Shown: positions 1 to 64,000 of the stretch, piece after piece
How the letters are laid out: each line of letters starts with the position of its first letter
How positions within the stretch are numbered: the stretch's first letter is position 1
Source: an uncultured Saprospiraceae bacterium
GTDB lineage: Bacteria > Bacteroidota > Bacteroidia > Chitinophagales > Saprospiraceae
Length of the DNA stretch: 64,000 nucleotides
Direction of reading: 5' to 3'
Assembly: GCA_937921595.1 (NCBI GenBank)
Contig: CAKZTD010000091.1
Location: 1-64,000, forward strand
The notes under the pieces: model-generated
What the model was told of the DNA's origin: nothing
Seen by the model: only the letters and a program-made list of their open reading frames with translations
Databases searched by the model: none
Program-made: the position numbers and the translations under genes

Positions 1-955
1 CTCTACTCAAAAGGTAATCGGAAGGAAAAGCAATTTGAGTTTCTAATCCCCAGGAATTTCCTGATTTTTCAAAAACATAAACCTGAGGAGATAAAAAAGG
101 TCCTAATTGGCCATCTCCTCCATTTCCCACAATCGTATTAGCAGCAAGGTCGATATCCCATAGGAATATTTGAGATTCCGAAAGATTCATCTCATCTTCC
201 AAAGACCAATTGTTTCCATTTAATTTGTAAACATAGATTGAACTTCCAGTTCCAGTTCGTCCTAAAATGGCTAAAGTGTTCCCTGATAAAACGAGGTCTG
301 TTCCTGTAGCGCAAGCAGCAAAGAAATCAACATCAGCCGTAATAATCGTTTGCTCTACCCAAGCGTTGCCTTGCTTTTTAAAAATAAAAACTGATCCGCA
401 AGAAGCTACTGCGAGTTTGTTCGCACTGCTAGAAACAACAGCACCAAAATTATCCGCTTCAACACTTGGGCTCAAGGTTTGCACCAATGAACTCCCACTA
501 TAAACATGTACAACACCGCTATTTGGAGCTCCTACAAAAAGAGTATTTCCTTGTTTAGCGATCGAAGATCCATAAGCATCACCAGGTGTGCCTTCAGAGA
601 GAACCGTAGCATCTCCTGAACTTCTAGCTCCAGCAACTAAGTTCGATTGTTCTACTTGAGCCATAGAAATTGCTACAAATGATTCAAGTTGATTCAATTC
701 TTCAGCACTTGCCTTAGCAATGATTTGTGCATAGAGCTCATTAATTTCCGCTTTAGAAAGTTCACCTTCTTCAAATCCATAGATAGCTTGTATCGTAGCA
801 TTGGCATTATCAAGTTCCGATGTATTTTCAATTGTATTACTTTCTTTAAATGTGCTATTTTCAAGAGATTCTTTTCCACAACTAGAAATAGCAATAACCG
901 CGAAGAGTAAAAAAAATGCGGCAATGTTTTGAGAAAAAAGGTTTTCCTTTTTCAT
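1..955 (-). CDS. FG-GAP-like repeat lipoprotein, C-terminus beyond window
   Basis: The reverse-strand frame is open from the ATG at 955 to the window edge (318 codons, no stop), so the protein is partial. It begins with a lipoprotein signal: Lys-rich start, hydrophobic core and ISSC lipobox with Cys at residue 26. About 90 helical, Glu/Ala-rich residues follow, then repeated beta-rich blocks such as GDAYGSSIAKQGNTLFVGAP and ADNFGAVVSSSANKLAVAS. These resemble FG-GAP / integrin-type propeller blades (DxFGxxVxxxxxxLxVGAP), seen in surface-exposed Bacteroidota proteins. It is probably an outer-membrane-anchored surface lipoprotein; its ligand cannot be guessed. It stands alone, with 340 bp of AT-rich DNA upstream. 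Confidence 0.8.
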   Translation of the reverse strand, partial: MKKENLFSQNIAAFFLLFAVIAISSCGKESLENSTFKESNTIENTSELDNANATIQAIYGFEEGELSKAEINELYAQIIAKASAEELNQLESFVAISMAQVEQSNLVAGARSSGDATVLSEGTPGDAYGSSIAKQGNTLFVGAPNSGVVHVYSGSSLVQTLSPSVEADNFGAVVSSSANKLAVASCGSVFIFKKQGNAWVEQTIITADVDFFAACATGTDLVLSGNTLAILGRTGTGSSIYVYKLNGNNWSLEDEMNLSESQIFLWDIDLAANTIVGNGGDGQLGPFLSPQVYVFEKSGNSWGLETQIAFPSDYLLSR

Positions 956-1296
956 GAGTTTTTATTTTTTTAGGGTTAAAAAATATTTGAGAGCTTTGAT
1001 CTTTCAGCTTATCATCAAATTTTTACCTCTCATAAATCATTGACCGCAAGTTATAATCGAATTAAGTATTTATTAGGGACAATTTTGAAAAGTAATTCTA
1101 AAAATTATAACAAAATAAACTTATACTCGTATCATAAATCACTATATATCAGTCATTTATTAAAAATAAAAAGTCAAAAATAATTCTATTTTTTATCGTA
1201 TATTTATTTAGAAATACCCAAATATTATAACTTGTAGTTTACATAGTTAGAACATTACTTACATCTATTAGCATAGATTTAACTTAAGCCCATAAA
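956..1296. other. Intergenic region between divergent genes
   Basis: About 340 bp of very AT-rich sequence separates the lipoprotein gene (leftward) from the 473-aa gene (rightward). It must hold both promoters. I found no clean TAnnTTTG element, no strong hairpin and no plausible ORF. Confidence 0.5.
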
Positions 1297-2718
1297 ATGA
1301 AAAACAGTAAATTACTCTTCTTACTCAAGGGTTTAAAAACAAATGAACTTCATTGGTTTCAAAAATTTCTCAACTCTCCTTTTTACAACAGCAATAAAGA
1401 ACACATTGCCTTATTTCAACACCTCAAAAAGTACTATCCGGATTTAGATTCTCCGAAATTGGATAAGGCCAAAGCTTTTCAAAAAATCTATCCAAGGGAA
1501 AAATTCGATATTCAAAAAATGCGAAAGCTCATGCATGGCTTAGCTCTTTTAGTAGAAGAATTTATGGTCGCGATGCAGCTTCGTAATCATCCTTTCGAAA
1601 AAAAGAAAGTCTTAACGACTGCTCTTGGAGAACGGAATATTTATGAACAATTTAAGAAAGGGACCGAGGAGATGATTGGGAAATTGGAGGCTTTGCCGTA
1701 TCGGGATTCAGAATACTTCAAGGGTACCTTTGAATTTAATTTAAACTTAGCTAATCATGTAGAAACGAATCGGCAAAAATTAAATACTCACATTCTAAAA
1801 ACGGCTACTGAACATTTGGACTATTTTTACCTATTACAAAAACAACAATTGACTTTTGCAATTAAAAACCATGAAAGATTGCATAAGAAAAAAATAAGTC
1901 TAAAATCTTTAGCCCAAACTAAAACAGCCTTACAGGAAGAACCCACTTTCAAATTATATCAACTTGTAATTCAAACTTTAACCTCCACTAACAATAATGA
2001 AGGGTATTCAGAGATAGAACATTTATTTAAAAGTAAGATTAATACAATTAGAAAAAAGGAGAGGAGTTTCTTTATTCGAATTCTTATAAACCACTTAGGC
2101 AACCAAATTAATCAAGGGAAAAAAGGTTTTCATACAAAGCTTTTGAATTTATATAAGTTTGGGTTAGAACAGGAAATATTTATCGAGAATAACAAAATTA
2201 ATGAAAGTACTTTTATCAATATTTCAACAGTTGCAATTCATGAAAAAGAATTTGAGTGGACAGAAAACTTTATACTCTCATACAAAAACAAACTGCCCAA
2301 TACCACAAGTAGTGACGCTACTAATTTAAGCCTAGGTAATTTATTTTATCATAGAAAGGAATACGACCAGGCAATAGATTTACTCTTAAATTACTCTTTT
2401 TCAAAACCTCTTTTAGTTCTACAATCAAAAGTAATTTTATTACGAATACATTTTGAACAGTACATTATTGATCGCAGCTATTATGATTTTTTATTTTCAC
2501 AAGTTCAATCCTTTGAAAAATATATTCGTCGAAATAACTTTATATCGAATTCTAAAAAAGAAATATTTTTAAATCTTGTTCTCATCGTTAGAAAAATACT
2601 TGTTGACCATTCTCAAAACACCTTAGATATTAAGCTACTCCGAAAGATTAAATCTACCAAACCTTTAGCATTAAAACTTTGGCTGTTAGAAAAAGTAGAA
2701 GAACTTATTAAAAAATAA
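1297..2718 (+). CDS. Conserved hypothetical protein, all-helical, 473 aa
   Basis: This is an unrecognised 473-aa protein with no signal peptide and no membrane segment, so it is probably cytoplasmic. The N-terminal ~60 residues have the pattern LLFLLKGLKTNELHWFQKFL ... SPFYNSN, then KAFQKIYP and a hydrophobic helix. The remainder is rich in Lys, Leu, Phe and Asn with the regular spacing of helical hairpins, possibly degenerate TPR-like repeats. I recall similar N-terminal patterns in Saprospiria-type hypotheticals, but that is memory, not a search. The start is an ATG after a purine-poor leader. It is a single gene, convergent with the following small Fn3 gene. Confidence 0.75.
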   Translation: MKNSKLLFLLKGLKTNELHWFQKFLNSPFYNSNKEHIALFQHLKKYYPDLDSPKLDKAKAFQKIYPREKFDIQKMRKLMHGLALLVEEFMVAMQLRNHPFEKKKVLTTALGERNIYEQFKKGTEEMIGKLEALPYRDSEYFKGTFEFNLNLANHVETNRQKLNTHILKTATEHLDYFYLLQKQQLTFAIKNHERLHKKKISLKSLAQTKTALQEEPTFKLYQLVIQTLTSTNNNEGYSEIEHLFKSKINTIRKKERSFFIRILINHLGNQINQGKKGFHTKLLNLYKFGLEQEIFIENNKINESTFINISTVAIHEKEFEWTENFILSYKNKLPNTTSSDATNLSLGNLFYHRKEYDQAIDLLLNYSFSKPLLVLQSKVILLRIHFEQYIIDRSYYDFLFSQVQSFEKYIRRNNFISNSKKEIFLNLVLIVRKILVDHSQNTLDIKLLRKIKSTKPLALKLWLLEKVEELIKK

Positions 2719-2753
2719 AAGAGATTCCTCATTTTGAAGAACCTCTCTTTTTC
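2717..2753 (+). terminator. Weak hairpin terminator after the 473-aa gene
   Basis: The arms AAAAGAG and CTCTTTT, with an inner TTC/GAA pairing, overlap the stop codon; the 3' arm runs into a short T-run. The stem is short, so this is a weak call. Confidence 0.4.
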
Positions 2754-2770
2754 AATAAGTTAATTAACTT

Positions 2771-3118
2771 TTAACCGATAACGATATCTTCCTCAATAAT
2801 CACATCCACACTTACCCCTCCCCCACAAGTCGTTCTAAAATGAAACTCATAATCTCCTGGACTTAAATTCGAAAATGTAAACCCAGAACCACTCACCGGA
2901 TAGATGCCACTTGCTTTTCCATCCTTTACATAATACACTTCGAAAGTTTGACTTGGACAAAAACAGTCGTTCCAGTCGAAGGAAATAGAATTATAAGTTT
3001 CAGAAATCTTAGCAACATTCTGCGGTGGCGGACAGGAAAAATCAGCAGTATTCAAAGTAGCCGCAAAACAAAAAGTTACTAAGAATAAACACGTAGCAAT
3101 AAACATGAACTTTTTCAT
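2771..3118 (-). CDS. Small secreted protein with one fibronectin type III-like domain
   Basis: The 115-aa protein has a signal peptide (MKKFMFIATCLFLVTFCFAA, cleavage near residue 20-24), then a single beta-sandwich of about 85 residues. Fn3 hallmarks are visible: a Pro-rich lead (CPPPQNVAKIS), the central Trp in SISFDWND, YEVYYV-like strand C (FEVYYVKDG), and the NLSPGDYEFHFRTTC strand F/G pattern. It has no type IX sorting tail. Exported single Fn3 modules are common in Bacteroidota, usually with unknown ligands. It is encoded alone and convergent with the 473-aa gene. Confidence 0.75.
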   Translation of the reverse strand: MKKFMFIATCLFLVTFCFAATLNTADFSCPPPQNVAKISETYNSISFDWNDCFCPSQTFEVYYVKDGKASGIYPVSGSGFTFSNLSPGDYEFHFRTTCGGGVSVDVIIEEDIVIG

Positions 3119-3430
3119 AAGACATTAGTTTTTAGGCCTTGCATGGGGCAAGACATTGGGGTTAATAAAAATTTGAAATGTTTGATTTTCTACTTTTTGA
3201 GGCTTGCTATAAGAGCGAAAACATCGTTAAAAAGTATATCACAAAGGTGGGGGTAAATATCTCTTAGGAGTTAGGAGAAAGCGTTCAAGAAAAGGTAAAA
3301 TGGTTGTTGATTGGCATAAAAAAACGGGTGATTTCGTTGTATCGAACGAAATCACCCGCTTTATAAAACACTAGTTATCAAATACTTACTGGTTGTATTC
3401 AACAAATCCAACTGCAATGAGCTAATAAAT
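3119..3430. other. Intergenic region upstream of the Fn3 gene
   Basis: About 310 bp. It contains the strong terminator of the DoxX operon (3318-3358) and, nearer the Fn3 gene, presumably that gene's promoter. No further ORF is supported. Confidence 0.5.
3318..3358 (-). terminator. Intrinsic terminator of the sensor-DoxX operon
   Basis: A perfect 14-bp inverted repeat (CGGGTGATTTCGTT / AACGAAATCACCCG) with a 6-nt loop is followed on the minus strand by seven T. It lies about 75 nt past the DoxX stop. Confidence 0.9.
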
Positions 3431-3859
3431 TTATTTTGAGTCTTGTGCAGACTTATTCATCAAGCCATCTATCGAAAATCGATCCCAAGCTTTTGGCAAA
3501 AGCAGCAATGGAATCAAGAGAATCGTCCGAGACATGACATGAGAAGTATCCCATATTGGCTCTGCCAGACCATGACCAAAAGTCACGATGACCAAGACTG
3601 AAGCTAAGGCATACAAGGCATAATCCCTCTTGAATCCGATCACCAATAACAAGCCGCCAATCAACTCTACATAAGAAGTATAATAAGCCGTAGCATATAC
3701 CAAAAACTCTGGAAGCAATGCGGTATAAGTTTCTTTGAAAAAATTATTGTATACGTTTTCTACTCCAAACTTAAAGACTTTTCCAAATCCTTGAGCCAAG
3801 AAAAAAAAGCCTAATAATAAACGGAGTGTAAGGACTGCGATACTTCTATTTAATTGCAT
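3431..3859 (-). CDS. DoxX family membrane protein
   Basis: This is a 142-aa integral membrane protein with four hydrophobic segments (about residues 8-25, 50-75, 78-97 and 108-128). Its N-terminus TLRLLLGFFFLAQGFGKVF matches the DoxX family pattern (R-LLG--F--aG--K). DoxX-like proteins are small inner-membrane proteins linked to quinone or thiosulfate redox chemistry and to oxidative-stress complexes; the substrate here is unknown. The start lies 3 nt after the stop of the large sensor-regulator, so the two are co-transcribed, and a strong terminator follows. Confidence 0.85.
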   Translation of the reverse strand: MQLNRSIAVLTLRLLLGFFFLAQGFGKVFKFGVENVYNNFFKETYTALLPEFLVYATAYYTSYVELIGGLLLVIGFKRDYALYALASVLVIVTFGHGLAEPIWDTSHVMSRTILLIPLLLLPKAWDRFSIDGLMNKSAQDSK

Positions 3860-3862
3860 AGG

Positions 3863-6805
3863 TTATTTATTTTTAATAGTACTTGGTGAATATCCGAAAG
3901 TTTCCTGAAATATTTTTGAAAAATAAGATGGATCTTTGAAGCCTACTTCATACGCCGCTTCTGCGACATTAGTATCTGTATTTTCTAAAAGTTGCTTTGC
4001 TTTATTGAGTCGATGTAATTTAATATAAATAGACGGCGGCACATCTGTCAGGGCTTTCATCTTTCGAAATAATTGTGAGCGAGACATTCTTACTTTTTGA
4101 CAAAGTTGTGGAAGTCCAAAATTCTCATCATCAATATTTTCTTCAAGAATTTTATTTACTTTTTTAATAAAAACATCTTCTATCTGAATGATTTCCGTTA
4201 CTCCATTTGTTTCCAAATCTTCCTGATTATTTTTAGAAAAATAGGAGACCATCCGCTTTTGTCTTTCAACTAACATTTCTAATCGGACTAATAATTCTTC
4301 TTTGTCAAAAGGTTTGGAAAGATAAGCATCTGCGCCGCGTTTTAGTCCAGCTAACTTAGAAGCTACATCAGCCTTGGCAGTCAATAGAATCAATGGAATA
4401 TGACTCGTCCGTTCATCATTTTTTAAGGTATCGCAAACTTCGAAACCATCTTTCTCCGGCATCATGACATCGCTGATGATCAAGTCCGGAATATTTTCAA
4501 GGGCTTTTTCGATACCGATTCGACCGTTGTAGGCGACGTCTATTTGATAGAGATCTTCGAGACAAGACTTGAGGTAGATAACGACATCTGCATTGTCTTC
4601 GATGAGGAGAAGTTGAGGAAGCTTACTATTTAAAATCTCTGGTTTTTTATCAGTTACAGGAGACAAAATATTATTTCCGATTTTATCGATCTTACTTTGG
4701 TTAGATTTCCAATTTAGCGTAACTGTTTTTGAATTATTATTTTCTAATAACTCAGCTTCGTTTCGAATCGGTAACTTCACTAAAAAAGTACTTCCTTTAC
4801 CTACTTTACTTTCTACTACAATCGTTCCGCCCAACACCTTCACCAATTCTTGAACATAAGCTAAACCTACACCAGACCCGTAGACATTTTGATCTTTTGT
4901 ATTTTTCACCTGATAAAACCGATCAAAGATATGCGGTAATTCTTTCGCTGCAATTCCATGCCCTGTATCTTGTACTTTTATAAATAGCTGCTCATCTGCC
5001 TTCTCCAAAACCACCTTGACATCACCTCCATCATCTGTATATTTCATGGCATTAGAAATCAGATTGCTCATGATATTTTGCAAAGAATTAGGATCATAAT
5101 CCATAAGCATTTTTTCTACCGGAGAAAAAAACCGGAGCGAAATATTTTGTCCATTTGCGAAACTCTGAAACGCTTCGGTAGAATAACGAAGGAATTCGAT
5201 AATATCTCCTTGTATGATATTTAACTGCATCGAATTGGTTTCCAGTTTTGACAAATTCAGGATTTGATTAATTTGCCCCAGTAGATTTTTTCCATTGCGC
5301 TTGATCAATTGCACACCTTCTCCTAAATACTTTTCGGGTTGTTCTTCTATCTGCTGAACCATCCCTAGAATGACTGTTAGCGGAGTTCTAAATTCATGAG
5401 TAATATTGGTATAAAAAGTAGATTTAAAAGCATCCAATTCTCTGATTCGATTGGCCTCGATTTCTTGACGTTTTTTACTTTGATAGAAAAAGTAAGCGAG
5501 AGAAGCGACTAACAATAAGCCTAAAATCGTTGCGATTAATCCAAGACGCTGTTGGGAAAGCGTTGCTTGACTTCTTGCTAACTCGAGATTGGTGATGGCT
5601 TCTTTTTGAGCGAATTGAAGGCTGTCCGCCAGTGCTTGTTTTTCATAATTATATTCGTATTCCTGACGGAGCGATGCTCTTTGATTTTCTTCCCGCCTCA
5701 TGCTATCTCTGATTATGATGGAATACTCGAATTCTTTCAATGCATTTTCATAATTGCCCATAGCTTTATATACCTCATGCAAGTCCCTGCTTATCGCTTC
5801 TACCCCTTCAAACATCCCAACATTTTCAATTATTCCTTTTGCTTCCTTCTTATATTTAAGAGCTAATGAGTAATCCTCTTTACTAAAATAAACAGATCCA
5901 ATACTTGAAATAAAATGAGAAATCATTTCTGTATCACCAATCTGTTCGGATATTTTCCTACCTTCTTTAAACACTTCCAGCGCCTCATCAAACCCTCCTG
6001 ATGCGCCATGCAAATTCCCAATATTAGAAAGTGTTATTGCTGCATTTTGTAAATTTCCAGCTTTTAAATGCATGCTATAAGCTTCCTGATAATAAGGCAT
6101 AGCTTTTTTGTATTCCCCTATATTAAAATAAATCAATCCGATATTACTCAACTGGGTTCCAATCCCTGAAACATCACTTATAGATTTCGACATTTCTAAA
6201 GATTCAAAAAAATATACCCTTGCATTGGAAGTATCCCCTTGCATTGAATATACCACTCCAAGGTTTCCAAGACTCTGAGCTTTTCCAGAAATATTTTCCC
6301 GAGTCTCTGAAGCTGCATCGTGTGATTTCAAGCTGAGCGTATGATATTTTACCGAATTTATGAAATCGTTCTCTGCTCGATAAATTAAGCCAAAGACATT
6401 ATAAATCTCTCCTAAAATTCTCTCATCTTGAACTTCCTTCGCGATTACTAAAGCTTCCTCTAAATATTTTTTGGCTTTTTTAAATTCATTTTTCACTTTA
6501 TAACCAATACCTTGACCTGATAATCCTAAGACCTTAAAAGTTGGTAAATTCAGGCTATCCGCTTCTTTAAATAGTAATTCAAAAAAATACTTAGCACTAT
6601 CTGGCTGACTAAAAAGGTATCCAGATCTAGCATAATCATTTAGGGCTGTCAATCTAACAGAGTCTGTCTTTGAATGGTCTTGATAAATAGACAAAAGGGA
6701 ATCAAGATTGGTTTGACTAAAAGAACCAAAAGGAAGAGTCAGTAAAAAAAATAGAATGGCAATAAAGGAAACAGAAAATTTCCTTTGCAAACATGAAGTC
6801 AACAT
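3863..6805 (-). CDS. TPR-containing hybrid histidine kinase / response regulator / AraC regulator
   Basis: A 980-aa one-polypeptide two-component system. A signal peptide (residues 1-30) leads into about 370 residues of periplasmic TPR repeats (many SLGNLGVVYSMQGD-like units). A membrane helix near 415-438 (LGLIATILGLLLVASLAYFF) is followed by a HisKA domain with the phospho-acceptor motif NITHEFRTPL near 468, a HATPase domain (N-box NLISNAMKYT; G1 VQDTGHGIA; G2 GSGVGLAYV), a receiver (acceptor Asp in IISDVMMPEKDG near 776) and a C-terminal AraC helix-turn-helix pair (about 885-980). It resembles Bacteroides HTCS regulators but has TPRs in place of a two-component propeller. The obvious candidate target is its operon partner DoxX. 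The inducing signal is unknown. Confidence 0.9.
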   Translation of the reverse strand: MLTSCLQRKFSVSFIAILFFLLTLPFGSFSQTNLDSLLSIYQDHSKTDSVRLTALNDYARSGYLFSQPDSAKYFFELLFKEADSLNLPTFKVLGLSGQGIGYKVKNEFKKAKKYLEEALVIAKEVQDERILGEIYNVFGLIYRAENDFINSVKYHTLSLKSHDAASETRENISGKAQSLGNLGVVYSMQGDTSNARVYFFESLEMSKSISDVSGIGTQLSNIGLIYFNIGEYKKAMPYYQEAYSMHLKAGNLQNAAITLSNIGNLHGASGGFDEALEVFKEGRKISEQIGDTEMISHFISSIGSVYFSKEDYSLALKYKKEAKGIIENVGMFEGVEAISRDLHEVYKAMGNYENALKEFEYSIIIRDSMRREENQRASLRQEYEYNYEKQALADSLQFAQKEAITNLELARSQATLSQQRLGLIATILGLLLVASLAYFFYQSKKRQEIEANRIRELDAFKSTFYTNITHEFRTPLTVILGMVQQIEEQPEKYLGEGVQLIKRNGKNLLGQINQILNLSKLETNSMQLNIIQGDIIEFLRYSTEAFQSFANGQNISLRFFSPVEKMLMDYDPNSLQNIMSNLISNAMKYTDDGGDVKVVLEKADEQLFIKVQDTGHGIAAKELPHIFDRFYQVKNTKDQNVYGSGVGLAYVQELVKVLGGTIVVESKVGKGSTFLVKLPIRNEAELLENNNSKTVTLNWKSNQSKIDKIGNNILSPVTDKKPEILNSKLPQLLLIEDNADVVIYLKSCLEDLYQIDVAYNGRIGIEKALENIPDLIISDVMMPEKDGFEVCDTLKNDERTSHIPLILLTAKADVASKLAGLKRGADAYLSKPFDKEELLVRLEMLVERQKRMVSYFSKNNQEDLETNGVTEIIQIEDVFIKKVNKILEENIDDENFGLPQLCQKVRMSRSQLFRKMKALTDVPPSIYIKLHRLNKAKQLLENTDTNVAEAAYEVGFKDPSYFSKIFQETFGYSPSTIKNK

Positions 6806-7140
6806 AGTGATTGTTTTTTGAGGGTGAAAAACTTATACATTTGAGGAAGCAGCAAAAGGTTCCACAAACATTTTTTTATAAAAACATTACAACATTGATA
6901 TAAACATTGATACCAAGAAACAAGACATCAACTATAGTAATAGCTACTGGAGAAAAACATAGAAATTCCTACATCTCATTTCTTAAAGTTATATTATAAA
7001 TAGGAAAAGGAAAAACGGAAGAGGAGAATATTACTTTTAGATGACGGAGAAGCTTTTTTGAAAAGGATGGTAAAAACAAAGACACAAAGGTTGACGTCCC
7101 TCTTTGTGCCTTTGTCGTAAACATTAAAAAAAGTTAACTT
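6806..7140. other. Intergenic region upstream of the hybrid sensor gene
   Basis: About 335 bp between two leftward genes. The right part carries the terminator of the DUF4197-like gene (7071-7115). The left part must hold the sensor promoter, for which no convincing -7 element was found. There are no ORFs. Confidence 0.5.
7071..7115 (-). terminator. Terminator of the DUF4197-like gene
   Basis: The arms ACAAAGACACAAAG and CTTTGTGCCTTTGT (13 of 14 paired, 12-nt loop) are followed on the minus strand by TTTTTA, about 25 nt past the stop. The arm sequence is the simple CACAAAG type that recurs in environmental Bacteroidota intergenic DNA. Confidence 0.75.
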
Positions 7141-7827
7141 CTAACCCTTTTTCTTTTTATAATAATCAAAAACCTTAGACACTACCGCTTTCCCAAGCTT
7201 GTTTGGATCTTTACGAATCTTAGATTCTTCTTTCTCCATAGTCAGAAACAAAGCATCAACTGCTCGCTCTGCCATAAAATCTGGAAGGGAAGAACCCACT
7301 TTTTTCTTAGCAAAGAGATTATACGCTCCAGCTGCCATCGGCCAATATTTTAAAGCTTCTGTTTTGCCAAGCTCTGCTTCTATTTTTGAACTATATCTTT
7401 TTTTCACAGATCCATACATCGCATTTTTCAATGCCATTGATGCCGCATTTGGTTCACCAACGACAATTGCAACCGCATCTTTAAACTTCACTTCTTTTAC
7501 CGCATCTGCCATGATACCAGCACTTTCATCTGCCATGATTTTGGAAACCTTACCGATCTTCATATTGATGTTATCCATTTCTTTTTCTAAACCCACTGCT
7601 TTCAAAGAAGCTAGGACTGGTTTCATTTCTGGCGGAAGAAATCCATCGACTCCTTCTTTGTTAAGTTTTTGCAAAGCTTTGATGGCTCGAAAGGCACTGC
7701 TATTGAGTACTTCTTTTACTGCAGAGATGGTTTCTAAACCTGTTGGTGCTAAACCTACATTTTTCAAGGAAGAACAGGATCCAAGAAAAATAGTAATCGT
7801 TAATAATAAGATACTGACTTTTTTCAT
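7141..7827 (-). CDS. DUF4197-like lipoprotein
   Basis: A 228-aa exported lipoprotein: the hydrophobic N-terminus ends in an LGSC lipobox (Cys 18). The mature part is helical and Ala/Lys-rich. The central pattern (LEKEMDNINMKIGKV, then A--A--FKDAVAIVVGEPNAASMALKNA) matches my recollection of DUF4197, where MN-AAE and AI-I--GDdxAAT-YF recur. The function of that family is unknown. The gene is a single transcription unit with its own terminator. The assignment rests on pattern memory; the lipoprotein call is firm. Confidence 0.75.
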   Translation of the reverse strand: MKKVSILLLTITIFLGSCSSLKNVGLAPTGLETISAVKEVLNSSAFRAIKALQKLNKEGVDGFLPPEMKPVLASLKAVGLEKEMDNINMKIGKVSKIMADESAGIMADAVKEVKFKDAVAIVVGEPNAASMALKNAMYGSVKKRYSSKIEAELGKTEALKYWPMAAGAYNLFAKKKVGSSLPDFMAERAVDALFLTMEKEESKIRKDPNKLGKAVVSKVFDYYKKKKG

Positions 7828-8058
7828 TGTTATTAGTTTGTGATATTGAATTTACTGAGGAATGAGTTCCACTGACCTTTAGACGAGGAGATTTATAAAT
7901 GGGTACTATTTTGTGTAGCTAAGCAGTTCTATTCATTTATGTCTTATAAATATCAGAAATAAGGAACAGCATTAACATTTTTTTGAGTAGTTTTATCGTT
8001 AAATTCATTAAATACCTTAATAATTAGTTGTCGACCAATATACCGCCTAATCTTTTCA

Positions 8059-8382
8059 ATGTTTTTTGCATTGTTATTAGTCAACGTCTTCGTTGCTAAG
8101 GAACTGCATTATATCGTTGAATTCAGTCATGGCCATGAACATCACCTTGTCGATCGCCACTCGGAATGTACTAACTCTACTCATTTTCATGAATACAGCT
8201 TTGATTCGGAGTGTCATATTTGCGATTTCAATTTTTCGCCTAAAGATCAGGCCGACATTCAGCTTCCTTTATTAGGTGTTCAGGAATTTTATGCGAATTT
8301 CATTTTTCCAAAATGCGAATTAAGCTCTAATCGTAGCCATTCTCCGCCTAATCTCCGAGGGCCTCCAATTCATTTTACATAG
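8059..8382 (+). CDS. Small His/Cys-rich exported protein, probable metal handling
   Basis: A 107-aa ORF with an N-terminal hydrophobic segment (MFFALLLVNVFVA), then a His-dense stretch (HGHEHH, DRHSEC, THFHEY) and a CHIC motif, ending in a short Pro-rich tail (SPPNLRGPP). It contains no enzyme motif. The His/Cys clustering is typical of periplasmic or membrane-tethered metal-binding peptides, and the genes downstream encode a lipoprotein and a ZnuD-like receptor. That context suggests zinc (or copper) capture; this is inference. An alternative upstream non-ATG start cannot be excluded, because the frame is open for a short distance before the ATG. Confidence 0.7.
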   Translation: MFFALLLVNVFVAKELHYIVEFSHGHEHHLVDRHSECTNSTHFHEYSFDSECHICDFNFSPKDQADIQLPLLGVQEFYANFIFPKCELSSNRSHSPPNLRGPPIHFT

Positions 8383-8572
8383 ATACTTTTCATTCTAAAC
8401 ATCTAATTGTATTCAGAGCAAAGCTCAAGTAATACAATTATCGTGATTTCCTACTTCCATGTTTCAGTTTTCGAAAGTTAACTTAAACACCAAGGAGTAG
8501 TAGGTTATTTTTTATTATCTTATTTTCTAACAGCAAATTTGTTTTTACAATTTTGCTACAATCTTATATAAA

Positions 8573-9133
8573 ATGAATTTTTCTAAAATAATATTTCCAT
8601 TAGCTCTTCTTCTTTCTATTTCTTTTTTCTCTGCCTGTAATGACGATGATGTTATTGATCCGCCAGAGGAATTAATTACTACATTGAATTATACCCTAAC
8701 ACCAGATGGAGGCGGAACAGCTGTCACGCTTTCCTTTCAGGATACGGACGGTGATGGAGGTAACGCTCCGATTATCACAGGTGGAACATTAGTAGCAAAC
8801 ACCAATTATACAGGATCTGTTGAAGTGCTCAACGAATCAGAAGATCCAGCCGAAGATATCACGGAAGAAGTAGCTGAAGAAGATGAAGAGCATCAATTCT
8901 TTTATTCTTCAGATATCAGTGGTTTAAGTTTTTCCTATGACGATACTGATGCCGATGGCAATCCTGTTGGAATCAAAACTATGCTTTCAACAGGTGATGC
9001 TGGCTCAGGTAACATCTCTGTTGTTCTTCGCCACGAACCAAACAAAAGTGGAAGTGGTGTTTCAGATGGAGACATTACCAATGCTGGAGGAGAAACAGAT
9101 ATTGAAGTAACAATTCCTGTAACGATTCAATAA
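8573..9133 (+). CDS. Acidic lipoprotein partnered with TonB receptor
   Basis: A 186-aa lipoprotein with lipobox FSAC (Cys 22), then an extremely acidic mature part (NDDDVIDPPEEL, EEVAEEDEEHQF) of beta type with Asp/Gly loops (DTDGDGGNAP, DDTDADGNPVG) and the C-terminal pattern DGDITNAGGETDIEVTIPV. The stop is 1 nt before the receptor start, so translation is probably coupled. Proteins of this shape recur beside TonB receptors in Bacteroidota and may act as surface lipoprotein partners (SusD-like in position, not in sequence). The acidic loops could bind divalent metal. The function is inferred from context only. Confidence 0.8.
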   Translation: MNFSKIIFPLALLLSISFFSACNDDDVIDPPEELITTLNYTLTPDGGGTAVTLSFQDTDGDGGNAPIITGGTLVANTNYTGSVEVLNESEDPAEDITEEVAEEDEEHQFFYSSDISGLSFSYDDTDADGNPVGIKTMLSTGDAGSGNISVVLRHEPNKSGSGVSDGDITNAGGETDIEVTIPVTIQ

Positions 9134-9134
9134 G

Positions 9135-11444
9135 ATGATTAAAAAAGGGCTGCTTGTTTTCATATCTATTTTGAGCCTGTTTGACTTACAGGCTCAAAAT
9201 TGTAACTTAATCCTTTCTGGACATGTTCTGGATAAGGGGACAGGCATCCCTTTAGCTTTTTCTAATATCTTGCTCGAAGATCAGAAAAGGGGTGTTGTTT
9301 CAGATTCATCAGGTTTTTTTCAGTTCAAAAACCTTTGCCCTGACGAGTACCATATTCAGGTTAGTCATATTGGTTGTGAACCGCAGACGACCTTTATTAC
9401 CATGCACCAAGATACTACGGTTTCCATCTTACTAAATCATCATGTAGAGTTCCTAGATGAGATTGTTGTCCACGGTGACAAAGATGAAAATTCAGCTCAG
9501 ATTAGCAGCACCCTCAGCAAAGAAGAAATTGAACAAAATAGCCATAAAAATCTTTCGGATATTTTGGAGCAATTATCAGGTGTTAGTGTTTTAAAAAATG
9601 GTACTGGTATTTCAAAACCGGTTGTTCATGGTCTTTATGGAAATAGAGTTGCCATACTTAATAATGGAATAGAACAATCCGGACAGCAATGGGGAAATGA
9701 TCATGCTCCGGAAATCGATCCTTTTTTTGCCAGCCATTTATCTGTTGTAAAAGGTGCTAGTGCCCTTGCCTATGGTAGCAATTCCCTAGGGAGTGTTGTC
9801 TTAGTAGAATCCGATAAGATTTCGAAAGATCCTCATCTTCATGGATTAGTTAATTATACTTTTAACAGCAATGGTCTCGGGAATACGCTTAATACACAAT
9901 TTGAAAAAAATAGCCCCTGGGCTGCCTGGCGATTAAGTGGTACTTTAAAATTACAAGGGGATTCTCAAACACCATCTTATTTTTTGACCAATACCGGAAA
10001 GCGAGAAGGAAATCTAGCTTTTCAAGTTGAGAAAAAGATAAATGACAAATGGTTTACCGATTTTTATCTTAGTACGTTCAATACTGAAATTGGTGTTTTA
10101 AGAGGATCACATATTGGTAATCTTACGGATTTAGAAACGGCCTTCCAAAGAGAAAAGCCCCTTTTCACCGAGGATAATTTCTCGTATAAAATCAATGCTC
10201 CAAGACAACAAGTCAATCATCATTTACTAAAAATTGAATCTCGTTATTACTTAAAAGAAAACCAATTATTAAAATTCAAATACGGTGGACAGTTAAATAA
10301 TAGAAAAGAATTTGACATTCGAAGAGGTGGTCGTACCAATAAACCTTCTCTTAGCTTAAGACAGTTTGCACATTTTGCTGAATTAAATTACCAGCACAGT
10401 TTCAAAAATAATTTTTTACTGAAATCTGGATTACAATATCGATTTATTCACAATAACAATCGCCCTGGAACGGGAGTTTTACCTTTGATTCCAAATTATG
10501 AATCTCATACGGCATCCGCTTTTTTGATTGGTCAAAAAGAACTAGGAAGAGCTTTTTTTGAATTAGGCAGTCGGTTTGATCAAAAGTTCATTAATGTTGC
10601 TGCTATTTCTGAAAGTCTCCCAAGAGTTTTCGAATATTTCAATCATCACTTTTCTAACTATTCTCTTTCTAGCGGAGCAAGGTATGATTTGACAGAATCC
10701 CTGGAAGCTACTTTTAACCTAGGATATATGTTACGTGCTCCGGAGGTTAATGAGTTATATAGTTATGGTCTCCACCAAGGCGTAAGTGGTATCGAAGAAG
10801 GAACAAGATCACTGAATTCTGAAAAATCATTAAAAGGAATCTTCTCTCTGGATTGGTTTTTTCAAAAGAAATTATTTTTCCAAGCTTTAGCATATTATCA
10901 AAATATTCAGGATTATATATACCTCCAACCACAGGATCAATTCAGACTTACCATTCGAGGTGCTTTCCCAGTATTTAAATATGAACAAACCGATGCAAGA
11001 ATCTTAGGTTCGGACCTATTACTATCTTACGAACCTACTCCATCTACCAAATGGATTTTTAAATATTCTTATATTAAAGGACGTGACTTAAGTAATAATC
11101 TCACGTTGATCAATATCCCTGCAAATAATCTTTTCTCTTCTATTAATTTTTCACTAAAAGACCAAAAACAATTTAAAAATAGTACTTTCTCCATCAATGG
11201 GAAATACGTTTTTCAACAAAAAGAAATTCTTCCTGAGCAAGATTTTTTAGCAACACCTGACGCCTACTTTTTATTAGGTTTGAAAGCCAATACCACTCTT
11301 CCTTTTGCCCATTCTAAATTACATCTTGGGGTAAGTATTGAAAATCTTTTGAATACCACTTACCGAGACTACCTCAATCGACTTCGTTATTTTGCCGATG
11401 AGCCGGGAATTAATGTTGTATTTAATTTAAAATATGCTTTTTAA
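9135..11444 (+). CDS. ZnuD-like TonB-dependent outer-membrane receptor
   Basis: A 769-aa receptor: signal peptide (1-20), a carboxypeptidase-regulatory-like beta-sandwich (about 25-110, GHVLDKGTGIPLAFSNILL), a plug domain (about 125-225) and a 22-strand-type barrel ending in an aromatic terminal strand (VVFNLKYAF). The plug reads LSDILEQLSGVSV, GNRVAILNNG, NDHAPEIDPF and VVKGASALAYGSNSLGSVV. This parallels the meningococcal zinc receptor ZnuD, whose plug has RIRLLQNG, DHAVPIDP and IVRGPAALLYGSNAVGGVV. With the His-rich small protein and acidic lipoprotein upstream, zinc uptake is the best guess; other metals remain possible. No TonB/ExbBD genes are present in the window. Confidence 0.85.
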   Translation: MIKKGLLVFISILSLFDLQAQNCNLILSGHVLDKGTGIPLAFSNILLEDQKRGVVSDSSGFFQFKNLCPDEYHIQVSHIGCEPQTTFITMHQDTTVSILLNHHVEFLDEIVVHGDKDENSAQISSTLSKEEIEQNSHKNLSDILEQLSGVSVLKNGTGISKPVVHGLYGNRVAILNNGIEQSGQQWGNDHAPEIDPFFASHLSVVKGASALAYGSNSLGSVVLVESDKISKDPHLHGLVNYTFNSNGLGNTLNTQFEKNSPWAAWRLSGTLKLQGDSQTPSYFLTNTGKREGNLAFQVEKKINDKWFTDFYLSTFNTEIGVLRGSHIGNLTDLETAFQREKPLFTEDNFSYKINAPRQQVNHHLLKIESRYYLKENQLLKFKYGGQLNNRKEFDIRRGGRTNKPSLSLRQFAHFAELNYQHSFKNNFLLKSGLQYRFIHNNNRPGTGVLPLIPNYESHTASAFLIGQKELGRAFFELGSRFDQKFINVAAISESLPRVFEYFNHHFSNYSLSSGARYDLTESLEATFNLGYMLRAPEVNELYSYGLHQGVSGIEEGTRSLNSEKSLKGIFSLDWFFQKKLFFQALAYYQNIQDYIYLQPQDQFRLTIRGAFPVFKYEQTDARILGSDLLLSYEPTPSTKWIFKYSYIKGRDLSNNLTLINIPANNLFSSINFSLKDQKQFKNSTFSINGKYVFQQKEILPEQDFLATPDAYFLLGLKANTTLPFAHSKLHLGVSIENLLNTTYRDYLNRLRYFADEPGINVVFNLKYAF

Positions 11445-11483
11445 GTCTGAGTAAATAGGTTCTTAGTTAAACAAAGCAAATCC

Positions 11484-11491
11484 TACCTTTG
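11484..11491 (+). promoter_or_regulatory. -7 element for the carbamoyltransferase cluster
   Basis: TACCTTTG is an exact match to the Bacteroidota -7 consensus TAnnTTTG, about 72 nt before the likely start codon. No clear -33 TTTG was seen at the usual distance. Confidence 0.5.
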
Positions 11492-11562
11492 AATGTTGTT
11501 TTGCTATGTAAACTATTTAACTATTGTTTTGGTGGTTTCTCAACAGATTCTATCTTTACCGA

Positions 11563-13395
11563 ATGACAATCCTTGGGATCTCTGCGTTCTATCATGACTC
11601 TGCCGCCGCCATTATCAAAGATGGGAAGGTGATCGCTGCTGCTCAGGAAGAAAGATTCTCTCGAAAGAAAAACGATGCTGCTTTTCCAAGACAAGCCTGC
11701 ATTTTTTGTTTAAAAAAAGCATGCGTAAATCTCGATGATTTAGATGCCGTTGTTTTTTATGATAAGCCATTTTTAAAATTTGAGAGACTACTTGAAACTT
11801 ATTATCAGTTTGCTCCAAAAGGTGTTCGTTCTTTCATCAATGCCATGCCGGTATGGCTCAATGAAAAGCTTTTTCTAAAAAGACTTTTACGAAAAGAACT
11901 TAGCGAAATACAGGATTACAATAAAGCAAATCTAAAATTACTTTTCACGGAACATCATCTAGCACATGCTGCCAGCGCTTTTTTTGCTTCGCCTTTTGAG
12001 GAGGCTGCGATTCTTACCATTGACGGTGTTGGAGAATGGAGCACCGCTTCTCTTTCTATTGGAAAAGGGAATAGCATCAAGGTTTTAAAAGAGCTTCACT
12101 TTCCACATTCTCTCGGACTCTTGTATTCTGCGTTTACTTATTTCTTAGGCTTCAAAGTCAACGGAGGAGAGTACAAACTCATGGGCCTCGCACCTTATGG
12201 CAATCAAGAATCAGCTGCTGTTGAAAAATACAAAACGATCATCCTCGACCAACTCATCGATCTCAAAGGAGATGGTTCTCTTTGGCTGAATCAGAAATAC
12301 TTTAGCTATGCCACTGACCTTCGAATGGTCAAAAATAAAGCTTGGAAAAAGCTTTTCGGGTTTCCAAAAAGAATGGCGGATACGCCTTTAGAAAATCATC
12401 ATTGTGATCTCGCTTTGGCCATTCAGCAAGTAACAGAAATTATCGTTTTGAAAATAGCAAAAGAAGCTAAACGATTAAGTGGTGCAAAGCATTTATGTAT
12501 GGCAGGTGGTGTGGCCTTGAATTGTGTAGCAAATGGAAAACTAGTTGCCTCCGAATATTTTGAAGATATTTTTATTCAGCCGGCTGCGGGAGATGCGGGT
12601 GGTGCCTTGGGCGCTGCATTGGCGACACATTATATTTATTTTAAAAAAGAAAGAAATACTCCTAGCAGAAATGATTCTTCCCAAGGTGTTTACTACGGCC
12701 CATCTTTCGAGAAAGAGACCATCAGAACTTTGATTAAAAACCTGAATGTTCCTTTTACTTATTTCGAGAATTTTGAAATGCTTTGCGAAAAAGTGAGCAA
12801 GCTTATCGCAAATGAAAAAGTTGTTGGTTGGTTTCAAGGTCGAATTGAATTTGGTCCACGAGCCTTGGGAAACCGAAGTATCCTCGGAGACCCTCGGAGC
12901 GAAACGATGCAGCGGGTTTTAAATTTAAAGATTAAAAACAGAGAGAGTTTCCGACCTTTTGCTCCTGCGGTTTTGGAAGAAGATTTGTCTTTATATTTTG
13001 ATTTAAAAAAATCTTCACCTTATATGCTTCTCGTCGCTAAGGTAAAAGCAGAACACCAGATGTCTTTATCAAAAGATTATGGAGCCGTTTCTCTTTCGGA
13101 AAAATTGGCGACGCCACATTCTAGTATTCCTGCAGTTACACATGTGGATTTTTCATCGAGAATTCAGACAGTGACTGAAAAAAGTAATTTGAAATTTTGG
13201 CAATTACTTCAGGCTTTCAAAAAAGAGACTGGATTAGGGATGTTGATCAATACGAGTTTTAATGTAAAAGATGAGCCGATTGTTTGTTCGCCGGAAGATG
13301 CGTATCGCTGTTTTTTGGAGACGGGGATGGACGTATTGGTTTTGGGGGATTTTGTAATAGACACGAAACTCTCGAAGGAGACACGAAGCTCTTGA
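11563..13395 (+). CDS. Carbamoyltransferase (NodU/CmcH/TobZ family)
   Basis: I place the start at the ATG at 11563 (MTILGISAFYHDSAAAII), giving 610 aa. The frame opens 13 codons earlier, but that extension is not conserved in type. The N-terminal half is the Kae1-like fold that makes carbamoyl-adenylate from carbamoyl phosphate and ATP (HHLAHAASAFFASPF, DGVGEWSTASL, and CMAGGVALNCVANGK). The C-terminal half is the transfer domain (WFQGRIEFGPRALGNRSILGDPR, INTSFNVKDEPIV). The family carbamoylates hydroxyls of sugars and natural products; the acceptor here is unknown. It leads a three-gene rightward run with DUF5989 and SxtJ genes, a recurring set that often also includes the SGNH protein found just downstream. 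Confidence 0.92.
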   Translation: MTILGISAFYHDSAAAIIKDGKVIAAAQEERFSRKKNDAAFPRQACIFCLKKACVNLDDLDAVVFYDKPFLKFERLLETYYQFAPKGVRSFINAMPVWLNEKLFLKRLLRKELSEIQDYNKANLKLLFTEHHLAHAASAFFASPFEEAAILTIDGVGEWSTASLSIGKGNSIKVLKELHFPHSLGLLYSAFTYFLGFKVNGGEYKLMGLAPYGNQESAAVEKYKTIILDQLIDLKGDGSLWLNQKYFSYATDLRMVKNKAWKKLFGFPKRMADTPLENHHCDLALAIQQVTEIIVLKIAKEAKRLSGAKHLCMAGGVALNCVANGKLVASEYFEDIFIQPAAGDAGGALGAALATHYIYFKKERNTPSRNDSSQGVYYGPSFEKETIRTLIKNLNVPFTYFENFEMLCEKVSKLIANEKVVGWFQGRIEFGPRALGNRSILGDPRSETMQRVLNLKIKNRESFRPFAPAVLEEDLSLYFDLKKSSPYMLLVAKVKAEHQMSLSKDYGAVSLSEKLATPHSSIPAVTHVDFSSRIQTVTEKSNLKFWQLLQAFKKETGLGMLINTSFNVKDEPIVCSPEDAYRCFLETGMDVLVLGDFVIDTKLSKETRSS

Positions 13396-13476
13396 AATTT
13401 TATAGTCCTATAATTTTGTGTCAAAAATTCCGAACACATTTATTACCTTTGGCCAGCATAAAAACAAAAGCACAAA

Positions 13477-13626
13477 ATGGAATTTCTAAAAGATCTATTC
13501 TCCTTTTTACTCGCCCGAAAAAAATGGTGGCTCACTCCAGTTATTATTGTTTTATTGCTTGTTGGAGCCTTACTCATCTTTGGTGGCAGTTCTGCCGTTG
13601 CGCCTTTTATTTATAGTATTTTTTAA
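13477..13626 (+). CDS. DUF5989 family small membrane protein (49 aa)
   Basis: A 49-aa protein with a short basic amphipathic N-terminus (MEFLKDLFSFLLARKKWW), one transmembrane helix (TPVIIVLLLVGALLIF) and a conserved-looking tail (GGSSAVAPFIYSIF). This layout matches DUF5989, which sits between carbamoyltransferase and SxtJ genes in many genomes. The stop overlaps the start of the next gene (TAATG), implying translational coupling. It is too short for usual ORF cut-offs but convincing by sequence and context. Confidence 0.9.
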   Translation: MEFLKDLFSFLLARKKWWLTPVIIVLLLVGALLIFGGSSAVAPFIYSIF

Positions 13627-14000
13627 TGGCTTTCATGAATCTTAAAAAAGACATTCAGAGTGTCCTGGTTATTCTAATTGGATTCTTGGTGCTCTACGCT
13701 ATCTTTCGATGGCGAGGATTTTTGCTTATTGGAGGTCTGCTTGGAATACCAGGTTTGTTATCTCCGTTTTTGAGAAATTATATTCTTAAAGGCTGGAATG
13801 GTTTTGCGAAGGTTTTGGGTTTTATAAATTCGAGAATCATTTTGAGTGGAATATTCTTTTTGATCTTGACGCCGATTGCTTTATTGAGTCGTTTATTTTC
13901 GAAAGATAGGATGCAGTTGAAGAGATTGAAGAAGGGGGAATCTTATTTTAAAAATAGGGATCATGAATATGGGCCGGAGGATTTTGAAAATCCTTGGTAA
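13626..14000 (+). CDS. SxtJ family membrane protein
   Basis: A 124-aa protein with two or three hydrophobic segments (about 15-35, 40-55, 72-95) and a charged C-terminus (ESYFKNRDHEYGPEDFENPW). That tail, and its position after carbamoyltransferase and DUF5989 genes, fit the SxtJ family, named from cyanobacterial saxitoxin clusters, where its role is unproven. It is translationally coupled to DUF5989 through the TAATG overlap. It is likely a membrane partner of the carbamoyltransferase. Confidence 0.85.
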   Translation: MAFMNLKKDIQSVLVILIGFLVLYAIFRWRGFLLIGGLLGIPGLLSPFLRNYILKGWNGFAKVLGFINSRIILSGIFFLILTPIALLSRLFSKDRMQLKRLKKGESYFKNRDHEYGPEDFENPW

Positions 14001-14040
14001 AAGAACCACAGAGATTCACAGAGATTTTGCGAAAAGATAT

Positions 14041-15045
14041 TCAATCAATTAAACCTTCCAAAGTCTTAGCTAATAACGCTGCGCCTTCTGCGGTAAAATG
14101 GCCATCGTTGGGGATATAATATTGGTTATATTCTTTAACTCCTTGACTGAGTATTGGCTCGTATAATTCTCGATATCGGATATTTTCTTTCTCCATTAAT
14201 TCCTGCATACTGAAAGTAGGTCTTGGCTCTTTATTTTGAAGATCAACCAAAGCGGGGATGCGAACGAAAACGGGATTTCGACCTGCGGATTTTTCTTTTT
14301 GAATGATGTCTTTTAAAAAAAACTGCCCAAGTGTTGCCGCTTTATTTTGATAGTGAGACACCAGCAAACGATTTCCTATTTGATTATTCCAACATATATA
14401 TTCCCACCAATGAGGATTGTCATCGTTGTTGACGAGTTGATTATTTTCGATTTTTAAAGAAGGTTTTCTACCACATCCGTGAAAGAGAATCTCCATAGAA
14501 CGCATGAGATCATCATCGATAAAAGCTAAGACAACTTGATCTGGCTGAATGCGATCAATGTACTTTTTATAAGCCAAATACATCTGATCCAAACCCCAAG
14601 CAGGAACGGCAATCGTATAAAAAACATAGTCTTCTCCTTTGGCTTTTTGTAATCTGGAAGTGACCGTCTCTGATTCTTGCAAATAGATTCCAAACATAAA
14701 CGAATCGCCTAAAAGCAGTATCTTCTTTTTATCGTTTGGAAAAGTATCTTTTAAATTAAAAGGCATTCGAAAGCCTTGTTCGTTAATCTGATAAACCACA
14801 TTTTTTTTAGGAGGACTTGGAAAATCGAGTTGTTCTTTTTGTTGACAGATCCAACCGAGTTCATCATCCGCTTGCAACCAATTGGTATTTGTTTTATCGA
14901 GGATTTCCTGAAGGTCGGGTTGTGATGGATGAGATCGATAATAGTATTTATAATTCGGATTGGCAATACGAAGAAAAATTTCTACGATCAATAAAAGAAA
15001 TACCAGCAGTGCTAGGTTAAAGGAGAGTAATTTCAATTTTCGCAT
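14041..15045 (-). CDS. SGNH/GDSL hydrolase-like membrane-anchored protein
   Basis: A 334-aa protein with an N-terminal membrane anchor (residues 7-25, LALLVFLLLIVEIFLRI), then an SGNH fold: block I LLLGDSFMFGI supplies the catalytic Ser and block V NDGHFTAEGAALLA the Asp/His pair. A middle segment holds AFIDDDL. SGNH proteins of this type commonly accompany carbamoyltransferase/DUF5989/SxtJ sets and are thought to act on acylated or carbamoylated surface glycans. Here the gene is convergent with the SxtJ gene instead of in its operon. Substrate unknown. Confidence 0.85.
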   Translation of the reverse strand: MRKLKLLSFNLALLVFLLLIVEIFLRIANPNYKYYYRSHPSQPDLQEILDKTNTNWLQADDELGWICQQKEQLDFPSPPKKNVVYQINEQGFRMPFNLKDTFPNDKKKILLLGDSFMFGIYLQESETVTSRLQKAKGEDYVFYTIAVPAWGLDQMYLAYKKYIDRIQPDQVVLAFIDDDLMRSMEILFHGCGRKPSLKIENNQLVNNDDNPHWWEYICWNNQIGNRLLVSHYQNKAATLGQFFLKDIIQKEKSAGRNPVFVRIPALVDLQNKEPRPTFSMQELMEKENIRYRELYEPILSQGVKEYNQYYIPNDGHFTAEGAALLAKTLEGLID

Positions 15046-15051
15046 AGACCA

Positions 15052-16566
15052 TTAATATACTGCAAAGATAAGCGACTGTTCTTTATCACCGCTTTTTACA
15101 TTTAAAATATAATGGCCAGGAACGACACTTTCTGAAAGATTAACAACGACAAAAGGATGAATCGAAGACAAGGTGTCATAATGCTGATTATACAATAATC
15201 TTCCAAGCATATCATAGGCTGATATTTCTACATTTTTTTGAAATTCCGCATTGAGAAAAACACAAAATTGGCCCGTATTAGGATTTGGAAACAAACTAAA
15301 TTCTTGATCATAAAATTCCGGATCATAACCTTCCTTATCTTCATATTTTAAAACAGAAAGATAATTCTCAAAAGGAATCGACTGACTCGTCATCGCTATA
15401 ACGCCATCGCTAAAACCTGCCATGTAAATTTTATTTCTATTCCCTGTGAGCGCAACCAATACATCTCGTCTTCCTCCGGGAATCGACTTCACCAAAAGCA
15501 TCTCCCCTTTATTATTGAACTTAGCAAAAAGCTGATCGCTTTCAAAGGGATCTGTTCCAACTAAAATATCAATTCCAAAATTCACTGTCCCTGAATAATA
15601 CCCAACCGTATAAATTTCTCCAAAATCGTTCACCCAAACGTCACTCCATCTTGCTCCTCCAAATAAACCACTCCCATTTGGCAATGAACTCACCCAAAGA
15701 ATTCCACCTTCTTGATTATACTTTACCAAGGAGCTTGTCCCAGGCTGAGTTCCAACAGCGAAGACATTCGAAAGCTTGTCCACCATTATCCCATTACACA
15801 CATGCCCGAATTCAATTCCTGCAAAAGGCTGAAGCCATTCCGTCTCTCCATCAACAGACAACTTTCCGACTGCTCCTACCTGACCACTACCAAAATATTT
15901 AAACGTATCCAACTCAATGTAATTAAAGGAAACTGTTGAAAAATAAACATCCCCTTCTTCATCACTATCCATGCCTGTAAAACTTCCGCTCGTCGCTTTT
16001 AAATTTCTAAGCCATTGAGGATTCCCATCGAGATCATATTGAATCACAACAAGCGGCCCCTTCTCATTTGCATCTAAAGAATCTAATTCGAAAAAACCTT
16101 TCCCATAATAATGAGCCCCCATATATAAATGATCTTCATCTGCATGAAGTACATCCGGAGTGATTCGAAAATTCTGTGAACCGTTATCATAAATAACTTT
16201 CTCCCAGAGCAATTCACCATCGTTGTTGTATTTTTCTAAATAAAAAGCATCATCGTAATACGACACATAGACATCTCCATTTGGGGTAACGGTCATTGAT
16301 GAAAACTCAGAACTACCAAATAATTGTGTTTGCTCCCAGATCAAACTCCCCTCCTGATCATACTTTATTAAGAAGCCGTCTTTATGATAATAAGAATCAC
16401 TTGTAGAAGCTCCTCTGTTCCCAAGAACAATTAAGTCTCCATTTAGATCAAGTTCGATTTGAGTGGCATGAGATCGGTAGTCGAATTGAAGAAGGGTATC
16501 TAGCTGCTGCGCGACAGCGAAGATTGAAGAGCTAAGAAAAATGGAAAGAAAAAGGAATAAGCGCAT
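15052..16566 (-). CDS. T9SS type A sorting-domain protein with SBBP/YVTN-like beta-propeller
   Basis: I take the start at 16566 (MRLFLFLSIFLSSSIFAVAQQ), which gives a clean signal peptide; the frame extends 17 codons further without a signal-like sequence. The 504-aa product has about 400 residues of repeated blades (GLIVLGNRG-like, GDVYVSYY, IYTVGYYSGTVNFG, GTDPFESDQLFAKFNNKGE), typical of SBBP-type propellers. It ends in a type IX sorting domain (FSLFPNPNTGQF, AYDMLGRLLY, PGHYILNV). It is therefore exported and attached to the surface or released. No catalytic motif was seen. It lies 6 nt from the SGNH gene and may share its transcript. Confidence 0.88.
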   Translation of the reverse strand: MRLFLFLSIFLSSSIFAVAQQLDTLLQFDYRSHATQIELDLNGDLIVLGNRGASTSDSYYHKDGFLIKYDQEGSLIWEQTQLFGSSEFSSMTVTPNGDVYVSYYDDAFYLEKYNNDGELLWEKVIYDNGSQNFRITPDVLHADEDHLYMGAHYYGKGFFELDSLDANEKGPLVVIQYDLDGNPQWLRNLKATSGSFTGMDSDEEGDVYFSTVSFNYIELDTFKYFGSGQVGAVGKLSVDGETEWLQPFAGIEFGHVCNGIMVDKLSNVFAVGTQPGTSSLVKYNQEGGILWVSSLPNGSGLFGGARWSDVWVNDFGEIYTVGYYSGTVNFGIDILVGTDPFESDQLFAKFNNKGEMLLVKSIPGGRRDVLVALTGNRNKIYMAGFSDGVIAMTSQSIPFENYLSVLKYEDKEGYDPEFYDQEFSLFPNPNTGQFCVFLNAEFQKNVEISAYDMLGRLLYNQHYDTLSSIHPFVVVNLSESVVPGHYILNVKSGDKEQSLIFAVY

Positions 16567-16675
16567 CTTTTTTAATGCAAGATAAGGACTTTGAAAATGA
16601 AATTCAAAATGGGCCAATAAGTACTAGGTCAAAAATTATTTATATGATTGAACTAGCTCCAAGTTTATTAAAGCA

Positions 16676-16724
16676 GCATTAGGTGTTCTGTATTTGGGAT
16701 CTCTTAATGCCGAACACCTAATGC
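16676..16724. repeat. 13-bp inverted repeat, possible terminator
   Basis: A perfect inverted repeat GCATTAGGTGTTC / GAACACCTAATGC with a 23-nt loop, between two leftward genes and 10 nt past the L,D-transpeptidase stop. It may terminate that gene, but no T-run follows on the minus strand. The taatgcc/cctaatg wording resembles simple intergenic repeats also seen at 31045-31100. Confidence 0.55.
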
Positions 16725-16733
16725 CGTTTTCTT

Positions 16734-17900
16734 CTACAATATTTCTGAATAAACATCCTTCAATATCATCGTGTCTCCATCTTCATTAATTCCTTGCAAA
16801 TCATAGCGGATATTAATTTCCGTTCCTACCGGCGCATGATAGTAAATTCTCCAGGCATCTCCTTCTCCTGTTCCTATGCAACCGTTAGAATATGCTTTAC
16901 CTAATGTTCTCGAATTGGTTGTCGGATGTATCAACTGCCCCCAACGGTGTCCATCAATCTCTGTATGAAGAAAAGGAATCTGAGGTAATTTCGTATAACG
17001 TCCATCATCTCTTTTCGTTCGTTTATAAACATGGCCATCAACTGGATTCATATATGTTGGATCTTTTTTTATTTTGAAAATCACTCCCTTCCCTGTTCGA
17101 GTTCTGAGATCATCTATCCGACCAGAGGTTTCCAAATACTTTTCTTTATCCTGCCCGACTCTTACTGAAAACCGATCTACCTCTTTTCCGTTTTCCAATA
17201 TTCGTAAAGTAAATTCGGGAATATTTACATCAATGCTTCTTTGATTTTGCTCAGCGATTAATCTCGTTGCCCAATTTTTTGCAGGAACCAAAAGACGATC
17301 CCCTTTTCGCAAAAGGACTAATTCTCTTTGATCGTACACAAATTCTCCCCGATCTATTCTAGTATAATAATCCGTCGCTGCAAGGCTATCAATCACTTTA
17401 GGATTTGCATTGATCAAAAGATGCTCTGTCAAATCATAAGGCACCAAGGAATCATAAGCTGCGATCTGTTCATCGATAAATTTAAAATAATCTTTAATCT
17501 TTACATCTTCTTTTACAGAAATAACAAACTGTACCGTATCACTTAAATGCATCTTATTTTTTAAAGGCCTCCCTTTCAAATTTTCTTTTACCGTAACACT
17601 TGATTCAGTAATCGGTTTCGCATGCTCACATCCTGTCGCTCCGATCAACAATAACATTAAAAGAATAAGAATCAAAATTATCCGAATACTTCGCCATATT
17701 TTAGGATGCTTTTTAAAATAAATAGCAAAAGTCTCCACAAATAAAATAGCTGCCAGTGCTGCAACAATCGTCAAAGCCCAATTTCCAGACCAAGCATCAA
17801 AAACGTATGAGAGCACAACAGTTAGAACGACTAGCAATGTATAAATACGTGTTGACCAACTCAAGTCATTATGAAAGTCTTTAAATGTTTTCTTTTCCAT
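16734..17900 (-). CDS. L,D-transpeptidase family protein
   Basis: A 388-aa protein with three hydrophobic N-terminal segments (about 18-36, 40-60, 70-88). A periplasmic part contains a short Lys-Gly-Asp-Arg-Leu segment and a C-terminal YkuD domain. The catalytic Cys lies in YSNGCIGTGEGDAWRIY, preceded by HPTTNSRTLG. The family cross-links peptidoglycan or attaches proteins to it via this Cys. The usual SxGC(I/V)R motif has Gly in place of Arg, with an Arg eight residues later (DAWRIY), which may mark a subfamily. It is divergent from the P-type ATPase gene; I found no correctly spaced dyad operator for it. Confidence 0.82.
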   Translation of the reverse strand: MEKKTFKDFHNDLSWSTRIYTLLVVLTVVLSYVFDAWSGNWALTIVAALAAILFVETFAIYFKKHPKIWRSIRIILILILLMLLLIGATGCEHAKPITESSVTVKENLKGRPLKNKMHLSDTVQFVISVKEDVKIKDYFKFIDEQIAAYDSLVPYDLTEHLLINANPKVIDSLAATDYYTRIDRGEFVYDQRELVLLRKGDRLLVPAKNWATRLIAEQNQRSIDVNIPEFTLRILENGKEVDRFSVRVGQDKEKYLETSGRIDDLRTRTGKGVIFKIKKDPTYMNPVDGHVYKRTKRDDGRYTKLPQIPFLHTEIDGHRWGQLIHPTTNSRTLGKAYSNGCIGTGEGDAWRIYYHAPVGTEINIRYDLQGINEDGDTMILKDVYSEIL

Positions 17901-17956
17901 AGATTAAAAATACGTAAGGCATCAAAAGTCCGACCTGCTAAATATCAAAGCTTTGA

Positions 17957-18022
17957 ATGATTTTTATCAAAGCAGCTCTTGATTCATCTCAAAGAATAAA
18001 GCTCCTCATGTTTATACTTTTG
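17957..18022 (+). promoter_or_regulatory. Tandem FNR-type operator and -7 element for P-type ATPase
   Basis: Distal dyad ATGATttttATCAA (17957-17970) and proximal dyad TTGATtcatCTCAA (17979-17992) are 22 bp apart. The -7 element TActTTTG is at 18015-18022, so the proximal centre is 36.5 bp upstream of its last G. This matches class II activator geometry. Confidence 0.8.
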
Positions 18023-18043
18023 AATTAAAATCAGAAAAACCTT

Positions 18044-20716
18044 ATGCCTAATCTTGTAAAAAAACCTTGGCAAATTTCGACGGCAAAAATTATAAGCTTA
18101 TTGCAAGGCGATGAGCTAAAAGGACTTTCTCAAGACGAAGCTAAAAAAAGATTCAAAATATGGGGTGCTAATGTTTTGAACTTGCAAAAAGAGACCTCCT
18201 TAATACGATTATTTCTCCGTCAGTTTATAAGCCCTTTAATTTGGGTCTTACTAGCTGCAGCAATCTTGGCTTTTTTATTCGATGAGTGGCTGGAAGGCTT
18301 TGCAATTTTGGGGGTAATTTTCATCAATGCAATCATAGGATTTTTCATGGAATGGCAAGCAAATCATTCTATGAAAGCCTTACGAAATCTAGCTCAGACC
18401 TCTGCTAATGTTTTTCGAGATAAGCAGTTAAAAAAAATAAAAGCATCCGATTTAGTGCCAGGAGATTTAATTTTTTTAGAGGCAGGAGATGTCGTCCCTG
18501 CAGACTGTAGAATCCTCGAACAAAATAAGGTAGGAATAAAAGAAGCCGCACTGACCGGAGAAAGCATCCCAGTAATGAAACAAGAGCAATCACTACAAGG
18601 AGAAGTTATTCTTGCTGAACAAAACAATCTATTATTCAAAGGCACAACCGTAATGATGGGTAATGCAAAGGCTATAGTTTTTGCAACTGGTCTATATACT
18701 GAACTGGGAAAAATAAGCAAACTTGCTCAAGAAGCTCAAAAAGCAACTACACCGCTCGAAAAAAAATTGAACAAGCTAAGTATGAAATTACTTTGGCTGA
18801 CTTTAATCTTGATGTTTATCATTCTTATTCTGGGAATTATTCAAGGGCGAGACATTTACGTTATGATCAAAACTGCAATTGCCTTGGGAATCGCAACCAT
18901 CCCGGAAGGTTTGCCGATAGTAGCTACCATTGCTTTATCCAGAGGTATGTTACGTCTAGCGAGCCATCAAGTCATTGTAAAAAAACTGAGTGCTGTAGAA
19001 ACACTTGGGGAAACCCAAGTCATCTTTACAGACAAAACAGGTACACTTACGGAGAACCAACTATCTGTAGCGACATTAGGATTCGAATTTGCGACAAGTA
19101 ACACTTTTTTCGAAAAAAACAAACTTCAATTTGAAAACCCTGAGGATCATTATATTCCAAATACATTTGCTTTTGAACAAATAAAAAAAATCGCTTCCTT
19201 ATGTAATAATGCAAGCTTAAATTATAAAAAAAATTCAACAGCGAACATTGGAGATCCTTTAGAAATTGCTTTACTAAAATTTACTCAGGGCAATGGAACC
19301 AGTCTCCGTGATTACAAAAAAGATTATCCACGCTTAAAAGAAATCCCCTTCGATAGCAATACAAAAATGATGGGAACCTTACACAAAAACGGTAAAAGAC
19401 CTGATTTCTTGGTTTGTATAAAAGGCGCAATGGAAGTCGTAATTAAACAAAGCGATTATGTATTAACTAAAGATGGCAGAAAGGATCTCAATAATAAAAA
19501 CCTATGGATAGAAAGAGCTGATCAGTTAGCAGCCAAAGGTTTACGAGTCCTTGGTTTTGCTTATAGCGAAATAAATGAAAAAGAAGATCAGTTTTTCCAC
19601 AACCTCACTTTTGTTGGTTTCATTGGTTTTCTAGACCCTCCAAGGCCAGATATCAAACCCGCTATACAGACTTGTAAAGAAGCAGGCATCAAAGTCATCA
19701 TGGTTACCGGAGACCATCATGAAACTGCTCGCAACATCGCATTCAAAACTGGATTAGTTGATTCAGAAACGGTTCCTGTTTTTCATGGTCAACACCTGAA
19801 ATCTGAAGAGCAACTAACGTCGAAAGAACGCACTGCATTACTCAACACCAATATATTTGCAAGGGTTAGCCCTGCTCAAAAACTAGACCTCGTCAGCATA
19901 TATCAAAACGAACAAATGACCGTTGGGATGACAGGAGATGGAATCAACGATATGCCCGCCTTAAAAAAAGCTGACATCGGTATCGCTATGGGAAAAAGAG
20001 GAACAGAAGCAGCCAAAGAAGTTGCTGATTTAATTCTCGAAAACGATGCCTTTACCTCTATTGTATTAGCCATAAAACTAGGTCGAAGTATATTTCAAAA
20101 TATCCGACACTTTGTAGTCTACCTGCTGTCTTGTAACCTTAGCGAGATTTTGGTGGTCACTATCATTGCCCTTTTCAATTTCGATTCCTACTTACTACCA
20201 CTTCAAATTCTCTTCTTAAACATGATCACCGATGTGTTCCCAGCCTTAGCATTAGGCATGAATAAAACCTCTGATCATGTCATGCACCTACCTCCTAGAA
20301 AACCAAAAACACCAATCATTTCTTCCAAAATGTGGAAGTCAATTGTCCTCTATGCACTAGGACTTACGATAGCAGTATTGGCTGCTACTTTTTATGCGAT
20401 CTACTATCTTGGTGTCGATGAAGTATCTGCCAACAATTATACTTTTTACACGCTAATATTAGCGCAACTATGGCATGTTTTTAATATGCCTGATGCAAGT
20501 CAATCTTTTTTTAAAAATGAGGTGACACATAATTTTCATATCTGGATGTCATTAATCACTTGCATTATCATCACTTTTATTGCTTACAAAATACCAGTTA
20601 CCCAAGAGGTTTTAAACCTAAAATCTATGTCCTGGAAAATGTTTGGAGAGATATTCATTTTTAGTTTATTCCCAGTTCTTTTCATACAATTTTTAAAACG
20701 AAATAGGTTCTCCTAA
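18044..20716 (+). CDS. Cation-transporting P-type ATPase (Ca2+-type, P2 family)
   Basis: An 890-aa P-type pump. It has an N-terminal cation-ATPase domain, the TGES actuator motif (ALTGESIPV), the membrane PEGLP motif (residues near 290), the phosphorylation site DKTGTLTEN (Asp near 330), an N-domain, and the hinge GDGINDMPALKKADIGIAMG near 630. The C-terminal membrane domain has six predicted helices. PEGLP and the C-terminal domain place it in the P2 (Ca2+/Mn2+ or Na+) group; the exact ion is not readable from sequence alone. It is the first gene of the operator-controlled cluster and has its own promoter. In Mycobacterium, a P2-type pump (CtpF) is likewise part of a hypoxia regulon. Confidence 0.9.
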   Translation: MPNLVKKPWQISTAKIISLLQGDELKGLSQDEAKKRFKIWGANVLNLQKETSLIRLFLRQFISPLIWVLLAAAILAFLFDEWLEGFAILGVIFINAIIGFFMEWQANHSMKALRNLAQTSANVFRDKQLKKIKASDLVPGDLIFLEAGDVVPADCRILEQNKVGIKEAALTGESIPVMKQEQSLQGEVILAEQNNLLFKGTTVMMGNAKAIVFATGLYTELGKISKLAQEAQKATTPLEKKLNKLSMKLLWLTLILMFIILILGIIQGRDIYVMIKTAIALGIATIPEGLPIVATIALSRGMLRLASHQVIVKKLSAVETLGETQVIFTDKTGTLTENQLSVATLGFEFATSNTFFEKNKLQFENPEDHYIPNTFAFEQIKKIASLCNNASLNYKKNSTANIGDPLEIALLKFTQGNGTSLRDYKKDYPRLKEIPFDSNTKMMGTLHKNGKRPDFLVCIKGAMEVVIKQSDYVLTKDGRKDLNNKNLWIERADQLAAKGLRVLGFAYSEINEKEDQFFHNLTFVGFIGFLDPPRPDIKPAIQTCKEAGIKVIMVTGDHHETARNIAFKTGLVDSETVPVFHGQHLKSEEQLTSKERTALLNTNIFARVSPAQKLDLVSIYQNEQMTVGMTGDGINDMPALKKADIGIAMGKRGTEAAKEVADLILENDAFTSIVLAIKLGRSIFQNIRHFVVYLLSCNLSEILVVTIIALFNFDSYLLPLQILFLNMITDVFPALALGMNKTSDHVMHLPPRKPKTPIISSKMWKSIVLYALGLTIAVLAATFYAIYYLGVDEVSANNYTFYTLILAQLWHVFNMPDASQSFFKNEVTHNFHIWMSLITCIIITFIAYKIPVTQEVLNLKSMSWKMFGEIFIFSLFPVLFIQFLKRNRFS

Positions 20717-20736
20717 AAAAGAAATGACTTGGTTAA

Positions 20737-20803
20737 TTGAAAAATATCACATCGCCTTGTGATCCCAATCATTGTTTAAATGATTGATAAGCCCCTAATT
20801 TTA
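20737..20803 (+). promoter_or_regulatory. Tandem FNR-type operator and -7 element for dha operon
   Basis: Distal TTGAAaaatATCAC (20737-20750) and proximal GTGATcccaATCAT (20759-20772) are 22 bp apart. A -7 element TAatTTTa lies at 20796-20803, 37.5 bp from the proximal centre. Both dyads are 8/10 matches, so the call rests on spacing. Confidence 0.6.
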
Positions 20804-20878
20804 AACCAATATAGCCTACAATCATTTTGTAAAAAAATAAAAATCATGATTACCAATCCTGACCAAAAAACATCAACA

Positions 20879-21949
20879 ATGAAAAAACTCATCAACAAAG
20901 TAGATGAAGTTGTACTCGACCAATTAAAAGGAATGGCTCTCGCCCATCCTGACTTGATCGTAAACCTTGATCCTAAATTTATTTATCGAGCAGATGCTCC
21001 AGTTGCCAACAAAGTCGCTATCATCTCTGGTGGAGGTAGTGGACACGAACCGATGCATGGAGGTTTTGTTGGACCCGGGATGTTAGATGGAGCTTGCCCT
21101 GGAGAAGTGTTTACCTCACCAACTCCTGATCAGATGTACGAATGTGCAAAAGCAGTAAATAGCGGTGCTGGTGTTTTGTTTTTAGTAAAAAACTATACCG
21201 GTGATGTGATGAATTTTGAAATGGCAGCGGAGTTGCTCCATGCTGATGGAATTGCCGTACAATGTATTTTAATTGATGATGATGTTGCTGTAAAGGATAG
21301 TCTTTATACAGCAGGTCGTCGAGGTGTTGGAACAACGGTATTAATGGAAAAAATTGTTGGTGCAGCAGCAGAATCAGGTTACACTTTAGACCAATGTGCA
21401 GACCTTGCTCGCAAAATAAATACCTATGGCCGATCCATGGGAATGGCCTTGACTTCATGTACAGTTCCTGCAGCCGGAAAACCGACCTTTGAGCTTGGCG
21501 ATCAAGAAATTGAAATCGGTATTGGTATCCACGGAGAACCGGGAATGAAAAGAGTTCCTTTTCTTTCTGCCGATGAGATCACTATTGTCCTTGCCAACGA
21601 AATCCTTGAGGATGAAGGTTATACCAGAACGGTAAGAGAATGGAATCGAAGCACTGGTGCATGGGAAGAAAAAGTGCTTACGGATGCTCCTTTCAACAAA
21701 ACCGAGGAAGTGATTGTCATGGTCAACAGTATGGGTGGCACTCCTCTATCTGAGCTTTACTCCATCTACAGAAAACTTGATGAGATTTGTAAATTGAAAG
21801 GAGTAAAAATAGTTCGAAATCTAATCGGTTCTTACATCACTTCTTTGGAAATGCAAGGATGCTCCATTACTATCTTAAAAACGGATGAAGAGATTTTAAA
21901 ATTTTGGGATAGTCCTGTGAATACACCAGCCCTCAGATGGGGAGTATAG
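20879..21949 (+). CDS. dhaK: Dihydroxyacetone kinase subunit DhaK
   Basis: DhaK binds dihydroxyacetone covalently through a His and receives phosphate from DhaL-bound ADP/ATP. Starting at the ATG at 20879 ([16 protein letters not shown]), the protein is 356 aa, the same length as E. coli DhaK, and the substrate-binding His falls at residue 218 in GIGIHGEPG, exactly as in E. coli. The [12 protein letters not shown] loop and [17 protein letters not shown] are also intact. The frame is open 33 codons further upstream, with another ATG at 20846. It is first in a dhaK-dhaL-dhaM-facilitator run. No DhaR or DhaQ regulator is present; the tandem dyads upstream are the likely control. Confidence 0.95.
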
Positions 21950-21972
21950 TTTAATCATTTCAAAAAACAAAC

Positions 21973-22626
21973 ATGCCTTCAGCAATAGCAATGAATGTCA
22001 TTTCTCAAAAAAACGTTATCGATTGGTTGCGCATTACGGCTCACTTGATGCACGAAAACAAAACCTATCTAACGCAGTTAGACTCCCCAATCGGAGATGC
22101 CGATCACGGAATAAATATGGATCGTGGTTTTAAAAAAGTATCTGAAAAACTAGAAGATTTTTCTAATCAGGATATTGGTACCATTTTAAAAAATACTGGT
22201 ATGGCTTTGATCTCTAGTGTCGGTGGTGCATCAGGTCCTTTGTATGGTAGTTTTTATCTAAAAGCAGGAATGTCGCTGGCCTCAAAAATGGAACTGAGCC
22301 TTGAAGATCTTTACACATTGTTTAAAAACGGATTGGATGGTTTAAAAATTAGAGGTCGAGCTTCTCTTGGAGAAAAAACGATTGTCGATGCACTTGAACC
22401 TGCTGTCGAATCTCTTAAAAAATCCGTAGCTGATAAGACTTCAATCGATGAGGCTATAAAAAAAGCGGTCCGAGCTGCAGAGCTTGGTATGTTATCAACA
22501 ACAGATATGCTTGCCAAAAAAGGCCGAGCCAGTTACTTAGGAGAACGAAGTATTGGTCATCAAGATCCTGGCGCCACTTCTACTCTTTTTATTTTTAAAG
22601 CATTAGCCGATTCCGTCATCCAATAA
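21973..22626 (+). CDS. dhaL: Dihydroxyacetone kinase ADP-binding subunit DhaL
   Basis: A 217-aa helical-barrel subunit that carries the bound nucleotide and phosphorylates dihydroxyacetone held by DhaK. The metal/nucleotide-binding signature DSPIGDADHGINMDRGF is intact, as are the glycine-rich GGASGPLYGSFYL and the late loop LGERSIGHQDPGATST. The PTS-type DhaL keeps ADP bound and is recharged by DhaM instead of exchanging ATP. A Met 10 residues in (MNVISQ) could be the actual start. Gaps of 23 and 10 nt to the neighbours indicate one operon. Confidence 0.93.
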   Translation: MPSAIAMNVISQKNVIDWLRITAHLMHENKTYLTQLDSPIGDADHGINMDRGFKKVSEKLEDFSNQDIGTILKNTGMALISSVGGASGPLYGSFYLKAGMSLASKMELSLEDLYTLFKNGLDGLKIRGRASLGEKTIVDALEPAVESLKKSVADKTSIDEAIKKAVRAAELGMLSTTDMLAKKGRASYLGERSIGHQDPGATSTLFIFKALADSVIQ

Positions 22627-22636
22627 ATACCTCGCA

Positions 22637-25066
22637 ATGGTCAACATCGTCCTTGTCTCTCACAGCAAAATATTAACCGAAGGTGTTCGGGAGCTGGCAT
22701 TACAAATGACTCAAGACAAGGTCATCATTAAGTGTGCCGGAGGATTAGATGATCCAAATAATCCTATCGGAACAGATCCTTTCAAAATAATAAAAGCCAT
22801 CAAAGAAGCTTATTCTGATGATGGGATTTTGGTGCTGATGGATATTGGTAGTGCGATCATGAGTACGGAAATTGCTATTGAACAATTACAAAAAAAGATA
22901 CAAGACAAAGTACTGCTTAGTGAAGCTCCACTAGTCGAAGGTGCTATCGCTGCTGCGGCTCAGGCGATGACCGGTGCTGACTTAGAAACGGTCGCAAAAG
23001 AAGCACAAAATGCCTTGCTTGCTAAAGCTACTTTACTTCAGCCCGAGAGCATTGAAACATCAAACGACGACATTGACCTTTCAAGAGATGGCATTGAATT
23101 AAGCATTATTGTTCCGAATAAACTGGGCTTGCATGCAAGACCTGCCGCAAAGCTGGTGGACATCGTTAACCGTTATGATGCTTTTGTTTTTATTCGAAAA
23201 GAAAATGGCTTTTTTGTTTCTGCAAAAAGCATCAGCCAGGTCAGTACTTTAGGTGCAAAAAAAGGAGAAAAGCTTATTTTTAAAATTAGTGGTTTAGAAT
23301 CTGAGCTAATTAAAAAGGCTTTAATAGATTTCACTGCTCAGAATTTTCAAGATCCTTTAAAGGATGTAGAACCAATTGGAGTTTTACTAAAAAACAAAGA
23401 TACTTATACCAAAAGCTTCATTTTAGGAATTCCTGCTTCTGAAGGGATTGCTATCGAAAAAACTTACTGGGTCAATCAAAATATTCCAAAAGTTATCAAG
23501 CAAACAATTAATGACTCTAGCCGTGAAATTACTACTTTAGAAAAAGCGATTTCAGATACTCGAGATGAATTGATCACGCTGCAATCAAAAATAAGAATGG
23601 AGGTCACGGCATCTGAATCACAAATTTTCAACTTTCATATTTTACTTTTAAAAGACAGTGATTTCATCAACAAGGTCACTACTCAGATTCAGAATAAAAG
23701 GGAGAATGCAGCTTATGCCTGGATAAAAAACATTCAGTTTTTAGAAAAAAAATATCTAAAAATGGATTCTGAATATTTTCAGGCTCGAGCAGCAGATATT
23801 ACAGCCGTAGGCAACAAAGTACTCCTCAAATTATTAGGAAAAACAGAATCAATCATTGAACTCAAAGAGCCCGGAATTCTAATCGCAGAAGATTTAGGGC
23901 CTGCAGAAACTGCTCAACTTGATACTAAATTTGTCAAAGGCATTATCACCAAAAATGGTGGAGCAACTTCTCATTCTGCGATACTTGCCAGATCTCTTGG
24001 TATTCCAGCAATCGTAGGTCTAGGCGACCAGATTGATCAGATACCTTCCGGAGAAATCCTTGCTATGAATGGGGAATCAGGAGAAGTTTGGTTGGCCAAA
24101 AAAAATCCAGGAAAAATCGCTCAACTTCAAAAACAAAAAGAAAAAGCAGTTCTCACTCAACAAAAAATGCGAGCCATTGCTAAAGTCCCTGCCATCACTA
24201 AAAATGGAAAACAATACCCAATTCTTGCCAATATTAGTAGTCCAAAAGAAGCTCGTATAGCTTTCCAAAATGGAGCAGATGGTATCGGCTTATACCGAAC
24301 AGAATTTCTTTTTATGAATCGAAAAACACCTCCAACGGAGGAAGAACAATATCAAATTTATAAATCAGTTTGCGAAAACATTCAGGGGCTTGCCGTAACT
24401 ATTCGGACTTTAGATGTTGGTGGTGATAAACCAATTCCATACCTCGGAATTGAAAAAGAAAAGAACCCTTTTCTCGGCTTAAGAGGAATCCGATATTGCT
24501 TGTATAATACTGATTTATTCAAAACACAACTTCGGGCAATCTGTAGAATATCTGCCGATTTTCCTATTCAGATTATGTTTCCAATGGTAGCAGTAGAAGA
24601 AGAAGTACAAGCAGCAAAATCATTACTCAAAGAAGTACAAAAAGATTTAAAAACTCAGGGTATTCCTTTTTCAAAAAAGATGAAAGTAGGTATTATGCTC
24701 GAAGTACCTTCCACGATTTTCTGTATACCTGCATTAGCTGCTGAAGTAGATTTTTTCAGTATCGGTACCAATGACCTAACACAGTATCTTCTTGCGATGG
24801 ATCGTGGCAATCCAAGTGTTGCAAAATACCGCAGTCCACTTCACCCAGCAGTGATGCAGGCCATTCAGGAGGTAATCACTCATTCAAAAAATGAAAAAAT
24901 TGAAATCAGTATGTGTGGTGAATTGGCAGGAAACCCTCAAGTCACTCAAACATTGGTCAATATGGGATTAGATAAGTTCAGTATGAGTAGTCCATCCATT
25001 CCAAAAATAAAAGAAATCATTAGAAATATAGCCTACACCAAAGATAAAAAAACGATGATCGTATAG
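22637..25066 (+). CDS. dhaM: DhaM: EIIA-HPr-Enzyme I fusion phosphotransferase
   Basis: An 809-aa three-domain PTS protein that passes phosphate from PEP to DhaL-ADP. Domain 1 (1-~135) is mannose-type EIIA with phospho-His 9 in VLVSHSKIL. Domain 2 (~150-235) is HPr with His 166 in GLHARPAAKLV. Domain 3 (~255-800) is a complete Enzyme I, with phospho-His 446 in GGATSHSAILARSLGIPAIVG, TNDLTQYLLAMDRG and the catalytic Cys in MCGELAG. E. coli DhaM has only a truncated Enzyme I, so this longer form can probably draw phosphate directly from PEP without a separate PTS. I saw no other PTS gene in the window. Confidence 0.93.
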   Translation: MVNIVLVSHSKILTEGVRELALQMTQDKVIIKCAGGLDDPNNPIGTDPFKIIKAIKEAYSDDGILVLMDIGSAIMSTEIAIEQLQKKIQDKVLLSEAPLVEGAIAAAAQAMTGADLETVAKEAQNALLAKATLLQPESIETSNDDIDLSRDGIELSIIVPNKLGLHARPAAKLVDIVNRYDAFVFIRKENGFFVSAKSISQVSTLGAKKGEKLIFKISGLESELIKKALIDFTAQNFQDPLKDVEPIGVLLKNKDTYTKSFILGIPASEGIAIEKTYWVNQNIPKVIKQTINDSSREITTLEKAISDTRDELITLQSKIRMEVTASESQIFNFHILLLKDSDFINKVTTQIQNKRENAAYAWIKNIQFLEKKYLKMDSEYFQARAADITAVGNKVLLKLLGKTESIIELKEPGILIAEDLGPAETAQLDTKFVKGIITKNGGATSHSAILARSLGIPAIVGLGDQIDQIPSGEILAMNGESGEVWLAKKNPGKIAQLQKQKEKAVLTQQKMRAIAKVPAITKNGKQYPILANISSPKEARIAFQNGADGIGLYRTEFLFMNRKTPPTEEEQYQIYKSVCENIQGLAVTIRTLDVGGDKPIPYLGIEKEKNPFLGLRGIRYCLYNTDLFKTQLRAICRISADFPIQIMFPMVAVEEEVQAAKSLLKEVQKDLKTQGIPFSKKMKVGIMLEVPSTIFCIPALAAEVDFFSIGTNDLTQYLLAMDRGNPSVAKYRSPLHPAVMQAIQEVITHSKNEKIEISMCGELAGNPQVTQTLVNMGLDKFSMSSPSIPKIKEIIRNIAYTKDKKTMIV

Positions 25067-25140
25067 CACGTGTCCCAATAAAAATAGTTCAAAAAATTCT
25101 TTTAACCATCGAAACCCCTCGATACTAAAACCTAAAAACT

Positions 25141-25860
25141 ATGTCAGTTTTCATTGCAGAATTAATCGGAACAGCTTTACTGGTTTTATTGGGAAATGGT
25201 GTAGTCGCAAATGTTGTTCTTAGCAAATCCAAAGCAAAAGATTCAGGATGGATCGTCATTGCATTAGGTTGGGCGATTGCCGTTTTTATTCCAGTATTTA
25301 TTGTCGCTCCGGCCAGTGGTGCACATATCAATCCTGCCGTCACCATAGGTTTAGCTACTGCCGGAAAAGTAGCTTGGTCTGTTGTACCAACTTATCTAAT
25401 TGCTCAATTATTAGGAGCGATGATTGGAGGCCTTTTAGTCTGGTTACACTATCGTCCACATTTTGAAGCAACCGATAATTCAGGATTACAACTAGCTTCA
25501 TTTAGTACCAGCCCAGCGATCAAGGATACGATTTCTAATCTCTTATCTGAAATCATAGGCACTTTTGTATTGGTCTATGGTGTCTTTTATATCTCCGGAG
25601 CTAGCGTTGGTGATTCTCCTGCATCTCTCGGTGCACTGGATGCTCTACCTGTTGCCTTAGTTGTATTAGGAATTGGTCTTTCCCTAGGAGGCACAACCGG
25701 ATATGCGATCAACCCTGCTAGAGATTTAGGTCCTCGAATCATGCATGCAATTCTTCCAATGAAAGGTAAGGGAAACAGTAATTGGGGGTACGCATGGATT
25801 CCTGTAGTCGGACCAATCATCGGTGGTGTCTTAGCAGCTTTACTTTTTATGACTTTCTAA
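25141..25860 (+). CDS. MIP family glycerol facilitator (aquaglyceroporin)
   Basis: A 239-aa channel with six membrane helices and two NPA half-helices: SGAHINPAVTIGLA near 60-70 and GYAINPARDLGPRI near 190-200. An Asp after the second NPAR (NPARD) is the classical mark of glycerol facilitators over strict aquaporins. It follows dhaM by 74 nt with no terminator, so it is likely co-transcribed. It would let glycerol or dihydroxyacetone diffuse in for DhaKLM. No glycerol dehydrogenase is adjacent, so the C3 substrate may be dihydroxyacetone itself or come from a dehydrogenase elsewhere. Confidence 0.9.
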   Translation: MSVFIAELIGTALLVLLGNGVVANVVLSKSKAKDSGWIVIALGWAIAVFIPVFIVAPASGAHINPAVTIGLATAGKVAWSVVPTYLIAQLLGAMIGGLLVWLHYRPHFEATDNSGLQLASFSTSPAIKDTISNLLSEIIGTFVLVYGVFYISGASVGDSPASLGALDALPVALVVLGIGLSLGGTTGYAINPARDLGPRIMHAILPMKGKGNSNWGYAWIPVVGPIIGGVLAALLFMTF

Positions 25861-25893
25861 TTTTTTAGTCCTTAATCATTCAATTTTAATATT

Positions 25894-26703
25894 ATGAAAA
25901 ATATAAAATACTTATTCATTCTTGTCTTTTTCTTGATAGCGAATAACCTAGTCATTGCTCAAAATGAAACAACAGCAATTGACAAGCCCACCAATCAATC
26001 CACAGAAACCCCAACAGTCCCCCTTACTCCTCCCACAGCAGAGGAAGAAGAAAAAAAATTCAAAGTCAATATCAGTACCACTTTAATTAGTCGGTTTATC
26101 TGGAGAGGATTGGAGTTAGGCGATCATCCACATATCCAACCTGAGCTTACTTTTTCTATTGATAATTTTTTCTTTGGAGCTTGGGCGTCTCACGGGATTG
26201 GTCCTGTCGCTTACGACCAAAACATTCCGGGTTATAAAGAAGTGATTCCATATATTGGATACACCTTCGAATTCAACGAATCAACAAACTTTAATCTTCT
26301 TTTGATGGATCATTACAATCCGAATTTCGGAGATATTGGCAACTGGAAGAAGAAAGGAGAAGGAAGCAACACCTTAGAAATTAGAGGAATTCTCAAAGCA
26401 GGCAATTTCGATCTTTTAGGTTCTGTGAATGTTTACAATGACGATGATAATTCGAATTATGTGGAAGTTGGTTACACGGTTGCTTTTCCTAAAGACTTTA
26501 AAGTTCGTCCTTTGATTTCTTTTACACCAACCAAAAGTCCATTTAATGGAACCAGTGAATTTGCATTTACACAGGTGGGCGTTATTGCGGCTAAGGATAT
26601 CAAATTTTCTAATGGAATTACTTTACCAATAAAAGTTGACTTTATTGTTAATCCAGATATGGATAAATTTTATACGGCTTTTGGATTGGGGATTAAGTTT
26701 TGA
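25894..26703 (+). CDS. Outer-membrane beta-barrel protein, TorF/Gcw-like putative porin
   Basis: A 269-aa protein with a signal peptide (cleavage after VIAQ, residue 22), a Thr/Pro-rich linker (TNQSTETPTVPLTPPT) and a barrel of alternating strands starting STTLISRFIWRGLELG and ending FYTAFGLGIKF with a terminal aromatic. The early SRFIWRG pattern resembles the Gcw_chp/TorF putative porins. It lies 33 nt after the glycerol facilitator, so it probably belongs to the dha operon and could be the outer-membrane entry route for the same small polar solute. Channel specificity is inference. Confidence 0.78.
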   Translation: MKNIKYLFILVFFLIANNLVIAQNETTAIDKPTNQSTETPTVPLTPPTAEEEEKKFKVNISTTLISRFIWRGLELGDHPHIQPELTFSIDNFFFGAWASHGIGPVAYDQNIPGYKEVIPYIGYTFEFNESTNFNLLLMDHYNPNFGDIGNWKKKGEGSNTLEIRGILKAGNFDLLGSVNVYNDDDNSNYVEVGYTVAFPKDFKVRPLISFTPTKSPFNGTSEFAFTQVGVIAAKDIKFSNGITLPIKVDFIVNPDMDKFYTAFGLGIKF

Positions 26704-26824
26704 TTATTAGAAATCATACTATTAGATATTCATTTGATTTACGATCAAGGGTTAATGAGTTTAGATTTCTGATTTAGTCAAACACAAAACTACATCTAGA
26801 ATCACTATTCGTTAATCCTTGCTC

Positions 26825-27748
26825 TCAAATCCCAAAATGTTTAAAAACCCTAAGAACTCGTAAAGTATTCCAACGACTTGCCTTTCCAGCTTTTTCCATT
26901 TCAAAATATATTTCCCCAGGATGCTTCGCCTGAACATTCCAAGTATTCAATTTGTTTTTCTTTTTTAAAATAACATCAATCGCCTCTTGCATTCGATCAT
27001 CCCATACAGCTTTATCATATTGAAAATAATCTAAAGCACTTAGGATATCATACCTCCATCTTCGAGGGAAAGCTAAACGCAGAAAATCTTTATGAATAAT
27101 CTCACCGGTTCGATCAGAAAGGAATAAACGATGCTGTAAAATAAATTCTTGCGCAGACTGTTTTGCTTCCTCTACTTCTGCAAATCGGTAAGTATATCCA
27201 CCGTTCTGATATTCGGTAAATCCTTCCAATATAGACAAAGTAGAATGTAAAGAACTATGCCTTGCTCCAGACCGATTGAGTCTACAATTGAAACCTCCAT
27301 CTGCCATTCGTTGTGATAAAATAAAATCAACAATCGAATGAAGTAAGCCTTCTTCTAATTTAAAATAGGAAGCATAATTTAAAAACATCCCATTTAAACA
27401 AACGTCGCTTTTCTTAATCGTTTTAGAAGGATCGACACCACCATCTTTTATTTTTTCATTCATCGCAATTTGCCTGACGGATTCCTGAATCAAAGAATGA
27501 TTCGGACTTATACTCAGATTTCGCAAAGTCAATAAAGTATAATGTGAAGAAGTCCACTTTGGCGAATAAAATGCCTTGCCCCAATGACCTTTAGGGTTTC
27601 GTTTCGACAGAAAATTCGCCCCCCAACCTTCGCGGGCAATACGTTCTTGCAAATCAGGTCGATCTATTTCCAATAAATCCCGATGCACCTGATACTGAAT
27701 TGACACATCTCCTATAAGCAACCAATCGATAATTTCTTTCTGACTCAT
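26825..27748 (-). CDS. Prenyltransferase / squalene-cyclase-like alpha-toroid protein
   Basis: A 307-aa soluble protein with repeated helix pairs of the (alpha/alpha)6-toroid type (YTLLTLRNLSISPNH, YASYFKLEEGLLHSIVDFIL, MADGGFNCRLNRSGARHSSLHST). QMADGGFNC-type QW-like segments are typical of prenyltransferase/squalene-oxidase repeats. The catalytic acid motif of cyclases is not evident, so it may be a non-enzymatic relative. The start codon is 1 nt from the upstream gene's stop; the pair is driven leftward by the shared operator at 28082-28117. No function can be assigned beyond the fold. Confidence 0.7.
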   Translation of the reverse strand: MSQKEIIDWLLIGDVSIQYQVHRDLLEIDRPDLQERIAREGWGANFLSKRNPKGHWGKAFYSPKWTSSHYTLLTLRNLSISPNHSLIQESVRQIAMNEKIKDGGVDPSKTIKKSDVCLNGMFLNYASYFKLEEGLLHSIVDFILSQRMADGGFNCRLNRSGARHSSLHSTLSILEGFTEYQNGGYTYRFAEVEEAKQSAQEFILQHRLFLSDRTGEIIHKDFLRLAFPRRWRYDILSALDYFQYDKAVWDDRMQEAIDVILKKKNKLNTWNVQAKHPGEIYFEMEKAGKASRWNTLRVLRVFKHFGI

Positions 27749-27964
27749 TTAGAGCGTTTTAAATTTACCTCGCACTGCGTCTATCGCTCCAGCACTAAGA
27801 ACGATGTGTTGTAAAGCTTCCAAATCCGCTTGTTTTTGAGTCATTTTTTTTCGTTCTGGCGTCAGTGGTTTTCCTTTTAAGTCTTCTAACTGAAGAGAGA
27901 GCTGATATCTTTTTTCTTCGATCAACTCTAGTAAAAGTGGTTTATATTTTCGATCAATTTTCAT
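27749..27964 (-). CDS. Small basic helical protein, unknown function (71 aa)
   Basis: I place the start at 27964 (MKIDRKYKPLLLELIEEKRYQL). The frame extends 30 codons upstream, but that part runs into the promoter: the -7 element for this gene is at 28052-28059. The 71-aa product is highly charged and predicted helical (EERYQLSLQLEDLKGKPLTPERKKMTQKQADLEAL), ending GAIDAVRGKFKTL. No known motif. It is tightly coupled to the toroid gene (next start 1 nt away), suggesting a partner or regulator of it. Confidence 0.7.
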   Translation of the reverse strand: MKIDRKYKPLLLELIEEKRYQLSLQLEDLKGKPLTPERKKMTQKQADLEALQHIVLSAGAIDAVRGKFKTL

Positions 27965-28051
27965 AAGCGATTTTTTAATAGTTTTTGATATGTAAAAAAG
28001 GGACTCAACGCTTCTTGACGAAGACCGCAAGCCAACAAAAAGGTGTTTATT

Positions 28052-28147
28052 CAAAGAAAAGGGTTTCTAAAAAAAAAGTAATTGATAGAAGTCAATAAGG
28101 CTATTGAATATCATCATTTCTACCAAGCTCATCTCTCCCGATCTTTG
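28052..28147. promoter_or_regulatory. Shared tandem FNR-type operator between divergent promoters
   Basis: Dyads TTGATagaaGTCAA (28082-28095) and TTGAAtatcATCAT (28104-28117) are 22 bp apart. Rightward, the second is 36.5 bp from the last G of GAtcTTTG (28140-28147). Leftward, the first is 36.5 bp from the last G of TTtcTTTG (minus strand, 28059-28052). One pair thus fits both promoters with mirror-image geometry. Confidence 0.8.
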
Positions 28148-28161
28148 AATTAATTAAAAAA

Positions 28162-29901
28162 ATGAATAATAATATCATGAATAAATCTTATAACCGAGGC
28201 CTTATTTTTTTCTTTATTTTTCTACTTATAGGAAATATTTCGTCTCAAGCACAAACAGATAAAGAATTATTAGCCGAATTAATAGCTGAAGAACAAGATG
28301 CCGTTAATGCTTTGGTGATGTATCCAAAAGATACCAGAACAGCAATTCTGACTGCAACTTTACATCCAGAAGCACTCATAAAGATGGAAAGTATCCAAAC
28401 ACAAACACGCAGCTCTTTCAAAGAACTCATGGATGGTTATCCTCAAAAAACTCAGCAGATGATTTGGGATTTGACGCGCTATCCTGGATTGATTAATAAA
28501 ATGGGAACTACCGAAAACTCAGATAGAGCATTAGACATTGTTCTTGCCGATTACCCGGAAATCATCCACAAAAGAGCCAGACAAGCCAGCAGAGATTATT
28601 ATCCACTTTTAGTAGAAATAGATCGACTTAATCAGGCTGCAGAATCTGCTTTTCAAACGGTGTTGTACAATTACGCTCCTAAAGATCAGGATGCGCTCAG
28701 GCAGTTAACTGCACTTCCTGAAGTTTTAACCATTCTTACTGAAAACATTCGGCTGACTATTTTAGTCGGAGACCTTTATAAGCAAGAGCCACGATGGTTG
28801 ACCCACAAAGCAGATAGTTTAAATCTAGTAGTAGCTCGTGAGAACGCCAAAGAACTTGAAGATTGGAAAAAGACGCTAGAAGAAAATCCAGATGCTATAA
28901 AAGAGTTGCAAGCTTCTGGAAAATCTTACATTGAAGAAAACACTTATGATGATGACGAATATTATTATGATGACCAAGCTTATCTAGATGATCTATATGC
29001 CGATCGTCAAACTTCTGATGAGCCGGAGAAAGTGATTATTCATCATCATTATGACTATCACTATCCTTACTGGTTTGGATATCCATATTGGTACGAATAT
29101 CCAAGATGGAGAGCTTATCCGAGATCGTATGACTGGGGTTTTTATTTTAATCCGAATAGAACGATAATTGTTATTGGCCTACCTTCTTTTAGTTTTACTT
29201 CTTGGTATTTTCACCATCCTCACCATCATACTTATTGGCCTCATTTATCTTCTCACTTCGTACATCATTACTATGGACACCGATACACCAATAGCAGCAT
29301 CACTACTTCTGTTACTGTTTGGCGAAGTCGAAACCAAACTATCATCACTGACAATTGGTTACAAAATGATGGCAGATTACCGAACCGTTTTAAAGAGTAT
29401 GGAAAATTCGAGACTGAGCGAATTAGACACAATCGGAAAAATCCTAAAAAGGTAGTTTCTCAAAAAGAGTATGTTGTTCAAAATAAAAGGAAATATCCGA
29501 CGCTTTCTAAATCTGTAAAAACCTACGAAAAAGAGAAAACGATTAGAAAGGAAACTCGAAAAAATTATCCGGTCAAACCTAATGTAGAAAAACCAAAAAC
29601 CAAAAAACCTATAACAAAGAAACCTGCTGTCAAAAAACCAAAAAGAGATAAACCGGTTGTAGCCAAACCAAAAACTAAAAAACCTAGCGTCAAGAAACCT
29701 AGTATTAAGAAGCCTGCAGTCAAAAAGCCAACTATCCGAACTAAGCCTAAAGTTAACAAGGCCAAAGATTATCATAAAAATACTTGGGAAAAATCAAAAG
29801 CTAAGAAGCCTACGATCAGAAAACCAAGCACTCCTAGAACGGTACCTAAAACTAAACGTAAAACGACGAAAAAAGTAAAACCAACAAAAAGAAAAAATTA
29901 G
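28162..29901 (+). CDS. Exported His/Tyr-rich protein with Lys-Pro repeat tail
   Basis: A 579-aa exported protein. The signal peptide ends near residue 31 (ISSQAQT). Residues 32-260 are helical with DUF3300-like wording (ALVMYPKDTRTAIL, PEALIKMESIQ, LTRYPGLI, LTALPEVLTIL). An acidic Asp/Tyr stretch follows (DDDEYYYDDQAYLDD), then a 90-residue patch very rich in His, Tyr and Trp (HHHYDYHYPYW, FHHPHHHTYW). The last 150 residues are a basic tail of KKPxxKKP repeats. The acidic, aromatic-His and basic segments suggest envelope or nucleic-acid/polyphosphate/metal binding; the actual role is unknown. The start may be the ATG at 28162 or the one at 28177. Confidence 0.75.
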   Translation: MNNNIMNKSYNRGLIFFFIFLLIGNISSQAQTDKELLAELIAEEQDAVNALVMYPKDTRTAILTATLHPEALIKMESIQTQTRSSFKELMDGYPQKTQQMIWDLTRYPGLINKMGTTENSDRALDIVLADYPEIIHKRARQASRDYYPLLVEIDRLNQAAESAFQTVLYNYAPKDQDALRQLTALPEVLTILTENIRLTILVGDLYKQEPRWLTHKADSLNLVVARENAKELEDWKKTLEENPDAIKELQASGKSYIEENTYDDDEYYYDDQAYLDDLYADRQTSDEPEKVIIHHHYDYHYPYWFGYPYWYEYPRWRAYPRSYDWGFYFNPNRTIIVIGLPSFSFTSWYFHHPHHHTYWPHLSSHFVHHYYGHRYTNSSITTSVTVWRSRNQTIITDNWLQNDGRLPNRFKEYGKFETERIRHNRKNPKKVVSQKEYVVQNKRKYPTLSKSVKTYEKEKTIRKETRKNYPVKPNVEKPKTKKPITKKPAVKKPKRDKPVVAKPKTKKPSVKKPSIKKPAVKKPTIRTKPKVNKAKDYHKNTWEKSKAKKPTIRKPSTPRTVPKTKRKTTKKVKPTKRKN

Positions 29902-29975
29902 AATTTAAACAAATATTCCATTTGCGATAAATGGCTTTTGCATGAAACATGAATTGCACATAAAAAATAAGCGTT

Positions 29976-30227
29976 ATGATTAACCTCCATCCTTCAATTA
30001 TAAGAAATAAAATCCTAGACATCTTAGAGCTCATCGCTCCTCACATCAATCTTACAAAGGTAGATATTCAAGGTAATTTACCAGATGAATTTAAAATCAA
30101 TGAATTAGATTTTGCCTTATTGGTGAGTCGGATTGAAGCAGCTTTTGATATAGAAATCCCTGAATCTGATTATGGAAGAATCAACTCAATAAGTCGACTT
30201 CTAAACTATATTGAAAAAAGGATTTAA
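29976..30227 (+). CDS. Acyl-carrier-protein-like protein lacking the phosphopantetheine Ser
   Basis: An 83-aa helical-bundle protein. The third-helix region FKINELDFALLVSRIEAAFDIEIPESDYGRINSISRLLNYI aligns with ACP [25 protein letters not shown], anchored on the shared EAAFDIEIPE block. At the position of the DSL motif it reads NEL, so the Ser that carries phosphopantetheine is Glu. It therefore cannot be a conventional holo-ACP. It lies 75 nt after the His-rich protein gene, and its stop abuts the stop of a leftward small gene. It may act as a protein-interaction module; alternatively this is a misalignment, but the spacing fits well. Confidence 0.75.
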   Translation: MINLHPSIIRNKILDILELIAPHINLTKVDIQGNLPDEFKINELDFALLVSRIEAAFDIEIPESDYGRINSISRLLNYIEKRI

Positions 30228-30377
30228 TTAGTTCAAATTAAAAACATACTCAATTAGTTTTACCTGAAATCGGTTCAAATCTCTATCAGAAGTAACCCTA
30301 TTTACTGTTATAAAACTATACAGCTTTGGAGGAGTAGCAGACTTAATGATGCTTTTGAGTTTAGATTGATCTTTCAT
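30228..30377 (-). CDS. Small basic protein, 49 aa, operator-controlled
   Basis: A 50-codon reverse-strand ORF: MKDQSKLKSIIKSATPPKLY, then SFITVNRVTSDRDLNRFQ, ending VKLIEYVFNLN. No signal or membrane segment; no known motif. Support comes from its promoter: a leftward -7 element TTtcTTTG (30428-30421) with a dyad centred 36.5 bp upstream and a second 22 bp further, the same geometry as the neighbouring genes. The ORF fills the gap between the ACP-like gene and that operator, with its stop directly against the ACP-like stop. Only homologues would settle whether it is translated. Confidence 0.6.
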   Translation of the reverse strand: MKDQSKLKSIIKSATPPKLYSFITVNRVTSDRDLNRFQVKLIEYVFNLN

Positions 30378-30420
30378 AATTTATTGTTTTTAAAAATAAA
30401 ATCTATCCTAAGATTCCTTA

Positions 30421-30516
30421 CAAAGAAAAACGAATTTCCACAAAACAATACTGAGAATCATCAATAAAGGAAGTGACTTTTGTCAAAATCTTTAAAACCT
30501 ATTTCCTCTACTTCGA
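30421..30516. promoter_or_regulatory. Shared tandem FNR-type operator (49-aa ORF / flavoprotein gene)
   Basis: Dyads CTGAGaatcATCAA (30451-30464) and GTGACttttGTCAA (30473-30486) are 22 bp apart. Leftward, the first is 36.5 bp from the end of TTtcTTTG (30428-30421). Rightward, the second is 36.5 bp from the end of a weak TActTCGA (30509-30516). The dyads are imperfect; the doubled geometry is the main evidence. Confidence 0.65.
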
Positions 30517-30527
30517 ATAATAAAACC

Positions 30528-30980
30528 ATGCTTGGCTCATTAACTCATCCAGAAATAGATCAGCTTATCAAAGACCAATCACTGGGAAGGATTGGCTACA
30601 CTTCAAATGGAAAAACGTATATAATTCCTATCACTTATGCTTTTGATGGACAATACCTGTACGGTCATAGTCGGGAAGGGAAAAAAATCCAAATCATGCG
30701 AAGCAATCCTTTTATCTGTTTTCAGATTGACGCGATACAAAATCTCGCTAATTGGAAAAGTGTCATTATCCAAGGAGAGTTCGAAGAATTAATAGGCAAG
30801 CAAGCAAGAGAAACTATGCGTTTTTTTATTGAACAACTCCAACCGCAATTACTAAGCAGTACCAGTACTCCGACTCACGGACTGAGTCATTTCCATCGAA
30901 ACGAACATTCTGCATTAAGATCAATTATTTTTAGAATAAAAATTCTAGAAAAAACAGGAAGATTCGAACGGCACAAATAA
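30528..30980 (+). CDS. Pyridoxamine 5'-phosphate oxidase-fold flavin-binding protein
   Basis: The start is placed at the ATG 30528 (MLGSLTHPEIDQLIKDQ), giving 150 aa. The frame begins at a TTG at 30480, but that codon lies inside the operator dyad. The split beta-barrel fold is recognisable: LGRIGYTSNGKTYIIPITYAFDG, LYGHSREGKKIQIMRSNPFICFQID and WKSVIIQGEFEEL. The family binds FMN or F420-like flavins and includes many uncharacterised oxidoreductases; true PNPOx activity is unlikely at this size. A His-rich C-terminus (THGLSHFHRNEH) is unusual. Homologues of this type are hypoxia-induced in mycobacteria. Confidence 0.85.
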   Translation: MLGSLTHPEIDQLIKDQSLGRIGYTSNGKTYIIPITYAFDGQYLYGHSREGKKIQIMRSNPFICFQIDAIQNLANWKSVIIQGEFEELIGKQARETMRFFIEQLQPQLLSSTSTPTHGLSHFHRNEHSALRSIIFRIKILEKTGRFERHK

Positions 30981-31133
30981 AGAGTTACTAATCAGGGTTT
31001 GAAATATTATTACTCCTGTACTCCAAACGAAGAAAACTATGGCATTAATTACTAGGCATTCGAGCCCTCTTAATACCTAATACCTTTTAATTCCTAATTC
31101 ACTATTGATCAAATATTCCATGACCCTCAATCA

Positions 31134-31199
31134 TTGATTTAAATCAAGGCTCCTCTTGAAATTCAGCACCTCAGCAAAGTTGTAGTATTCTTAATTTTA
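31134..31199 (+). promoter_or_regulatory. Tandem FNR-type operator and -7 element for 129-aa gene
   Basis: Perfect distal dyad TTGATttaaATCAA (31134-31147) and weaker proximal TTGAAattcAGCAC (31156-31169) are 22 bp apart. The -7 element TAatTTTa (31192-31199) ends 36.5 bp from the proximal centre. The predicted leader is under 10 nt. Confidence 0.75.
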
Positions 31200-31211
31200 A
31201 AAAAAAAGGAT

Positions 31212-31601
31212 ATGAGATTCATACAACAAAAATTAGAAAATGTGCAATTCGATCATTCTCTTTGGATGAATGAATTGAATTTTGCTTTTGAAGAAATTCC
31301 CATCTATATGAAACGCATTCAAGAATTACTAAAATATGTTAGTGATTCCGAAGACCATGAATTATTGGCGAATCTATTGAATGGTTTTATGGTTCAAAAA
31401 GAAATGGTTTTCCAATTACAAGATCAAATCAGAAATCACATCATTAAAATGTCAAGCAAGATTCATTCAAATGGCTCTTTAAACACATTAATCAATTCTG
31501 ACCACTCAGAGACCAGAAAGAAAATGGAAACTTTTAGATCATCTTATTCTCTTTTAAAAGAAACCTATCACCGTTTTGCTGCTCATAAAACCGAAGACTA
31601 A
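31212..31601 (+). CDS. Hypothetical helical protein (129 aa)
   Basis: A 129-aa soluble protein, predicted all-helical with a coiled-coil character (FAFEEIPIYMKRIQELLKYV, KEMVFQLQDQIRNHIIKMSSKI, RKKMETFRSSYSLLKETYHRF). No Cys, no catalytic motif and no signal. AAGGA just before the ATG is one of the few good Shine-Dalgarno sequences in the region. It has its own operator pair and starts a likely two-gene unit with the DUF11-like protein. Function unknown; the size and charge would suit a small stress-related binding protein. Confidence 0.75.
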   Translation: MRFIQQKLENVQFDHSLWMNELNFAFEEIPIYMKRIQELLKYVSDSEDHELLANLLNGFMVQKEMVFQLQDQIRNHIIKMSSKIHSNGSLNTLINSDHSETRKKMETFRSSYSLLKETYHRFAAHKTED

Positions 31602-31637
31602 AACCGAGATTTCAAGTTCTACAAACCAAGATCCAGC

Positions 31638-32270
31638 ATGAAAAAGAAACTCCTTCACTTAATCCTTGGCTCAATCATCGCTTCTCTTTTTACAAGAAGA
31701 AACAGTCCGATCATCATCCTTAGTGTCTTTGGATATTTAAATCTAGCTGCCAACTCTGATCTGGAGATTTTAATCATCCCTGAAAATATTGAGTATGAAA
31801 TCTACGACCATGTCCTCTATAATGTTCATGTTCAAAATCTTGGGCCTATCGAAACAAACAATGTAAGCGTGAGATTCTCATTACCTCAAAGCATGGTCCA
31901 TTCATCTAACGATGCTTCACAAGGTGAATATAATTTGCAGTTTAAAATCTGGAACATTGGCAAGCTTGAGGTTGGTCAAATAGTAAGCCTTTCTTTAAAT
32001 TTATTTGCCATTGACAACAAAGGCCCAAAAGTGGTCTTCGCTCAAATACAAACCTCCGATCAGTCTGACCCTGATTCTACTCCTGGAAATAATATAAATA
32101 AAATCCCCAGCGAAGATGATGAAGACCGAATTACTATTTATCCTATTGAACAAGAAAACCCTGCTGATCATGGTTTTAAGTTATTGGATCACAAAGGAAG
32201 TAATGACCAAAAAAGGTCAAATAAAAAGCAAATTGAATGGGTTCCGATTCTGGCACAAATAAAAGATTGA
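31638..32270 (+). CDS. DUF11-like domain membrane/exported protein
   Basis: A 210-aa protein with an N-terminal hydrophobic region (LLHLILGSIIASLF, then IIILSVFGYLNLAA) that could be a signal or anchor. A beta-sandwich of about 110 residues follows with DUF11 pattern: VLYNVHVQNLGPIETNNVSVRFSLP, then FKIWNIGKLEVGQIVSLSL, and DPDSTPGNN. The charged tail (DHKGSNDQKRSNKKQ) is poorly ordered. DUF11 domains are structural repeats of cell-surface proteins. It lies 36 nt after the 129-aa gene, likely in the same transcript, and is followed by a strong terminator. Confidence 0.75.
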   Translation: MKKKLLHLILGSIIASLFTRRNSPIIILSVFGYLNLAANSDLEILIIPENIEYEIYDHVLYNVHVQNLGPIETNNVSVRFSLPQSMVHSSNDASQGEYNLQFKIWNIGKLEVGQIVSLSLNLFAIDNKGPKVVFAQIQTSDQSDPDSTPGNNINKIPSEDDEDRITIYPIEQENPADHGFKLLDHKGSNDQKRSNKKQIEWVPILAQIKD

Positions 32271-32316
32271 TCTTTAAAAATTAGCTAATTATTTTTCTAT
32301 CATAAGTATACCTGTT

Positions 32317-32353
32317 GCCCTAGTTTTCTATTTTGAAAACTAGGGCATTTTTC
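32317..32353 (+). terminator. Intrinsic terminator after the DUF11-like gene
   Basis: Perfect 12-bp stem GCCCTAGTTTTC / GAAAACTAGGGC, 6-nt loop, followed by ATTTTTC. Confidence 0.9.
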
Positions 32354-32356
32354 ATT

Positions 32357-32422
32357 TTGACAATTATCAAATGCGACTATGTCATTAATCAGTGCATTAA
32401 CATGCGTTTCTCTCTACCTTTA
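32357..32422 (+). promoter_or_regulatory. Tandem FNR-type operator and -7 element for leader RNA / flavodoxin gene
   Basis: Distal TTGACaattATCAA (32357-32370) and degenerate proximal ATGTCattaATCAG (32379-32392) are 22 bp apart. The -7 element TAccTTTa (32415-32422) ends 36.5 bp from the proximal centre. Transcription should start near 32428, just before the hairpin leader. Confidence 0.75.
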
Positions 32423-32439
32423 TATAAGTTATCGGACTA

Positions 32440-32556
32440 AATTAAGTTGAATCTGTTTTTTCAAGATATCCCACATTTTTCAACACATTTTCATCCCTAT
32501 AGCCGGGATCAATTATTTATGAAAAGTGTAGAATATCAAACAGGTTCAGCTTAATT
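32440..32556 (+). ncRNA. Long hairpin 5' leader of flavodoxin-like gene
   Basis: The outer arms 32440-32458 (AATTAAGTTGAATCTGTTT) and 32538-32556 (AAACAGGTTCAGCTTAATT) form 19 consecutive pairs as RNA, two of them G-U. After a 6-nt bulge, GATAT (32465-32469) pairs with ATATC (32533-32537). Then 32473-32481 pairs with 32521-32529 (9 bp, one G-U), and an apical ATCCC/GGGAT hairpin (32493-32509) caps it. The element fills the interval between the predicted transcription start and the gene. The pairing is read directly; its role as riboswitch, thermosensor or stability element is inference. Confidence 0.7.
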
Positions 32557-32583
32557 CCTTTCGTCTACTAAAAAAAAATTAAA

Positions 32584-33129
32584 ATGAAATCTTACAAATC
32601 CATTTTAACAAAAACAGCAATCGCTCTCCTACTTGGAGTCATCACTTTTGGAACTTGGTATACCTACACCTACACTATGAAGGAAGCAAGATCTTTCGAT
32701 GTAAATAAACCGGAATCTTCTACAAAGTTGTTGATCGCCACTCAAGGAAGTGAATTTAAAGACACAGTCGTATCAGGAATTATTGACCACTTTGACGATC
32801 AGAATATTTTTATAAAAGTTATTGATGTTTACAAACTCAAAGACATAGATATCAATGATTGGAATGCGGTATGCCTCATACATACTTGGGAGTTTTCAGC
32901 TCCTCCAACATCTGTCAAAAAATTCATTAAAAGATTACCCAATCTTGATCGTCTTGCTGTACTCACTACCTCTGGCAACGGTACTTATAAAATGGAAGGC
33001 ATTGATGCCATCACCGGAGCTTCCGTTTTGGAAACAAGCCCTGATGTTACATCCCAACTAATCAATAAAATAGAAACTATACTACGAAGTCAAAAAAACA
33101 ATACCTTCAATTTCTCATTTCAAAAGTAA
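32584..33129 (+). CDS. Membrane-anchored flavodoxin-like protein
   Basis: A 181-aa protein with one N-terminal transmembrane helix (TAIALLLGVITFGTWYTYTY, residues 11-30) and a Rossmann-like flavodoxin fold: TKLLIATQGSEFKDTVVSGI (phosphate-loop position), DINDWNAVCLIHTWEFSAPP, LDRLAVLTTSGNGTY and a C-terminal helix. Whether FMN is bound is not certain, because the usual T/S-rich phosphate loop is replaced by TQGSEFKD. An anchored flavodoxin suggests electron transfer at the membrane. It is co-transcribed with the CBS gene (18-nt gap) from an operator-controlled promoter through the hairpin leader. Confidence 0.78.
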   Translation: MKSYKSILTKTAIALLLGVITFGTWYTYTYTMKEARSFDVNKPESSTKLLIATQGSEFKDTVVSGIIDHFDDQNIFIKVIDVYKLKDIDINDWNAVCLIHTWEFSAPPTSVKKFIKRLPNLDRLAVLTTSGNGTYKMEGIDAITGASVLETSPDVTSQLINKIETILRSQKNNTFNFSFQK

Positions 33130-33147
33130 TAATCATACAACCGCATC

Positions 33148-33582
33148 ATGAACTTAAAAGATAAAATAGAAACCATCATGTCTTCTCGCTTGACGATTGT
33201 CAAAGAAGAAACCCCTGTCAGTGAATTAAAAAAATTATTCAAACGAAGACTCATCCATCACATCCTTGTCGAAAACAATCTTGGTGACATCAAAGGAATT
33301 GTCAGTACGGAAGATTATGCTCGAGTCTCTGGTTTCCCTTCAACAGATGATCAATTGCTTGCACAACATATTATGACCAAAGATCCAATAACGATCAATT
33401 CTGCATTGCCTATAAAAACAGCAATCAATTATCTATTGGATAATCAATATAGAGCGATGCCTGTTATTGATGACAAAGGAGCACTAGTTGGGCTCATTAC
33501 TCCTTATGATATCATGAGTAGATTGATGGCCGATTTCGAAAACAAAAACCTTAATTCGGAACGAGTAAATCGCTTACCTTAA
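33148..33582 (+). CDS. Tandem CBS-domain protein
   Basis: A 144-aa protein made of one Bateman module: two CBS motifs, the first spanning about 8-65 (MSSRLTIVKEETPVSEL, HHILVENNLGDIKGIVSTEDYARV), the second 76-135 (IMTKDPITINSALPIKTAINYLL, YRAMPVIDDKGALVGLITPYDIM). These modules sense adenine nucleotides or S-adenosyl compounds. As a stand-alone module it could report energy charge to a partner. CBS-only proteins are also members of the mycobacterial DosR regulon. It follows the flavodoxin-like gene by 18 nt and is closed by a terminator. Confidence 0.9.
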   Translation: MNLKDKIETIMSSRLTIVKEETPVSELKKLFKRRLIHHILVENNLGDIKGIVSTEDYARVSGFPSTDDQLLAQHIMTKDPITINSALPIKTAINYLLDNQYRAMPVIDDKGALVGLITPYDIMSRLMADFENKNLNSERVNRLP

Positions 33583-33627
33583 AACCAGAATAAAAGATCT
33601 TGTTTTTTTATTATTTAATGCGAATTG

Positions 33628-33662
33628 CCATTAGTTGAAATAATTCAGCTAATGGTTTTTTA
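33628..33662 (+). terminator. Terminator after the CBS gene
   Basis: 12-bp stem CCATTAGTTGAA / TTCAGCTAATGG (one G-U), loop ATAA, followed by seven T. Confidence 0.9.
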
Positions 33663-33826
33663 ATTCTTTTAAACCCACATATCTTTATGAATCTATTAAA
33701 AATACGTTAAACACATATTCATAGAAGTTGCTTATTTTTTCTAAAATTATTCCAAAATTTATTATATTGTAAAACCCATACAATTATCCTATTAAACATA
33801 TACCTTCCAAGGTTAATCAGCAAACT

Positions 33827-34198
33827 ATGAAAAAGATACTTATCATTGAAGACAATGACGATATCAGAGAGAACCTAGAAGAGATATTCAGCCTTTCTAA
33901 TTATAATGTTATCACTGCCGAAAACGGGTCTATTGGTATTAAGAAAGCGTTGAGTGAATCTCCAAATATTATCTTGTGTGATATCGCAATGCCTGTCAAA
34001 AATGGCTATGAAGTTTTAGAATCTTTAAAAAATCACAATACGGCTCATCAGATTCCTTTTGTTTTCCTTACGGCCTCTGCTCAGGAAAAAGACATTGCAA
34101 TGGGTAAGGATTCAAAAGCAGATTACTATTTGACCAAACCGTTTGACACTTCTGACTTACTCAACATTATTAAAAAACTATTGAAAGAAACTGCTTAA
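33827..34198 (+). CDS. Single-domain response regulator
   Basis: A 123-aa stand-alone receiver: acidic pair in IIEDNDDIRENL, phospho-acceptor Asp in NIILCDIAMPVKNGYEV (residue near 52), Thr in VFLTASAQEKD and Lys in YYLTKPFDTSDLL. It has no output domain, so it acts through protein contact or as a phospho-relay intermediate. It overlaps the kinase gene by 1 nt (TAATG). No FNR-type dyads precede it, unlike its neighbours; its control is separate. Confidence 0.92.
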   Translation: MKKILIIEDNDDIRENLEEIFSLSNYNVITAENGSIGIKKALSESPNIILCDIAMPVKNGYEVLESLKNHNTAHQIPFVFLTASAQEKDIAMGKDSKADYYLTKPFDTSDLLNIIKKLLKETA

Positions 34199-35724
34199 TG
34201 CCAAAGAAAACTATTCTGCAGGCACTGTTTGAAGAAGCTACCATCGGCATCCTGGTTGCTAATCAAGAAGGTGTGATTATAGAACACAATCCATATATAG
34301 AAAAGCTTTTTGGTTATAACGACTTAGAGCTAAAGGATAAAAATATAGAAGAATTATTACCCGAATCTTTTCGAACTCGACATGTTCAACACAGAACGAG
34401 CTTCCACAAAAAACCAGCTCCCCGAGCGATGGGAGCTAATTTGGAATTGTTTGGTCAAAAAAAAGACGGTACTCAATTTCCTATTGAAATAAGTCTCAGT
34501 CATATGACTTTCCATGGAGAACCTTATGCAATCGCTTACATCAATGATGTTACTAATTTAGTAGAAGCAAAAAAGATCAGTGATGATATTTCAAAAATTG
34601 TAGAAGAATCTCTAAATGAAATTTATATTTTCCACGCAGAAACATTGAAGTTCATTCAGGTCAATAAAGGAGCAAGACAAAACATGGGTTACAGCCTAGA
34701 GGAACTACAACAGATAACACCTGTTGATATAAAACCTGATTTTGATCTAGATCAGTTTACTCAAACAATTGCTCCTCTTTTAAATGGAGAAGAAGATAAA
34801 CTTCTTTTTGAAACCGTCCATCAGCGGAAAGATCAAACCACTTATCCGGTAGAAGTTCATTTACAATATTCCCGACTGGGCAATCAACCTGTTTTTGTTG
34901 CCATTATTATAAATATCAATCAACAGAAAAACTACGAAAAACACCTCATTGACTACTCTGAAGAATTAGAGGAAAAAGTAAAAGAACGAACAAAGCAACT
35001 AGAGGAAAACAGAGCGCAAATTGAACTCGCTTTTTATAAAGAAAAAGAGTTAAGCGAATTAAAATCTCGGTTCGTTTCCATGGCTTCTCATGAGTTTCGA
35101 ACACCATTAAGCTCTATTCTATCTTCTGCTGATCTAATTAGTAGATATGAAAAAACAGAACAACAGGACAAACGGATGAAGCATGTCCAACGCATTAAAT
35201 CTTCCGTTGATAATCTTACATCAATTCTAAACGATCTCCTTTCTTTGGAAAAACTGGAATCCGGGAAAATCACTTCTAGCATAGCTGAAGTAGATTTTCA
35301 AGATTTCTCATCCGTCTTGCTAGATGAAGTAAATTTACTAACTACAGACGAACAACAAATCACCTATAAACATTCCGGAAAAGGCATTGTGAAAATCGAT
35401 CAACATCTTGTCAAAAACATCTTGCTGAATTTACTGTCAAACGCAGTAAAGTATTCTCCTAACGGAACCGATGTAGAGCTAAGTTCTGAATGTAATGATG
35501 ATATTCTAAAAATAGAGGTTAAAGATTATGGAATGGGAATTCCGCATGAAGATCAAGAGCATATGTTCTCTCGTTTTTTCCGAGCAACCAACGCTACCTC
35601 CATCCAAGGCACTGGCCTCGGACTTACCATCGTCAAACGATACCTTGACTTAATGAATGGAAGCATAAGTTTTGAAAGCAAAGAAAATGAAGGGACTACT
35701 TTTAGTGTGGAGATTCCTCAGTGA
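34198..35724 (+). CDS. PAS-PAS sensor histidine kinase
   Basis: A 508-aa soluble kinase with no membrane segment. PAS 1 (about 8-125; LFEEATIGILVANQEGVIIEHNPYIEKLFGY), PAS 2 (about 140-245; IFHAETLKFIQVNKGARQNMGYSLEEL), a coiled-coil linker (EELEEKVKERTKQLEENRAQI), HisKA with SMASHEFRTPLSSIL and a HATPase (NLLSNAVKYSPNG, DYGMGIPHEDQEHMFSRFFR, GTGLGLTIV). PAS domains in soluble kinases often sense redox state, oxygen or small ligands; no haem- or flavin-binding residues can be assigned by eye. The adjacent receiver is the probable partner. Its position within the stress cluster suggests a second layer of signalling. Confidence 0.92.
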   Translation: MPKKTILQALFEEATIGILVANQEGVIIEHNPYIEKLFGYNDLELKDKNIEELLPESFRTRHVQHRTSFHKKPAPRAMGANLELFGQKKDGTQFPIEISLSHMTFHGEPYAIAYINDVTNLVEAKKISDDISKIVEESLNEIYIFHAETLKFIQVNKGARQNMGYSLEELQQITPVDIKPDFDLDQFTQTIAPLLNGEEDKLLFETVHQRKDQTTYPVEVHLQYSRLGNQPVFVAIIININQQKNYEKHLIDYSEELEEKVKERTKQLEENRAQIELAFYKEKELSELKSRFVSMASHEFRTPLSSILSSADLISRYEKTEQQDKRMKHVQRIKSSVDNLTSILNDLLSLEKLESGKITSSIAEVDFQDFSSVLLDEVNLLTTDEQQITYKHSGKGIVKIDQHLVKNILLNLLSNAVKYSPNGTDVELSSECNDDILKIEVKDYGMGIPHEDQEHMFSRFFRATNATSIQGTGLGLTIVKRYLDLMNGSISFESKENEGTTFSVEIPQ

Positions 35725-35757
35725 GATTTTTAAAAGAGACTGAACTCTCGAATCTAA

Positions 35758-35805
35758 TACAAAAACGTTATTCGGTTTTCTTTGCAAAGAACTCCGAATA
35801 ACGTT
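35758..35805 (-). terminator. Terminator of the barrel protein gene (possibly bidirectional)
   Basis: 12-bp perfect stem AACGTTATTCGG / CCGAATAACGTT with an 18-nt loop. On the minus strand it continues as TTTTTG, 25 nt past the barrel-protein stop. It also lies just after the kinase stop on the plus strand. Confidence 0.8.
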
Positions 35806-35829
35806 AATCGAAATTAATCAAGATTATAT

Positions 35830-36549
35830 TTAAAAAGGAAATGCAACACCAGCAGTTACACTGATTCCTCGGTTTGTAAATTTATCCGGATAAGGACTTG
35901 GATCTTTTTCATAAGTAACCGCATCATTAAAATCCATATTGTACCTTGCATCGATCACAAAATCTCCAAAGATCGCATCTATCGTCAGACCAACTCCTGC
36001 AACAGCGCTAAAATCCCAACGATTATCTACAGTACCATTTGCACCATACTCATCATCCCATTCTACATTCTCTTTAAAATCTCCTTTTTCTATTGGATCT
36101 TCCGTACCTAACTTGGCATTCTTGCCAATGTATTTTTTAGTCGTTGCATAACCAATACTTGGTCCTAGAAAGACATTAAAACTTACTACTTCTGCAGCAG
36201 CGATATCTACACGAGCAAGTACCGGAATTTCGAAATAATTTGTTCGATAAACCATTTTGACTTCCATATCATCAGCTGAGGTCATTTCGGATTGAATCCC
36301 TTTTTGAATCCACTGCAATTCTGGTTGAATAGAAAAAGTATGGGTAACCGGAAGATTTAGAAACAAAGCAACATTAGCACCTACAGTGTAATCTTTTTCC
36401 ATCTCTGTCGAAGCATATTCAAAAGGGTTTTCACTCATCGTTGCTACATTAACACCAGCTCTGACACCTAGTTTGGAGGTTTGTGCATACACCTGATTCG
36501 CAAGTACTAAGACGATAAACAAACAGGTGACTTTAATTAATTTTTTCAT
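35830..36549 (-). CDS. Outer-membrane beta-barrel protein (PorT/OmpW-like)
   Basis: Start taken at 36549 (MKKLIKVTCLFIVLVLANQVYAQ), three codons inside the longest frame, giving a canonical signal peptide and 239 aa. The mature part is an eight-strand-type barrel: KLGVRAGVNVATMSENPF, SIQPELQWIQKGI, YFEIPVLARVDIA, FNVFLGPSIGYATTKK, and a terminal strand ISVTAGVAFPF. This is the outer-membrane beta-barrel type often annotated as PorT-like. It is controlled by its own dyad pair at 36672-36707. In E. coli the small barrel OmpW is FNR-regulated, but homology to it is not claimed here. Confidence 0.82.
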   Translation of the reverse strand: MKKLIKVTCLFIVLVLANQVYAQTSKLGVRAGVNVATMSENPFEYASTEMEKDYTVGANVALFLNLPVTHTFSIQPELQWIQKGIQSEMTSADDMEVKMVYRTNYFEIPVLARVDIAAAEVVSFNVFLGPSIGYATTKKYIGKNAKLGTEDPIEKGDFKENVEWDDEYGANGTVDNRWDFSAVAGVGLTIDAIFGDFVIDARYNMDFNDAVTYEKDPSPYPDKFTNRGISVTAGVAFPF

Positions 36550-36641
36550 AATGGTCAATTTTAAATGAGGTAATTAAAACCTGTCCAAATTTTGTTTTTT
36601 GATGGCGAAAGAGCCAATTTCGACAGGTTCTATTTTCTCTT

Positions 36642-36707
36642 CAAATATAGAAACAAACCATTCTCACTCATATGTTTTAGGTCAATTGGCAATTTGAATT
36701 TTATCAA
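36642..36707 (-). promoter_or_regulatory. Tandem FNR-type operator and -7 element for barrel protein gene
   Basis: Written on the plus strand: proximal ATGTTttagGTCAA (36672-36685) and distal TTGAAttttATCAA (36694-36707), 22 bp apart. The leftward -7 element is an exact TAtaTTTG (36649-36642), 36.5 bp from the proximal centre. Confidence 0.75.
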
Positions 36708-36800
36708 TTACTCTGAAAGACATCTAAAACTAACCGAAAAGACTTTATAATTTCGCCCTTCCGAACGGTAGATATGCGTACATTCACCTATGTTATAAAC

Positions 36801-36848
36801 AAAAAAAAGGATAGCAAAACAGAATGAAATTTCTATTTAGCTATCCTT
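36801..36848 (-). terminator. Hairpin with long T-run on the minus strand
   Basis: 9-bp stem AAGGATAGC / GCTATCCTT, 24-nt loop, followed on the minus strand by eight T. The nearest upstream leftward gene is the AraC regulator, about 300 nt away. Confidence 0.65.
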
Positions 36849-36849
36849 A

Positions 36850-37153
36850 ATCTCCCTTTTGTTAAATCTAAAAGACTCTTTTAATTACTCTCTTTATAAT
36901 TACTCTCTCAATAATTACAACACTAGCCTTTTAGAATAAAACTAAAAAACATCCACACACTATGATTAGCGAATGTTTCCTTAACAAAGAACGACTAAAG
37001 ACATCAACTATTCGCAACATTTTCGGAAGAAAAAACAGCCTGATCAGAAGTATTTAAATTTATAATAAAATCAAATCTGACTTCTATCACTTCAATCCAC
37101 CATACACTTTTGTAGATCAATTTAAAAATGAGCAAAGGAATCTATCATCTATA
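36850..37153. other. Long 3' region of the AraC gene, no supported gene
   Basis: About 300 bp between the AraC-family stop and the terminator at 36801-36848. A 31-codon ATG ORF at 36962 (plus strand) has no promoter or recognisable features. The stretch may be a long 3' UTR or an undetected small RNA. Confidence 0.4.
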
Positions 37154-38194
37154 TTAATGTTTATTTTTATTCATAAACTCCTTAGGTAGCAAGCCATATT
37201 TCTCTTTGAAACGACGAGCAAAATGACTCTGATTAGCATACCCGATATGCTCGGAGACTTCCCTGACCGTCAGAGCGCCAGTTACTAATAACTGGCGAGC
37301 TTTTTCCAGACGTTCCTCTAGCAAATACGCTGCAATCGTTTTATTAAAAATGCTTTTAAAACCGGTTTTTAATTTCTGCTGATTAATCCCCACTTTTTTA
37401 GCAAGCTCCGGAATCGTAATGTTTTTCGAGATATCTTTAACCAAGAAATCTCTCGCTTTTAGTATTAATTCCTGATCCTTCTTTTTCAGTAAACTTCGCC
37501 TCGATGGAAACTCAAAATCTTCTTCGTACCTTTTGATGCTCAGATAAAACAACTCAAGCACTTTACTTTCCATAAACAAGGAACGAATCATCCCTTTTTT
37601 ATCAGTACGCTCCATACTCTCGATGCAATCAATAAGTCCTACATCATAATTGCTGCGATAAAAGAATGTTTCTTTAGCTTTTAAATCCAAAAAGGCATTA
37701 GCCAAAGGTGTCGGCAAAGATGGAAGTTCATCTTCTATCCGATGAAAATATTTTTTACGATTAACTTGTAACAGCGTCAGCGACAACTGTGTCTGAGCAG
37801 GATAATAAAATAACTCATTATGTTGACTTGGATTAGCAGTGATACTTCCCGTGTGTTCCTCCAGAGTACAGCTCAATTTTCTATTATAAAAAACATGGCG
37901 AATATTTCCTTTCACACAATAACTCACCCTTAACGGTTGCTCTTTCGATGCTAAAAAAACGATATTCAAATCTTCTTTTAAAAATGCATTAAACATCAGC
38001 ATACTTACTCCATCATACTCAAAACTATAAATACTTCCTTTGCCAAATTTGGCAGGGATTTTTAATTCACATTCTGCATAGTCATGTATGACCTTCGTTT
38101 TCATTTTTTTTGCCAAACGATCTAATAACTCTGACGTATCTTTTGATGAGGTTTGAATTTCCATATCTTGAAATTTTAGGTAGTGTTCCTTCAA
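37154..38194 (-). CDS. AraC family transcriptional regulator
   Basis: A 346-aa regulator. The N-terminal ~240 residues form an unidentified sensor region (LNIVFLASKEQPLRVSYCVKGNIRHVF and QLSLTLLQVNRKKYFHRIEDELP). The C-terminal ~100 residues are two AraC helix-turn-helix motifs: ITIPELAKKVGINQQKLKTGFKSIF and LTVREVSEHIGYANQSHFARRFKEKYGLLPKEF. The family usually activates nearby genes in response to a small ligand or surface signal. No dyad pair precedes the gene, so it is not obviously part of the regulon around it. Its target may be the cardiolipin-synthase or barrel genes beside it, but that is a guess. Confidence 0.9.
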   Translation of the reverse strand: MKEHYLKFQDMEIQTSSKDTSELLDRLAKKMKTKVIHDYAECELKIPAKFGKGSIYSFEYDGVSMLMFNAFLKEDLNIVFLASKEQPLRVSYCVKGNIRHVFYNRKLSCTLEEHTGSITANPSQHNELFYYPAQTQLSLTLLQVNRKKYFHRIEDELPSLPTPLANAFLDLKAKETFFYRSNYDVGLIDCIESMERTDKKGMIRSLFMESKVLELFYLSIKRYEEDFEFPSRRSLLKKKDQELILKARDFLVKDISKNITIPELAKKVGINQQKLKTGFKSIFNKTIAAYLLEERLEKARQLLVTGALTVREVSEHIGYANQSHFARRFKEKYGLLPKEFMNKNKH

Positions 38195-38210
38195 ATGTTG
38201 ATGTTCTGAG

Positions 38211-38249
38211 AAACCTCCAGGATTTTACTCAAAGTAATTCCAGAGGTTT
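38211..38249 (-). terminator. Hairpin after cardiolipin synthase gene
   Basis: Arms AAACCTC and GAGGTTT flank a partly paired interior (GGATT/AATTCC). It lies 50 nt past the cardiolipin synthase stop. There is no T-run, so termination is uncertain. Confidence 0.35.
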
Positions 38250-38297
38250 TATCCATCGTGTCAACACATAGAACAGCACTACCAAATTTTAAACCTA

Positions 38298-39740
38298 TTA
38301 CAGCAAAGGGCTTAATAGTTTTGCAGTTGATTCTTTTAACCTTTCCTGCTTTGGCCGCATTTTAAATGCACCATAAAGTACTGGCTCAGAATCCGACTGA
38401 TCAATCGCAAATTGCAATTTTAATTCTTTGCAAATTGCTTCGTCATAGATCAAAGCATTGACTTCAAAATTATTATCAAAACTTCTTTCATCGACATTAG
38501 CTGTTCCGATACTCGCTACCAAATCATCAGAAACCAAAACTTTACTATGCATAAACCCTTTTTTATAAAAATAAATTTTCACTCCTGATTTCAACAATTC
38601 TTCAACATAAGCCCTTGTACTCCATTTCAATATACTAGAATCTGAATCTTCTGGTAAAATAATCCGGACATCCACTCCACTTAGTGCAGCGATCTTGAGG
38701 GCAAACATAATTTTTTCTCCTGGTACGAAATACGGTGTCCATATATAAACATATTTTTCAGCATTTGAAATCAAGGAAAAATACTCCTGCTGAATACTCG
38801 AATAATCAGAGTCCGGTCCACTGGTTACAATCTGAACGGGAACCCCTTCTTCTTTTTCAATATGTTCAAAATTTTCCTTCTCAAAAAGATATTCTCCACT
38901 AACAAAATACCAATCGGTTAAAAAAACCATACACAAATTATATACAGCGTTTCCTACAATACGAAGGTGAGTATCTCTCCAATAATTTTCGCTATTTTCT
39001 TTTTCGAGGTAATTATCCGTCACATTAAGTCCTCCAGTAAAAGCAATTTTCCCATCGACAATAATAATTTTTCGATGGTTTCTAAAATTCACTTTATTGG
39101 CATACTTACCTAAATGAACAGGCATAAAAGGAACAATCTGAATACCCATCATTTTGACTTCCTCAACAAAACCTTTACTCAATTTCCAACTCCCAACCGC
39201 ATCATAAATAATCCGAATCTTCAATCCTGCTTTAGCTTTTTCACTCAATACCTTAATAAATTTATTTAGCAAAACCCCTTCTTCGATTTTATAATACTGA
39301 ATATGAATATAATCTTGTGCAGTTTCCAATGCAGCAAAAATAGAATCAAATGTAGCTGATCCATCATTCAAAACTTCTACTTGATTACCTCCGCTTAGAT
39401 TAGCCTTACTATTATTTAAAAGTAACTTTATCAGTCGTTCTTTTTTTTGAACAGGAGCCAACTCGAAAAGCTTAAGCTTATCTAAATTATGAAAAATATG
39501 ATTCGCATGCTTTTCATAAATATCATGATCTTTACTCTTTTTGATTTTAAACATCTTATTCTTCCTATAATTTTTTCCAAAAAAAAAATAAAAGACTAAG
39601 CCAATCAATGGAACGAATAAAATAAACATAAGCCAAGTCAATGTAGTAGAAGGTGCTTTATTTTCTAAAATCATTGTAATGGTCACTGATATTAAAAAAA
39701 TCAGGTACGCAATAGTTATGGTAATTACTATCCACATCAT
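38298..39740 (-). CDS. cls: Cardiolipin synthase (phospholipase D family)
   Basis: Start placed at 39740 (MMWIVITITIAYLIFLI). The frame extends 28 codons upstream, but those codons contain the -7 region and abut a perfect operator dyad, so they are leader. The 480-aa product has two N-terminal transmembrane helices (1-22, 32-50), a PLDc N-terminal segment, and two HKD motifs: NHRKIIIVDGKIAFTGG and MHSKVLVSDDLVASIGTANVDERSF. It joins two phosphatidylglycerols (or PG and PE) to cardiolipin in the inner membrane. Placing a cardiolipin synthase under stress control is consistent with membrane remodelling in low oxygen or stationary phase. Confidence 0.9.
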   Translation of the reverse strand: MMWIVITITIAYLIFLISVTITMILENKAPSTTLTWLMFILFVPLIGLVFYFFFGKNYRKNKMFKIKKSKDHDIYEKHANHIFHNLDKLKLFELAPVQKKERLIKLLLNNSKANLSGGNQVEVLNDGSATFDSIFAALETAQDYIHIQYYKIEEGVLLNKFIKVLSEKAKAGLKIRIIYDAVGSWKLSKGFVEEVKMMGIQIVPFMPVHLGKYANKVNFRNHRKIIIVDGKIAFTGGLNVTDNYLEKENSENYWRDTHLRIVGNAVYNLCMVFLTDWYFVSGEYLFEKENFEHIEKEEGVPVQIVTSGPDSDYSSIQQEYFSLISNAEKYVYIWTPYFVPGEKIMFALKIAALSGVDVRIILPEDSDSSILKWSTRAYVEELLKSGVKIYFYKKGFMHSKVLVSDDLVASIGTANVDERSFDNNFEVNALIYDEAICKELKLQFAIDQSDSEPVLYGAFKMRPKQERLKESTAKLLSPLL

Positions 39741-39765
39741 CTCTAATTTTTCAAAAAAACTGAAT

Positions 39766-39831
39766 GTTTTCTGCTGACGATGGTCAGCTTCAAAATTGAT
39801 TAAAATCAATACTCTACTTAACAAAAATTAA
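39766..39831 (-). promoter_or_regulatory. Tandem FNR-type operator for cardiolipin synthase
   Basis: Perfect dyad TTGATtaaaATCAA (39796-39809), with TTAACaaaaATTAA (39818-39831) 22 bp away. The leftward -7 at the expected place (39773-39766, TCagTTTT) is a poor match. These dyads might also serve the rightward repeat unit. Confidence 0.65.
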
Positions 39832-40397
39832 CAATACAACTGAAAGAGTCATGTCGCTCTATACAGGCAGAAACCATTCGCTTAAAACATTTTTAGGAAC
39901 ACCTTATCCCAACTGTTCCCAAAACATTATATTGATCATTGGAGTCGTGATATTAGCCCTAGAAATACTAATTATATTTAATATAATATCGTGATTGAAA
40001 TACTTGAAGAGAACACTCAAATTGTGTTTAAATCCCGTCAAAAACAGAAACGAGAATCCCCTCGAAAGAAGATTCCCGTTTCATTTTACAACATCCGAAA
40101 ATACTGTAAAATCTCAAATCAAGAATAACAAACCTTCATCATCTTAAGAATTGTAAACAACCAAAAGAATAAGAATCTGACTTCACCAACTTTTACTTTT
40201 TTCCGACCCTGATTCCGAAGAACTAGCATCTTCCAAAAGACACATCAATGATGCCTGACAGCAATCCTGTCTGATTTTTTCTTGATTTAATTTTTTCAAA
40301 GGAATTGATATTTAATTTACTGAAGGAAAACACTTTGGAGAGGTCAGATTTACACTAAAAAACTATTAAAAAAAATGTCAATCCCTTTGATTTTTTA

Positions 40398-40423
40398 GGC
40401 TAACTTTTTAGCTATTTTTTTTT
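40398..40423 (+). terminator. Terminator-like hairpin at end of repeat copy 1
   Basis: GGCTA / TAGCT-type 5-bp stem (one G-U) followed by TATTTTTTTTT. The equivalent hairpin in copy 2 has A-T in place of G-C at one stem position, so pairing is kept. Confidence 0.6.
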
Positions 40424-40476
40424 AGTTCTAGCTTTATATATTGTTTCAAAGATAAGCAATATCAAAGCTCTTTACA

Positions 40477-40512
40477 TTGACCACCATCAATTGGTCTATT
40501 AATCCTTATCAA
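40477..40512 (+). promoter_or_regulatory. Tandem FNR-type operator before repeat copy 2
   Basis: TTGACcaccATCAA (40477-40490) and TTAATccttATCAA (40499-40512), 22 bp apart, both 9/10 matches. A weak -7 (AAaaCTTG, 40536-40543) lies 37.5 bp from the proximal centre. Confidence 0.7.
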
Positions 40513-40548
40513 TTGCCTTGTTTTATTAATTTACAAAAACTTGACATA

Positions 40549-41104
40549 GAAAATATTCCTAGGGAACACTTTCTCCCAAGTGTTATCGAACGTCTCATAT
40601 ACAATCATTGAAATCGTAATACTAGCCTTAAGAGTAAGAATTGTCTTTAATGTGCTTCGCCTTGATTGAAATACTTGAAGAGAATATTCAAGCAGTATTT
40701 AAACCCCTTCAAAAACAGAAACGAGAATCCCCTTGAAAGAAGATTCCCGTTTCATTTTACAACATCCGAAAATACTGTAAAATCTCAAATCAAGAATAAC
40801 AAACCTTCATCATCATCTTAAGAGTTGTGAACAACCAAAAGAATAAGAATTTGACTTCACCAACATTTACTTTTTTCCGATCCTGATTCCGAAGAACTAA
40901 TATCTTCCAAAAGACACATTAACTACTGCCTAGCCGAAAACCGGCCTGATTTATTTTTCATGATTCGATATTTTTCAAAGGAATTGACTTTTTCTATATT
41001 GAAGAGAGAACGCTTGAGAGAGATTGGGAGTACGTCTGAGGAACGCTTGAAAATCTCAACTCCTTTGATTTCTTTAGACTAACTTTTTAGTCTATTTTTT
41101 TTTT
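40549..41104 (+). ncRNA. Candidate non-coding transcript from repeat copy 2
   Basis: Defined only by signals: the operator pair at 40477-40512 predicts a start near 40549, and a hairpin with ten T ends it at 41104. The interior has the conserved core shared with copy 1, including the 12-bp hairpin and CTTGAA/TTCAAG arms near 40674-40692, and no convincing ORF. Transcription is inferred. Confidence 0.45.
41076..41104 (+). terminator. Terminator at end of repeat copy 2
   Basis: 6-bp perfect stem AGACTA / TAGTCT, 6-nt loop, then A and ten T. Confidence 0.7.
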
Positions 41105-41141
41105 GATAATTCAAAGATAAAACGATTCAACACTCTATCCA

Positions 41142-41177
41142 TTGATCGCCATCATTTCGTCTATTGATCCTTATCAA
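41142..41177 (+). promoter_or_regulatory. Tandem FNR-type operator at end of repeat copy 2
   Basis: TTGATcgccATCAT (41142-41155) and perfect TTGATccttATCAA (41164-41177), 22 bp apart; positional equivalent of the pair at 40477-40512. No good -7 element lies at the expected distance. Confidence 0.75.
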
Positions 41178-41196
41178 TTGCCTTCTTTTTTTTGAC

Positions 41197-41232
41197 TTGC
41201 AAAAACTCAATGCAGGAATTGATACACATCAT
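41197..41232 (+). promoter_or_regulatory. Second tandem operator, directly before the hydrolase gene
   Basis: TTGCAaaaaCTCAA (41197-41210) and TTGATacacATCAT (41219-41232), 22 bp apart. A weak -7 (CAtaTTTa, 41256-41263) ends 37.5 bp from the proximal centre, just before the ATG at 41276. Confidence 0.6.
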
Positions 41233-41275
41233 TGAATACAAAGTAGTATTTTTTGCATATTTAAATCAAAAAGAC

Positions 41276-41920
41276 ATGCATAATACTACTGACTCCAAAG
41301 AGATAATAATTAAAACAGATTCAGTTAATTTATCAGGAATTCTTGTTGTTCCAGAATACGCAAAAGGCATTATCATTTTTGTCCACGGAAGTGGCAGCAG
41401 CCGTTATAGTCCAAGAAACCAGCAGGTCGCAAAGATCCTTCAAGAGAAAGGTTTTGCAACGCTCCTATTCGATCTACTAAGTCCGGAAGAAGATAAAATA
41501 TACGGAAATCGATTTGACATCAATCTATTAACCGGTCGATTGATAGAAGTAAGTAGCTGGATCATGCAATCTCCACAAACTACAGGATTAGCCATTGGTT
41601 TTTTTGGTGCAAGTACTGGAGCTGCTTCCGCCTTAAAAGCTGCTGCTCTTCTAGGGCCAGTCATCAAAGCGGTTGTATCAAGAGGTGGAAGACCTGATCT
41701 TGCTATGCCTTTTTTAGAAAAAGTAAACGCAGCAACTCTTCTAGTCATTGGAGAGCGAGACAAATTAGTTCTCCAATTGAATGATCAGGCTTATCAAAAC
41801 TTATTTGGAATTAAAAAAATGGAATTGATTCCTAATGCGACTCATCTATTTCCAGAAGAGGGAAAATTAGAAGAAGTAGCAGAACTAGCAGCGGAGTGGT
41901 TTCAAAAATATTTAAAATAA
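41276..41920 (+). CDS. Alpha/beta hydrolase, dienelactone-hydrolase type
   Basis: Start placed at ATG 41276 (MHNTTDSKEIIIKTDSVNLSG), because upstream in-frame codons lie in operator and promoter sequence. The 214-aa product has the oxyanion segment IIIFVHGSGSSRYSPRNQ, nucleophile elbow GFFGASTGAA (G-x-S-x-G with Ser), acid loop VIGERDKLV and catalytic His in NATHLFPEEG. It resembles the dienelactone-hydrolase-like proteins that elsewhere are fused to phosphoribosyltransferases in stress clusters; here it stands alone. Substrate unknown. Confidence 0.85.
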   Translation: MHNTTDSKEIIIKTDSVNLSGILVVPEYAKGIIIFVHGSGSSRYSPRNQQVAKILQEKGFATLLFDLLSPEEDKIYGNRFDINLLTGRLIEVSSWIMQSPQTTGLAIGFFGASTGAASALKAAALLGPVIKAVVSRGGRPDLAMPFLEKVNAATLLVIGERDKLVLQLNDQAYQNLFGIKKMELIPNATHLFPEEGKLEEVAELAAEWFQKYLK

Positions 41921-41957
41921 TAGGATCGATAATTATACTTTAGAGAATCAACGATAA

Positions 41958-42251
41958 TTATCCCTTCGCCTTCCAGCGTTTCAAATTTGGAATACCTCTA
42001 GTCATAAAACCAGCCAAAAAACTAGGAAACCCCATCTCCTTAAATTTCCTTTTCGCTCTTTCTTTCATCCCATCGACAGTCAAAGATTCTTCTCTAAATC
42101 GTCCACCTTCGAAACAATAACTACAGTACATTTCATTTTTTGAACCGTCTATATTGGTACCACCTTTTTTCGGGTCTTTACTCATTTGCATTCCACAACT
42201 TTGACAATATTTGTGTTGTTGATCTCCTGTATTTATAACTATATTCGACAT
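41958..42251 (-). CDS. Putative zinc-ribbon protein
   Basis: The longer frame starts at 42281 (overlapping the transporter stop by 4 nt); I prefer the internal ATG at 42251 (MSNIVINTGDQQHKYCQSCG), giving 97 aa. Two CxxC pairs (YCQSCGMQM and YCSYCFEGG) form a zinc ribbon of the kind called putative zinc ribbon domain. The C-terminal half is helical and basic (MKERAKRKFKEMGFPSFLAGF). It ends the leftward operon 2TM protein - formate/nitrite transporter - zinc ribbon. Likely cytoplasmic; role unknown. Confidence 0.82.
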   Translation of the reverse strand: MSNIVINTGDQQHKYCQSCGMQMSKDPKKGGTNIDGSKNEMYCSYCFEGGRFREESLTVDGMKERAKRKFKEMGFPSFLAGFMTRGIPNLKRWKAKG

Positions 42252-42277
42252 AAGGATTTTCTTTTTTAAAAAATCAT

Positions 42278-43147
42278 TCAACTTATATTTCTCCTCTGTT
42301 TTAGAAAAATAAACCAGTAAACCATTCCAACCATTAAAGCACCTCCAATAATATTCCCTATCGTCACTGGCAATAAATTGTCTGTTAAAAAACTACTCCA
42401 GGTCAATTGAATATAGTCTGAAGGAAGGCGGTCGACAGAAGACCAAAAAGCATCATTCGCAAATGTTTTTATCATTAAACCTTTAGGAACAAAATACATA
42501 TTGGCAATACTGTGCTCGAAACCAGCAGCAACAAATGCAGTGATTGGAAATATGATCGCCAATATTTTATCAGTCGTTGATCGAGCACTGAAACACAACC
42601 AAACCGCTAAGCAAACTAAGATATTACAGAGCGCCCCTAAAGCAATGGCTTGTGTAAAACCCAGACTACATTTTGCAGCAGCAATATTCAAAGCATTTAA
42701 TCCAACAGCTCCATTTGAAAACATATATTGCTGAGCAATGATCATCAGAACCGCTAAAGAAATAGCACCGACTAGGTTTCCTAGATAAACGATTCCCCAG
42801 TTCCGGAGCAGTTGACTAGTCTTAATTTTTCCACTAGCCCAAGCCATACTGATCAAATTATTTCCAGTAAACAATTCTGCTCCCGCAACAATCACCAAGA
42901 TCAAACCTAAACTAAAAGCTAATCCACCAACGAGCTTTGTCATTCCCCAATACATCGTTGAACCAGTCGTAACGGTAGTCGCGAAGATAGCTCCTAAACC
43001 AATAAAAGCTCCTGCGAGAATAGCAAGCATAAAAGTTTTAGTAAAACCCATTTTTGCTTTTGACACACCGACCGATTCTGCCTTTTCGGCCATAGCCTCA
43101 GGAAGAAGAGCGTCGACCTTTATTTCGTTTTTTGAAAAGTCTGACAT
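42278..43147 (-). CDS. Formate/nitrite transporter family protein
   Basis: A 289-aa channel with six membrane helices: MLAILAGAFIGLGAIFATTV, GGLAFSLGLILVIVAGAELFTGN, SLAVLMIIAQQYM, GFTQAIALGALCNILVCLAVWLCF, IFPITAFVAAGFEHSIANMYFVP and LPVTIGNIIGGALMVGMVYW. The motifs FTGN and GFEHSIANMYF (with the channel His) are FNT hallmarks. Family members move formate, nitrite or hydrosulfide; the substrate is not readable here. Formate export or nitrite uptake both suit low-oxygen metabolism. It lies 4 nt after the 2TM gene in an operator-controlled operon. Confidence 0.92.
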   Translation of the reverse strand: MSDFSKNEIKVDALLPEAMAEKAESVGVSKAKMGFTKTFMLAILAGAFIGLGAIFATTVTTGSTMYWGMTKLVGGLAFSLGLILVIVAGAELFTGNNLISMAWASGKIKTSQLLRNWGIVYLGNLVGAISLAVLMIIAQQYMFSNGAVGLNALNIAAAKCSLGFTQAIALGALCNILVCLAVWLCFSARSTTDKILAIIFPITAFVAAGFEHSIANMYFVPKGLMIKTFANDAFWSSVDRLPSDYIQLTWSSFLTDNLLPVTIGNIIGGALMVGMVYWFIFLKQRRNIS

Positions 43148-43151
43148 GAAT

Positions 43152-43382
43152 TTAATCTATATTCATTCTTTTTGAAAAAACAAAAACTTTCAATGCATGA
43201 ACAACTACACCAATTCCCCAGCCCATTATTGGCCATTGAAACCATAAACTTTCAGGGGTAGAACTCAAGTTGAAAACAATAAAAACGATGCTCATTGCTA
43301 TGTAAATAAAAAGATGGATATAAAATTTAAATTTTTCATCCGATTCTTCAAACCTGTTTTTATAATATTCTTTGTTTTTCAT
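43152..43382 (-). CDS. 2TM domain protein
   Basis: A 76-aa protein with a charged N-terminus (MKNKEYYKNRFEESDEKFKFYIH) and two membrane helices (LFIYIAMSIVFIVFNL and WPIMGWGIGVVVHALKVF), the arrangement of the 2TM domain family. Such modules often precede histidine kinases or DNA-binding domains but here occur alone. It is the first gene of the leftward operon leading to the formate/nitrite transporter, with its own operator pair. A small membrane accessory of the channel is a reasonable guess. Confidence 0.85.
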   Translation of the reverse strand: MKNKEYYKNRFEESDEKFKFYIHLFIYIAMSIVFIVFNLSSTPESLWFQWPIMGWGIGVVVHALKVFVFSKRMNID

Positions 43383-43420
43383 AATGGATAATTTTCACAA
43401 TACCAAAATTAGTATCTCTT

Positions 43421-43486
43421 CAAAAATCAATATTAATTTCAAACTAAGTAATGAGAATAATCAATTCAATAAGTGATTAATGACAG
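43421..43486 (-). promoter_or_regulatory. FNR-type operator and -7 element for 2TM/FNT operon
   Basis: Proximal dyad ATGAGaataATCAA (43451-43464) is 36.5 bp from the last G of leftward GAttTTTG (43428-43421). A degenerate distal partner GTGATtaatGACAG (43473-43486) lies 22 bp further. Confidence 0.65.
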
Positions 43487-43502
43487 GCCTCGATAAACCT
43501 AA

Positions 43503-43568
43503 TTGATCAGTATCAAAAGCCAAACTGATTCAGATCATTTCGAATACCTTTTCTTCCTCTTAAATTTG
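43503..43568 (+). promoter_or_regulatory. Tandem FNR-type operator and -7 element for Hsp20
   Basis: Perfect distal dyad TTGATcagtATCAA (43503-43516), proximal CTGATtcagATCAT (43525-43538), 22 bp apart, and an exact -7 element TAaaTTTG (43561-43568), 36.5 bp from the proximal centre. This is the clearest example of the arrangement. Confidence 0.88.
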
Positions 43569-43610
43569 TAATAGAAAATAAAATTTTATCAAACCATTAA
43601 ATTTCCTATT

Positions 43611-44054
43611 ATGTCTCTTATCAAAAGAAAAAAAAGAAATGGTATGTTTCCAGTAATTAATTCTGTCTTCGATAATTTTTTTGAAGATGATAATGCTTTA
43701 TTAAAAAAATGGCGCAACGGCACTGCCTTCCCTTCAGTGAATGTCAAAGACGAAGATAAAAGTTACTGCTTGGAAGTTGCTGCACCAGGATTGAGCAAGA
43801 AAGACTTTGAAATAGAAGTCGATAAAGGTGTATTAACGATTAGCGCTAAAACTAAAAAAGAAGATAAAGAAGAAACTGAAAATTATACTCGTCAGGAATT
43901 CAGTTACAGTTCTTTTTCCAGGTCTTTTTGGTTACCAGAAGCAATAAAAGAATCTGAAATCAAGGCTAGCTATAAGGATGGTATTCTTACTGTCAATGTT
44001 CCAAAAGCAAAAATAGTTAAGAAAAAGACAGCTAAAAAAATTGCGATCAAGTAA
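43611..44054 (+). CDS. Hsp20/alpha-crystallin family small heat shock protein
   Basis: A 147-aa chaperone with the alpha-crystallin domain (about 38-135): FPSVNVKDEDKSYCLEVAAPGLSKKDFEIEVDKGVLTISAK, then YSSFSRSFWLPEAIKESEIKASYKDGILTVNVPKAK. The C-terminus ends IAIK, with the I-x-I anchor. It holds unfolded proteins in an ATP-independent way. Hsp20 of this type (Acr/HspX) is the hallmark of hypoxia regulons in mycobacteria, and here it has the best-formed tandem operator in the window. A terminator follows at 44123. Confidence 0.95.
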   Translation: MSLIKRKKRNGMFPVINSVFDNFFEDDNALLKKWRNGTAFPSVNVKDEDKSYCLEVAAPGLSKKDFEIEVDKGVLTISAKTKKEDKEETENYTRQEFSYSSFSRSFWLPEAIKESEIKASYKDGILTVNVPKAKIVKKKTAKKIAIK

Positions 44055-44122
44055 GCTTTTTAAAAGCTTTTTAAAAGCTTTTACTTTGATCATAAAAATT
44101 GGTTTTTCGTTTTGTTTGTTGC

Positions 44123-44156
44123 CCCGAAGGATGTAAAATCCTTCGGGATTTTTTAA
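44123..44156 (+). terminator. Intrinsic terminator after Hsp20
   Basis: 10-bp perfect stem CCCGAAGGAT / ATCCTTCGGG, loop GTAAA, then ATTTTTTAA. Confidence 0.92.
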
Positions 44157-44249
44157 TTGAAAATATTCAAAAAGAATCGACGAAACATAAACAACTAGCA
44201 ATCAGTACTCTGCAAACAATATCAGATCATATTCTTGAAAAAGTTCATT

Positions 44250-47200
44250 TTATCGAAATGCTCGACCAATACTTATCGCAGGATAAAAACGCTCCTCATC
44301 CGAGAAACTTGCAGAAAGAGAAACCGTCAAACCTTCATCAAGTGGTACAATGTAAAAACCAAAACCATAACCGTATCGCCACTCATTCGTTTCATCCGAA
44401 CCATCAAGATAAATCCGGCCACGGTCATAAAAAACCTTGACCCCAACCTTGACAGGAACAACAGAAGTATGTTTTTCAAATAACTGATACCGCAATTCAA
44501 CATTAAAAAAAGCACTGGCAGTTCCTGTAAAACGATTTTCAAAATACCCTCGTAATCCATTCCGATCGCCAAGTGTTGGCAAATCATACCAAGGGATTTC
44601 ATCACCATGACTTATCGCTCCTCCTCCTCGAAGCCCTAAGGTTAAAGGGTTTTTAGTTCGGCTCGATACATAATAATCTACCGCTCCTTTTGCCACTCCG
44701 TAGTTCTGATTATCTCCAGTCAGTATCGTATTATTTTGATATTCTAAAAGTGCACGTATCCCTCGATATGGCAGTCCTTTGGAATCTCGAAAATCAATAT
44801 CCAATTTCGCTTGTGCAGGGACAGAACTAAGCTTGAGCCCCGAACCAAAAACGTCCCCATTCTGAACACTCAAAAAAGTGTTTTCCAAAATCTCTGATTC
44901 ATTTCTCTCTACTCCTACCGAAAAGCTAAAAGCACTTTCGTTCCAAAAATCTTTAATAGCACCAACAGTAAATTGGAAAGTTCTCATCTTTGCTTTATAA
45001 AAATCTTCATCGAATAAAGAATCTTTTTTGACAGAACTATTTCCAAGTCCATAGAAATAATTATAAAAATCAGCATCGGCAAATGATCCATTAAATTGAA
45101 AATCCCAATCTCTAAATACCTGATGGAATCGACCAGAATAACTAGCGGTTAAATTCTTTTCTGTGGTGTATCCAAAATTAAATCTATGTTTACTTTTGTA
45201 CTCATCTTTTTCAAATGATTTAAAATTGAGCAAGGCCCCTAAATTAATTCCAAATCCACTAAATCTATTGTACCCAAGATAAACCAAAGGGATATGCCGA
45301 TCATATTCAAAACGATTGAAATCGTATTCATAGAGTTCTTTATTCCAATGATCCGCTACCTTCCCTCCTCCTTTCAATTCGTATTTTGTTCCTTTTCCTT
45401 TATCGTAGACCAAGGTCTTCGGTGTTCCTGCCACGTCTTTAAAATGATCATCACCAGGGCCTCCAAAAGTTCGAACTTTAATCTTCGATCTTTTAGCATT
45501 TCCCTTTATATCAAACACATCGTCACCTCCTAATCCAAATAATCGAATCTCTTCGGTTTCTTTTGGATAAAAAATTCGGTCGTACAAAAGGTCATTCGTC
45601 TTTGTCCCACCGTCACTGATAAAAATTTTTACGTTCACTTTATCTTTTTCATAAATGACTACAAAATATTCATCCTTGGTAGATCCTAAAACTTCTACCT
45701 CTTTGGCAAGCAAGGCATAATATTTTAAGGCCGCGTCATCCAACTCCTTGATTCTGTTTTTTAATTTTTCTTCGATCTCCTTTCCTGATTTTTCATAAAC
45801 CTCTGGAGGCATCTTTCGAATTGCATTTTCAATATCTTCGCTTGAAATATTATCTTGAATATATTTCGCTTCTTTGACAAATTGCTCTTTCGAAATCTCT
45901 GAAGCTAAAAAGCGATCCAAGTGTCTCGCTTGCCAGGTAAGACTTTGAATATCTCCTATCTTTTTCCCAAAATTTTCAATAGCAGCAATCCCAAACCTTC
46001 GATCTGCCAACCAGGGAATCACTCCGTCCTGGCGAGAAAATACATGATCTCGATCTCTTGGAATCGGTCTAAAAATCCGCCAGCCATCTTCCTGATCAAA
46101 GGCAGCCCATTTCCAATTGTCCTCATGCTTACTCCAGTCACCAACCCAAATATCAAAAAGCCTTGCACGAATAAATTCCGATGGATCAACTTTCTTTTTT
46201 TGATTTTTATAAAAATACCTAAAGAGCTTTGTGCTCTTAACGACTTCGTCTGCATTGGCAAAATAGTTCCCATAATAATTCCGTTTCCCTGGATTCTCTT
46301 CCAGCATCCCAAATAGATTTCCGTATTTTTTTTGAAAAGGTCCCAGCTTTTTATCATCTGGCAAAACATAAAGCTTTGGGCTTACATGAAGAATATTTAA
46401 TTCATCTAATAATGGAGCAATTACCATGGCACCGAATGGTTGTTGAGTAGAAGTTTGATCTCTTAAAAGAGCCGAAATAAAGGTAGGTCGCAATTTATAA
46501 TTGAGTGCTTTGGATGGATCTTTATTGACGGACCTAAAAGAATATCGGGTTCCATTTCTGGATTTGAATTTCAGGGAAGTCGTTTGTCTACCGCCACCTT
46601 TATTAAAAGCGGTCAAACCATCAAAGGTATGGTCTAAATCCAGATAAGGCACTTGCACTGGAGTATTCCATGTTGTTCGATAATGTTTTCCTAACCAAAT
46701 CTTTTTCCAGGCATTTGCTTTATATTCTTTTCCTGCTATGACATTCGTCAATCCTTTATAAGTACTTGACATTTCCAGATCAGCTTCTTGCTTTGGTCGA
46801 CAAGGAACATACGAATTATTCATTAATTTTCCGCCATCATTAATTTCGCATAAGGAGTGGAATAAAACATGAGATTCATCTTTCCCAAAAGACTGTTTTT
46901 GATTATCTATTTTTAAAAAAGAAGAAACCACTTTCCCTGATTTATAATAATCCAGCAACATTATCCCTGCCGCTTTTTTACTCATCAAAGCTCTTTCGTG
47001 ATCAGCTACATATTTCGATTTAGTTGGAGCACCGCTATTCAGAACGTAGTTATTTCCTCCGCTGATAATCTGCTGATTTTTTTCATGTCCAGAAGCAAAA
47101 ATCAAATTGCTATGAAAAAATAACAGATTGTAAATGTCTTCTCTGAATTCTTTTAATTTAGGGTTCGCCAGATCTTTTTTTCCTCCGACATTGGCATGGA

Positions 47201-47936
47201 ATGCGGTATTAAAACTTCCCAAAACAGGAAAGGGTTTTAGTTGGTCAAAAAAGGAAAAGTATCCTCCATAATTCCCAAGTGAAACGATCGGATGGTGTCC
47301 AAAGATTAAAACATTTTTATCATGATTATCATCGATGATATCTTCTAACTCTTCTTTTAAATGGGTCGGTGTGATAAATTTACAATTACCATCAGCAGGT
47401 CGAGGTTTATCGAAAGAATGATTCCACCATTGAGAATTAAGCGTAATTATTGTCAAGCCTTCGTTGACTTCAAACACCGTCGGCCCAGGGCAGGCTTTTT
47501 TTATTGCCCAGCTGGTTTGTGTAAAATCTCGAGCAGCCAGATATTTCTTGATCTTTGATTCTAGGTTTTTGAGACTCTTTTCTCCTCCTTTTCTCCCTTT
47601 GTTCCAATCACGATCTCCGGGAATCAAAATAAGATGTCCATCAGGAAAAGATTCCATCATGGAAATCAAATCGTATATCTTTTTCAATTGCGCTTCACTA
47701 GTAGTCTCTCCAATTTTTTCATCGACTAAATCCCCATTTACGACCAGCGTGAATGGAGTATTGAGTTTAGAGAATTGAGCTTTTAACCCTTGAGAAAATG
47801 AGGTAGTATTTTCAATATCCGTTAGATTTCCAAAAAAAAATACGGAATGTAGTTTTTTAGAATCTTGCGAAAAAATTGATGAGGAGAAAATAAAAAGTAG
47901 ACACAAACTGAGGAGTAGAGTTTTTGAAAATCGCAT
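44250..47936 (-). CDS. Metallophosphoesterase fused to Omp85-like outer-membrane barrel
   Basis: A 1228-aa exported protein. After the signal peptide (1-24) comes a calcineurin-type phosphoesterase domain (about 30-340): SVFFFGNLTD, VVNGDLVDEK, LIPGDRDWNKG and LIFGHHPIVSLG supply the metal ligands. A middle region of about 550 residues (NYYGNYFANADEVVKSTKLFRYF, DIWVGDWSKHEDNWKWAAFD) carries an unassigned domain, and the last ~330 residues form a surface-antigen/Omp85 barrel (FGINLGALLNFKSF, DLPTLGDRNGLRGYFENRFTG, terminal FYPAISIGRAFR). The phosphoesterase would lie in the periplasm or outside, tethered to its own barrel. The exact topology and substrate are unknown. No operator pair was found. 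Confidence 0.85.
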   Translation of the reverse strand: MRFSKTLLLSLCLLFIFSSSIFSQDSKKLHSVFFFGNLTDIENTTSFSQGLKAQFSKLNTPFTLVVNGDLVDEKIGETTSEAQLKKIYDLISMMESFPDGHLILIPGDRDWNKGRKGGEKSLKNLESKIKKYLAARDFTQTSWAIKKACPGPTVFEVNEGLTIITLNSQWWNHSFDKPRPADGNCKFITPTHLKEELEDIIDDNHDKNVLIFGHHPIVSLGNYGGYFSFFDQLKPFPVLGSFNTAFHANVGGKKDLANPKLKEFREDIYNLLFFHSNLIFASGHEKNQQIISGGNNYVLNSGAPTKSKYVADHERALMSKKAAGIMLLDYYKSGKVVSSFLKIDNQKQSFGKDESHVLFHSLCEINDGGKLMNNSYVPCRPKQEADLEMSSTYKGLTNVIAGKEYKANAWKKIWLGKHYRTTWNTPVQVPYLDLDHTFDGLTAFNKGGGRQTTSLKFKSRNGTRYSFRSVNKDPSKALNYKLRPTFISALLRDQTSTQQPFGAMVIAPLLDELNILHVSPKLYVLPDDKKLGPFQKKYGNLFGMLEENPGKRNYYGNYFANADEVVKSTKLFRYFYKNQKKKVDPSEFIRARLFDIWVGDWSKHEDNWKWAAFDQEDGWRIFRPIPRDRDHVFSRQDGVIPWLADRRFGIAAIENFGKKIGDIQSLTWQARHLDRFLASEISKEQFVKEAKYIQDNISSEDIENAIRKMPPEVYEKSGKEIEEKLKNRIKELDDAALKYYALLAKEVEVLGSTKDEYFVVIYEKDKVNVKIFISDGGTKTNDLLYDRIFYPKETEEIRLFGLGGDDVFDIKGNAKRSKIKVRTFGGPGDDHFKDVAGTPKTLVYDKGKGTKYELKGGGKVADHWNKELYEYDFNRFEYDRHIPLVYLGYNRFSGFGINLGALLNFKSFEKDEYKSKHRFNFGYTTEKNLTASYSGRFHQVFRDWDFQFNGSFADADFYNYFYGLGNSSVKKDSLFDEDFYKAKMRTFQFTVGAIKDFWNESAFSFSVGVERNESEILENTFLSVQNGDVFGSGLKLSSVPAQAKLDIDFRDSKGLPYRGIRALLEYQNNTILTGDNQNYGVAKGAVDYYVSSRTKNPLTLGLRGGGAISHGDEIPWYDLPTLGDRNGLRGYFENRFTGTASAFFNVELRYQLFEKHTSVVPVKVGVKVFYDRGRIYLDGSDETNEWRYGYGFGFYIVPLDEGLTVSLSASFSDEERFYPAISIGRAFR

Positions 47937-48097
47937 TTTTATGGCTTTGATTTTGAAATTTAATGGGGTTTTCTAGGATTAAGTAAGTATCATAAACCAC
48001 CGAATAGAGTTTCCCTATCAATTTTCATAACACCTTAGCCAAGCATTAAGATTTTAGAAACCTCCTTTTTCTGATTTTATGATTGCAATTTGAGTTA

Positions 48098-48853
48098 TTA
48101 CATGCTGCTCTTTAGCGAGGAGAATACTTTTGGAAAGTTCTTTTTAATCTTAGATCTTTTTAAATATTTTGGGAGCGCAATCTTGGTTGTCCTCTTTTCA
48201 GAAAACCTAAAATCGCAATGATCATCTCCACTAGCGAGTGACTTTGTTCTTTTAAAGCCCATTTCTTCAAAATCATTATGCATACATCCCGCGGCACAAA
48301 TCACTTCTGTAAAATCTTCTTCTCCTATTTGATCATTCATTTTACAAACCGCACATTCCGTATAGTTCAATCCAAAATCAAAAGCTTCATCTTTTCCTTT
48401 TAAAAAATCAAAAACATAATCATCGGGAAATTCTCTTTCCTGGGATCTCTTAGCCAACTTATGGAAACGAATTTTGTTTAATTTCGAAAGCAACCACAGC
48501 TTCTTTTTTTTCCCTTTACCACCTTGCATAAATCCTCGAACCAGCATGAATGTAAGCTGCTTCGCTAATATTTTATTTTTTAAAAACGTTCGTAAAGAAA
48601 GGTAAAAAGAAAGACTGATAGCACTTAAAACCACCGTTTGAGTAAACGGGTTTTTCGCACCTCCGATGTAAGGGATATTGGGAATTATTTTTACAAATTC
48701 TTTTTCCGCTTTTGCAAAAACTTTTCTAGCAAAATTACTGGAGAATTCAATTTCAAGTTGCCACGAAACTACCTTAACAATTTTTTTGAATTGCTTTAGT
48801 AGTTTTTCTTTACGAGAAATATAGTAGTCGGTTGGATGCTTAATACCGTTCAT
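48098..48853 (-). CDS. ATC-hydrolase-like (L-2-amino-thiazoline-4-carboxylate hydrolase) family protein
   Basis: A 251-aa protein with a helical N-terminus, two mildly hydrophobic helices (FTQTVVLSAISLSFYLSL) and a Cys-rich C-terminal half: NYTECAVCKMNDQIG, VICAAGCMHNDFEEMGFKRTKSLASGDDHCDFRFSEKR. The pattern C-x(n)-D-x-GF-RT--LA-G---CDF-F is that of the ATC hydrolase family, whose best-known member opens thiazolines; most relatives are uncharacterised. It is co-transcribed with the eRF1-like gene upstream (30-nt gap). Confidence 0.8.
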   Translation of the reverse strand: MNGIKHPTDYYISRKEKLLKQFKKIVKVVSWQLEIEFSSNFARKVFAKAEKEFVKIIPNIPYIGGAKNPFTQTVVLSAISLSFYLSLRTFLKNKILAKQLTFMLVRGFMQGGKGKKKKLWLLSKLNKIRFHKLAKRSQEREFPDDYVFDFLKGKDEAFDFGLNYTECAVCKMNDQIGEEDFTEVICAAGCMHNDFEEMGFKRTKSLASGDDHCDFRFSEKRTTKIALPKYLKRSKIKKNFPKVFSSLKSSM

Positions 48854-48883
48854 AATTTTAGAGCAGGTCGAAAAACAATTGAA

Positions 48884-49324
48884 TTATTTAGGATGTTTGT
48901 TTAGCAAGCTATCAAGATCAAAATGTTCTTTTACTCGGGCAATCTTCTGAGGTTCGGTCATAGAATCGGCACTTTCTACTGTCACTTTACAACCTCTGAA
49001 TTGATGGCGATCAGCAATACTTTCGCTCAGTTGATTTTTCGTACTTGCTGGTCCAAAAAGATAAAGCGCTTTCGCTCCTTCAACTTTTCTCAGTACTTCG
49101 TCAAAATATTTTCGTAGTTGATGCTTCTTTCGCTCTTCATATTTCTTCTCTGGATTCGTATCCATTGGGCCCCAAGGAGTTTTAGATCTTGTTCCTCCGA
49201 TTGCATGAAAGTCATCAATATTAGAAAGCACTACTTCTGTTTTAGCTTCATCATTTTGAAAAGAAACAATTACAGCCTGCTTACTGTCTAGCCAAATACC
49301 TTTGAGTGATTTTAATTTTTCCAT
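48884..49324 (-). CDS. Bacterial eRF1-like (baeRF-type) small protein
   Basis: A 146-aa protein whose beta-alpha pattern (GIWLDSKQAVIVSF, EERKKHQLRKYFDEVLRKVEGAKALYLFGPASTKNQLSESI) recalls the RNase-H-fold middle domain of archaeo-eukaryotic release factor relatives found in bacteria. The GGQ loop of true release factors is absent, and the family is suspected to act in ribosome rescue or stress translation. It has a probable operator pair upstream and leads a two-gene unit with the ATC-hydrolase-like gene. The fold assignment is from pattern memory. Confidence 0.7.
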   Translation of the reverse strand: MEKLKSLKGIWLDSKQAVIVSFQNDEAKTEVVLSNIDDFHAIGGTRSKTPWGPMDTNPEKKYEERKKHQLRKYFDEVLRKVEGAKALYLFGPASTKNQLSESIADRHQFRGCKVTVESADSMTEPQKIARVKEHFDLDSLLNKHPK

Positions 49325-49340
49325 TTTATGTTTTTTTATT

Positions 49341-49406
49341 CAAAATATTAGAATCAAGACTTATGGGAAATGATTCTCATTAAACTCTTTTTTTTATTTT
49401 CATCAT
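49341..49406 (-). promoter_or_regulatory. Possible FNR-type operator for the eRF1-like gene
   Basis: ATGATtctcATTAA (49370-49383) and TTTATtttcATCAT (49393-49406) are 23 bp apart, not 22; the leftward -7 candidate ATatTTTG (49348-49341) is 35.5 bp from the proximal centre. Each element is imperfect. Confidence 0.4.
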
Positions 49407-49467
49407 AAAGGTTATTTAAAGAAGAAAGATATCAATTCATTCGGTTTCAATTGCAATGAAACAATTT

Positions 49468-51000
49468 TCACTCTAAACCAAATGCATAATAGTGAACTTC
49501 ATTAAAATCTTCCAGATAAAAACCTTCGAGTAGTACTCCTCCTTTAGTGTTTTCCAATATATCGACAAAGTGATTAACTGATTTTATAACTTCATTATTT
49601 AATTTTGAAATAACAAACCCTTTTTTAATCTCAGTATACTTTTTTACTAATCCAGGAAAAATATTGGTCACTTTCACTCCTCCTTCAATTTTTACTTTCA
49701 CTCGTTCTTTTTCAGAAAGGTTTTCGACAGTTATTCCCAAAGAATTTAAAACTTTTTCTAGCTTTTCTTTTGAAACCACTCCTTCAAAACTGCTCCCTTT
49801 TAAAATTACCTCTATAGTCCTTTCTTCTCCTTTTCTAATCAAACCGATAGTGACTGTATCTCCAGGATGATATCGACCAATGACCTCTTGGAGTCTAGGC
49901 GAGGATTCTATCTTTTCTTTATCTACTTTTATAATAACATCTTTCTTTCGAACACCAAACTCTTCAGCAGCACTATGCTCAACAATACTATCCACGTATA
50001 CCCCTTGAGTGGATTTTAAATCCAGTTCTTCCATTAAATCACTATTAAGATTTCGCATGTAAACGCCTAAATACGCTCTTTGAACTTCACCATAATTCAA
50101 TAAATCATCAATGACCTTTTTTGCGATATTTACGGGTATTGCAAAAGAGTATCCAGCATACGCCCCAGTCGGTGAAGCAATTGCAGTATTGATCCCAATA
50201 AGTTCACCTTTGAGATTAACCAAAGCTCCTCCACTATTCCCAGGGTTCACGGCTGCATCTGTTTGAATAAATGATTCGATCGAAGCATGATCTCGAATGA
50301 TATTTATATTTCGGGCTTTAGCACTTACGATTCCAGCGGTAACGGTAGTAGATAAATTAAAAGGATTCCCAACCGCCAACACCCATTCTCCAACTTCCAA
50401 AGAATCAGAATCTCCAAGAAGAATGAACTTTAAATTTTCTGCTTCAAATTTCAACAAAGCTAAATCAGTTGCCGAATCAGTCCCTACTACCTTTCCTTTG
50501 AAAGATTGATTGTCATTTAATACAATCTCAATTTCATCCGCATTTTTTATTACATGATTATTAGTAAGTACATAGCCATCATCTGTAATGATAATTCCGG
50601 ATCCACTTCCCATTCTTGATCGAGGATTTGGATTTTGATTTGGGTTATCGAAAAAATGTTCAAAATCATCTCCGAAAAAATCTTTAAAAAAATCTGGAAT
50701 TTCCAACCTATCTACAGAAATACTTTTTCCTTTATAAGTAGAAATGATATGCACAACCCCTGGCATAACTTTTTTTGCAGGAACACGAAAATCTAATGCG
50801 TTCAAACTTGTGCTGTTAAAGTTCTCTTTCAGGTTTGATGAAACACTTACTTGTTGAATATCTTCAATAGAGACTTCAGGTTTCTCAAGAACAACTGTTT
50901 CCTTTTTCTGAGCTTTACAACTTTGAATGAAAAACGAAATGATAAATAGCTTAACAACAACTATTGCCTCTCTCTTATTTTGTTGTATAAAATTGAACAT
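49468..51000 (-). CDS. HtrA/DegP family serine protease, lipoprotein form
   Basis: A 510-aa periplasmic protease-chaperone. The N-terminus ends in FIQSC, a probable lipobox, so it may be membrane-anchored. The trypsin-like domain has the full triad: His in VLTNNHVIKNADE (near 145), Asp in DSATDLALLKFE (near 175) and Ser in VNPGNSGGALVNL (near 255). A PDZ domain follows (about 310-400, GVYVDSIVEHSAAEEFGVRKKDVIIKV), and the C-terminal 100 residues look like a second, divergent PDZ (VTNIFPGLVKKYTEIKKGFVISKLN). It degrades misfolded envelope proteins. It is divergent from clpB; both have operator pairs in the intervening DNA. Confidence 0.93.
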   Translation of the reverse strand: MFNFIQQNKREAIVVVKLFIISFFIQSCKAQKKETVVLEKPEVSIEDIQQVSVSSNLKENFNSTSLNALDFRVPAKKVMPGVVHIISTYKGKSISVDRLEIPDFFKDFFGDDFEHFFDNPNQNPNPRSRMGSGSGIIITDDGYVLTNNHVIKNADEIEIVLNDNQSFKGKVVGTDSATDLALLKFEAENLKFILLGDSDSLEVGEWVLAVGNPFNLSTTVTAGIVSAKARNINIIRDHASIESFIQTDAAVNPGNSGGALVNLKGELIGINTAIASPTGAYAGYSFAIPVNIAKKVIDDLLNYGEVQRAYLGVYMRNLNSDLMEELDLKSTQGVYVDSIVEHSAAEEFGVRKKDVIIKVDKEKIESSPRLQEVIGRYHPGDTVTIGLIRKGEERTIEVILKGSSFEGVVSKEKLEKVLNSLGITVENLSEKERVKVKIEGGVKVTNIFPGLVKKYTEIKKGFVISKLNNEVIKSVNHFVDILENTKGGVLLEGFYLEDFNEVHYYAFGLE

Positions 51001-51020
51001 GCCTGTTAAAGTATTTTATT

Positions 51021-51087
51021 CAAAAATAGTAAAACAAACACTTCACTTTCTATGACAATAATCAACCTGAATTTTGATTTTCATCAT
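51021..51087 (-). promoter_or_regulatory. Tandem FNR-type operator and -7 element for HtrA
   Basis: Plus-strand sequences: proximal ATGACaataATCAA (51052-51065) and distal TTGATtttcATCAT (51074-51087), 22 bp apart. The leftward -7 is an exact TAttTTTG (51028-51021), 37.5 bp from the proximal centre. Confidence 0.72.
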
Positions 51088-51124
51088 TAAGATCTAGGGT
51101 CTCAATATTTTTACAATATGCATT

Positions 51125-51190
51125 TTGATCAAAATCAATGATCCTCTTGAGGCCAATCAAACCTAACAACATACTTTTCATATACCTTGA
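51125..51190 (+). promoter_or_regulatory. Tandem FNR-type operator for ClpB
   Basis: Perfect TTGATcaaaATCAA (51125-51138) and TTGAGgccaATCAA (51147-51160), 22 bp apart. A partial -7 TAccTTGA (51183-51190) ends 36.5 bp from the proximal centre. The clpB start is about 150 nt further, and a second weak promoter (TAtaCTTG, 51285-51292) lies between. Confidence 0.72.
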
Positions 51191-51346
51191 AAAAATAAAC
51201 CAGACAAACTTTCAGGCTAAAACATAACAACATGGACACTTTGTCAGCAAGTTTTATTTTTATCAGCCAAAATGACTCTATTTTTATACTTGAACAGTTT
51301 TTGATCTAGCAATAATTAGAGTTTTAAAAAATATAAATCATAAAAC

Positions 51347-53968
51347 ATGAACCTAAATAATTTCACCATCAAGTCTCAAGAAGCTGCACAACGAGCACAG
51401 CAAATTGCGACAGAAAATCAAAGTCAAGCCATTGAGCTTGGGCACTTGCTCAAAGGCATTTTAGATACTGACGAAAACGTAACGCCTTTTATTTTCAAAT
51501 CATTAGGTGTCAATTTTGATGCAGTAAAAAAAGCAGTAGATGCGATTGTTATTTCTTATCCTAAGGTAAGTGGCGGCAATCAATATCTATCTCGAACTTC
51601 TTCTGATGCTATTCAAAAATCAAATACTTTTCTAAAAGAATTTGGCGATGAATACGTTGCATTAGAACATCTATTACTTGGTATTTTAAAAACCAAAGAT
51701 TCTGTTTCGCAATTATTAAAAGACAGCGGCGTCACAGAAAAAGAATTAAAACTAGCTATTAAAAATCTTCGAAAAGGAAGTAAGGTAACTTCATCTAGTG
51801 CCGAAGATACTTATAACGCTTTGAATAAATATGCTACAAATCTCAATGAACGAGCAAGGACTGGGAAACTAGATCCGGTCATTGGTAGAGATGAAGAAAT
51901 CAGAAGAGTCCTACATATTTTGGCTCGGAGAACTAAAAATAATCCAATCCTAATTGGTCAACCTGGTGTTGGTAAAACAGCGATTATCGAAGGTCTGGCT
52001 CATCGGATTGTTAACGGCGATGTGCCAGAAGATTTACAGGATAAAGAAATTTATGCTTTAGATATGGGTGCCTTAATTGCCGGAGCAAAATACCAGGGAG
52101 AATTTGAAGAGCGACTCAAAGCAGTGGTCAACGAGGTCACTAGTGCCGAAGGAAATATCTTTTTATTTGTCGATGAAATTCACACCTTGATTGGTGCTGG
52201 AAAAACTCAGGGTGCTATGGATGCGGCTAATATTTTAAAACCTGCTCTTGCCCGTGGAGAACTTCGAGCGATTGGTGCTACAACTTTGGATGAGTATCAA
52301 AAATATTTTGAAAAAGATAAAGCACTAGAACGACGTTTCCAAATGGTGATGGTTGGTGAACCTTCCGAAGAAGATTCTATTTCAATTTTACGTGGTTTGA
52401 AAGAACGATATGAAACCTATCACAAAATCAACATCACAGACAGTGCAATCGTTGCAGCGGTGCAATTATCAACTCGATATATCACGGATCGTTTTTTACC
52501 GGACAAGGCGATTGACCTAATTGATGAAGCAGCAGCAAGACTTCGTTTGGAAATGAATTCTGTTCCAGAAGAATTAGATGAAGTGGAAAGAAAAATTCGT
52601 CAGTTAGAAATCGAACGAGAAGCAATGAAACGTGAAAAGGATAAAAGCAAAGTTTCTAGCATCAACAAAGACTTGGCAAATCTCGAAGAAAACCGCAATA
52701 ACATCAAAGCAAAATGGGAAGCAGAACGAGAGGTAGTGCTTGGCGTTCAAAAAGCAAAAGAGCAATTAGAGCAGCTTACTCAAGAAGGTAATCGTGCAGA
52801 AAGAGATGGAGATTTCAGTAAGGCTGCAGAAATTCGATACGGTAAAATTCCTGAATTAAAAACATCTCTCGAAAGTTTAAATCAGCAATTTGTCGACATG
52901 CAACAAGGTGGAAACATGTTGGTCAAAGAAGAGGTCGATGCAGAAGATATTGCAGAGATTGTAAGCAAATGGACCGGCGTACCGGTAACCAGAATGCTAC
53001 AAAGTGAGCGGGAAAAACTAGTCCACCTTGAGAAGGAATTACACAAAAGAGTCATTGGCCAGGACATCGCTGTCGAAGCAATCGCCGATGCTATTCGAAG
53101 AAGTAGAACCGGACTTTCTAATAAAGATAGACCTATTGGTTCCTTCTTATTTTTAGGAACGACTGGGGTTGGAAAAACAGAGTTAGCCAAAGCGCTCGCA
53201 GAATATCTTTTCAACGATGAAAATCTGATGACTCGGATTGACATGAGTGAATATCAGGAAAGACATGCAGTGAGTCGTTTAGTTGGAGCGCCTCCAGGCT
53301 ACGTTGGCTATGATGAAGGTGGACAATTGACTGAAGCTGTTCGAAGAAAACCATACAGTGTTGTCTTGCTCGACGAAATCGAAAAAGCACACCCTGATGT
53401 TTTCAATATTTTACTGCAAGTATTAGAAGATGGTCGATTGACTGATAATAAAGGTCGGGTTGCGAATTTCAAAAATGCGATCGTCATTATGACTTCTAAT
53501 ATTGGCTCTGATGTCATTCGGGAAAATTTCGAAAACATGTCAGAGACTAATCAAGAAGAAACGATTGAAAAAACAGAAGCTTTGGTTTTTGATATTCTCA
53601 AACAATCCGTTCGTCCAGAGTTTTTAAATCGAATTGATGAAGTCGTGATGTTCCAACCATTATCGAGAAAAGATATTCGGGAAATTAGCAAGATTCAACT
53701 GGAACAACTCAAGGCTACTTTACTCGAACAAGAAATTGTTTTAGAGTATTCAAAAGAAGTAATGGATTGGTTGGCCGAGGAAGGCTTTCATCCAGAGTTT
53801 GGAGCTAGACCTTTGAAGAGAGTGATTCAGAAAAAAGTAATGAATCAAATTTCTAAAAACATGTTGCTCAACGAAATAAAACCTAAGAGCCGTGTGGTGA
53901 TGGATGTTTTTGATGGAAAGGTAATCTTCAGAGCTCCGACTGCCGCAGAGGTTGCGGTCAATAATTAA
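51347..53968 (+). CDS. clpB: ATP-dependent disaggregase ClpB
   Basis: An 873-aa Hsp100: Clp N-domain repeats (about 1-145), AAA+ domain 1 (Walker [10 protein letters not shown] near 203, Walker [12 protein letters not shown]), coiled-coil middle domain (about 400-525, [16 protein letters not shown]), AAA+ domain 2 (Walker [10 protein letters not shown] near 603, [16 protein letters not shown]) and a ClpB small C-terminal domain. The long middle domain and absence of the ClpA/X IGF loop identify ClpB. It extracts proteins from aggregates with DnaK. Control from the shared intergenic region with HtrA would couple cytoplasmic and envelope protein quality control. Confidence 0.96.
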
Positions 53969-53988
53969 TTTTTCATAGCTTGTATATA

Positions 53989-54028
53989 GAAAGCCTTGGC
54001 AAATCTTTGTCAAGGCTTTCATTTTTTA
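53989..54028 (+). terminator. Intrinsic terminator after clpB
   Basis: 10-bp stem GAAAGCCTTG / CAAGGCTTTC, 12-nt loop, then ATTTTTTAAT. Confidence 0.92.
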
Positions 54029-54101
54029 ATATTCATTGTCTTTTGCTTCTTTAAATGATCATTCCAATTGAGATTTTATCTCAATTATTTTCAATACTTA
54101 T

Positions 54102-54878
54102 TTAAGTATGAATACTAAATTTCATCTGTGTTCTTACTTTCTTTCCGTTTTTCATTGCTGCCTTCCAAGGTATTAATCTAGCAAACTCATTCAACCCAAC
54201 AGAACAATTCGTTTTCCCCATTGCATTCAAACATTCTACATTAGAAATCGTTCCATCTTTTTCTACAATAAAAATGATCTCTACAACACCATCACAACCG
54301 AATTTATTATTCACCAATTTTTCGTAAATCCGCTGTTCTCCTACAAACTTTGCTTTAGCATCTGGATTCAAGACAAGCGCTTCTGTTGCTTGATCAAAAT
54401 ATTCTTTATGGTAATAAAAATGAACAATTGCTGTGGCCTCTCGATTTACATAATCACCTTGATTTAACGTAGGTGACCATTTCCCTGAAGACATCAGTAG
54501 ACGAAGCGATTCTTTTTGAAAATCAGGGTCAGTGATCAATGTTCCGCTCCATTTTCTCCGAGGAGCTTCATTGATCGCAATATCATAAATCGTACTATCT
54601 GGCTTTACTCTAAAAAGCAATGGAACATATCCGATTGTATAATCTATATTTGAGGTTTCTGGAAAAACGATGTTTTCTCTAACATGATTTTCCCATCCTT
54701 TTGTACACTTTGGATATTTATTATGCGTGAGATTTTTATTATCAGATGGTAGGCGTTTTACAATAATGACATCTAGGTCCGTTGTTGAGCCTTTTCCTGA
54801 AAGTCTTTTCTTAGTGCATCCAAAAGAACAAAAGAAAAACAAACCTAAGATAAAAAAGGTAGAAGGATAATTTTTCAT
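54102..54878 (-). CDS. TonB C-terminal-domain-like lipoprotein
   Basis: Start taken at 54878 (MKNYPSTFFILGLFFFCSFGC), with a lipobox-like Cys at residue 21; 258 aa. The mature part holds two TonB-C-like segments: one around YTIGYVPLLFRVKPDSTIYDIAI, the second around CDGVVEIIFIVEKDGTISNVECLNAMG and NEFARLIPWKAAMKNGKKVRTQMKFSI. This duplicated beta-alpha-beta layout resembles Bacteroidota energy-transducer TonB-like proteins, but with a lipoprotein signal in place of the usual TonB inner-membrane helix and Pro-rich linker, energy transduction is unlikely. Role unknown. Confidence 0.75.
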   Translation of the reverse strand: MKNYPSTFFILGLFFFCSFGCTKKRLSGKGSTTDLDVIIVKRLPSDNKNLTHNKYPKCTKGWENHVRENIVFPETSNIDYTIGYVPLLFRVKPDSTIYDIAINEAPRRKWSGTLITDPDFQKESLRLLMSSGKWSPTLNQGDYVNREATAIVHFYYHKEYFDQATEALVLNPDAKAKFVGEQRIYEKLVNNKFGCDGVVEIIFIVEKDGTISNVECLNAMGKTNCSVGLNEFARLIPWKAAMKNGKKVRTQMKFSIHT

Positions 54879-54952
54879 AAGCAACAAGATAAGCCTCTTC
54901 TGCTAAAGTTAAAATCTACTTGATCATGATTTTTTTCTATGCCCAATAAGGC

Positions 54953-55066
54953 TTACACATTATTTAGCGCTCCACCTAAATTCACATCTGAGTTAAAAGC
55001 ATACCCAATATCTGCTTCCAAGTAGTTAGCATTTATTTTGGTCTCTGCGATATCAGAATTCGTACC
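54953..55066 (-). pseudogene. Possible remnant of an outer-membrane protein gene
   Basis: The reverse frame ending at the TAA at 54953 reads GTNSDIAETKINANYLEADI then GYAFNSDVNLGGALNNV. This looks like the last strands of a beta-barrel protein. The frame is closed by a TGA just upstream and no start is present. It is short, so chance cannot be excluded. Confidence 0.35.
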
Positions 55067-55240
55067 TCATGGTAGCATGGTACTGCGTTAGCAGAAATTT
55101 GGTTTTCTATTCTTGTTCCATTTAATTAAAACAAGAATACGGAGATGTCTTTACTCTAACCATGACAAAAACTACACTGGGGATTAACATTTGTCCCTTG
55201 ATAGATGAAAAAATGAATTACAGGAAACAGCCAAAACTAT

Positions 55241-55276
55241 AAACGCCTCGATAATCGTATGATTATCGAGGCGTTT
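55241..55276. terminator. Strong hairpin, 16-bp stem
   Basis: Perfect stem AAACGCCTCGATAATC / GATTATCGAGGCGTTT with loop GTAT, followed on the plus strand by TTTTCTATTT overlapping the arm. No intact gene lies immediately upstream on either strand, so it may be left over from the decayed gene. Confidence 0.6.
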
Positions 55277-55281
55277 TCTAT

Positions 55282-55298
55282 TTGACCTAAAAGGACTC
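55282..55298 (-). repeat. Fragment matching the 3' end of tRNA-Gln
   Basis: TTGACCTAAAAGGACTC matches 55378-55394 (TTGACCTACAAGGACTC) at 16 of 17 positions, then diverges. It corresponds to the acceptor 3' strand and part of the T-arm of the adjacent tRNA. Confidence 0.5.
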
Positions 55299-55342
55299 CT
55301 ACGATATAAAATCAGGATAGGCTTATCACCCTCATCCCCCAA

Positions 55343-55372
55343 TAAAAAAAGCCCTTCTTTCGAAGAGCTTTT
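55343..55372 (-). terminator. Terminator of tRNA-Gln
   Basis: A-rich/T-rich arms around GC-CTTC / GAAG-GC (one mismatch), with T-runs on both strands, 6 nt past the tRNA 3' end. Confidence 0.75.
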
Positions 55373-55377
55373 TTAAG

Positions 55378-55449
55378 TTGACCTACAAGGACTCGAACCT
55401 TGAATGCCAGAACCAAAAACTGGTGTGTTACCAATTACACCATAGGTCA
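55378..55449 (-). tRNA. tRNA-Gln (anticodon TTG)
   Basis: The minus strand folds as a cloverleaf: acceptor TGACCTA / TAGGTCA, D-arm GTGT...ACAC with the GG loop, anticodon arm CCAGT-TTTTGGT-TCTGG giving anticodon TTG, and T-arm CAAGG-TTCGAGT-CCTTG. The discriminator is A and no CCA is encoded. The anticodon stem closes with a T-T mismatch at 31-39. Confidence 0.93.
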
Positions 55450-55560
55450 ATACCTGCTTTTTTGGAAGCGACTGCAAATTTATAACATTTTAACTATTAT
55501 GTAAAGTTCCCGAGCTCTTTTTTTTATCTTATTTTCATAATAATTTGAAATAGTGCTTAA

Positions 55561-56403
55561 TTATGCTCGAACGATGCCCTCCATGTGGTTGAGGAAGTGA
55601 TCATAGAGCTGATCATCATTGAGGATATCATAGAGGAATTCGTGATATTCGGCAAAACTAGGTAGATTATTGTGTCCGCCATCTTTAATTTCGAAAATCT
55701 CGATCTTCTTTGGAGCTTTAGCTTTGAGTAATAAAGAATTTTTAAAAGGAATCAATCGGTCCTTACTTCCATGAAGAATAAAGATCGGGCAAGTGACTTT
55801 TTTAATAAAAAGGTCGGTCCTGATCTGGTATTTTAGCAACCACTTGATTGGAAGAAAGAATCCATGACGACGTACCTGATGTAGAAAACTAAAATACGGA
55901 GAATCCAAAATTAACAATCTCGGATCATTCCAGCTAGCGATACGTGTCGCAATACCACTTCCTAATGATCGACCGTAAATGATAATTTCCTCTTCTTTAT
56001 ATTGTTTGGCCAACCACTTATAGATGTGTTGAGCATCATTGTATAATATGACTTCCGTTCGCTTTCCTTGACTTTTCCCAAATCCGCGATAATCGACCAT
56101 AAAAAAATCATAGCCTTTACTCACAAAGTCTCGGGAGAATTTTCCCCAACCTTTTATGCTTCTTGAATTACCTTTAAAATAAAAAACTACGCCTTTCGCA
56201 TTGGGTACTTTAAAATGAATACCATTGACTACACCTCCATCTTCCATCTCAAAGTTCACTTCATCAAAAGGAAATGGATATTTATACTTAAAATAGTGAG
56301 GTAATATTTCGGGACGAAAAAAAAATAGATCCTGTGCAAAGTAAAAGAACAATGCCAGTGCTATATATATAATGCCTACAATGATGATTATTTTTAGCAA
56401 CAT
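55561..56403 (-). CDS. Alpha/beta hydrolase (serine aminopeptidase S33-like), membrane-anchored
   Basis: A 280-aa protein with an N-terminal transmembrane helix (IIIIVGIIYIALALFFYFAQ) and an alpha/beta hydrolase fold: GVVFYFKGNSRSIKGWGKF, MVDYRGFGKSQGK, nucleophile elbow IIYGRSLGSGIATRI (Ser), HGSKDRLIPF (acid) and GGHNNLP (His). It matches the Bem46/YqkD-like anchored hydrolases seen across Bacteroidota. Substrate unknown. Its start lies about 60 nt past the hpt stop, so it may share the hpt transcript. Confidence 0.88.
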   Translation of the reverse strand: MLLKIIIIVGIIYIALALFFYFAQDLFFFRPEILPHYFKYKYPFPFDEVNFEMEDGGVVNGIHFKVPNAKGVVFYFKGNSRSIKGWGKFSRDFVSKGYDFFMVDYRGFGKSQGKRTEVILYNDAQHIYKWLAKQYKEEEIIIYGRSLGSGIATRIASWNDPRLLILDSPYFSFLHQVRRHGFFLPIKWLLKYQIRTDLFIKKVTCPIFILHGSKDRLIPFKNSLLLKAKAPKKIEIFEIKDGGHNNLPSFAEYHEFLYDILNDDQLYDHFLNHMEGIVRA

Positions 56404-56457
56404 AAGAAATAACTGTTACTGTAAAATAGCTTTTTTTAAGCAAATCGCACCCTGTCT

Positions 56458-56476
56458 CTCATTCCTCACTCCTCAC
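56458..56476 (-). repeat. Left arm of inverted repeat flanking hpt
   Basis: CTCATTCCTCACTCCTCAC, inverted relative to 57044-57062 (18 of 19 paired). The hpt stop codon TGA (56466-56468) is inside it. Confidence 0.75.
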
Positions 56477-57032
56477 TACTATTGACTAACTGATAAATCG
56501 CCGGTAGATTCCTTCCTTCTTCATCATAATCCAATCCATACCCAACAACAAATTTATTTGGAATTTCAAAACCTGTGTAATCTATGTTCAGTGGATATTT
56601 TAATGCGTCAGGCTTAACCAACAGTACCGCCATTTTTACTGAGGCTGGTTCTTGCTTTACAACTTCTTTCAAAAAATAGTGCACAGTTCCTCCTGTATCG
56701 ATGATGTCTTCTAAAATTACAATATGCCTATCTTTCAAATCATGGGTCAATCCAATCTTGGTTGAAATATCCCCACTACTTTCCAAACCATCATAAGAAG
56801 AAAGTTTTACAAAGGTCAACTCGCAATCTATTTTACATTCCCGAAGCAGATCAGCTACAAAAACATACGAGCCATTAAGAATCGCTATAAAAAGCGGTTT
56901 CTTCCCTTGATACTCTAAAGTAATTTGCTCTCCAATTTCTTCAATCGTTGTTTGTATTTGTTCCTTGGTAAGAAACATTTCAAACTCCAGATCTCGTACT
57001 TTTACTTTTTCTAATTTTGAAACTTCTGACAT
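56466..57032 (-). CDS. hpt: Hypoxanthine phosphoribosyltransferase
   Basis: Converts hypoxanthine or guanine plus PRPP to IMP or GMP in purine salvage. Start at 57032 (MSEVSKLEKVKVRDLEFEMF), 188 aa; the frame extends 17 codons upstream through the repeat arm, which is not coding-like. The PRPP-binding motif HIVILEDIIDTGGTVHYFL, the flexible-loop pair FVKLSSYDG, and the base-binding segment NKFVVGYGLDYDEEGRNLP are intact. The last residues (SSEE) and the stop are contributed by the left repeat arm, so that element has moved into or grown within the gene end. Confidence 0.93.
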   Translation of the reverse strand: MSEVSKLEKVKVRDLEFEMFLTKEQIQTTIEEIGEQITLEYQGKKPLFIAILNGSYVFVADLLRECKIDCELTFVKLSSYDGLESSGDISTKIGLTHDLKDRHIVILEDIIDTGGTVHYFLKEVVKQEPASVKMAVLLVKPDALKYPLNIDYTGFEIPNKFVVGYGLDYDEEGRNLPAIYQLVNSSEE

Positions 57033-57043
57033 ATTTTTCAATT

Positions 57044-57062
57044 GTGAGGAGTGAGGAGTGAG
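57044..57062 (+). repeat. Right arm of inverted repeat flanking hpt
   Basis: GTGAGGAGTGAGGAGTGAG, just upstream of the hpt start. A related cttcacttctcactc word follows at 57078-57092. Microsatellite-like GTGAGGA units. Confidence 0.75.
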
Positions 57063-57097
57063 GGCAAATAATTCACCCTTCACTTCTCACTCTTGTT

Positions 57098-58489
57098 TTA
57101 CAATCCGTATTTATCTATTAGGTATACTAAGCTCGTAATCGATGCTGCTCCTAATTCCAGTTCTCGTTTATTCACTGCATCCATATTATCTGCTGCAGTA
57201 TGGTGATAATCAAAATACCTTTGTGAATCTGGTCGAAAACCAAAAAGCAATCCTTTCTGACTTTTCAATGGAGAAATATCTGCTCCACTTCCTCCTTTAC
57301 TAAAAGTCAAATCATAAGCTTCTAATAATGGGAACCACTCAATTACGTTTTTAAATTTTTCAGTAAAGATACTCGCATCTCCATCTGCACTAAATCCTCT
57401 TGGTGTAAAACCTCCTGCATCAGATTCAATTGCAGCCAAATGATATTCTCCTTTTTTATTGGAAGCTTCCGCATAAGACAAACCTCCTGCCAATCCATTC
57501 TCTTCATTCATAAACAAAACGCATCGGATTGTTCGCTTAGGTTTATAGTTCATTCTTTTTAAAATCTGTAAAACATCCATCGCATGTACACATCCTGCTC
57601 CATCATCATGCGCACCACTTCCTACGTCCCAAGAATCCAAATGTCCGCCGACCAAAATGATCTCTTCTGGGTGCTCGCTACCTCGGATTTCTCCAATAAC
57701 ACTATAAGAAAGCTTGTCTTTTAGCTTTTTACAGCTCGCTTCAATAAAAATTTTCACTTTTTCTTTCGCTAATAATCCACTCAATAATTCTGCATCATTG
57801 GTACTAATTGCCAAGGCGGGAATCACCGGATCATCATTGAAAACTGTGACACCAGTATGAGGCACATTGTCTAATTTTGTGGTCATTGAGCGAACTAAAG
57901 TTGCCACTGCGCCATACCTTGAAGCTCTTGCAGGGCCATTTACACGTTGATCAACAGCACCTCCATAGGCATTAAAAGTCCTCAATTGAGTCGGATCCAT
58001 TGGTCGATTATAGAAAACAATTTTACCTGCAATTCCTGCTTTCCCTAATTTATCTACTTCATCCAGGCTCTTCACTTCTACAACTTCTGCAAGCAATCCT
58101 CCTGCCTTAGTACCGATCGAATTCCCTAAAGCCAGTGCATTTAAATCTATAGATCCAAGTGTGGTAGAGTTTACGATCCGGACTTGTTCTTTTTCTCCTC
58201 TTACCCAATGCGGTACCATACAAGGCTCCAACCAAACAGAATCCAATCCTAAAGTATCTAGCACTTGCCGAGTATATTCAACAGCAGCAGCAGCTTGAGG
58301 TGATCCGGCCAAACGCCCTCCTATCTTTGTTGTCAAATGTTCTAACCATGGATAACATTGCCCTTCAGTCAGGGCTACATCATATATAGTCCGGATAAAA
58401 AAAGCATCATCTTCAGTATTGTTATCCTGTGCAAAAGCGCTAGAAATAGCTAGAAAGGAGATAAACGTAGCCTTTAGTAGTTTTTTCAT
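57098..58489 (-). CDS. M28 family metallopeptidase
   Basis: A 463-aa exported peptidase with a signal peptide (cleaved near residue 20, SSAFAQ), a PA-domain-like insert (GIAGKIVFYNRPMDP) and a C-terminal M28 di-zinc catalytic domain: VGGHLDSWDVGSGAHDDGAGCVHAMDVLQIL (His, two Asp), MNEENGLAGGLSYAE (Glu pair), ESDAGGFTPRGF (Asp) and the late His in DYHHTAADNMD. The family comprises aminopeptidases and glutamate carboxypeptidase-like enzymes. It acts in the periplasm or outside the cell, probably supplying amino acids. Confidence 0.92.
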   Translation of the reverse strand: MKKLLKATFISFLAISSAFAQDNNTEDDAFFIRTIYDVALTEGQCYPWLEHLTTKIGGRLAGSPQAAAAVEYTRQVLDTLGLDSVWLEPCMVPHWVRGEKEQVRIVNSTTLGSIDLNALALGNSIGTKAGGLLAEVVEVKSLDEVDKLGKAGIAGKIVFYNRPMDPTQLRTFNAYGGAVDQRVNGPARASRYGAVATLVRSMTTKLDNVPHTGVTVFNDDPVIPALAISTNDAELLSGLLAKEKVKIFIEASCKKLKDKLSYSVIGEIRGSEHPEEIILVGGHLDSWDVGSGAHDDGAGCVHAMDVLQILKRMNYKPKRTIRCVLFMNEENGLAGGLSYAEASNKKGEYHLAAIESDAGGFTPRGFSADGDASIFTEKFKNVIEWFPLLEAYDLTFSKGGSGADISPLKSQKGLLFGFRPDSQRYFDYHHTAADNMDAVNKRELELGAASITSLVYLIDKYGL

Positions 58490-58744
58490 TGGTTTTAGAT
58501 TCTATTATTGTCTGCTCTCATTATGAATCCTACAAAGGTAATTTTTTGAGATCAGAAACTGGATTATCATATCGCATTTTAGTAAAAACAGAGATATTTA
58601 AGTCATTTCAATATTCTCAATATTTTATTCTGTGAAGGGCGAATCTTTTTTAATAAAATTTCCTCTAATGTTTTTTAAATCTAAATAGAACAGAACTTTA
58701 ACAGACTTAGCTTGAAAAATCCTTTTGTTTTTAAATAAAACCAT

Positions 58745-58752
58745 TATATTTG
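58745..58752 (+). promoter_or_regulatory. Promoter of candidate small RNA
   Basis: Exact -7 element TATATTTG with a -33-like TTTG at 58723-58726, 18 bp upstream: the full Bacteroidota vegetative promoter. Predicted start near 58758. Confidence 0.75.
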
Positions 58753-58757
58753 TAGTG

Positions 58758-58878
58758 TTAGTGTACAATACACAATAACATATCGCTATGAAATACGAGG
58801 CTCAATGCCTCAACAAGAAAATTTGGTTTTATTTGGTTAGGGCAGGGGTAGTACAATTAGTACTACCTCTATTTTTTT
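58758..58878 (+). ncRNA. Candidate small structured RNA (~120 nt)
   Basis: Bounded by a consensus promoter and a strong terminator: 11-bp stem AGGGGTAGTAC / GTACTACCTCT (one G-U), loop AATTA, then A and seven T (58844-58878). Internal hairpins are GTGTA/TACAC (58761-58773) and GAGG/CCTC (58797-58811). A 41-codon ATG ORF starting at 58788 runs through the terminator and is not protein-like. Size and promoter would suit a 6S-type or other housekeeping RNA, but I cannot match it to a named family. Confidence 0.65.
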
Positions 58879-59149
58879 GTCAAAGATTTAGCCGTTCTAA
58901 ATATATTTCATATTATTAACATCAATAAACTCACGTTTTCCGACTACTAATTGTTAAATATTTTTTTCCATGTCACATTTTGTGTCCTGGAAATGTGTCT
59001 TTCTGAAAAAATGCACGTCTTAAATTCAAACAAGCAATTTAAAATAGTGTTAAAAACCAAAAGTGGATTTTAATCAGAAGCACCCATCTAATCTTGAAAA
59101 TATACAATTTGTGACTGGCTAAAATGATGTTTTATTGGAAATACTTACG

Positions 59150-59157
59150 TACTTTTG
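59150..59157 (+). promoter_or_regulatory. -7 element of sigma factor gene
   Basis: TACTTTTG, an exact TAnnTTTG match, predicts a start near 59163, about 15 nt before the ATG at 59178. No clear -33. Confidence 0.55.
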
Positions 59158-59177
59158 TGGTCTAAATAAATAATTTG

Positions 59178-59801
59178 ATGACCACAGAAATCATTTTTTC
59201 AGTGAAAACCCCTTTAATGCAAAACGATCCTAATAGGTATCATTCTAAAAAAAGCGCCACCAGGTCTGACAGTGAAGTAATCAAACTTTATCTAAGTACA
59301 CGGGAAACAGCTTATTTCAGTTTGCTTTATAGCAGATATTCAGGTAAGGTGTTTAGCAAGTGTATTTCTATGCTAAAGGATGAAGGCTCTGCTCAAGACG
59401 CTACGCAGGATATATTCATAAAGATATATGCGAACCTGGCGAAGTTTAGCGAAAAGTCAAAATTCTCTACTTGGATTTACTCTATTACTTACAATTATTG
59501 TATCGACTATCTCAGAAGAAAGAAAAAGGAAAAAAACCTTTTTACTGGTGAAATGGATACTCCTCCAGATATCATTGAGGATGTAGAAGATAGCGAACTT
59601 TTAGAAATTGAACTTAGCAAACTCAAAATTATCCTTGAAAAAATTCCTGTTGGAGACAAGGCGATTCTGATGATGAAGTATCAAGAAGAAATGAGTATTA
59701 AGGAAATTGCTGAAGCACTGGAAAAGACGGAAAGTGCTATCAAAATGAAAATTAAACGTGCTAAAGCAAAAGCACTATCGGTTTATAGAGATCTTTATTA
59801 A
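59178..59801 (+). CDS. RNA polymerase sigma-70 family (ECF type) factor
   Basis: Start at ATG 59178 (a TTG precedes in frame); an ATG at 59217 (MQNDPNRYHSKK) is also possible. About 207 aa. Sigma region 2 (about 40-110): YFSLLYSRYSGKVFSKCISML, AQDATQDIFIKIYANLAKF, FSTWIYSITYNYCIDYLRRKKK. Region 4 (about 145-200): LEKIPVGDKAILMMKYQEEMSIKEIAEALEKTESAIKMKIKRAKAK. Region 3 is absent, as in ECF factors. No anti-sigma factor gene is adjacent. The small protein and MscS channel downstream may be its operon partners. Confidence 0.92.
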   Translation: MTTEIIFSVKTPLMQNDPNRYHSKKSATRSDSEVIKLYLSTRETAYFSLLYSRYSGKVFSKCISMLKDEGSAQDATQDIFIKIYANLAKFSEKSKFSTWIYSITYNYCIDYLRRKKKEKNLFTGEMDTPPDIIEDVEDSELLEIELSKLKIILEKIPVGDKAILMMKYQEEMSIKEIAEALEKTESAIKMKIKRAKAKALSVYRDLY

Positions 59802-59858
59802 TTACAAAGGCTGCGATTAAAAATCGCAATTTTAACTTACACTATAAAATCTAGTATT

Positions 59859-60113
59859 ATGGGAGCTAATAATAGTTTCAAGCAACTGGGTAAAGAAGAA
59901 GAAGAAAGATATCCTTCACCACCACCAGAGACAGAACTTGGTGTTATGGGAAATGTAAGAGTCTTCAGTTTTATGTCTAATGTTTTAGAGTTGTATTTAC
60001 CAAAAGTATTTGAGATGTTTGTCTCACTCATTGGTGGCGCACCAGAAACAGATGATCATAAAGCCCCAGAAGGAAATTCTCGTGTAGATGGCGATGGCCG
60101 ACGAGATAGTTAG
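59859..60113 (+). CDS. Small protein downstream of sigma factor, unknown function
   Basis: An 84-aa protein with disordered, charged ends (KEEEERYPSPPPETEL and DDHKAPEGNSRVDGDGRRDS) and a central amphipathic or weakly hydrophobic helix (VRVFSFMSNVLELYLPKVFEMFVSLIG). It is not a recognisable anti-sigma factor: no zinc-binding HxxxCxxC and no clear transmembrane helix. Its position 57 nt after the ECF sigma gene and before the channel gene suggests an operon role. The helix could associate with membrane. Confidence 0.65.
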   Translation: MGANNSFKQLGKEEEERYPSPPPETELGVMGNVRVFSFMSNVLELYLPKVFEMFVSLIGGAPETDDHKAPEGNSRVDGDGRRDS

Positions 60114-60219
60114 AACAATTTTTTTTAAAGTGATTTCTCCTCTCTCCTTACAAGCAAAAACTTACTACAAACAACAACAGACCCTATAGCGTGAAAAATC
60201 GCGGAAACCACAACCAATT

Positions 60220-61029
60220 ATGGACAAAATACTCGAAATATTAAACGCTCTTTATATAGATTTCATATCTGTGTGTCCACGGATATTGGGTGCTATTGTT
60301 ATTTTTATTCTAGGCTATATAATTGCAAAGGCTGTAGCATTTGTTATCAAAAAAGTGCTTAGCTCTATTGGAATTGATAAACTCGCTGAAAAGCTAAACG
60401 AAATTGATTTTATTGAGAAATCGAGCTTCAATGTTGTCCCGAGTGTGGTCTTATCAAAGATCGCATATTATATCCTGCTTCTTTTGTTTACTATCGTAGC
60501 TTCTGAGTATCTCGCGATTCCTTCTATTACAGGTCTTGTTAGCGATATCCTAAAATTTATCCCACAACTGATTACCGCATTATTATTAATCGTTTTGGGT
60601 TTACTCCTTGCACAATTTATTCAAGGCATTCTAGTGACTACTTTAAAATCACTGGGTGTACCTTCCGCCAAAATTATAGGTATTTTTATTTTTTACTTCA
60701 TTTTCCTAATGTCTATTATCACTGCTTTAACTCAAGTAGGTATAGACACGGATTTCATCTCTAGCAATCTATCTATTATCATAGGTGGGTGTGTTTTTGC
60801 TTTTGCTCTAGGCTATGGTTTAGCTTCAAAAAGTATGATGGCTAATTTCTTAGCTTCATTTTATAGCAAAGAAAAAGTCAAAATAGGTGACATTCTGACT
60901 ATTAGTAACGTCAAAGGAGAGGTAATTAAAATAGACAGCGCTTCTATAACTCTACTTACCAATGATAGCAATGTAATAGTCCCGTTAAGTAAATTAACGT
61001 CAGAAACATTTGAGATCCACGAGTCTTAA
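60220..61029 (+). CDS. Mechanosensitive ion channel (MscS-like) protein
   Basis: A 269-aa membrane protein with about five hydrophobic helices (ILGAIVIFILGYIIAKAVAFVI, YYILLLLFTIVASEYLAI, LITALLLIVLGLLLAQFI, IGIFIFYFIFLMSIITAL, LSIIIGGCVFAFALGYGLA). The pore helix is followed by a short MscS beta domain (KIGDILTISNVKGEVIKIDSASITLLTNDSNVIVPLSKL). The long C-terminal cage of E. coli MscS is missing; this matches the small TM-repeat mechanosensitive channels. It would release solutes on hypo-osmotic shock. Confidence 0.88.
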   Translation: MDKILEILNALYIDFISVCPRILGAIVIFILGYIIAKAVAFVIKKVLSSIGIDKLAEKLNEIDFIEKSSFNVVPSVVLSKIAYYILLLLFTIVASEYLAIPSITGLVSDILKFIPQLITALLLIVLGLLLAQFIQGILVTTLKSLGVPSAKIIGIFIFYFIFLMSIITALTQVGIDTDFISSNLSIIIGGCVFAFALGYGLASKSMMANFLASFYSKEKVKIGDILTISNVKGEVIKIDSASITLLTNDSNVIVPLSKLTSETFEIHES

Positions 61030-61209
61030 TTTTTTGACAATGAAATATTTAAAAATTATTCAATACATTATTTTTACTCGTCATTGATTTTTAAATATTT
61101 CAAATTTAACTCTACAGGATATTTTTACTTTTGTCTCCGATTTTATTGTTACGCAATAAATCGCAGATAGATCTACTATTTTTTTATACACTATTAAAAG
61201 GAAATTACA

Positions 61210-62175
61210 ATGAAAAACGTATTACTACTATTTGTTTTCGCAATGGGAATTTTTACGATTACGAATGCACAAACAATTGAAGAATTAACAGCTCAAAAAG
61301 CAGACAAAGACGCTCTAATCGGTACCTTAAAAGGAGAATCAGATGCACTTGCTGCACAGATCGACGCTTTAGCACCTTTTGGTTGGAAAACTGGAGCAGC
61401 AGGAACAATTGGATTTAACCTTAATGGTTTCAATAACTGGTTACAAAAAGGAGATCCTAACACTAGTGCTACAACACTTGGCGTTTCAGGAAATCTATTT
61501 GCTCACCTTCTTGAAGATAAATACTTCTGGAGAAACGGTTTAAACTTAAACCTTGGTTGGTTGAAATTTACCAATGATGATGATCCAGCTTTATCAAACG
61601 ATGAGTTCCAAAATACTGCTGATGTATTAGGCATCTCTTCTCTTTTTGGATATAAATTAAATGACAAATGGGCTGCTTCTGCTTTAGGAGAATACCGTTC
61701 TTCTATCATCAACAACTTTAACAACCCTGCTTATTTAGATATCGGAGTTGGAGCAACATGGACTCCTTACGAAAGTTTAGTGGTTGTTTTTCACCCACTT
61801 AACTATAACTTCGTTATTGCAGATGATGACGTTGCTTTTGAATCTTCTTTAGGTTGTAAAATCGTTGCAGATTATAATCAATCTTTACCAATGGGAGTTT
61901 CTTGGAAATCTAACCTTTCTGCATTCTTAAGTTACTCTAGTGTTCCAGATTTTTCTAACTGGACTTGGGTAAATGGACTTAACTTTACTGCATGGAAAGG
62001 TATTGGTGTAGGATTTGAATTAGGTCTTCGTGGTAACAAGCAAGAATCTTTCAACTCAGTTCTTAATGATCCAACAATCTTAACTAAACCAGCAGAGATT
62101 GGTGATCTTGAAGAAAACGATAATAAGCTTCAAACATACTGGTTATTAGGTTTGACTTATAGCATCGCTAGATAA
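61210..62175 (+). CDS. DUF3078 outer-membrane beta-barrel protein
   Basis: A 321-aa protein with a signal peptide (cleaved after TNAQ, residue 21), a short coiled-coil (TIEELTAQKADKDALIGTLKGESDALAAQIDAL) and a barrel with the DUF3078 pattern: FGWKTGAAGTIGFNLNGFNNWLQKGDPN, LNLNLGWLKF, LFGYKLNDKWAASALGEYRS, VFHPLNYNFVIADD, and a terminal strand LLGLTYSIAR. The family is restricted to Bacteroidota and its function is unknown. The coiled coil ahead of the barrel may trimerise it or reach peptidoglycan. Confidence 0.88.
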   Translation: MKNVLLLFVFAMGIFTITNAQTIEELTAQKADKDALIGTLKGESDALAAQIDALAPFGWKTGAAGTIGFNLNGFNNWLQKGDPNTSATTLGVSGNLFAHLLEDKYFWRNGLNLNLGWLKFTNDDDPALSNDEFQNTADVLGISSLFGYKLNDKWAASALGEYRSSIINNFNNPAYLDIGVGATWTPYESLVVVFHPLNYNFVIADDDVAFESSLGCKIVADYNQSLPMGVSWKSNLSAFLSYSSVPDFSNWTWVNGLNFTAWKGIGVGFELGLRGNKQESFNSVLNDPTILTKPAEIGDLEENDNKLQTYWLLGLTYSIAR

Positions 62176-62233
62176 AATACAAAATACTTGTAGGCTTTAG
62201 TCTACACTAACCCTAACAATTCTAACACACCCT

Positions 62234-62264
62234 AGCCTGTCCACACCCTGGACAGGCTTTTTTT
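62234..62264 (+). terminator. Terminator after DUF3078 gene
   Basis: 10-bp perfect stem AGCCTGTCCA / TGGACAGGCT, loop CACCC, then seven T. Confidence 0.93.
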
Positions 62265-62333
62265 ATTTCCCTACCCTTTGCCTCTGCTTTTCTTCTAAAA
62301 AATGATAAATTCGCAGTACAATAATCATTGAAA

Positions 62334-64000
62334 ATGTCTGAAAAAAAACTCTTTCTCCTCGACGGTCACGCACTGGTATATCGTGCTCATTATGCATTTA
62401 TCTCTAGACCTCTGATCAACTCTAAGGGAATGGACGTATCTGCAGTAACTGGTTTTACCCGTTATCTTTGGGATATCCTTTCTAATCAAAAACCTTCTCA
62501 TATTGCGGTTTCTTTCGACCTTAAAGGTCCTACATTTCGACATGAGATGTTTAAAGAATATAAAGCGAATAGAGAAGCTCAACCTGAAGCTATTACTGCC
62601 GCTTTTCCTTATATCAAAAACATTATCAGAGCTTTCAATATTCCGATTGCTACTCAAGAAGGATACGAAGCAGATGATGTTATCGGTACTTTAGCCAAAC
62701 AAGCAGAGAAAGAAGGCTTCGATGTTTACATGGTGACACCAGATAAGGATTATGCGCAATTGGTTTCGGATAAGATCTTTATGTATAAACCGGGTCGTAA
62801 AGGTGGGGATGTTGAAATTCTAGGAGAGAAAGAGGTTTTAGAAAAATGGGATATCAGTCGGGTCGATCAGGTGATTGATATTTTAGGGCTTCAGGGAGAT
62901 GCAGTAGATAACATCCCAGGAATTCCCGGGATTGGTGCAAAAACAGCTGTCAAATTATTGAAGCAATTTGATAGCATGGAAGGTCTATTTGAAAACGTAG
63001 ATAAACTCAAAGGTAAACAAAAAGAAAAAGTCATCGAATTTGAAGAACAAGGTCGACTGTCAAAAGTACTCGCAACGATTGACCTCAATGTTCCTGTTCA
63101 ATTCGATGCAAAAATGTACGAAGTAGAAGAAATCAATAAACCTGAACTTTCGGAAATTTTCAAAGATTTAGAGTTCCGAAGATTAGCTGCTCAAATTATT
63201 GGTGAAACTCAATCCAATTCTTCAGAGTCTGCTCCTGTTGCTCCGGGCAGTGTGGTTCAAGGAAATTTATTTGGCGAAGCTGCTCCTCCAACAGCTATGA
63301 GAAAATCTGCAGCACCTCCACTTCCTTCACATTCCGTAGCGGAACATTCCATCGAAAATACAGATCACAAATATGAGCTAGTCGACTCTAAAGAAGGACG
63401 CGCAAAACTTATAAAATTACTGCACAGCCAAAAGAGTTTTTGCTTTGATACCGAAACAACAGGTATTGATGCTAACACTGCCGAGTTAGTAGGTATTGCT
63501 TTTTCTACAAAGCCACATGAAGGTTTTTATGTTCCAATTCCCGCTGACCAAAAAGAAGCGCAAAGTATTGTCGATGAATTTAAACCAGTTTTAGAAAATG
63601 AAAATATTTCCAAAATCGGTCAGAATATAAAATACGATGCACTGATTTTAAAATGGTACAATATCGAAGTAAAAGGAAAGTATTTTGATACTATGTTGGC
63701 TCATTATTTATTGGAGCCAGAGCTTCGTCACAACATGGATTATCTGGCTGAAACTTATTTAAAATATCAACCCGTTTCTATCACAACGCTTATCGGTAAA
63801 AAAGGAAAGAATCAATTATCGATGCGAGATATTCCTGTTGAAAAAGTAGTAGACTATGCAAGTGAAGATGCGGACATTACTTTCCAGTTAAAAAACTATT
63901 TGGCACCAAAGCTAAAAGAAGAAGGTCTCCAAAAATTATACGACACCATCGAAGAGCCTTTAGTAAATGTCTTAGTAGAAATGGAATACAATGGAATCAA
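62334..64000 (+). CDS. polA: DNA polymerase I, N-terminal part (gene runs off the window)
   Basis: The frame is open from the ATG at 62334 to the window end (555 codons), covering about 60% of a usual PolA. The 5'-3' exonuclease domain (1-~290) shows KKLFLLDGHALVYRAHYAF, ADDVIGTLAKQAE, TPDKDYAQLV and the helix-hairpin-helix GDAVDNIPGIPGIGAKTA. A Pro/Ala-rich linker follows (~300-340). The 3'-5' proofreading domain starts near 345 with CFDTETTGID (metal-binding DxE intact), NIKYDAL and the YASEDADIT exo III motif, so proofreading should be active. The polymerase domain lies beyond the edge. Confidence 0.96.
   Translation, partial: MSEKKLFLLDGHALVYRAHYAFISRPLINSKGMDVSAVTGFTRYLWDILSNQKPSHIAVSFDLKGPTFRHEMFKEYKANREAQPEAITAAFPYIKNIIRAFNIPIATQEGYEADDVIGTLAKQAEKEGFDVYMVTPDKDYAQLVSDKIFMYKPGRKGGDVEILGEKEVLEKWDISRVDQVIDILGLQGDAVDNIPGIPGIGAKTAVKLLKQFDSMEGLFENVDKLKGKQKEKVIEFEEQGRLSKVLATIDLNVPVQFDAKMYEVEEINKPELSEIFKDLEFRRLAAQIIGETQSNSSESAPVAPGSVVQGNLFGEAAPPTAMRKSAAPPLPSHSVAEHSIENTDHKYELVDSKEGRAKLIKLLHSQKSFCFDTETTGIDANTAELVGIAFSTKPHEGFYVPIPADQKEAQSIVDEFKPVLENENISKIGQNIKYDALILKWYNIEVKGKYFDTMLAHYLLEPELRHNMDYLAETYLKYQPVSITTLIGKKGKNQLSMRDIPVEKVVDYASEDADITFQLKNYLAPKLKEEGLQKLYDTIEEPLVNVLVEMEYNGI

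Follow-up and report, generated by a model that had tools for sequence, protein, structure and literature searches.

What controls the genes of a 33-kb block within the 64-kb stretch of DNA analysed here (the window), in which one intergenic motif recurs in pairs? The first-pass annotation had described pairs of dyads with centres 22 bp apart, and these are real. At a spacing of 22 bp the window holds ten dyad pairs in which 17 or more of the 20 consensus letters match, compared with 0–2 pairs at each of the other spacings from 14 to 60, and 30 first-order Markov sequences gave a mean of 0.03 such pairs (maximum of 1). The core pattern TGAY-N4-RTCA (pair threshold, a sum of at least 15 of 16) yields 12 pairs at spacing 22 and a mean of 0.13 (maximum of 2) at the others. 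Within this contig the core pairs are confined to the block: all 12 lie within 17936–51126 and the same scan found none in the remaining 38.7 kb of the contig. The perfect dyads are also exactly the five reported (31134, 39796, 41164, 43503 and 51125). Weaker pairs that had not been named lie at 30.45, 32.36, 36.67 and 43.45 kb and fit the grammar to a variable degree.

The position of the pairs relative to the −7 element is equally constrained. Of 40 oriented rows from the loci of relatives (20 loci, of which three were picked by the dyad-pair pattern and none by the −7 element), 18 had a TTTG ending at 36.5 bp from the centre of the proximal dyad, and each of the other distances between 8 and 75 was seen at most once. 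In 80 loci gathered by a candidate regulator (REC-CRP; see below) the same distance was found in 89 of 270 oriented rows and the next-best offset in 13 rows; both sets of rows include directions that cannot all be promoters. Counted back from the final base of the −7 element, 36.5 bp puts the centre of the proximal dyad at about −42, which is the placement of a class II activator. Spacing and distance together support the earlier reading of FNR-type sites in class II geometry, two helical turns apart, and suggest that the pairs mark class II activated promoters. The annotation had listed four exceptions at 37.5 bp. Those at 20.74 and 51.05 kb are genuine; at 40.48 and 41.14 kb the value arose because the wrong orientation was taken: on the minus strand a perfect TATCTTTG lies at 36.5 for each pair.

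Gene assignments along the block are from Pfam where a family is named. At 17935..17992 (+) three dyads in the 22-bp register (17935, 17957 and 17979), with the −7 element TACTTTTG at 36.5, precede a P-type cation ATPase gene (18044–20716), the best-match counterpart of which in genome G002 (70% identity) also has a pair upstream (L159:10049). The pair at 20737..20772 (+; TAATTTTA at 37.5) precedes Dak1/Dak2/PTS/aquaporin genes (20780–25860). That at 28082..28117 (+) has GATCTTTG at 36.5 on the plus strand and TTTCTTTG at 36.5 on the minus strand; it lies upstream of 28162–29901 and possibly also of a minus-strand gene. A weaker pair without assigned direction (30451..30486; the better −7 element is on the minus strand) lies near a pyridoxamine-oxidase-like gene (30528–30980; the open reading frame spans 30480–30980 in the Pfam run). 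The pair at 31134..31169 (+; distal dyad perfect, TAATTTTA at 36.5) precedes 31212–31601, and a weaker one at 32357..32392 (+; TACCTTTA at 36.5) precedes 32584–33129 and a CBS protein gene (33148–33582). Two further weaker pairs, at 36672..36707 (−; TATATTTG at 36.5) and 43451..43486 (−; GATTTTTG at 36.5), lie upstream of genes for an outer-membrane β-barrel protein (35830–36558) and a formate/nitrite transporter (42278–43147), respectively. The in-register dyads at 39774..39831 (−), for which no good −7 element was found at the fixed distance, lie upstream of a phospholipase-D family gene (38298–39740). The remaining putative protein-coding targets are Hsp20 (43611–44054; pair at 43503..43538, +, TAAATTTG at 36.5), a trypsin-PDZ (DegP-like) protease (49468–51000; pair at 51052..51087, −, TATTTTTG at 37.5) and a Clp ATPase (51347–53968; pair at 51125..51160, +, imperfect TACCTTGA at 36.5).

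The two corrected pairs, at 40477..40512 (−) and 41142..41177 (−), point instead to an RNA-like element, structured and about 400 nt long, that is present twice. Copy 1 (40711..41106, −) and copy 2 (40040..40441, −; with a terminator-like 3′ stem), the ends of which were estimated by eye, form a tandem duplication together with their promoters. The folding energy of copy 1 (40708–41108) is −108.2, with a z-score of −4.70. At the Rfam gathering threshold only a tRNA was matched, and in the genomes of 60 relatives the search returned one 35-base match besides the two copies themselves. The pair at 41142..41177 may also serve 41192–41920 (+).

A strict search of the source genome (at most three mismatches in 20) found 27 places, ten of them in the window, while the reversed pattern found none. 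A weight-matrix scan of the kind proposed in the first-pass annotation, run over selected stretches of the source genome (L030–L043, picked at pattern matches except for contig C150), located further pairs next to genes for cbb3 oxidase and for CcoI/FixI-type and universal-stress proteins. The low-oxygen and stress theme stands on gene content. The block is, however, one of several clusters (others are on contigs C189, C271, C93 and C130) of a wider regulon, for which control by oxygen would be a natural reading of the genes.

The regulator had been predicted to be a single Crp/Fnr-family protein encoded elsewhere. The family and the location outside the window hold, but the best candidate is likely not an ordinary FNR: as judged from its domains, it is a fusion of a receiver, a cNMP-binding domain and an HTH domain (REC-CRP), encoded on another contig next to a PAS kinase of the FixL type. 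Regulator A (L032:6950–8005) has a receiver (PF00072, 2.9e-27) and both Crp/Fnr domains above cut-off (PF00027, 4.1e-21; PF13545, 9.3e-14). Its operon with the kinase is itself preceded by a dyad pair with TTTCTTTG ending exactly 36.5 bp downstream. Among 35 aligned REC-CRPs D9, D52, K104, E315 and R319 are invariant, the first three supplying the acidic pocket, phospho-Asp and Lys of response regulators. No Fe–S cysteines were found in this alignment, the sole column with Cys in at least five rows being position 51 within the receiver. A second copy in the source genome (B) is 61% identical. The Glu-x-x-Ser-Arg recognition helix that the annotation had suggested looking for is present in A (ESISR); B has ESVIR, and 31 of the 35 have Glu-x-x-Ile-Arg (three have SR), so the rule is seemingly unneeded. 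None of the best 60 of 326 sequence matches to known structures had its best stretch across both halves, and the best 50 of 1951 fold matches are Crp/Fnr proteins of 199–234 residues. The predicted model has a pLDDT of 82.1 and a pTM of 0.40, making its domain packing unreliable.

The best PDB matches of the kinase PAS domain are FixL (E = 2.3e-31). Kinase A has HisKA and HATPase domains, and the His of HDDY and the Arg of GIGR align with FixL; we take these to be the heme proximal His and the distal Arg. At the positions of FixL residues 206 and 214 this kinase has N and K, which we counted against the preferred reading given below. The protein has the architecture of FixL, a putative heme-PAS with a histidine kinase, and may sense O2 through heme and pass phosphate to the REC-CRP. 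The 656 bp examined upstream of kinase B contained no pair. The window carries a stand-alone receiver (33827..34198, +), 48% identical to that of REC-CRP A by sequence comparison, and a PAS-PAS histidine kinase (34198..35724, +) with a dimerization helix that nearly matches those of kinases A and B and without the GIGR motif. The best-match counterparts of the two lie about 14–16 kb from a REC-CRP in G002.

The same promoter design recurs in many other Bacteroidota. The 80 loci were gathered by the REC-CRP protein alone; nearly all are labelled Bacteroidota (one title reads Deltaproteobacteria and one just uncultured bacterium). They contain 135 pairs at spacing 22, compared with a mean of 1.87 (maximum of 8) at other spacings; because of the kinship among the loci, these pairs are not independent. 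Of the 135, 134 lie outside open reading frames. In 23 of the 80 loci a pair lies directly upstream of the kinase/REC-CRP genes. The best matches of the 178 genes adjoining pairs include CcoNO (12), CcoI/FixI (10), USP (6), CBS (5) and Hsp20 (4), with 54 having no match in the reference set used. In G002 and G001, pairs lie upstream of best-match counterparts of window genes. Promoter and REC-CRP co-occur, with exceptions in both directions. At least three composite sites were found in 29 of 43 genomes with REC-CRP and in seven of 253 others, and within the class in 29 of 43 and five of 30, both comparisons being uncorrected for phylogeny and based on per-genome counts transcribed by hand (the 98 non-zero genomes were reproduced). 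The other 14 of the 43 have just 0–2 sites and belong mostly to family f24, in which 12 of 15 genomes have 0–1. Only five of 60 relatives have many occurrences (at least eight places) of the strict TTGAT pair pattern, although 39 of the 60 have a REC-CRP match.

These exceptions bear on an alternative that we consider unlikely, in which the main reader of the pairs is an ordinary receiver-less FNR relative and REC-CRP is linked but secondary. Six of the seven genomes with at least three sites and no REC-CRP found (seven candidates were scored per genome, so that some may be missed) encode an FNR relative of the CxxC type instead, and in all six its helix reads GTATE[ST]-x-IR; the promoter is therefore probably not read by REC-CRP alone. 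Around FNR genes and their flanks, in five stretches from three genomes, spacing 22 gave five pairs and the other 46 spacings three together; a larger count (12 versus 0.11) includes stretches picked at pattern matches. In the tree, REC-CRP and these FNRs share a group of 45 rows, with support (89/90) below the firm mark. In the source genome, however, which has 14 cNMP-domain proteins, none of the 12 other than REC-CRP has an N-terminal CxxC, and an Fe–S FNR of its own was rejected as the regulator. One of the 12, L028, is a plain Crp relative with an FNR-like EAVSR helix; it is retained as a rival candidate for the regulator, but branches far off in the tree, on a long, unsure branch. The pair before the kinase/REC-CRP operon, in the source genome and the 23 loci, also speaks for REC-CRP.

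The two dyads of a pair are not equivalent. Across the family the distal spacer is A-rich (A at 196 of 356 positions, compared with 105 of 356 in the proximal spacer). Together with the two REC-CRPs of the source genome, this would suit a second dyad serving another factor (A on the proximal and B on the distal dyad, for instance) under two-signal control, which we regard as improbable: in the 80 loci the TGAY/RTCA core is common to both dyads, and 39 of 43 genomes have a single REC-CRP match among the seven candidates scored, many still being rich in sites. A filament of many dimers was rejected. Around the 135 pairs a third in-register dyad occurs at just two places (mean of 0.47 at other offsets). 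Longer arrays are therefore rare, and the triple dyads seen in the window and in G002 appear exceptional. An origin of the pairs by chance or as a mobile repeat can be dismissed, for although the promoters at 40.48 and 41.14 kb are part of a tandem duplication, the sequences flanking and separating the window pairs differ from pair to pair, the spacing and −7 distance recur in loci of many families, and the Markov, reversed-pattern and other-spacing counts exclude composition as the source.

Our preferred reading, to which we assign a probability of roughly 0.72, is that a FixL-type kinase acts through REC-CRP on paired class II promoters, and that these belong to a microaerobic/stress regulon spread across the genome. 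Low oxygen would be sensed by the heme-PAS histidine kinase on contig C271, which would phosphorylate the receiver of the adjoining REC-CRP, in effect a FixJ-type receiver merged with an FNR-type output in one polypeptide. Phosphorylated dimers would then occupy the two TTGATnnnnATCAA-type dyads on one face of the DNA, with the proximal dimer abutting RNA polymerase near −42 and its distal partner binding cooperatively or contacting the polymerase further upstream. The operon would control itself through the same type of promoter, and the second system, B (contig C150), probably uses the same sites. On a broader view, which we hold at about even odds, two FNR-type dimers at 22 bp with a non-equivalent, A-rich distal site are a widespread Bacteroidota grammar, read either by Fe–S FNR relatives or by a receiver–FNR fusion that evolved once and collapsed FixL–FixJ–FixK into one step, and driving a duplicated structured noncoding RNA in the window genome. 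If true, low-oxygen and stress regulons could be predicted from DNA alone in many Bacteroidota, including uncultured ones, and oxygen sensing would have shifted in nature between the regulator's own cluster and a kinase with the DNA side unchanged. The exact two-dimer unit would also make it possible to test how activation works on the unusual Bacteroidota promoter. No description of a REC-CRP or of the 22-bp paired grammar in Bacteroidota was found in the accessible portions of the chiefly open-access literature (including PMC8510549 and PMC9723704).

Among known systems, the FixL–FixJ–FixK cascade of rhizobia and Burkholderia has the same elements: a heme-PAS kinase, a receiver, a Crp/Fnr output and likely cbb3 and FixI targets. 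FixJ is a receiver with a LuxR-type HTH, and FixJ and FixK are two proteins, whereas REC-CRP joins the receiver to a Crp/Fnr output in one protein and so is not a FixJ. The gene content recalls the low-oxygen lxa locus of Burkholderia, for which six universal stress proteins and one heat-shock protein are described (PMC6127331). The DosR/DevR system of Mycobacterium tuberculosis is likewise a two-component system with adjacent sites. It responds to hypoxia through heme kinases, and its sigma factor and −7 elements are unlike the Bacteroidota ones here. The DevR sites are closely packed, with the proximal one overlapping −35, and cooperative binding requires the receiver domain (PMC3029386). 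DevR is a NarL-family protein, whereas the present candidates have a Crp-type output and fall outside the DosR group. At class II promoters of Escherichia coli FNR, a TTGATnnnnATCAA site lies near −41.5 and one site is normally enough; the promoters described here have, as a rule, a second dyad at exactly 22 bp, and the aligned REC-CRPs lack the Fe–S cysteines that E. coli FNR carries.

The paired sites described for the window in the first-pass annotation are real. When TTGATnnnnATCAA was scored letter by letter, ten pairs matching at least 17 of 20 letters were obtained at a start-to-start spacing of 22, compared with zero to two at each of the 46 alternative spacings between 14 and 60 and a mean of 0.03 at spacing 22 in 30 Markov sequences. 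Pairs of the TGAY/RTCA core number 12 and all lie within 17.9-51.2 kb, with none in the rest of the window or in the 38.7 kb of contig beyond it; the limits proposed for the block hold in the contig DNA examined. The regulon, however, is wider than the proposed 33 kb: allowing up to three mismatches, the pattern occurs at 27 places in the bacterium's own genome (ten in the window and 17 outside it) and the reversed pattern at none.

The proposed fixed distance to the -7 element recurs in relatives: of 40 oriented rows from their loci, 18 have a TTTG ending exactly 36.5 bp past the centre of the proximal dyad and 13 have TAnnTTTG there, and none of the other distances from 8 to 75 is seen more than once. 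In 80 mutually related loci, fetched by similarity to the candidate regulator alone, the core TGAY-N4-RTCA forms 135 pairs at spacing 22 (other spacings: mean 1.87, maximum 8), held by 56 of the loci and, in 134 cases, lying outside ORFs. With the stricter TTGAT letters (at least 16 of 20) the excess shrinks but is still clear, with 39 pairs at spacing 22, 14 pairs at the next best spacing and a Markov mean of 3.0. Of 270 rows, 89 have TTTG at 36.5 (13 rows at the runner-up offset) and 51 have TAnnTTTG (3 rows at the runner-up). A partner lies exactly 22 bp upstream in 25 of the 36 perfect dyads having TAnnTTTG at 36.5, so that the pair is the rule, with exceptions; arrays longer than two dyads are rare. 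The distal spacer is A-rich (A at 196 of 356 positions; proximal spacer, 105 of 356).

A Crp/Fnr-family regulator had been proposed. Its Crp/Fnr-type output stands, but the candidate is a receiver-cNMP-HTH fusion (REC-CRP) beside a PAS kinase. Two of the 14 cNMP-domain genes in the own genome encode such fusions, REC-CRP A (own-genome stretch L032:6950-8005) and B (L033:2239-3291), which are 61% identical and each directly preceded by a PAS kinase; where a Glu-x-x-Ser-Arg helix had been anticipated, A reads ESISR and B reads ESVIR. The kinase A/REC-CRP A operon has its own pair, with TTTCTTTG ending exactly 36.5 bp downstream. FixL structures are the best matches of the kinase A PAS, which retains the His and GIGR-Arg columns, with two other columns changed. 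In 63 of the 80 loci, REC-CRP has a kinase gene immediately in front of it, and a simple expression finds a FixL-like motif in 16; FixL-type sensing is therefore not extended to the whole family. The low-oxygen FNR-type reading survives in outline, with regulator, extent and two promoter orientations revised.

Oriented by their -7 element, and with flanking genes named by Pfam, the window pairs lie upstream of genes for a P-type cation ATPase, an OMP, a formate/nitrite transporter, Hsp20, a DegP-like protease and a Clp ATPase, and of a Dak1/Dak2/PTS/aquaporin run. Several genes without a name also have a pair in front. The window further encodes a stand-alone receiver and a PAS-PAS kinase related to FixL-type kinases (33827-35724). 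The dimerization helix of this kinase nearly matches those of kinases A and B, which suggests that receiver and kinase may feed the REC-CRP pathway; their best-match counterparts in the related genome G002, which has three REC-CRPs, lie about 14-16 kb from one of these. FixT is a single-domain receiver that acts as a relay or brake on FixL, and the window receiver could act likewise.

In own-genome stretches, most chosen at pattern hits, a weight-matrix scan located pairs next to a cbb3 gene that fuses COX1 and FixO and is followed by genes of FixP and FixG type. Further pairs adjoin genes for a CcoI/FixI-type P-ATPase, an HlyD-type protein, universal stress proteins, a CBS protein and an AMP-binding (acyl-CoA-synthetase-like) protein, and a weak pair adjoins FtsH; the Pfam scan covered 70 proteins in all, window genes included, and annotated part of the flanking genes. 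The paired-dyad site at L035:5385 lies upstream of a gene (L035:4066-5334) whose product carries a Pycsar effector transmembrane domain (PF18967), and would link a defence-like protein to the regulon. In G002, pairs precede the best-match counterparts of genes for the cation ATPase, CcoI, CcoNO, the kinase and universal stress proteins, among others; in a second relative, G001, the kinase and CcoI counterparts have them.

Two window pairs, at 40.48 and 41.14 kb, had been given the opposite orientation; with their perfect TATCTTTG they point leftward, facing DNA without sizeable ORFs. An ORF-poor, strongly folding element is tandemly duplicated at 40040-41106 on the minus strand (about 400 nt per copy), each copy with a paired-dyad promoter in front and a terminator-like stem at its end. 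The copies share 84% identity across a 395-base match, and copy 1 folds at -108.2 kcal/mol (z = -4.70; no shuffle among 100 reached this value). Between the copies, both sides are altered in five of the 114 predicted base pairs, which from two sequences is little evidence. Found at full length only in the own genome among 60 genomes searched, the element is a candidate low-oxygen small RNA. At its gathering threshold, Rfam matches nothing in the window except a tRNA gene (55378-55449, minus strand).

Across 296 genomes of the phylum, counted without regard to kinship, at least three composite sites occur in 29 of 43 genomes with full-length REC-CRP compared with 7 of 253 without it; within the same class, kinship again ignored, the counts are 29 of 43 and 5 of 30. 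Fourteen of the 43, mainly of one family (f24), have zero to two sites, and strict TTGAT pairs at eight or more places occur in 5 of 60 relatives despite a REC-CRP match in 39, which argues against a one-to-one link. Composite promoters are abundant in genomes G156 and G327 (48 and 19 hits with the two strands summed); no REC-CRP was found in G327.

Six of the seven promoter-bearing genomes without REC-CRP have an FNR relative that combines an N-terminal CxxC with a GTATE[ST]-x-IR helix, and the seventh gave no match at the threshold used. Five stretches from three CxxC-FNR genomes, picked on the FNR gene or its flanking DNA, contain five pairs at spacing 22 and three at all other spacings together. 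Restricting the count in this way weakens one control for the Fe-S FNR genomes; it concerns the rival reading, with an ordinary FNR relative as the main reader of the promoter, and leaves the odds as they were. The -7 element is weaker in CxxC-FNR genomes, with TTTG at 36.5 for 5 among 12 pairs read both ways, from ten stretches of which half were chosen at pattern hits. REC-CRP forms one clade (support 100/100); its grouping with CxxC-type FNRs (89/90) is not firm. We infer that the promoter grammar predates the REC-CRP fusion.

In the proposed mechanism, low oxygen would lead to kinase autophosphorylation and then to REC phosphorylation, followed by binding at both sites of a pair and finally class II activation. 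DevR depends on its receiver to fill the adjacent site cooperatively (PMC3029386), and a similar role for REC at the paired sites is possible. The same pairs, however, seem to be used by FNR relatives that lack a receiver, so the contact may also be made via the Crp part or polymerase. The paired-site regulon resembles DevR in promoter architecture but differs from it in DNA-binding family; it is the same kind of system as FixL-FixJ-FixK, of which it is a variant.
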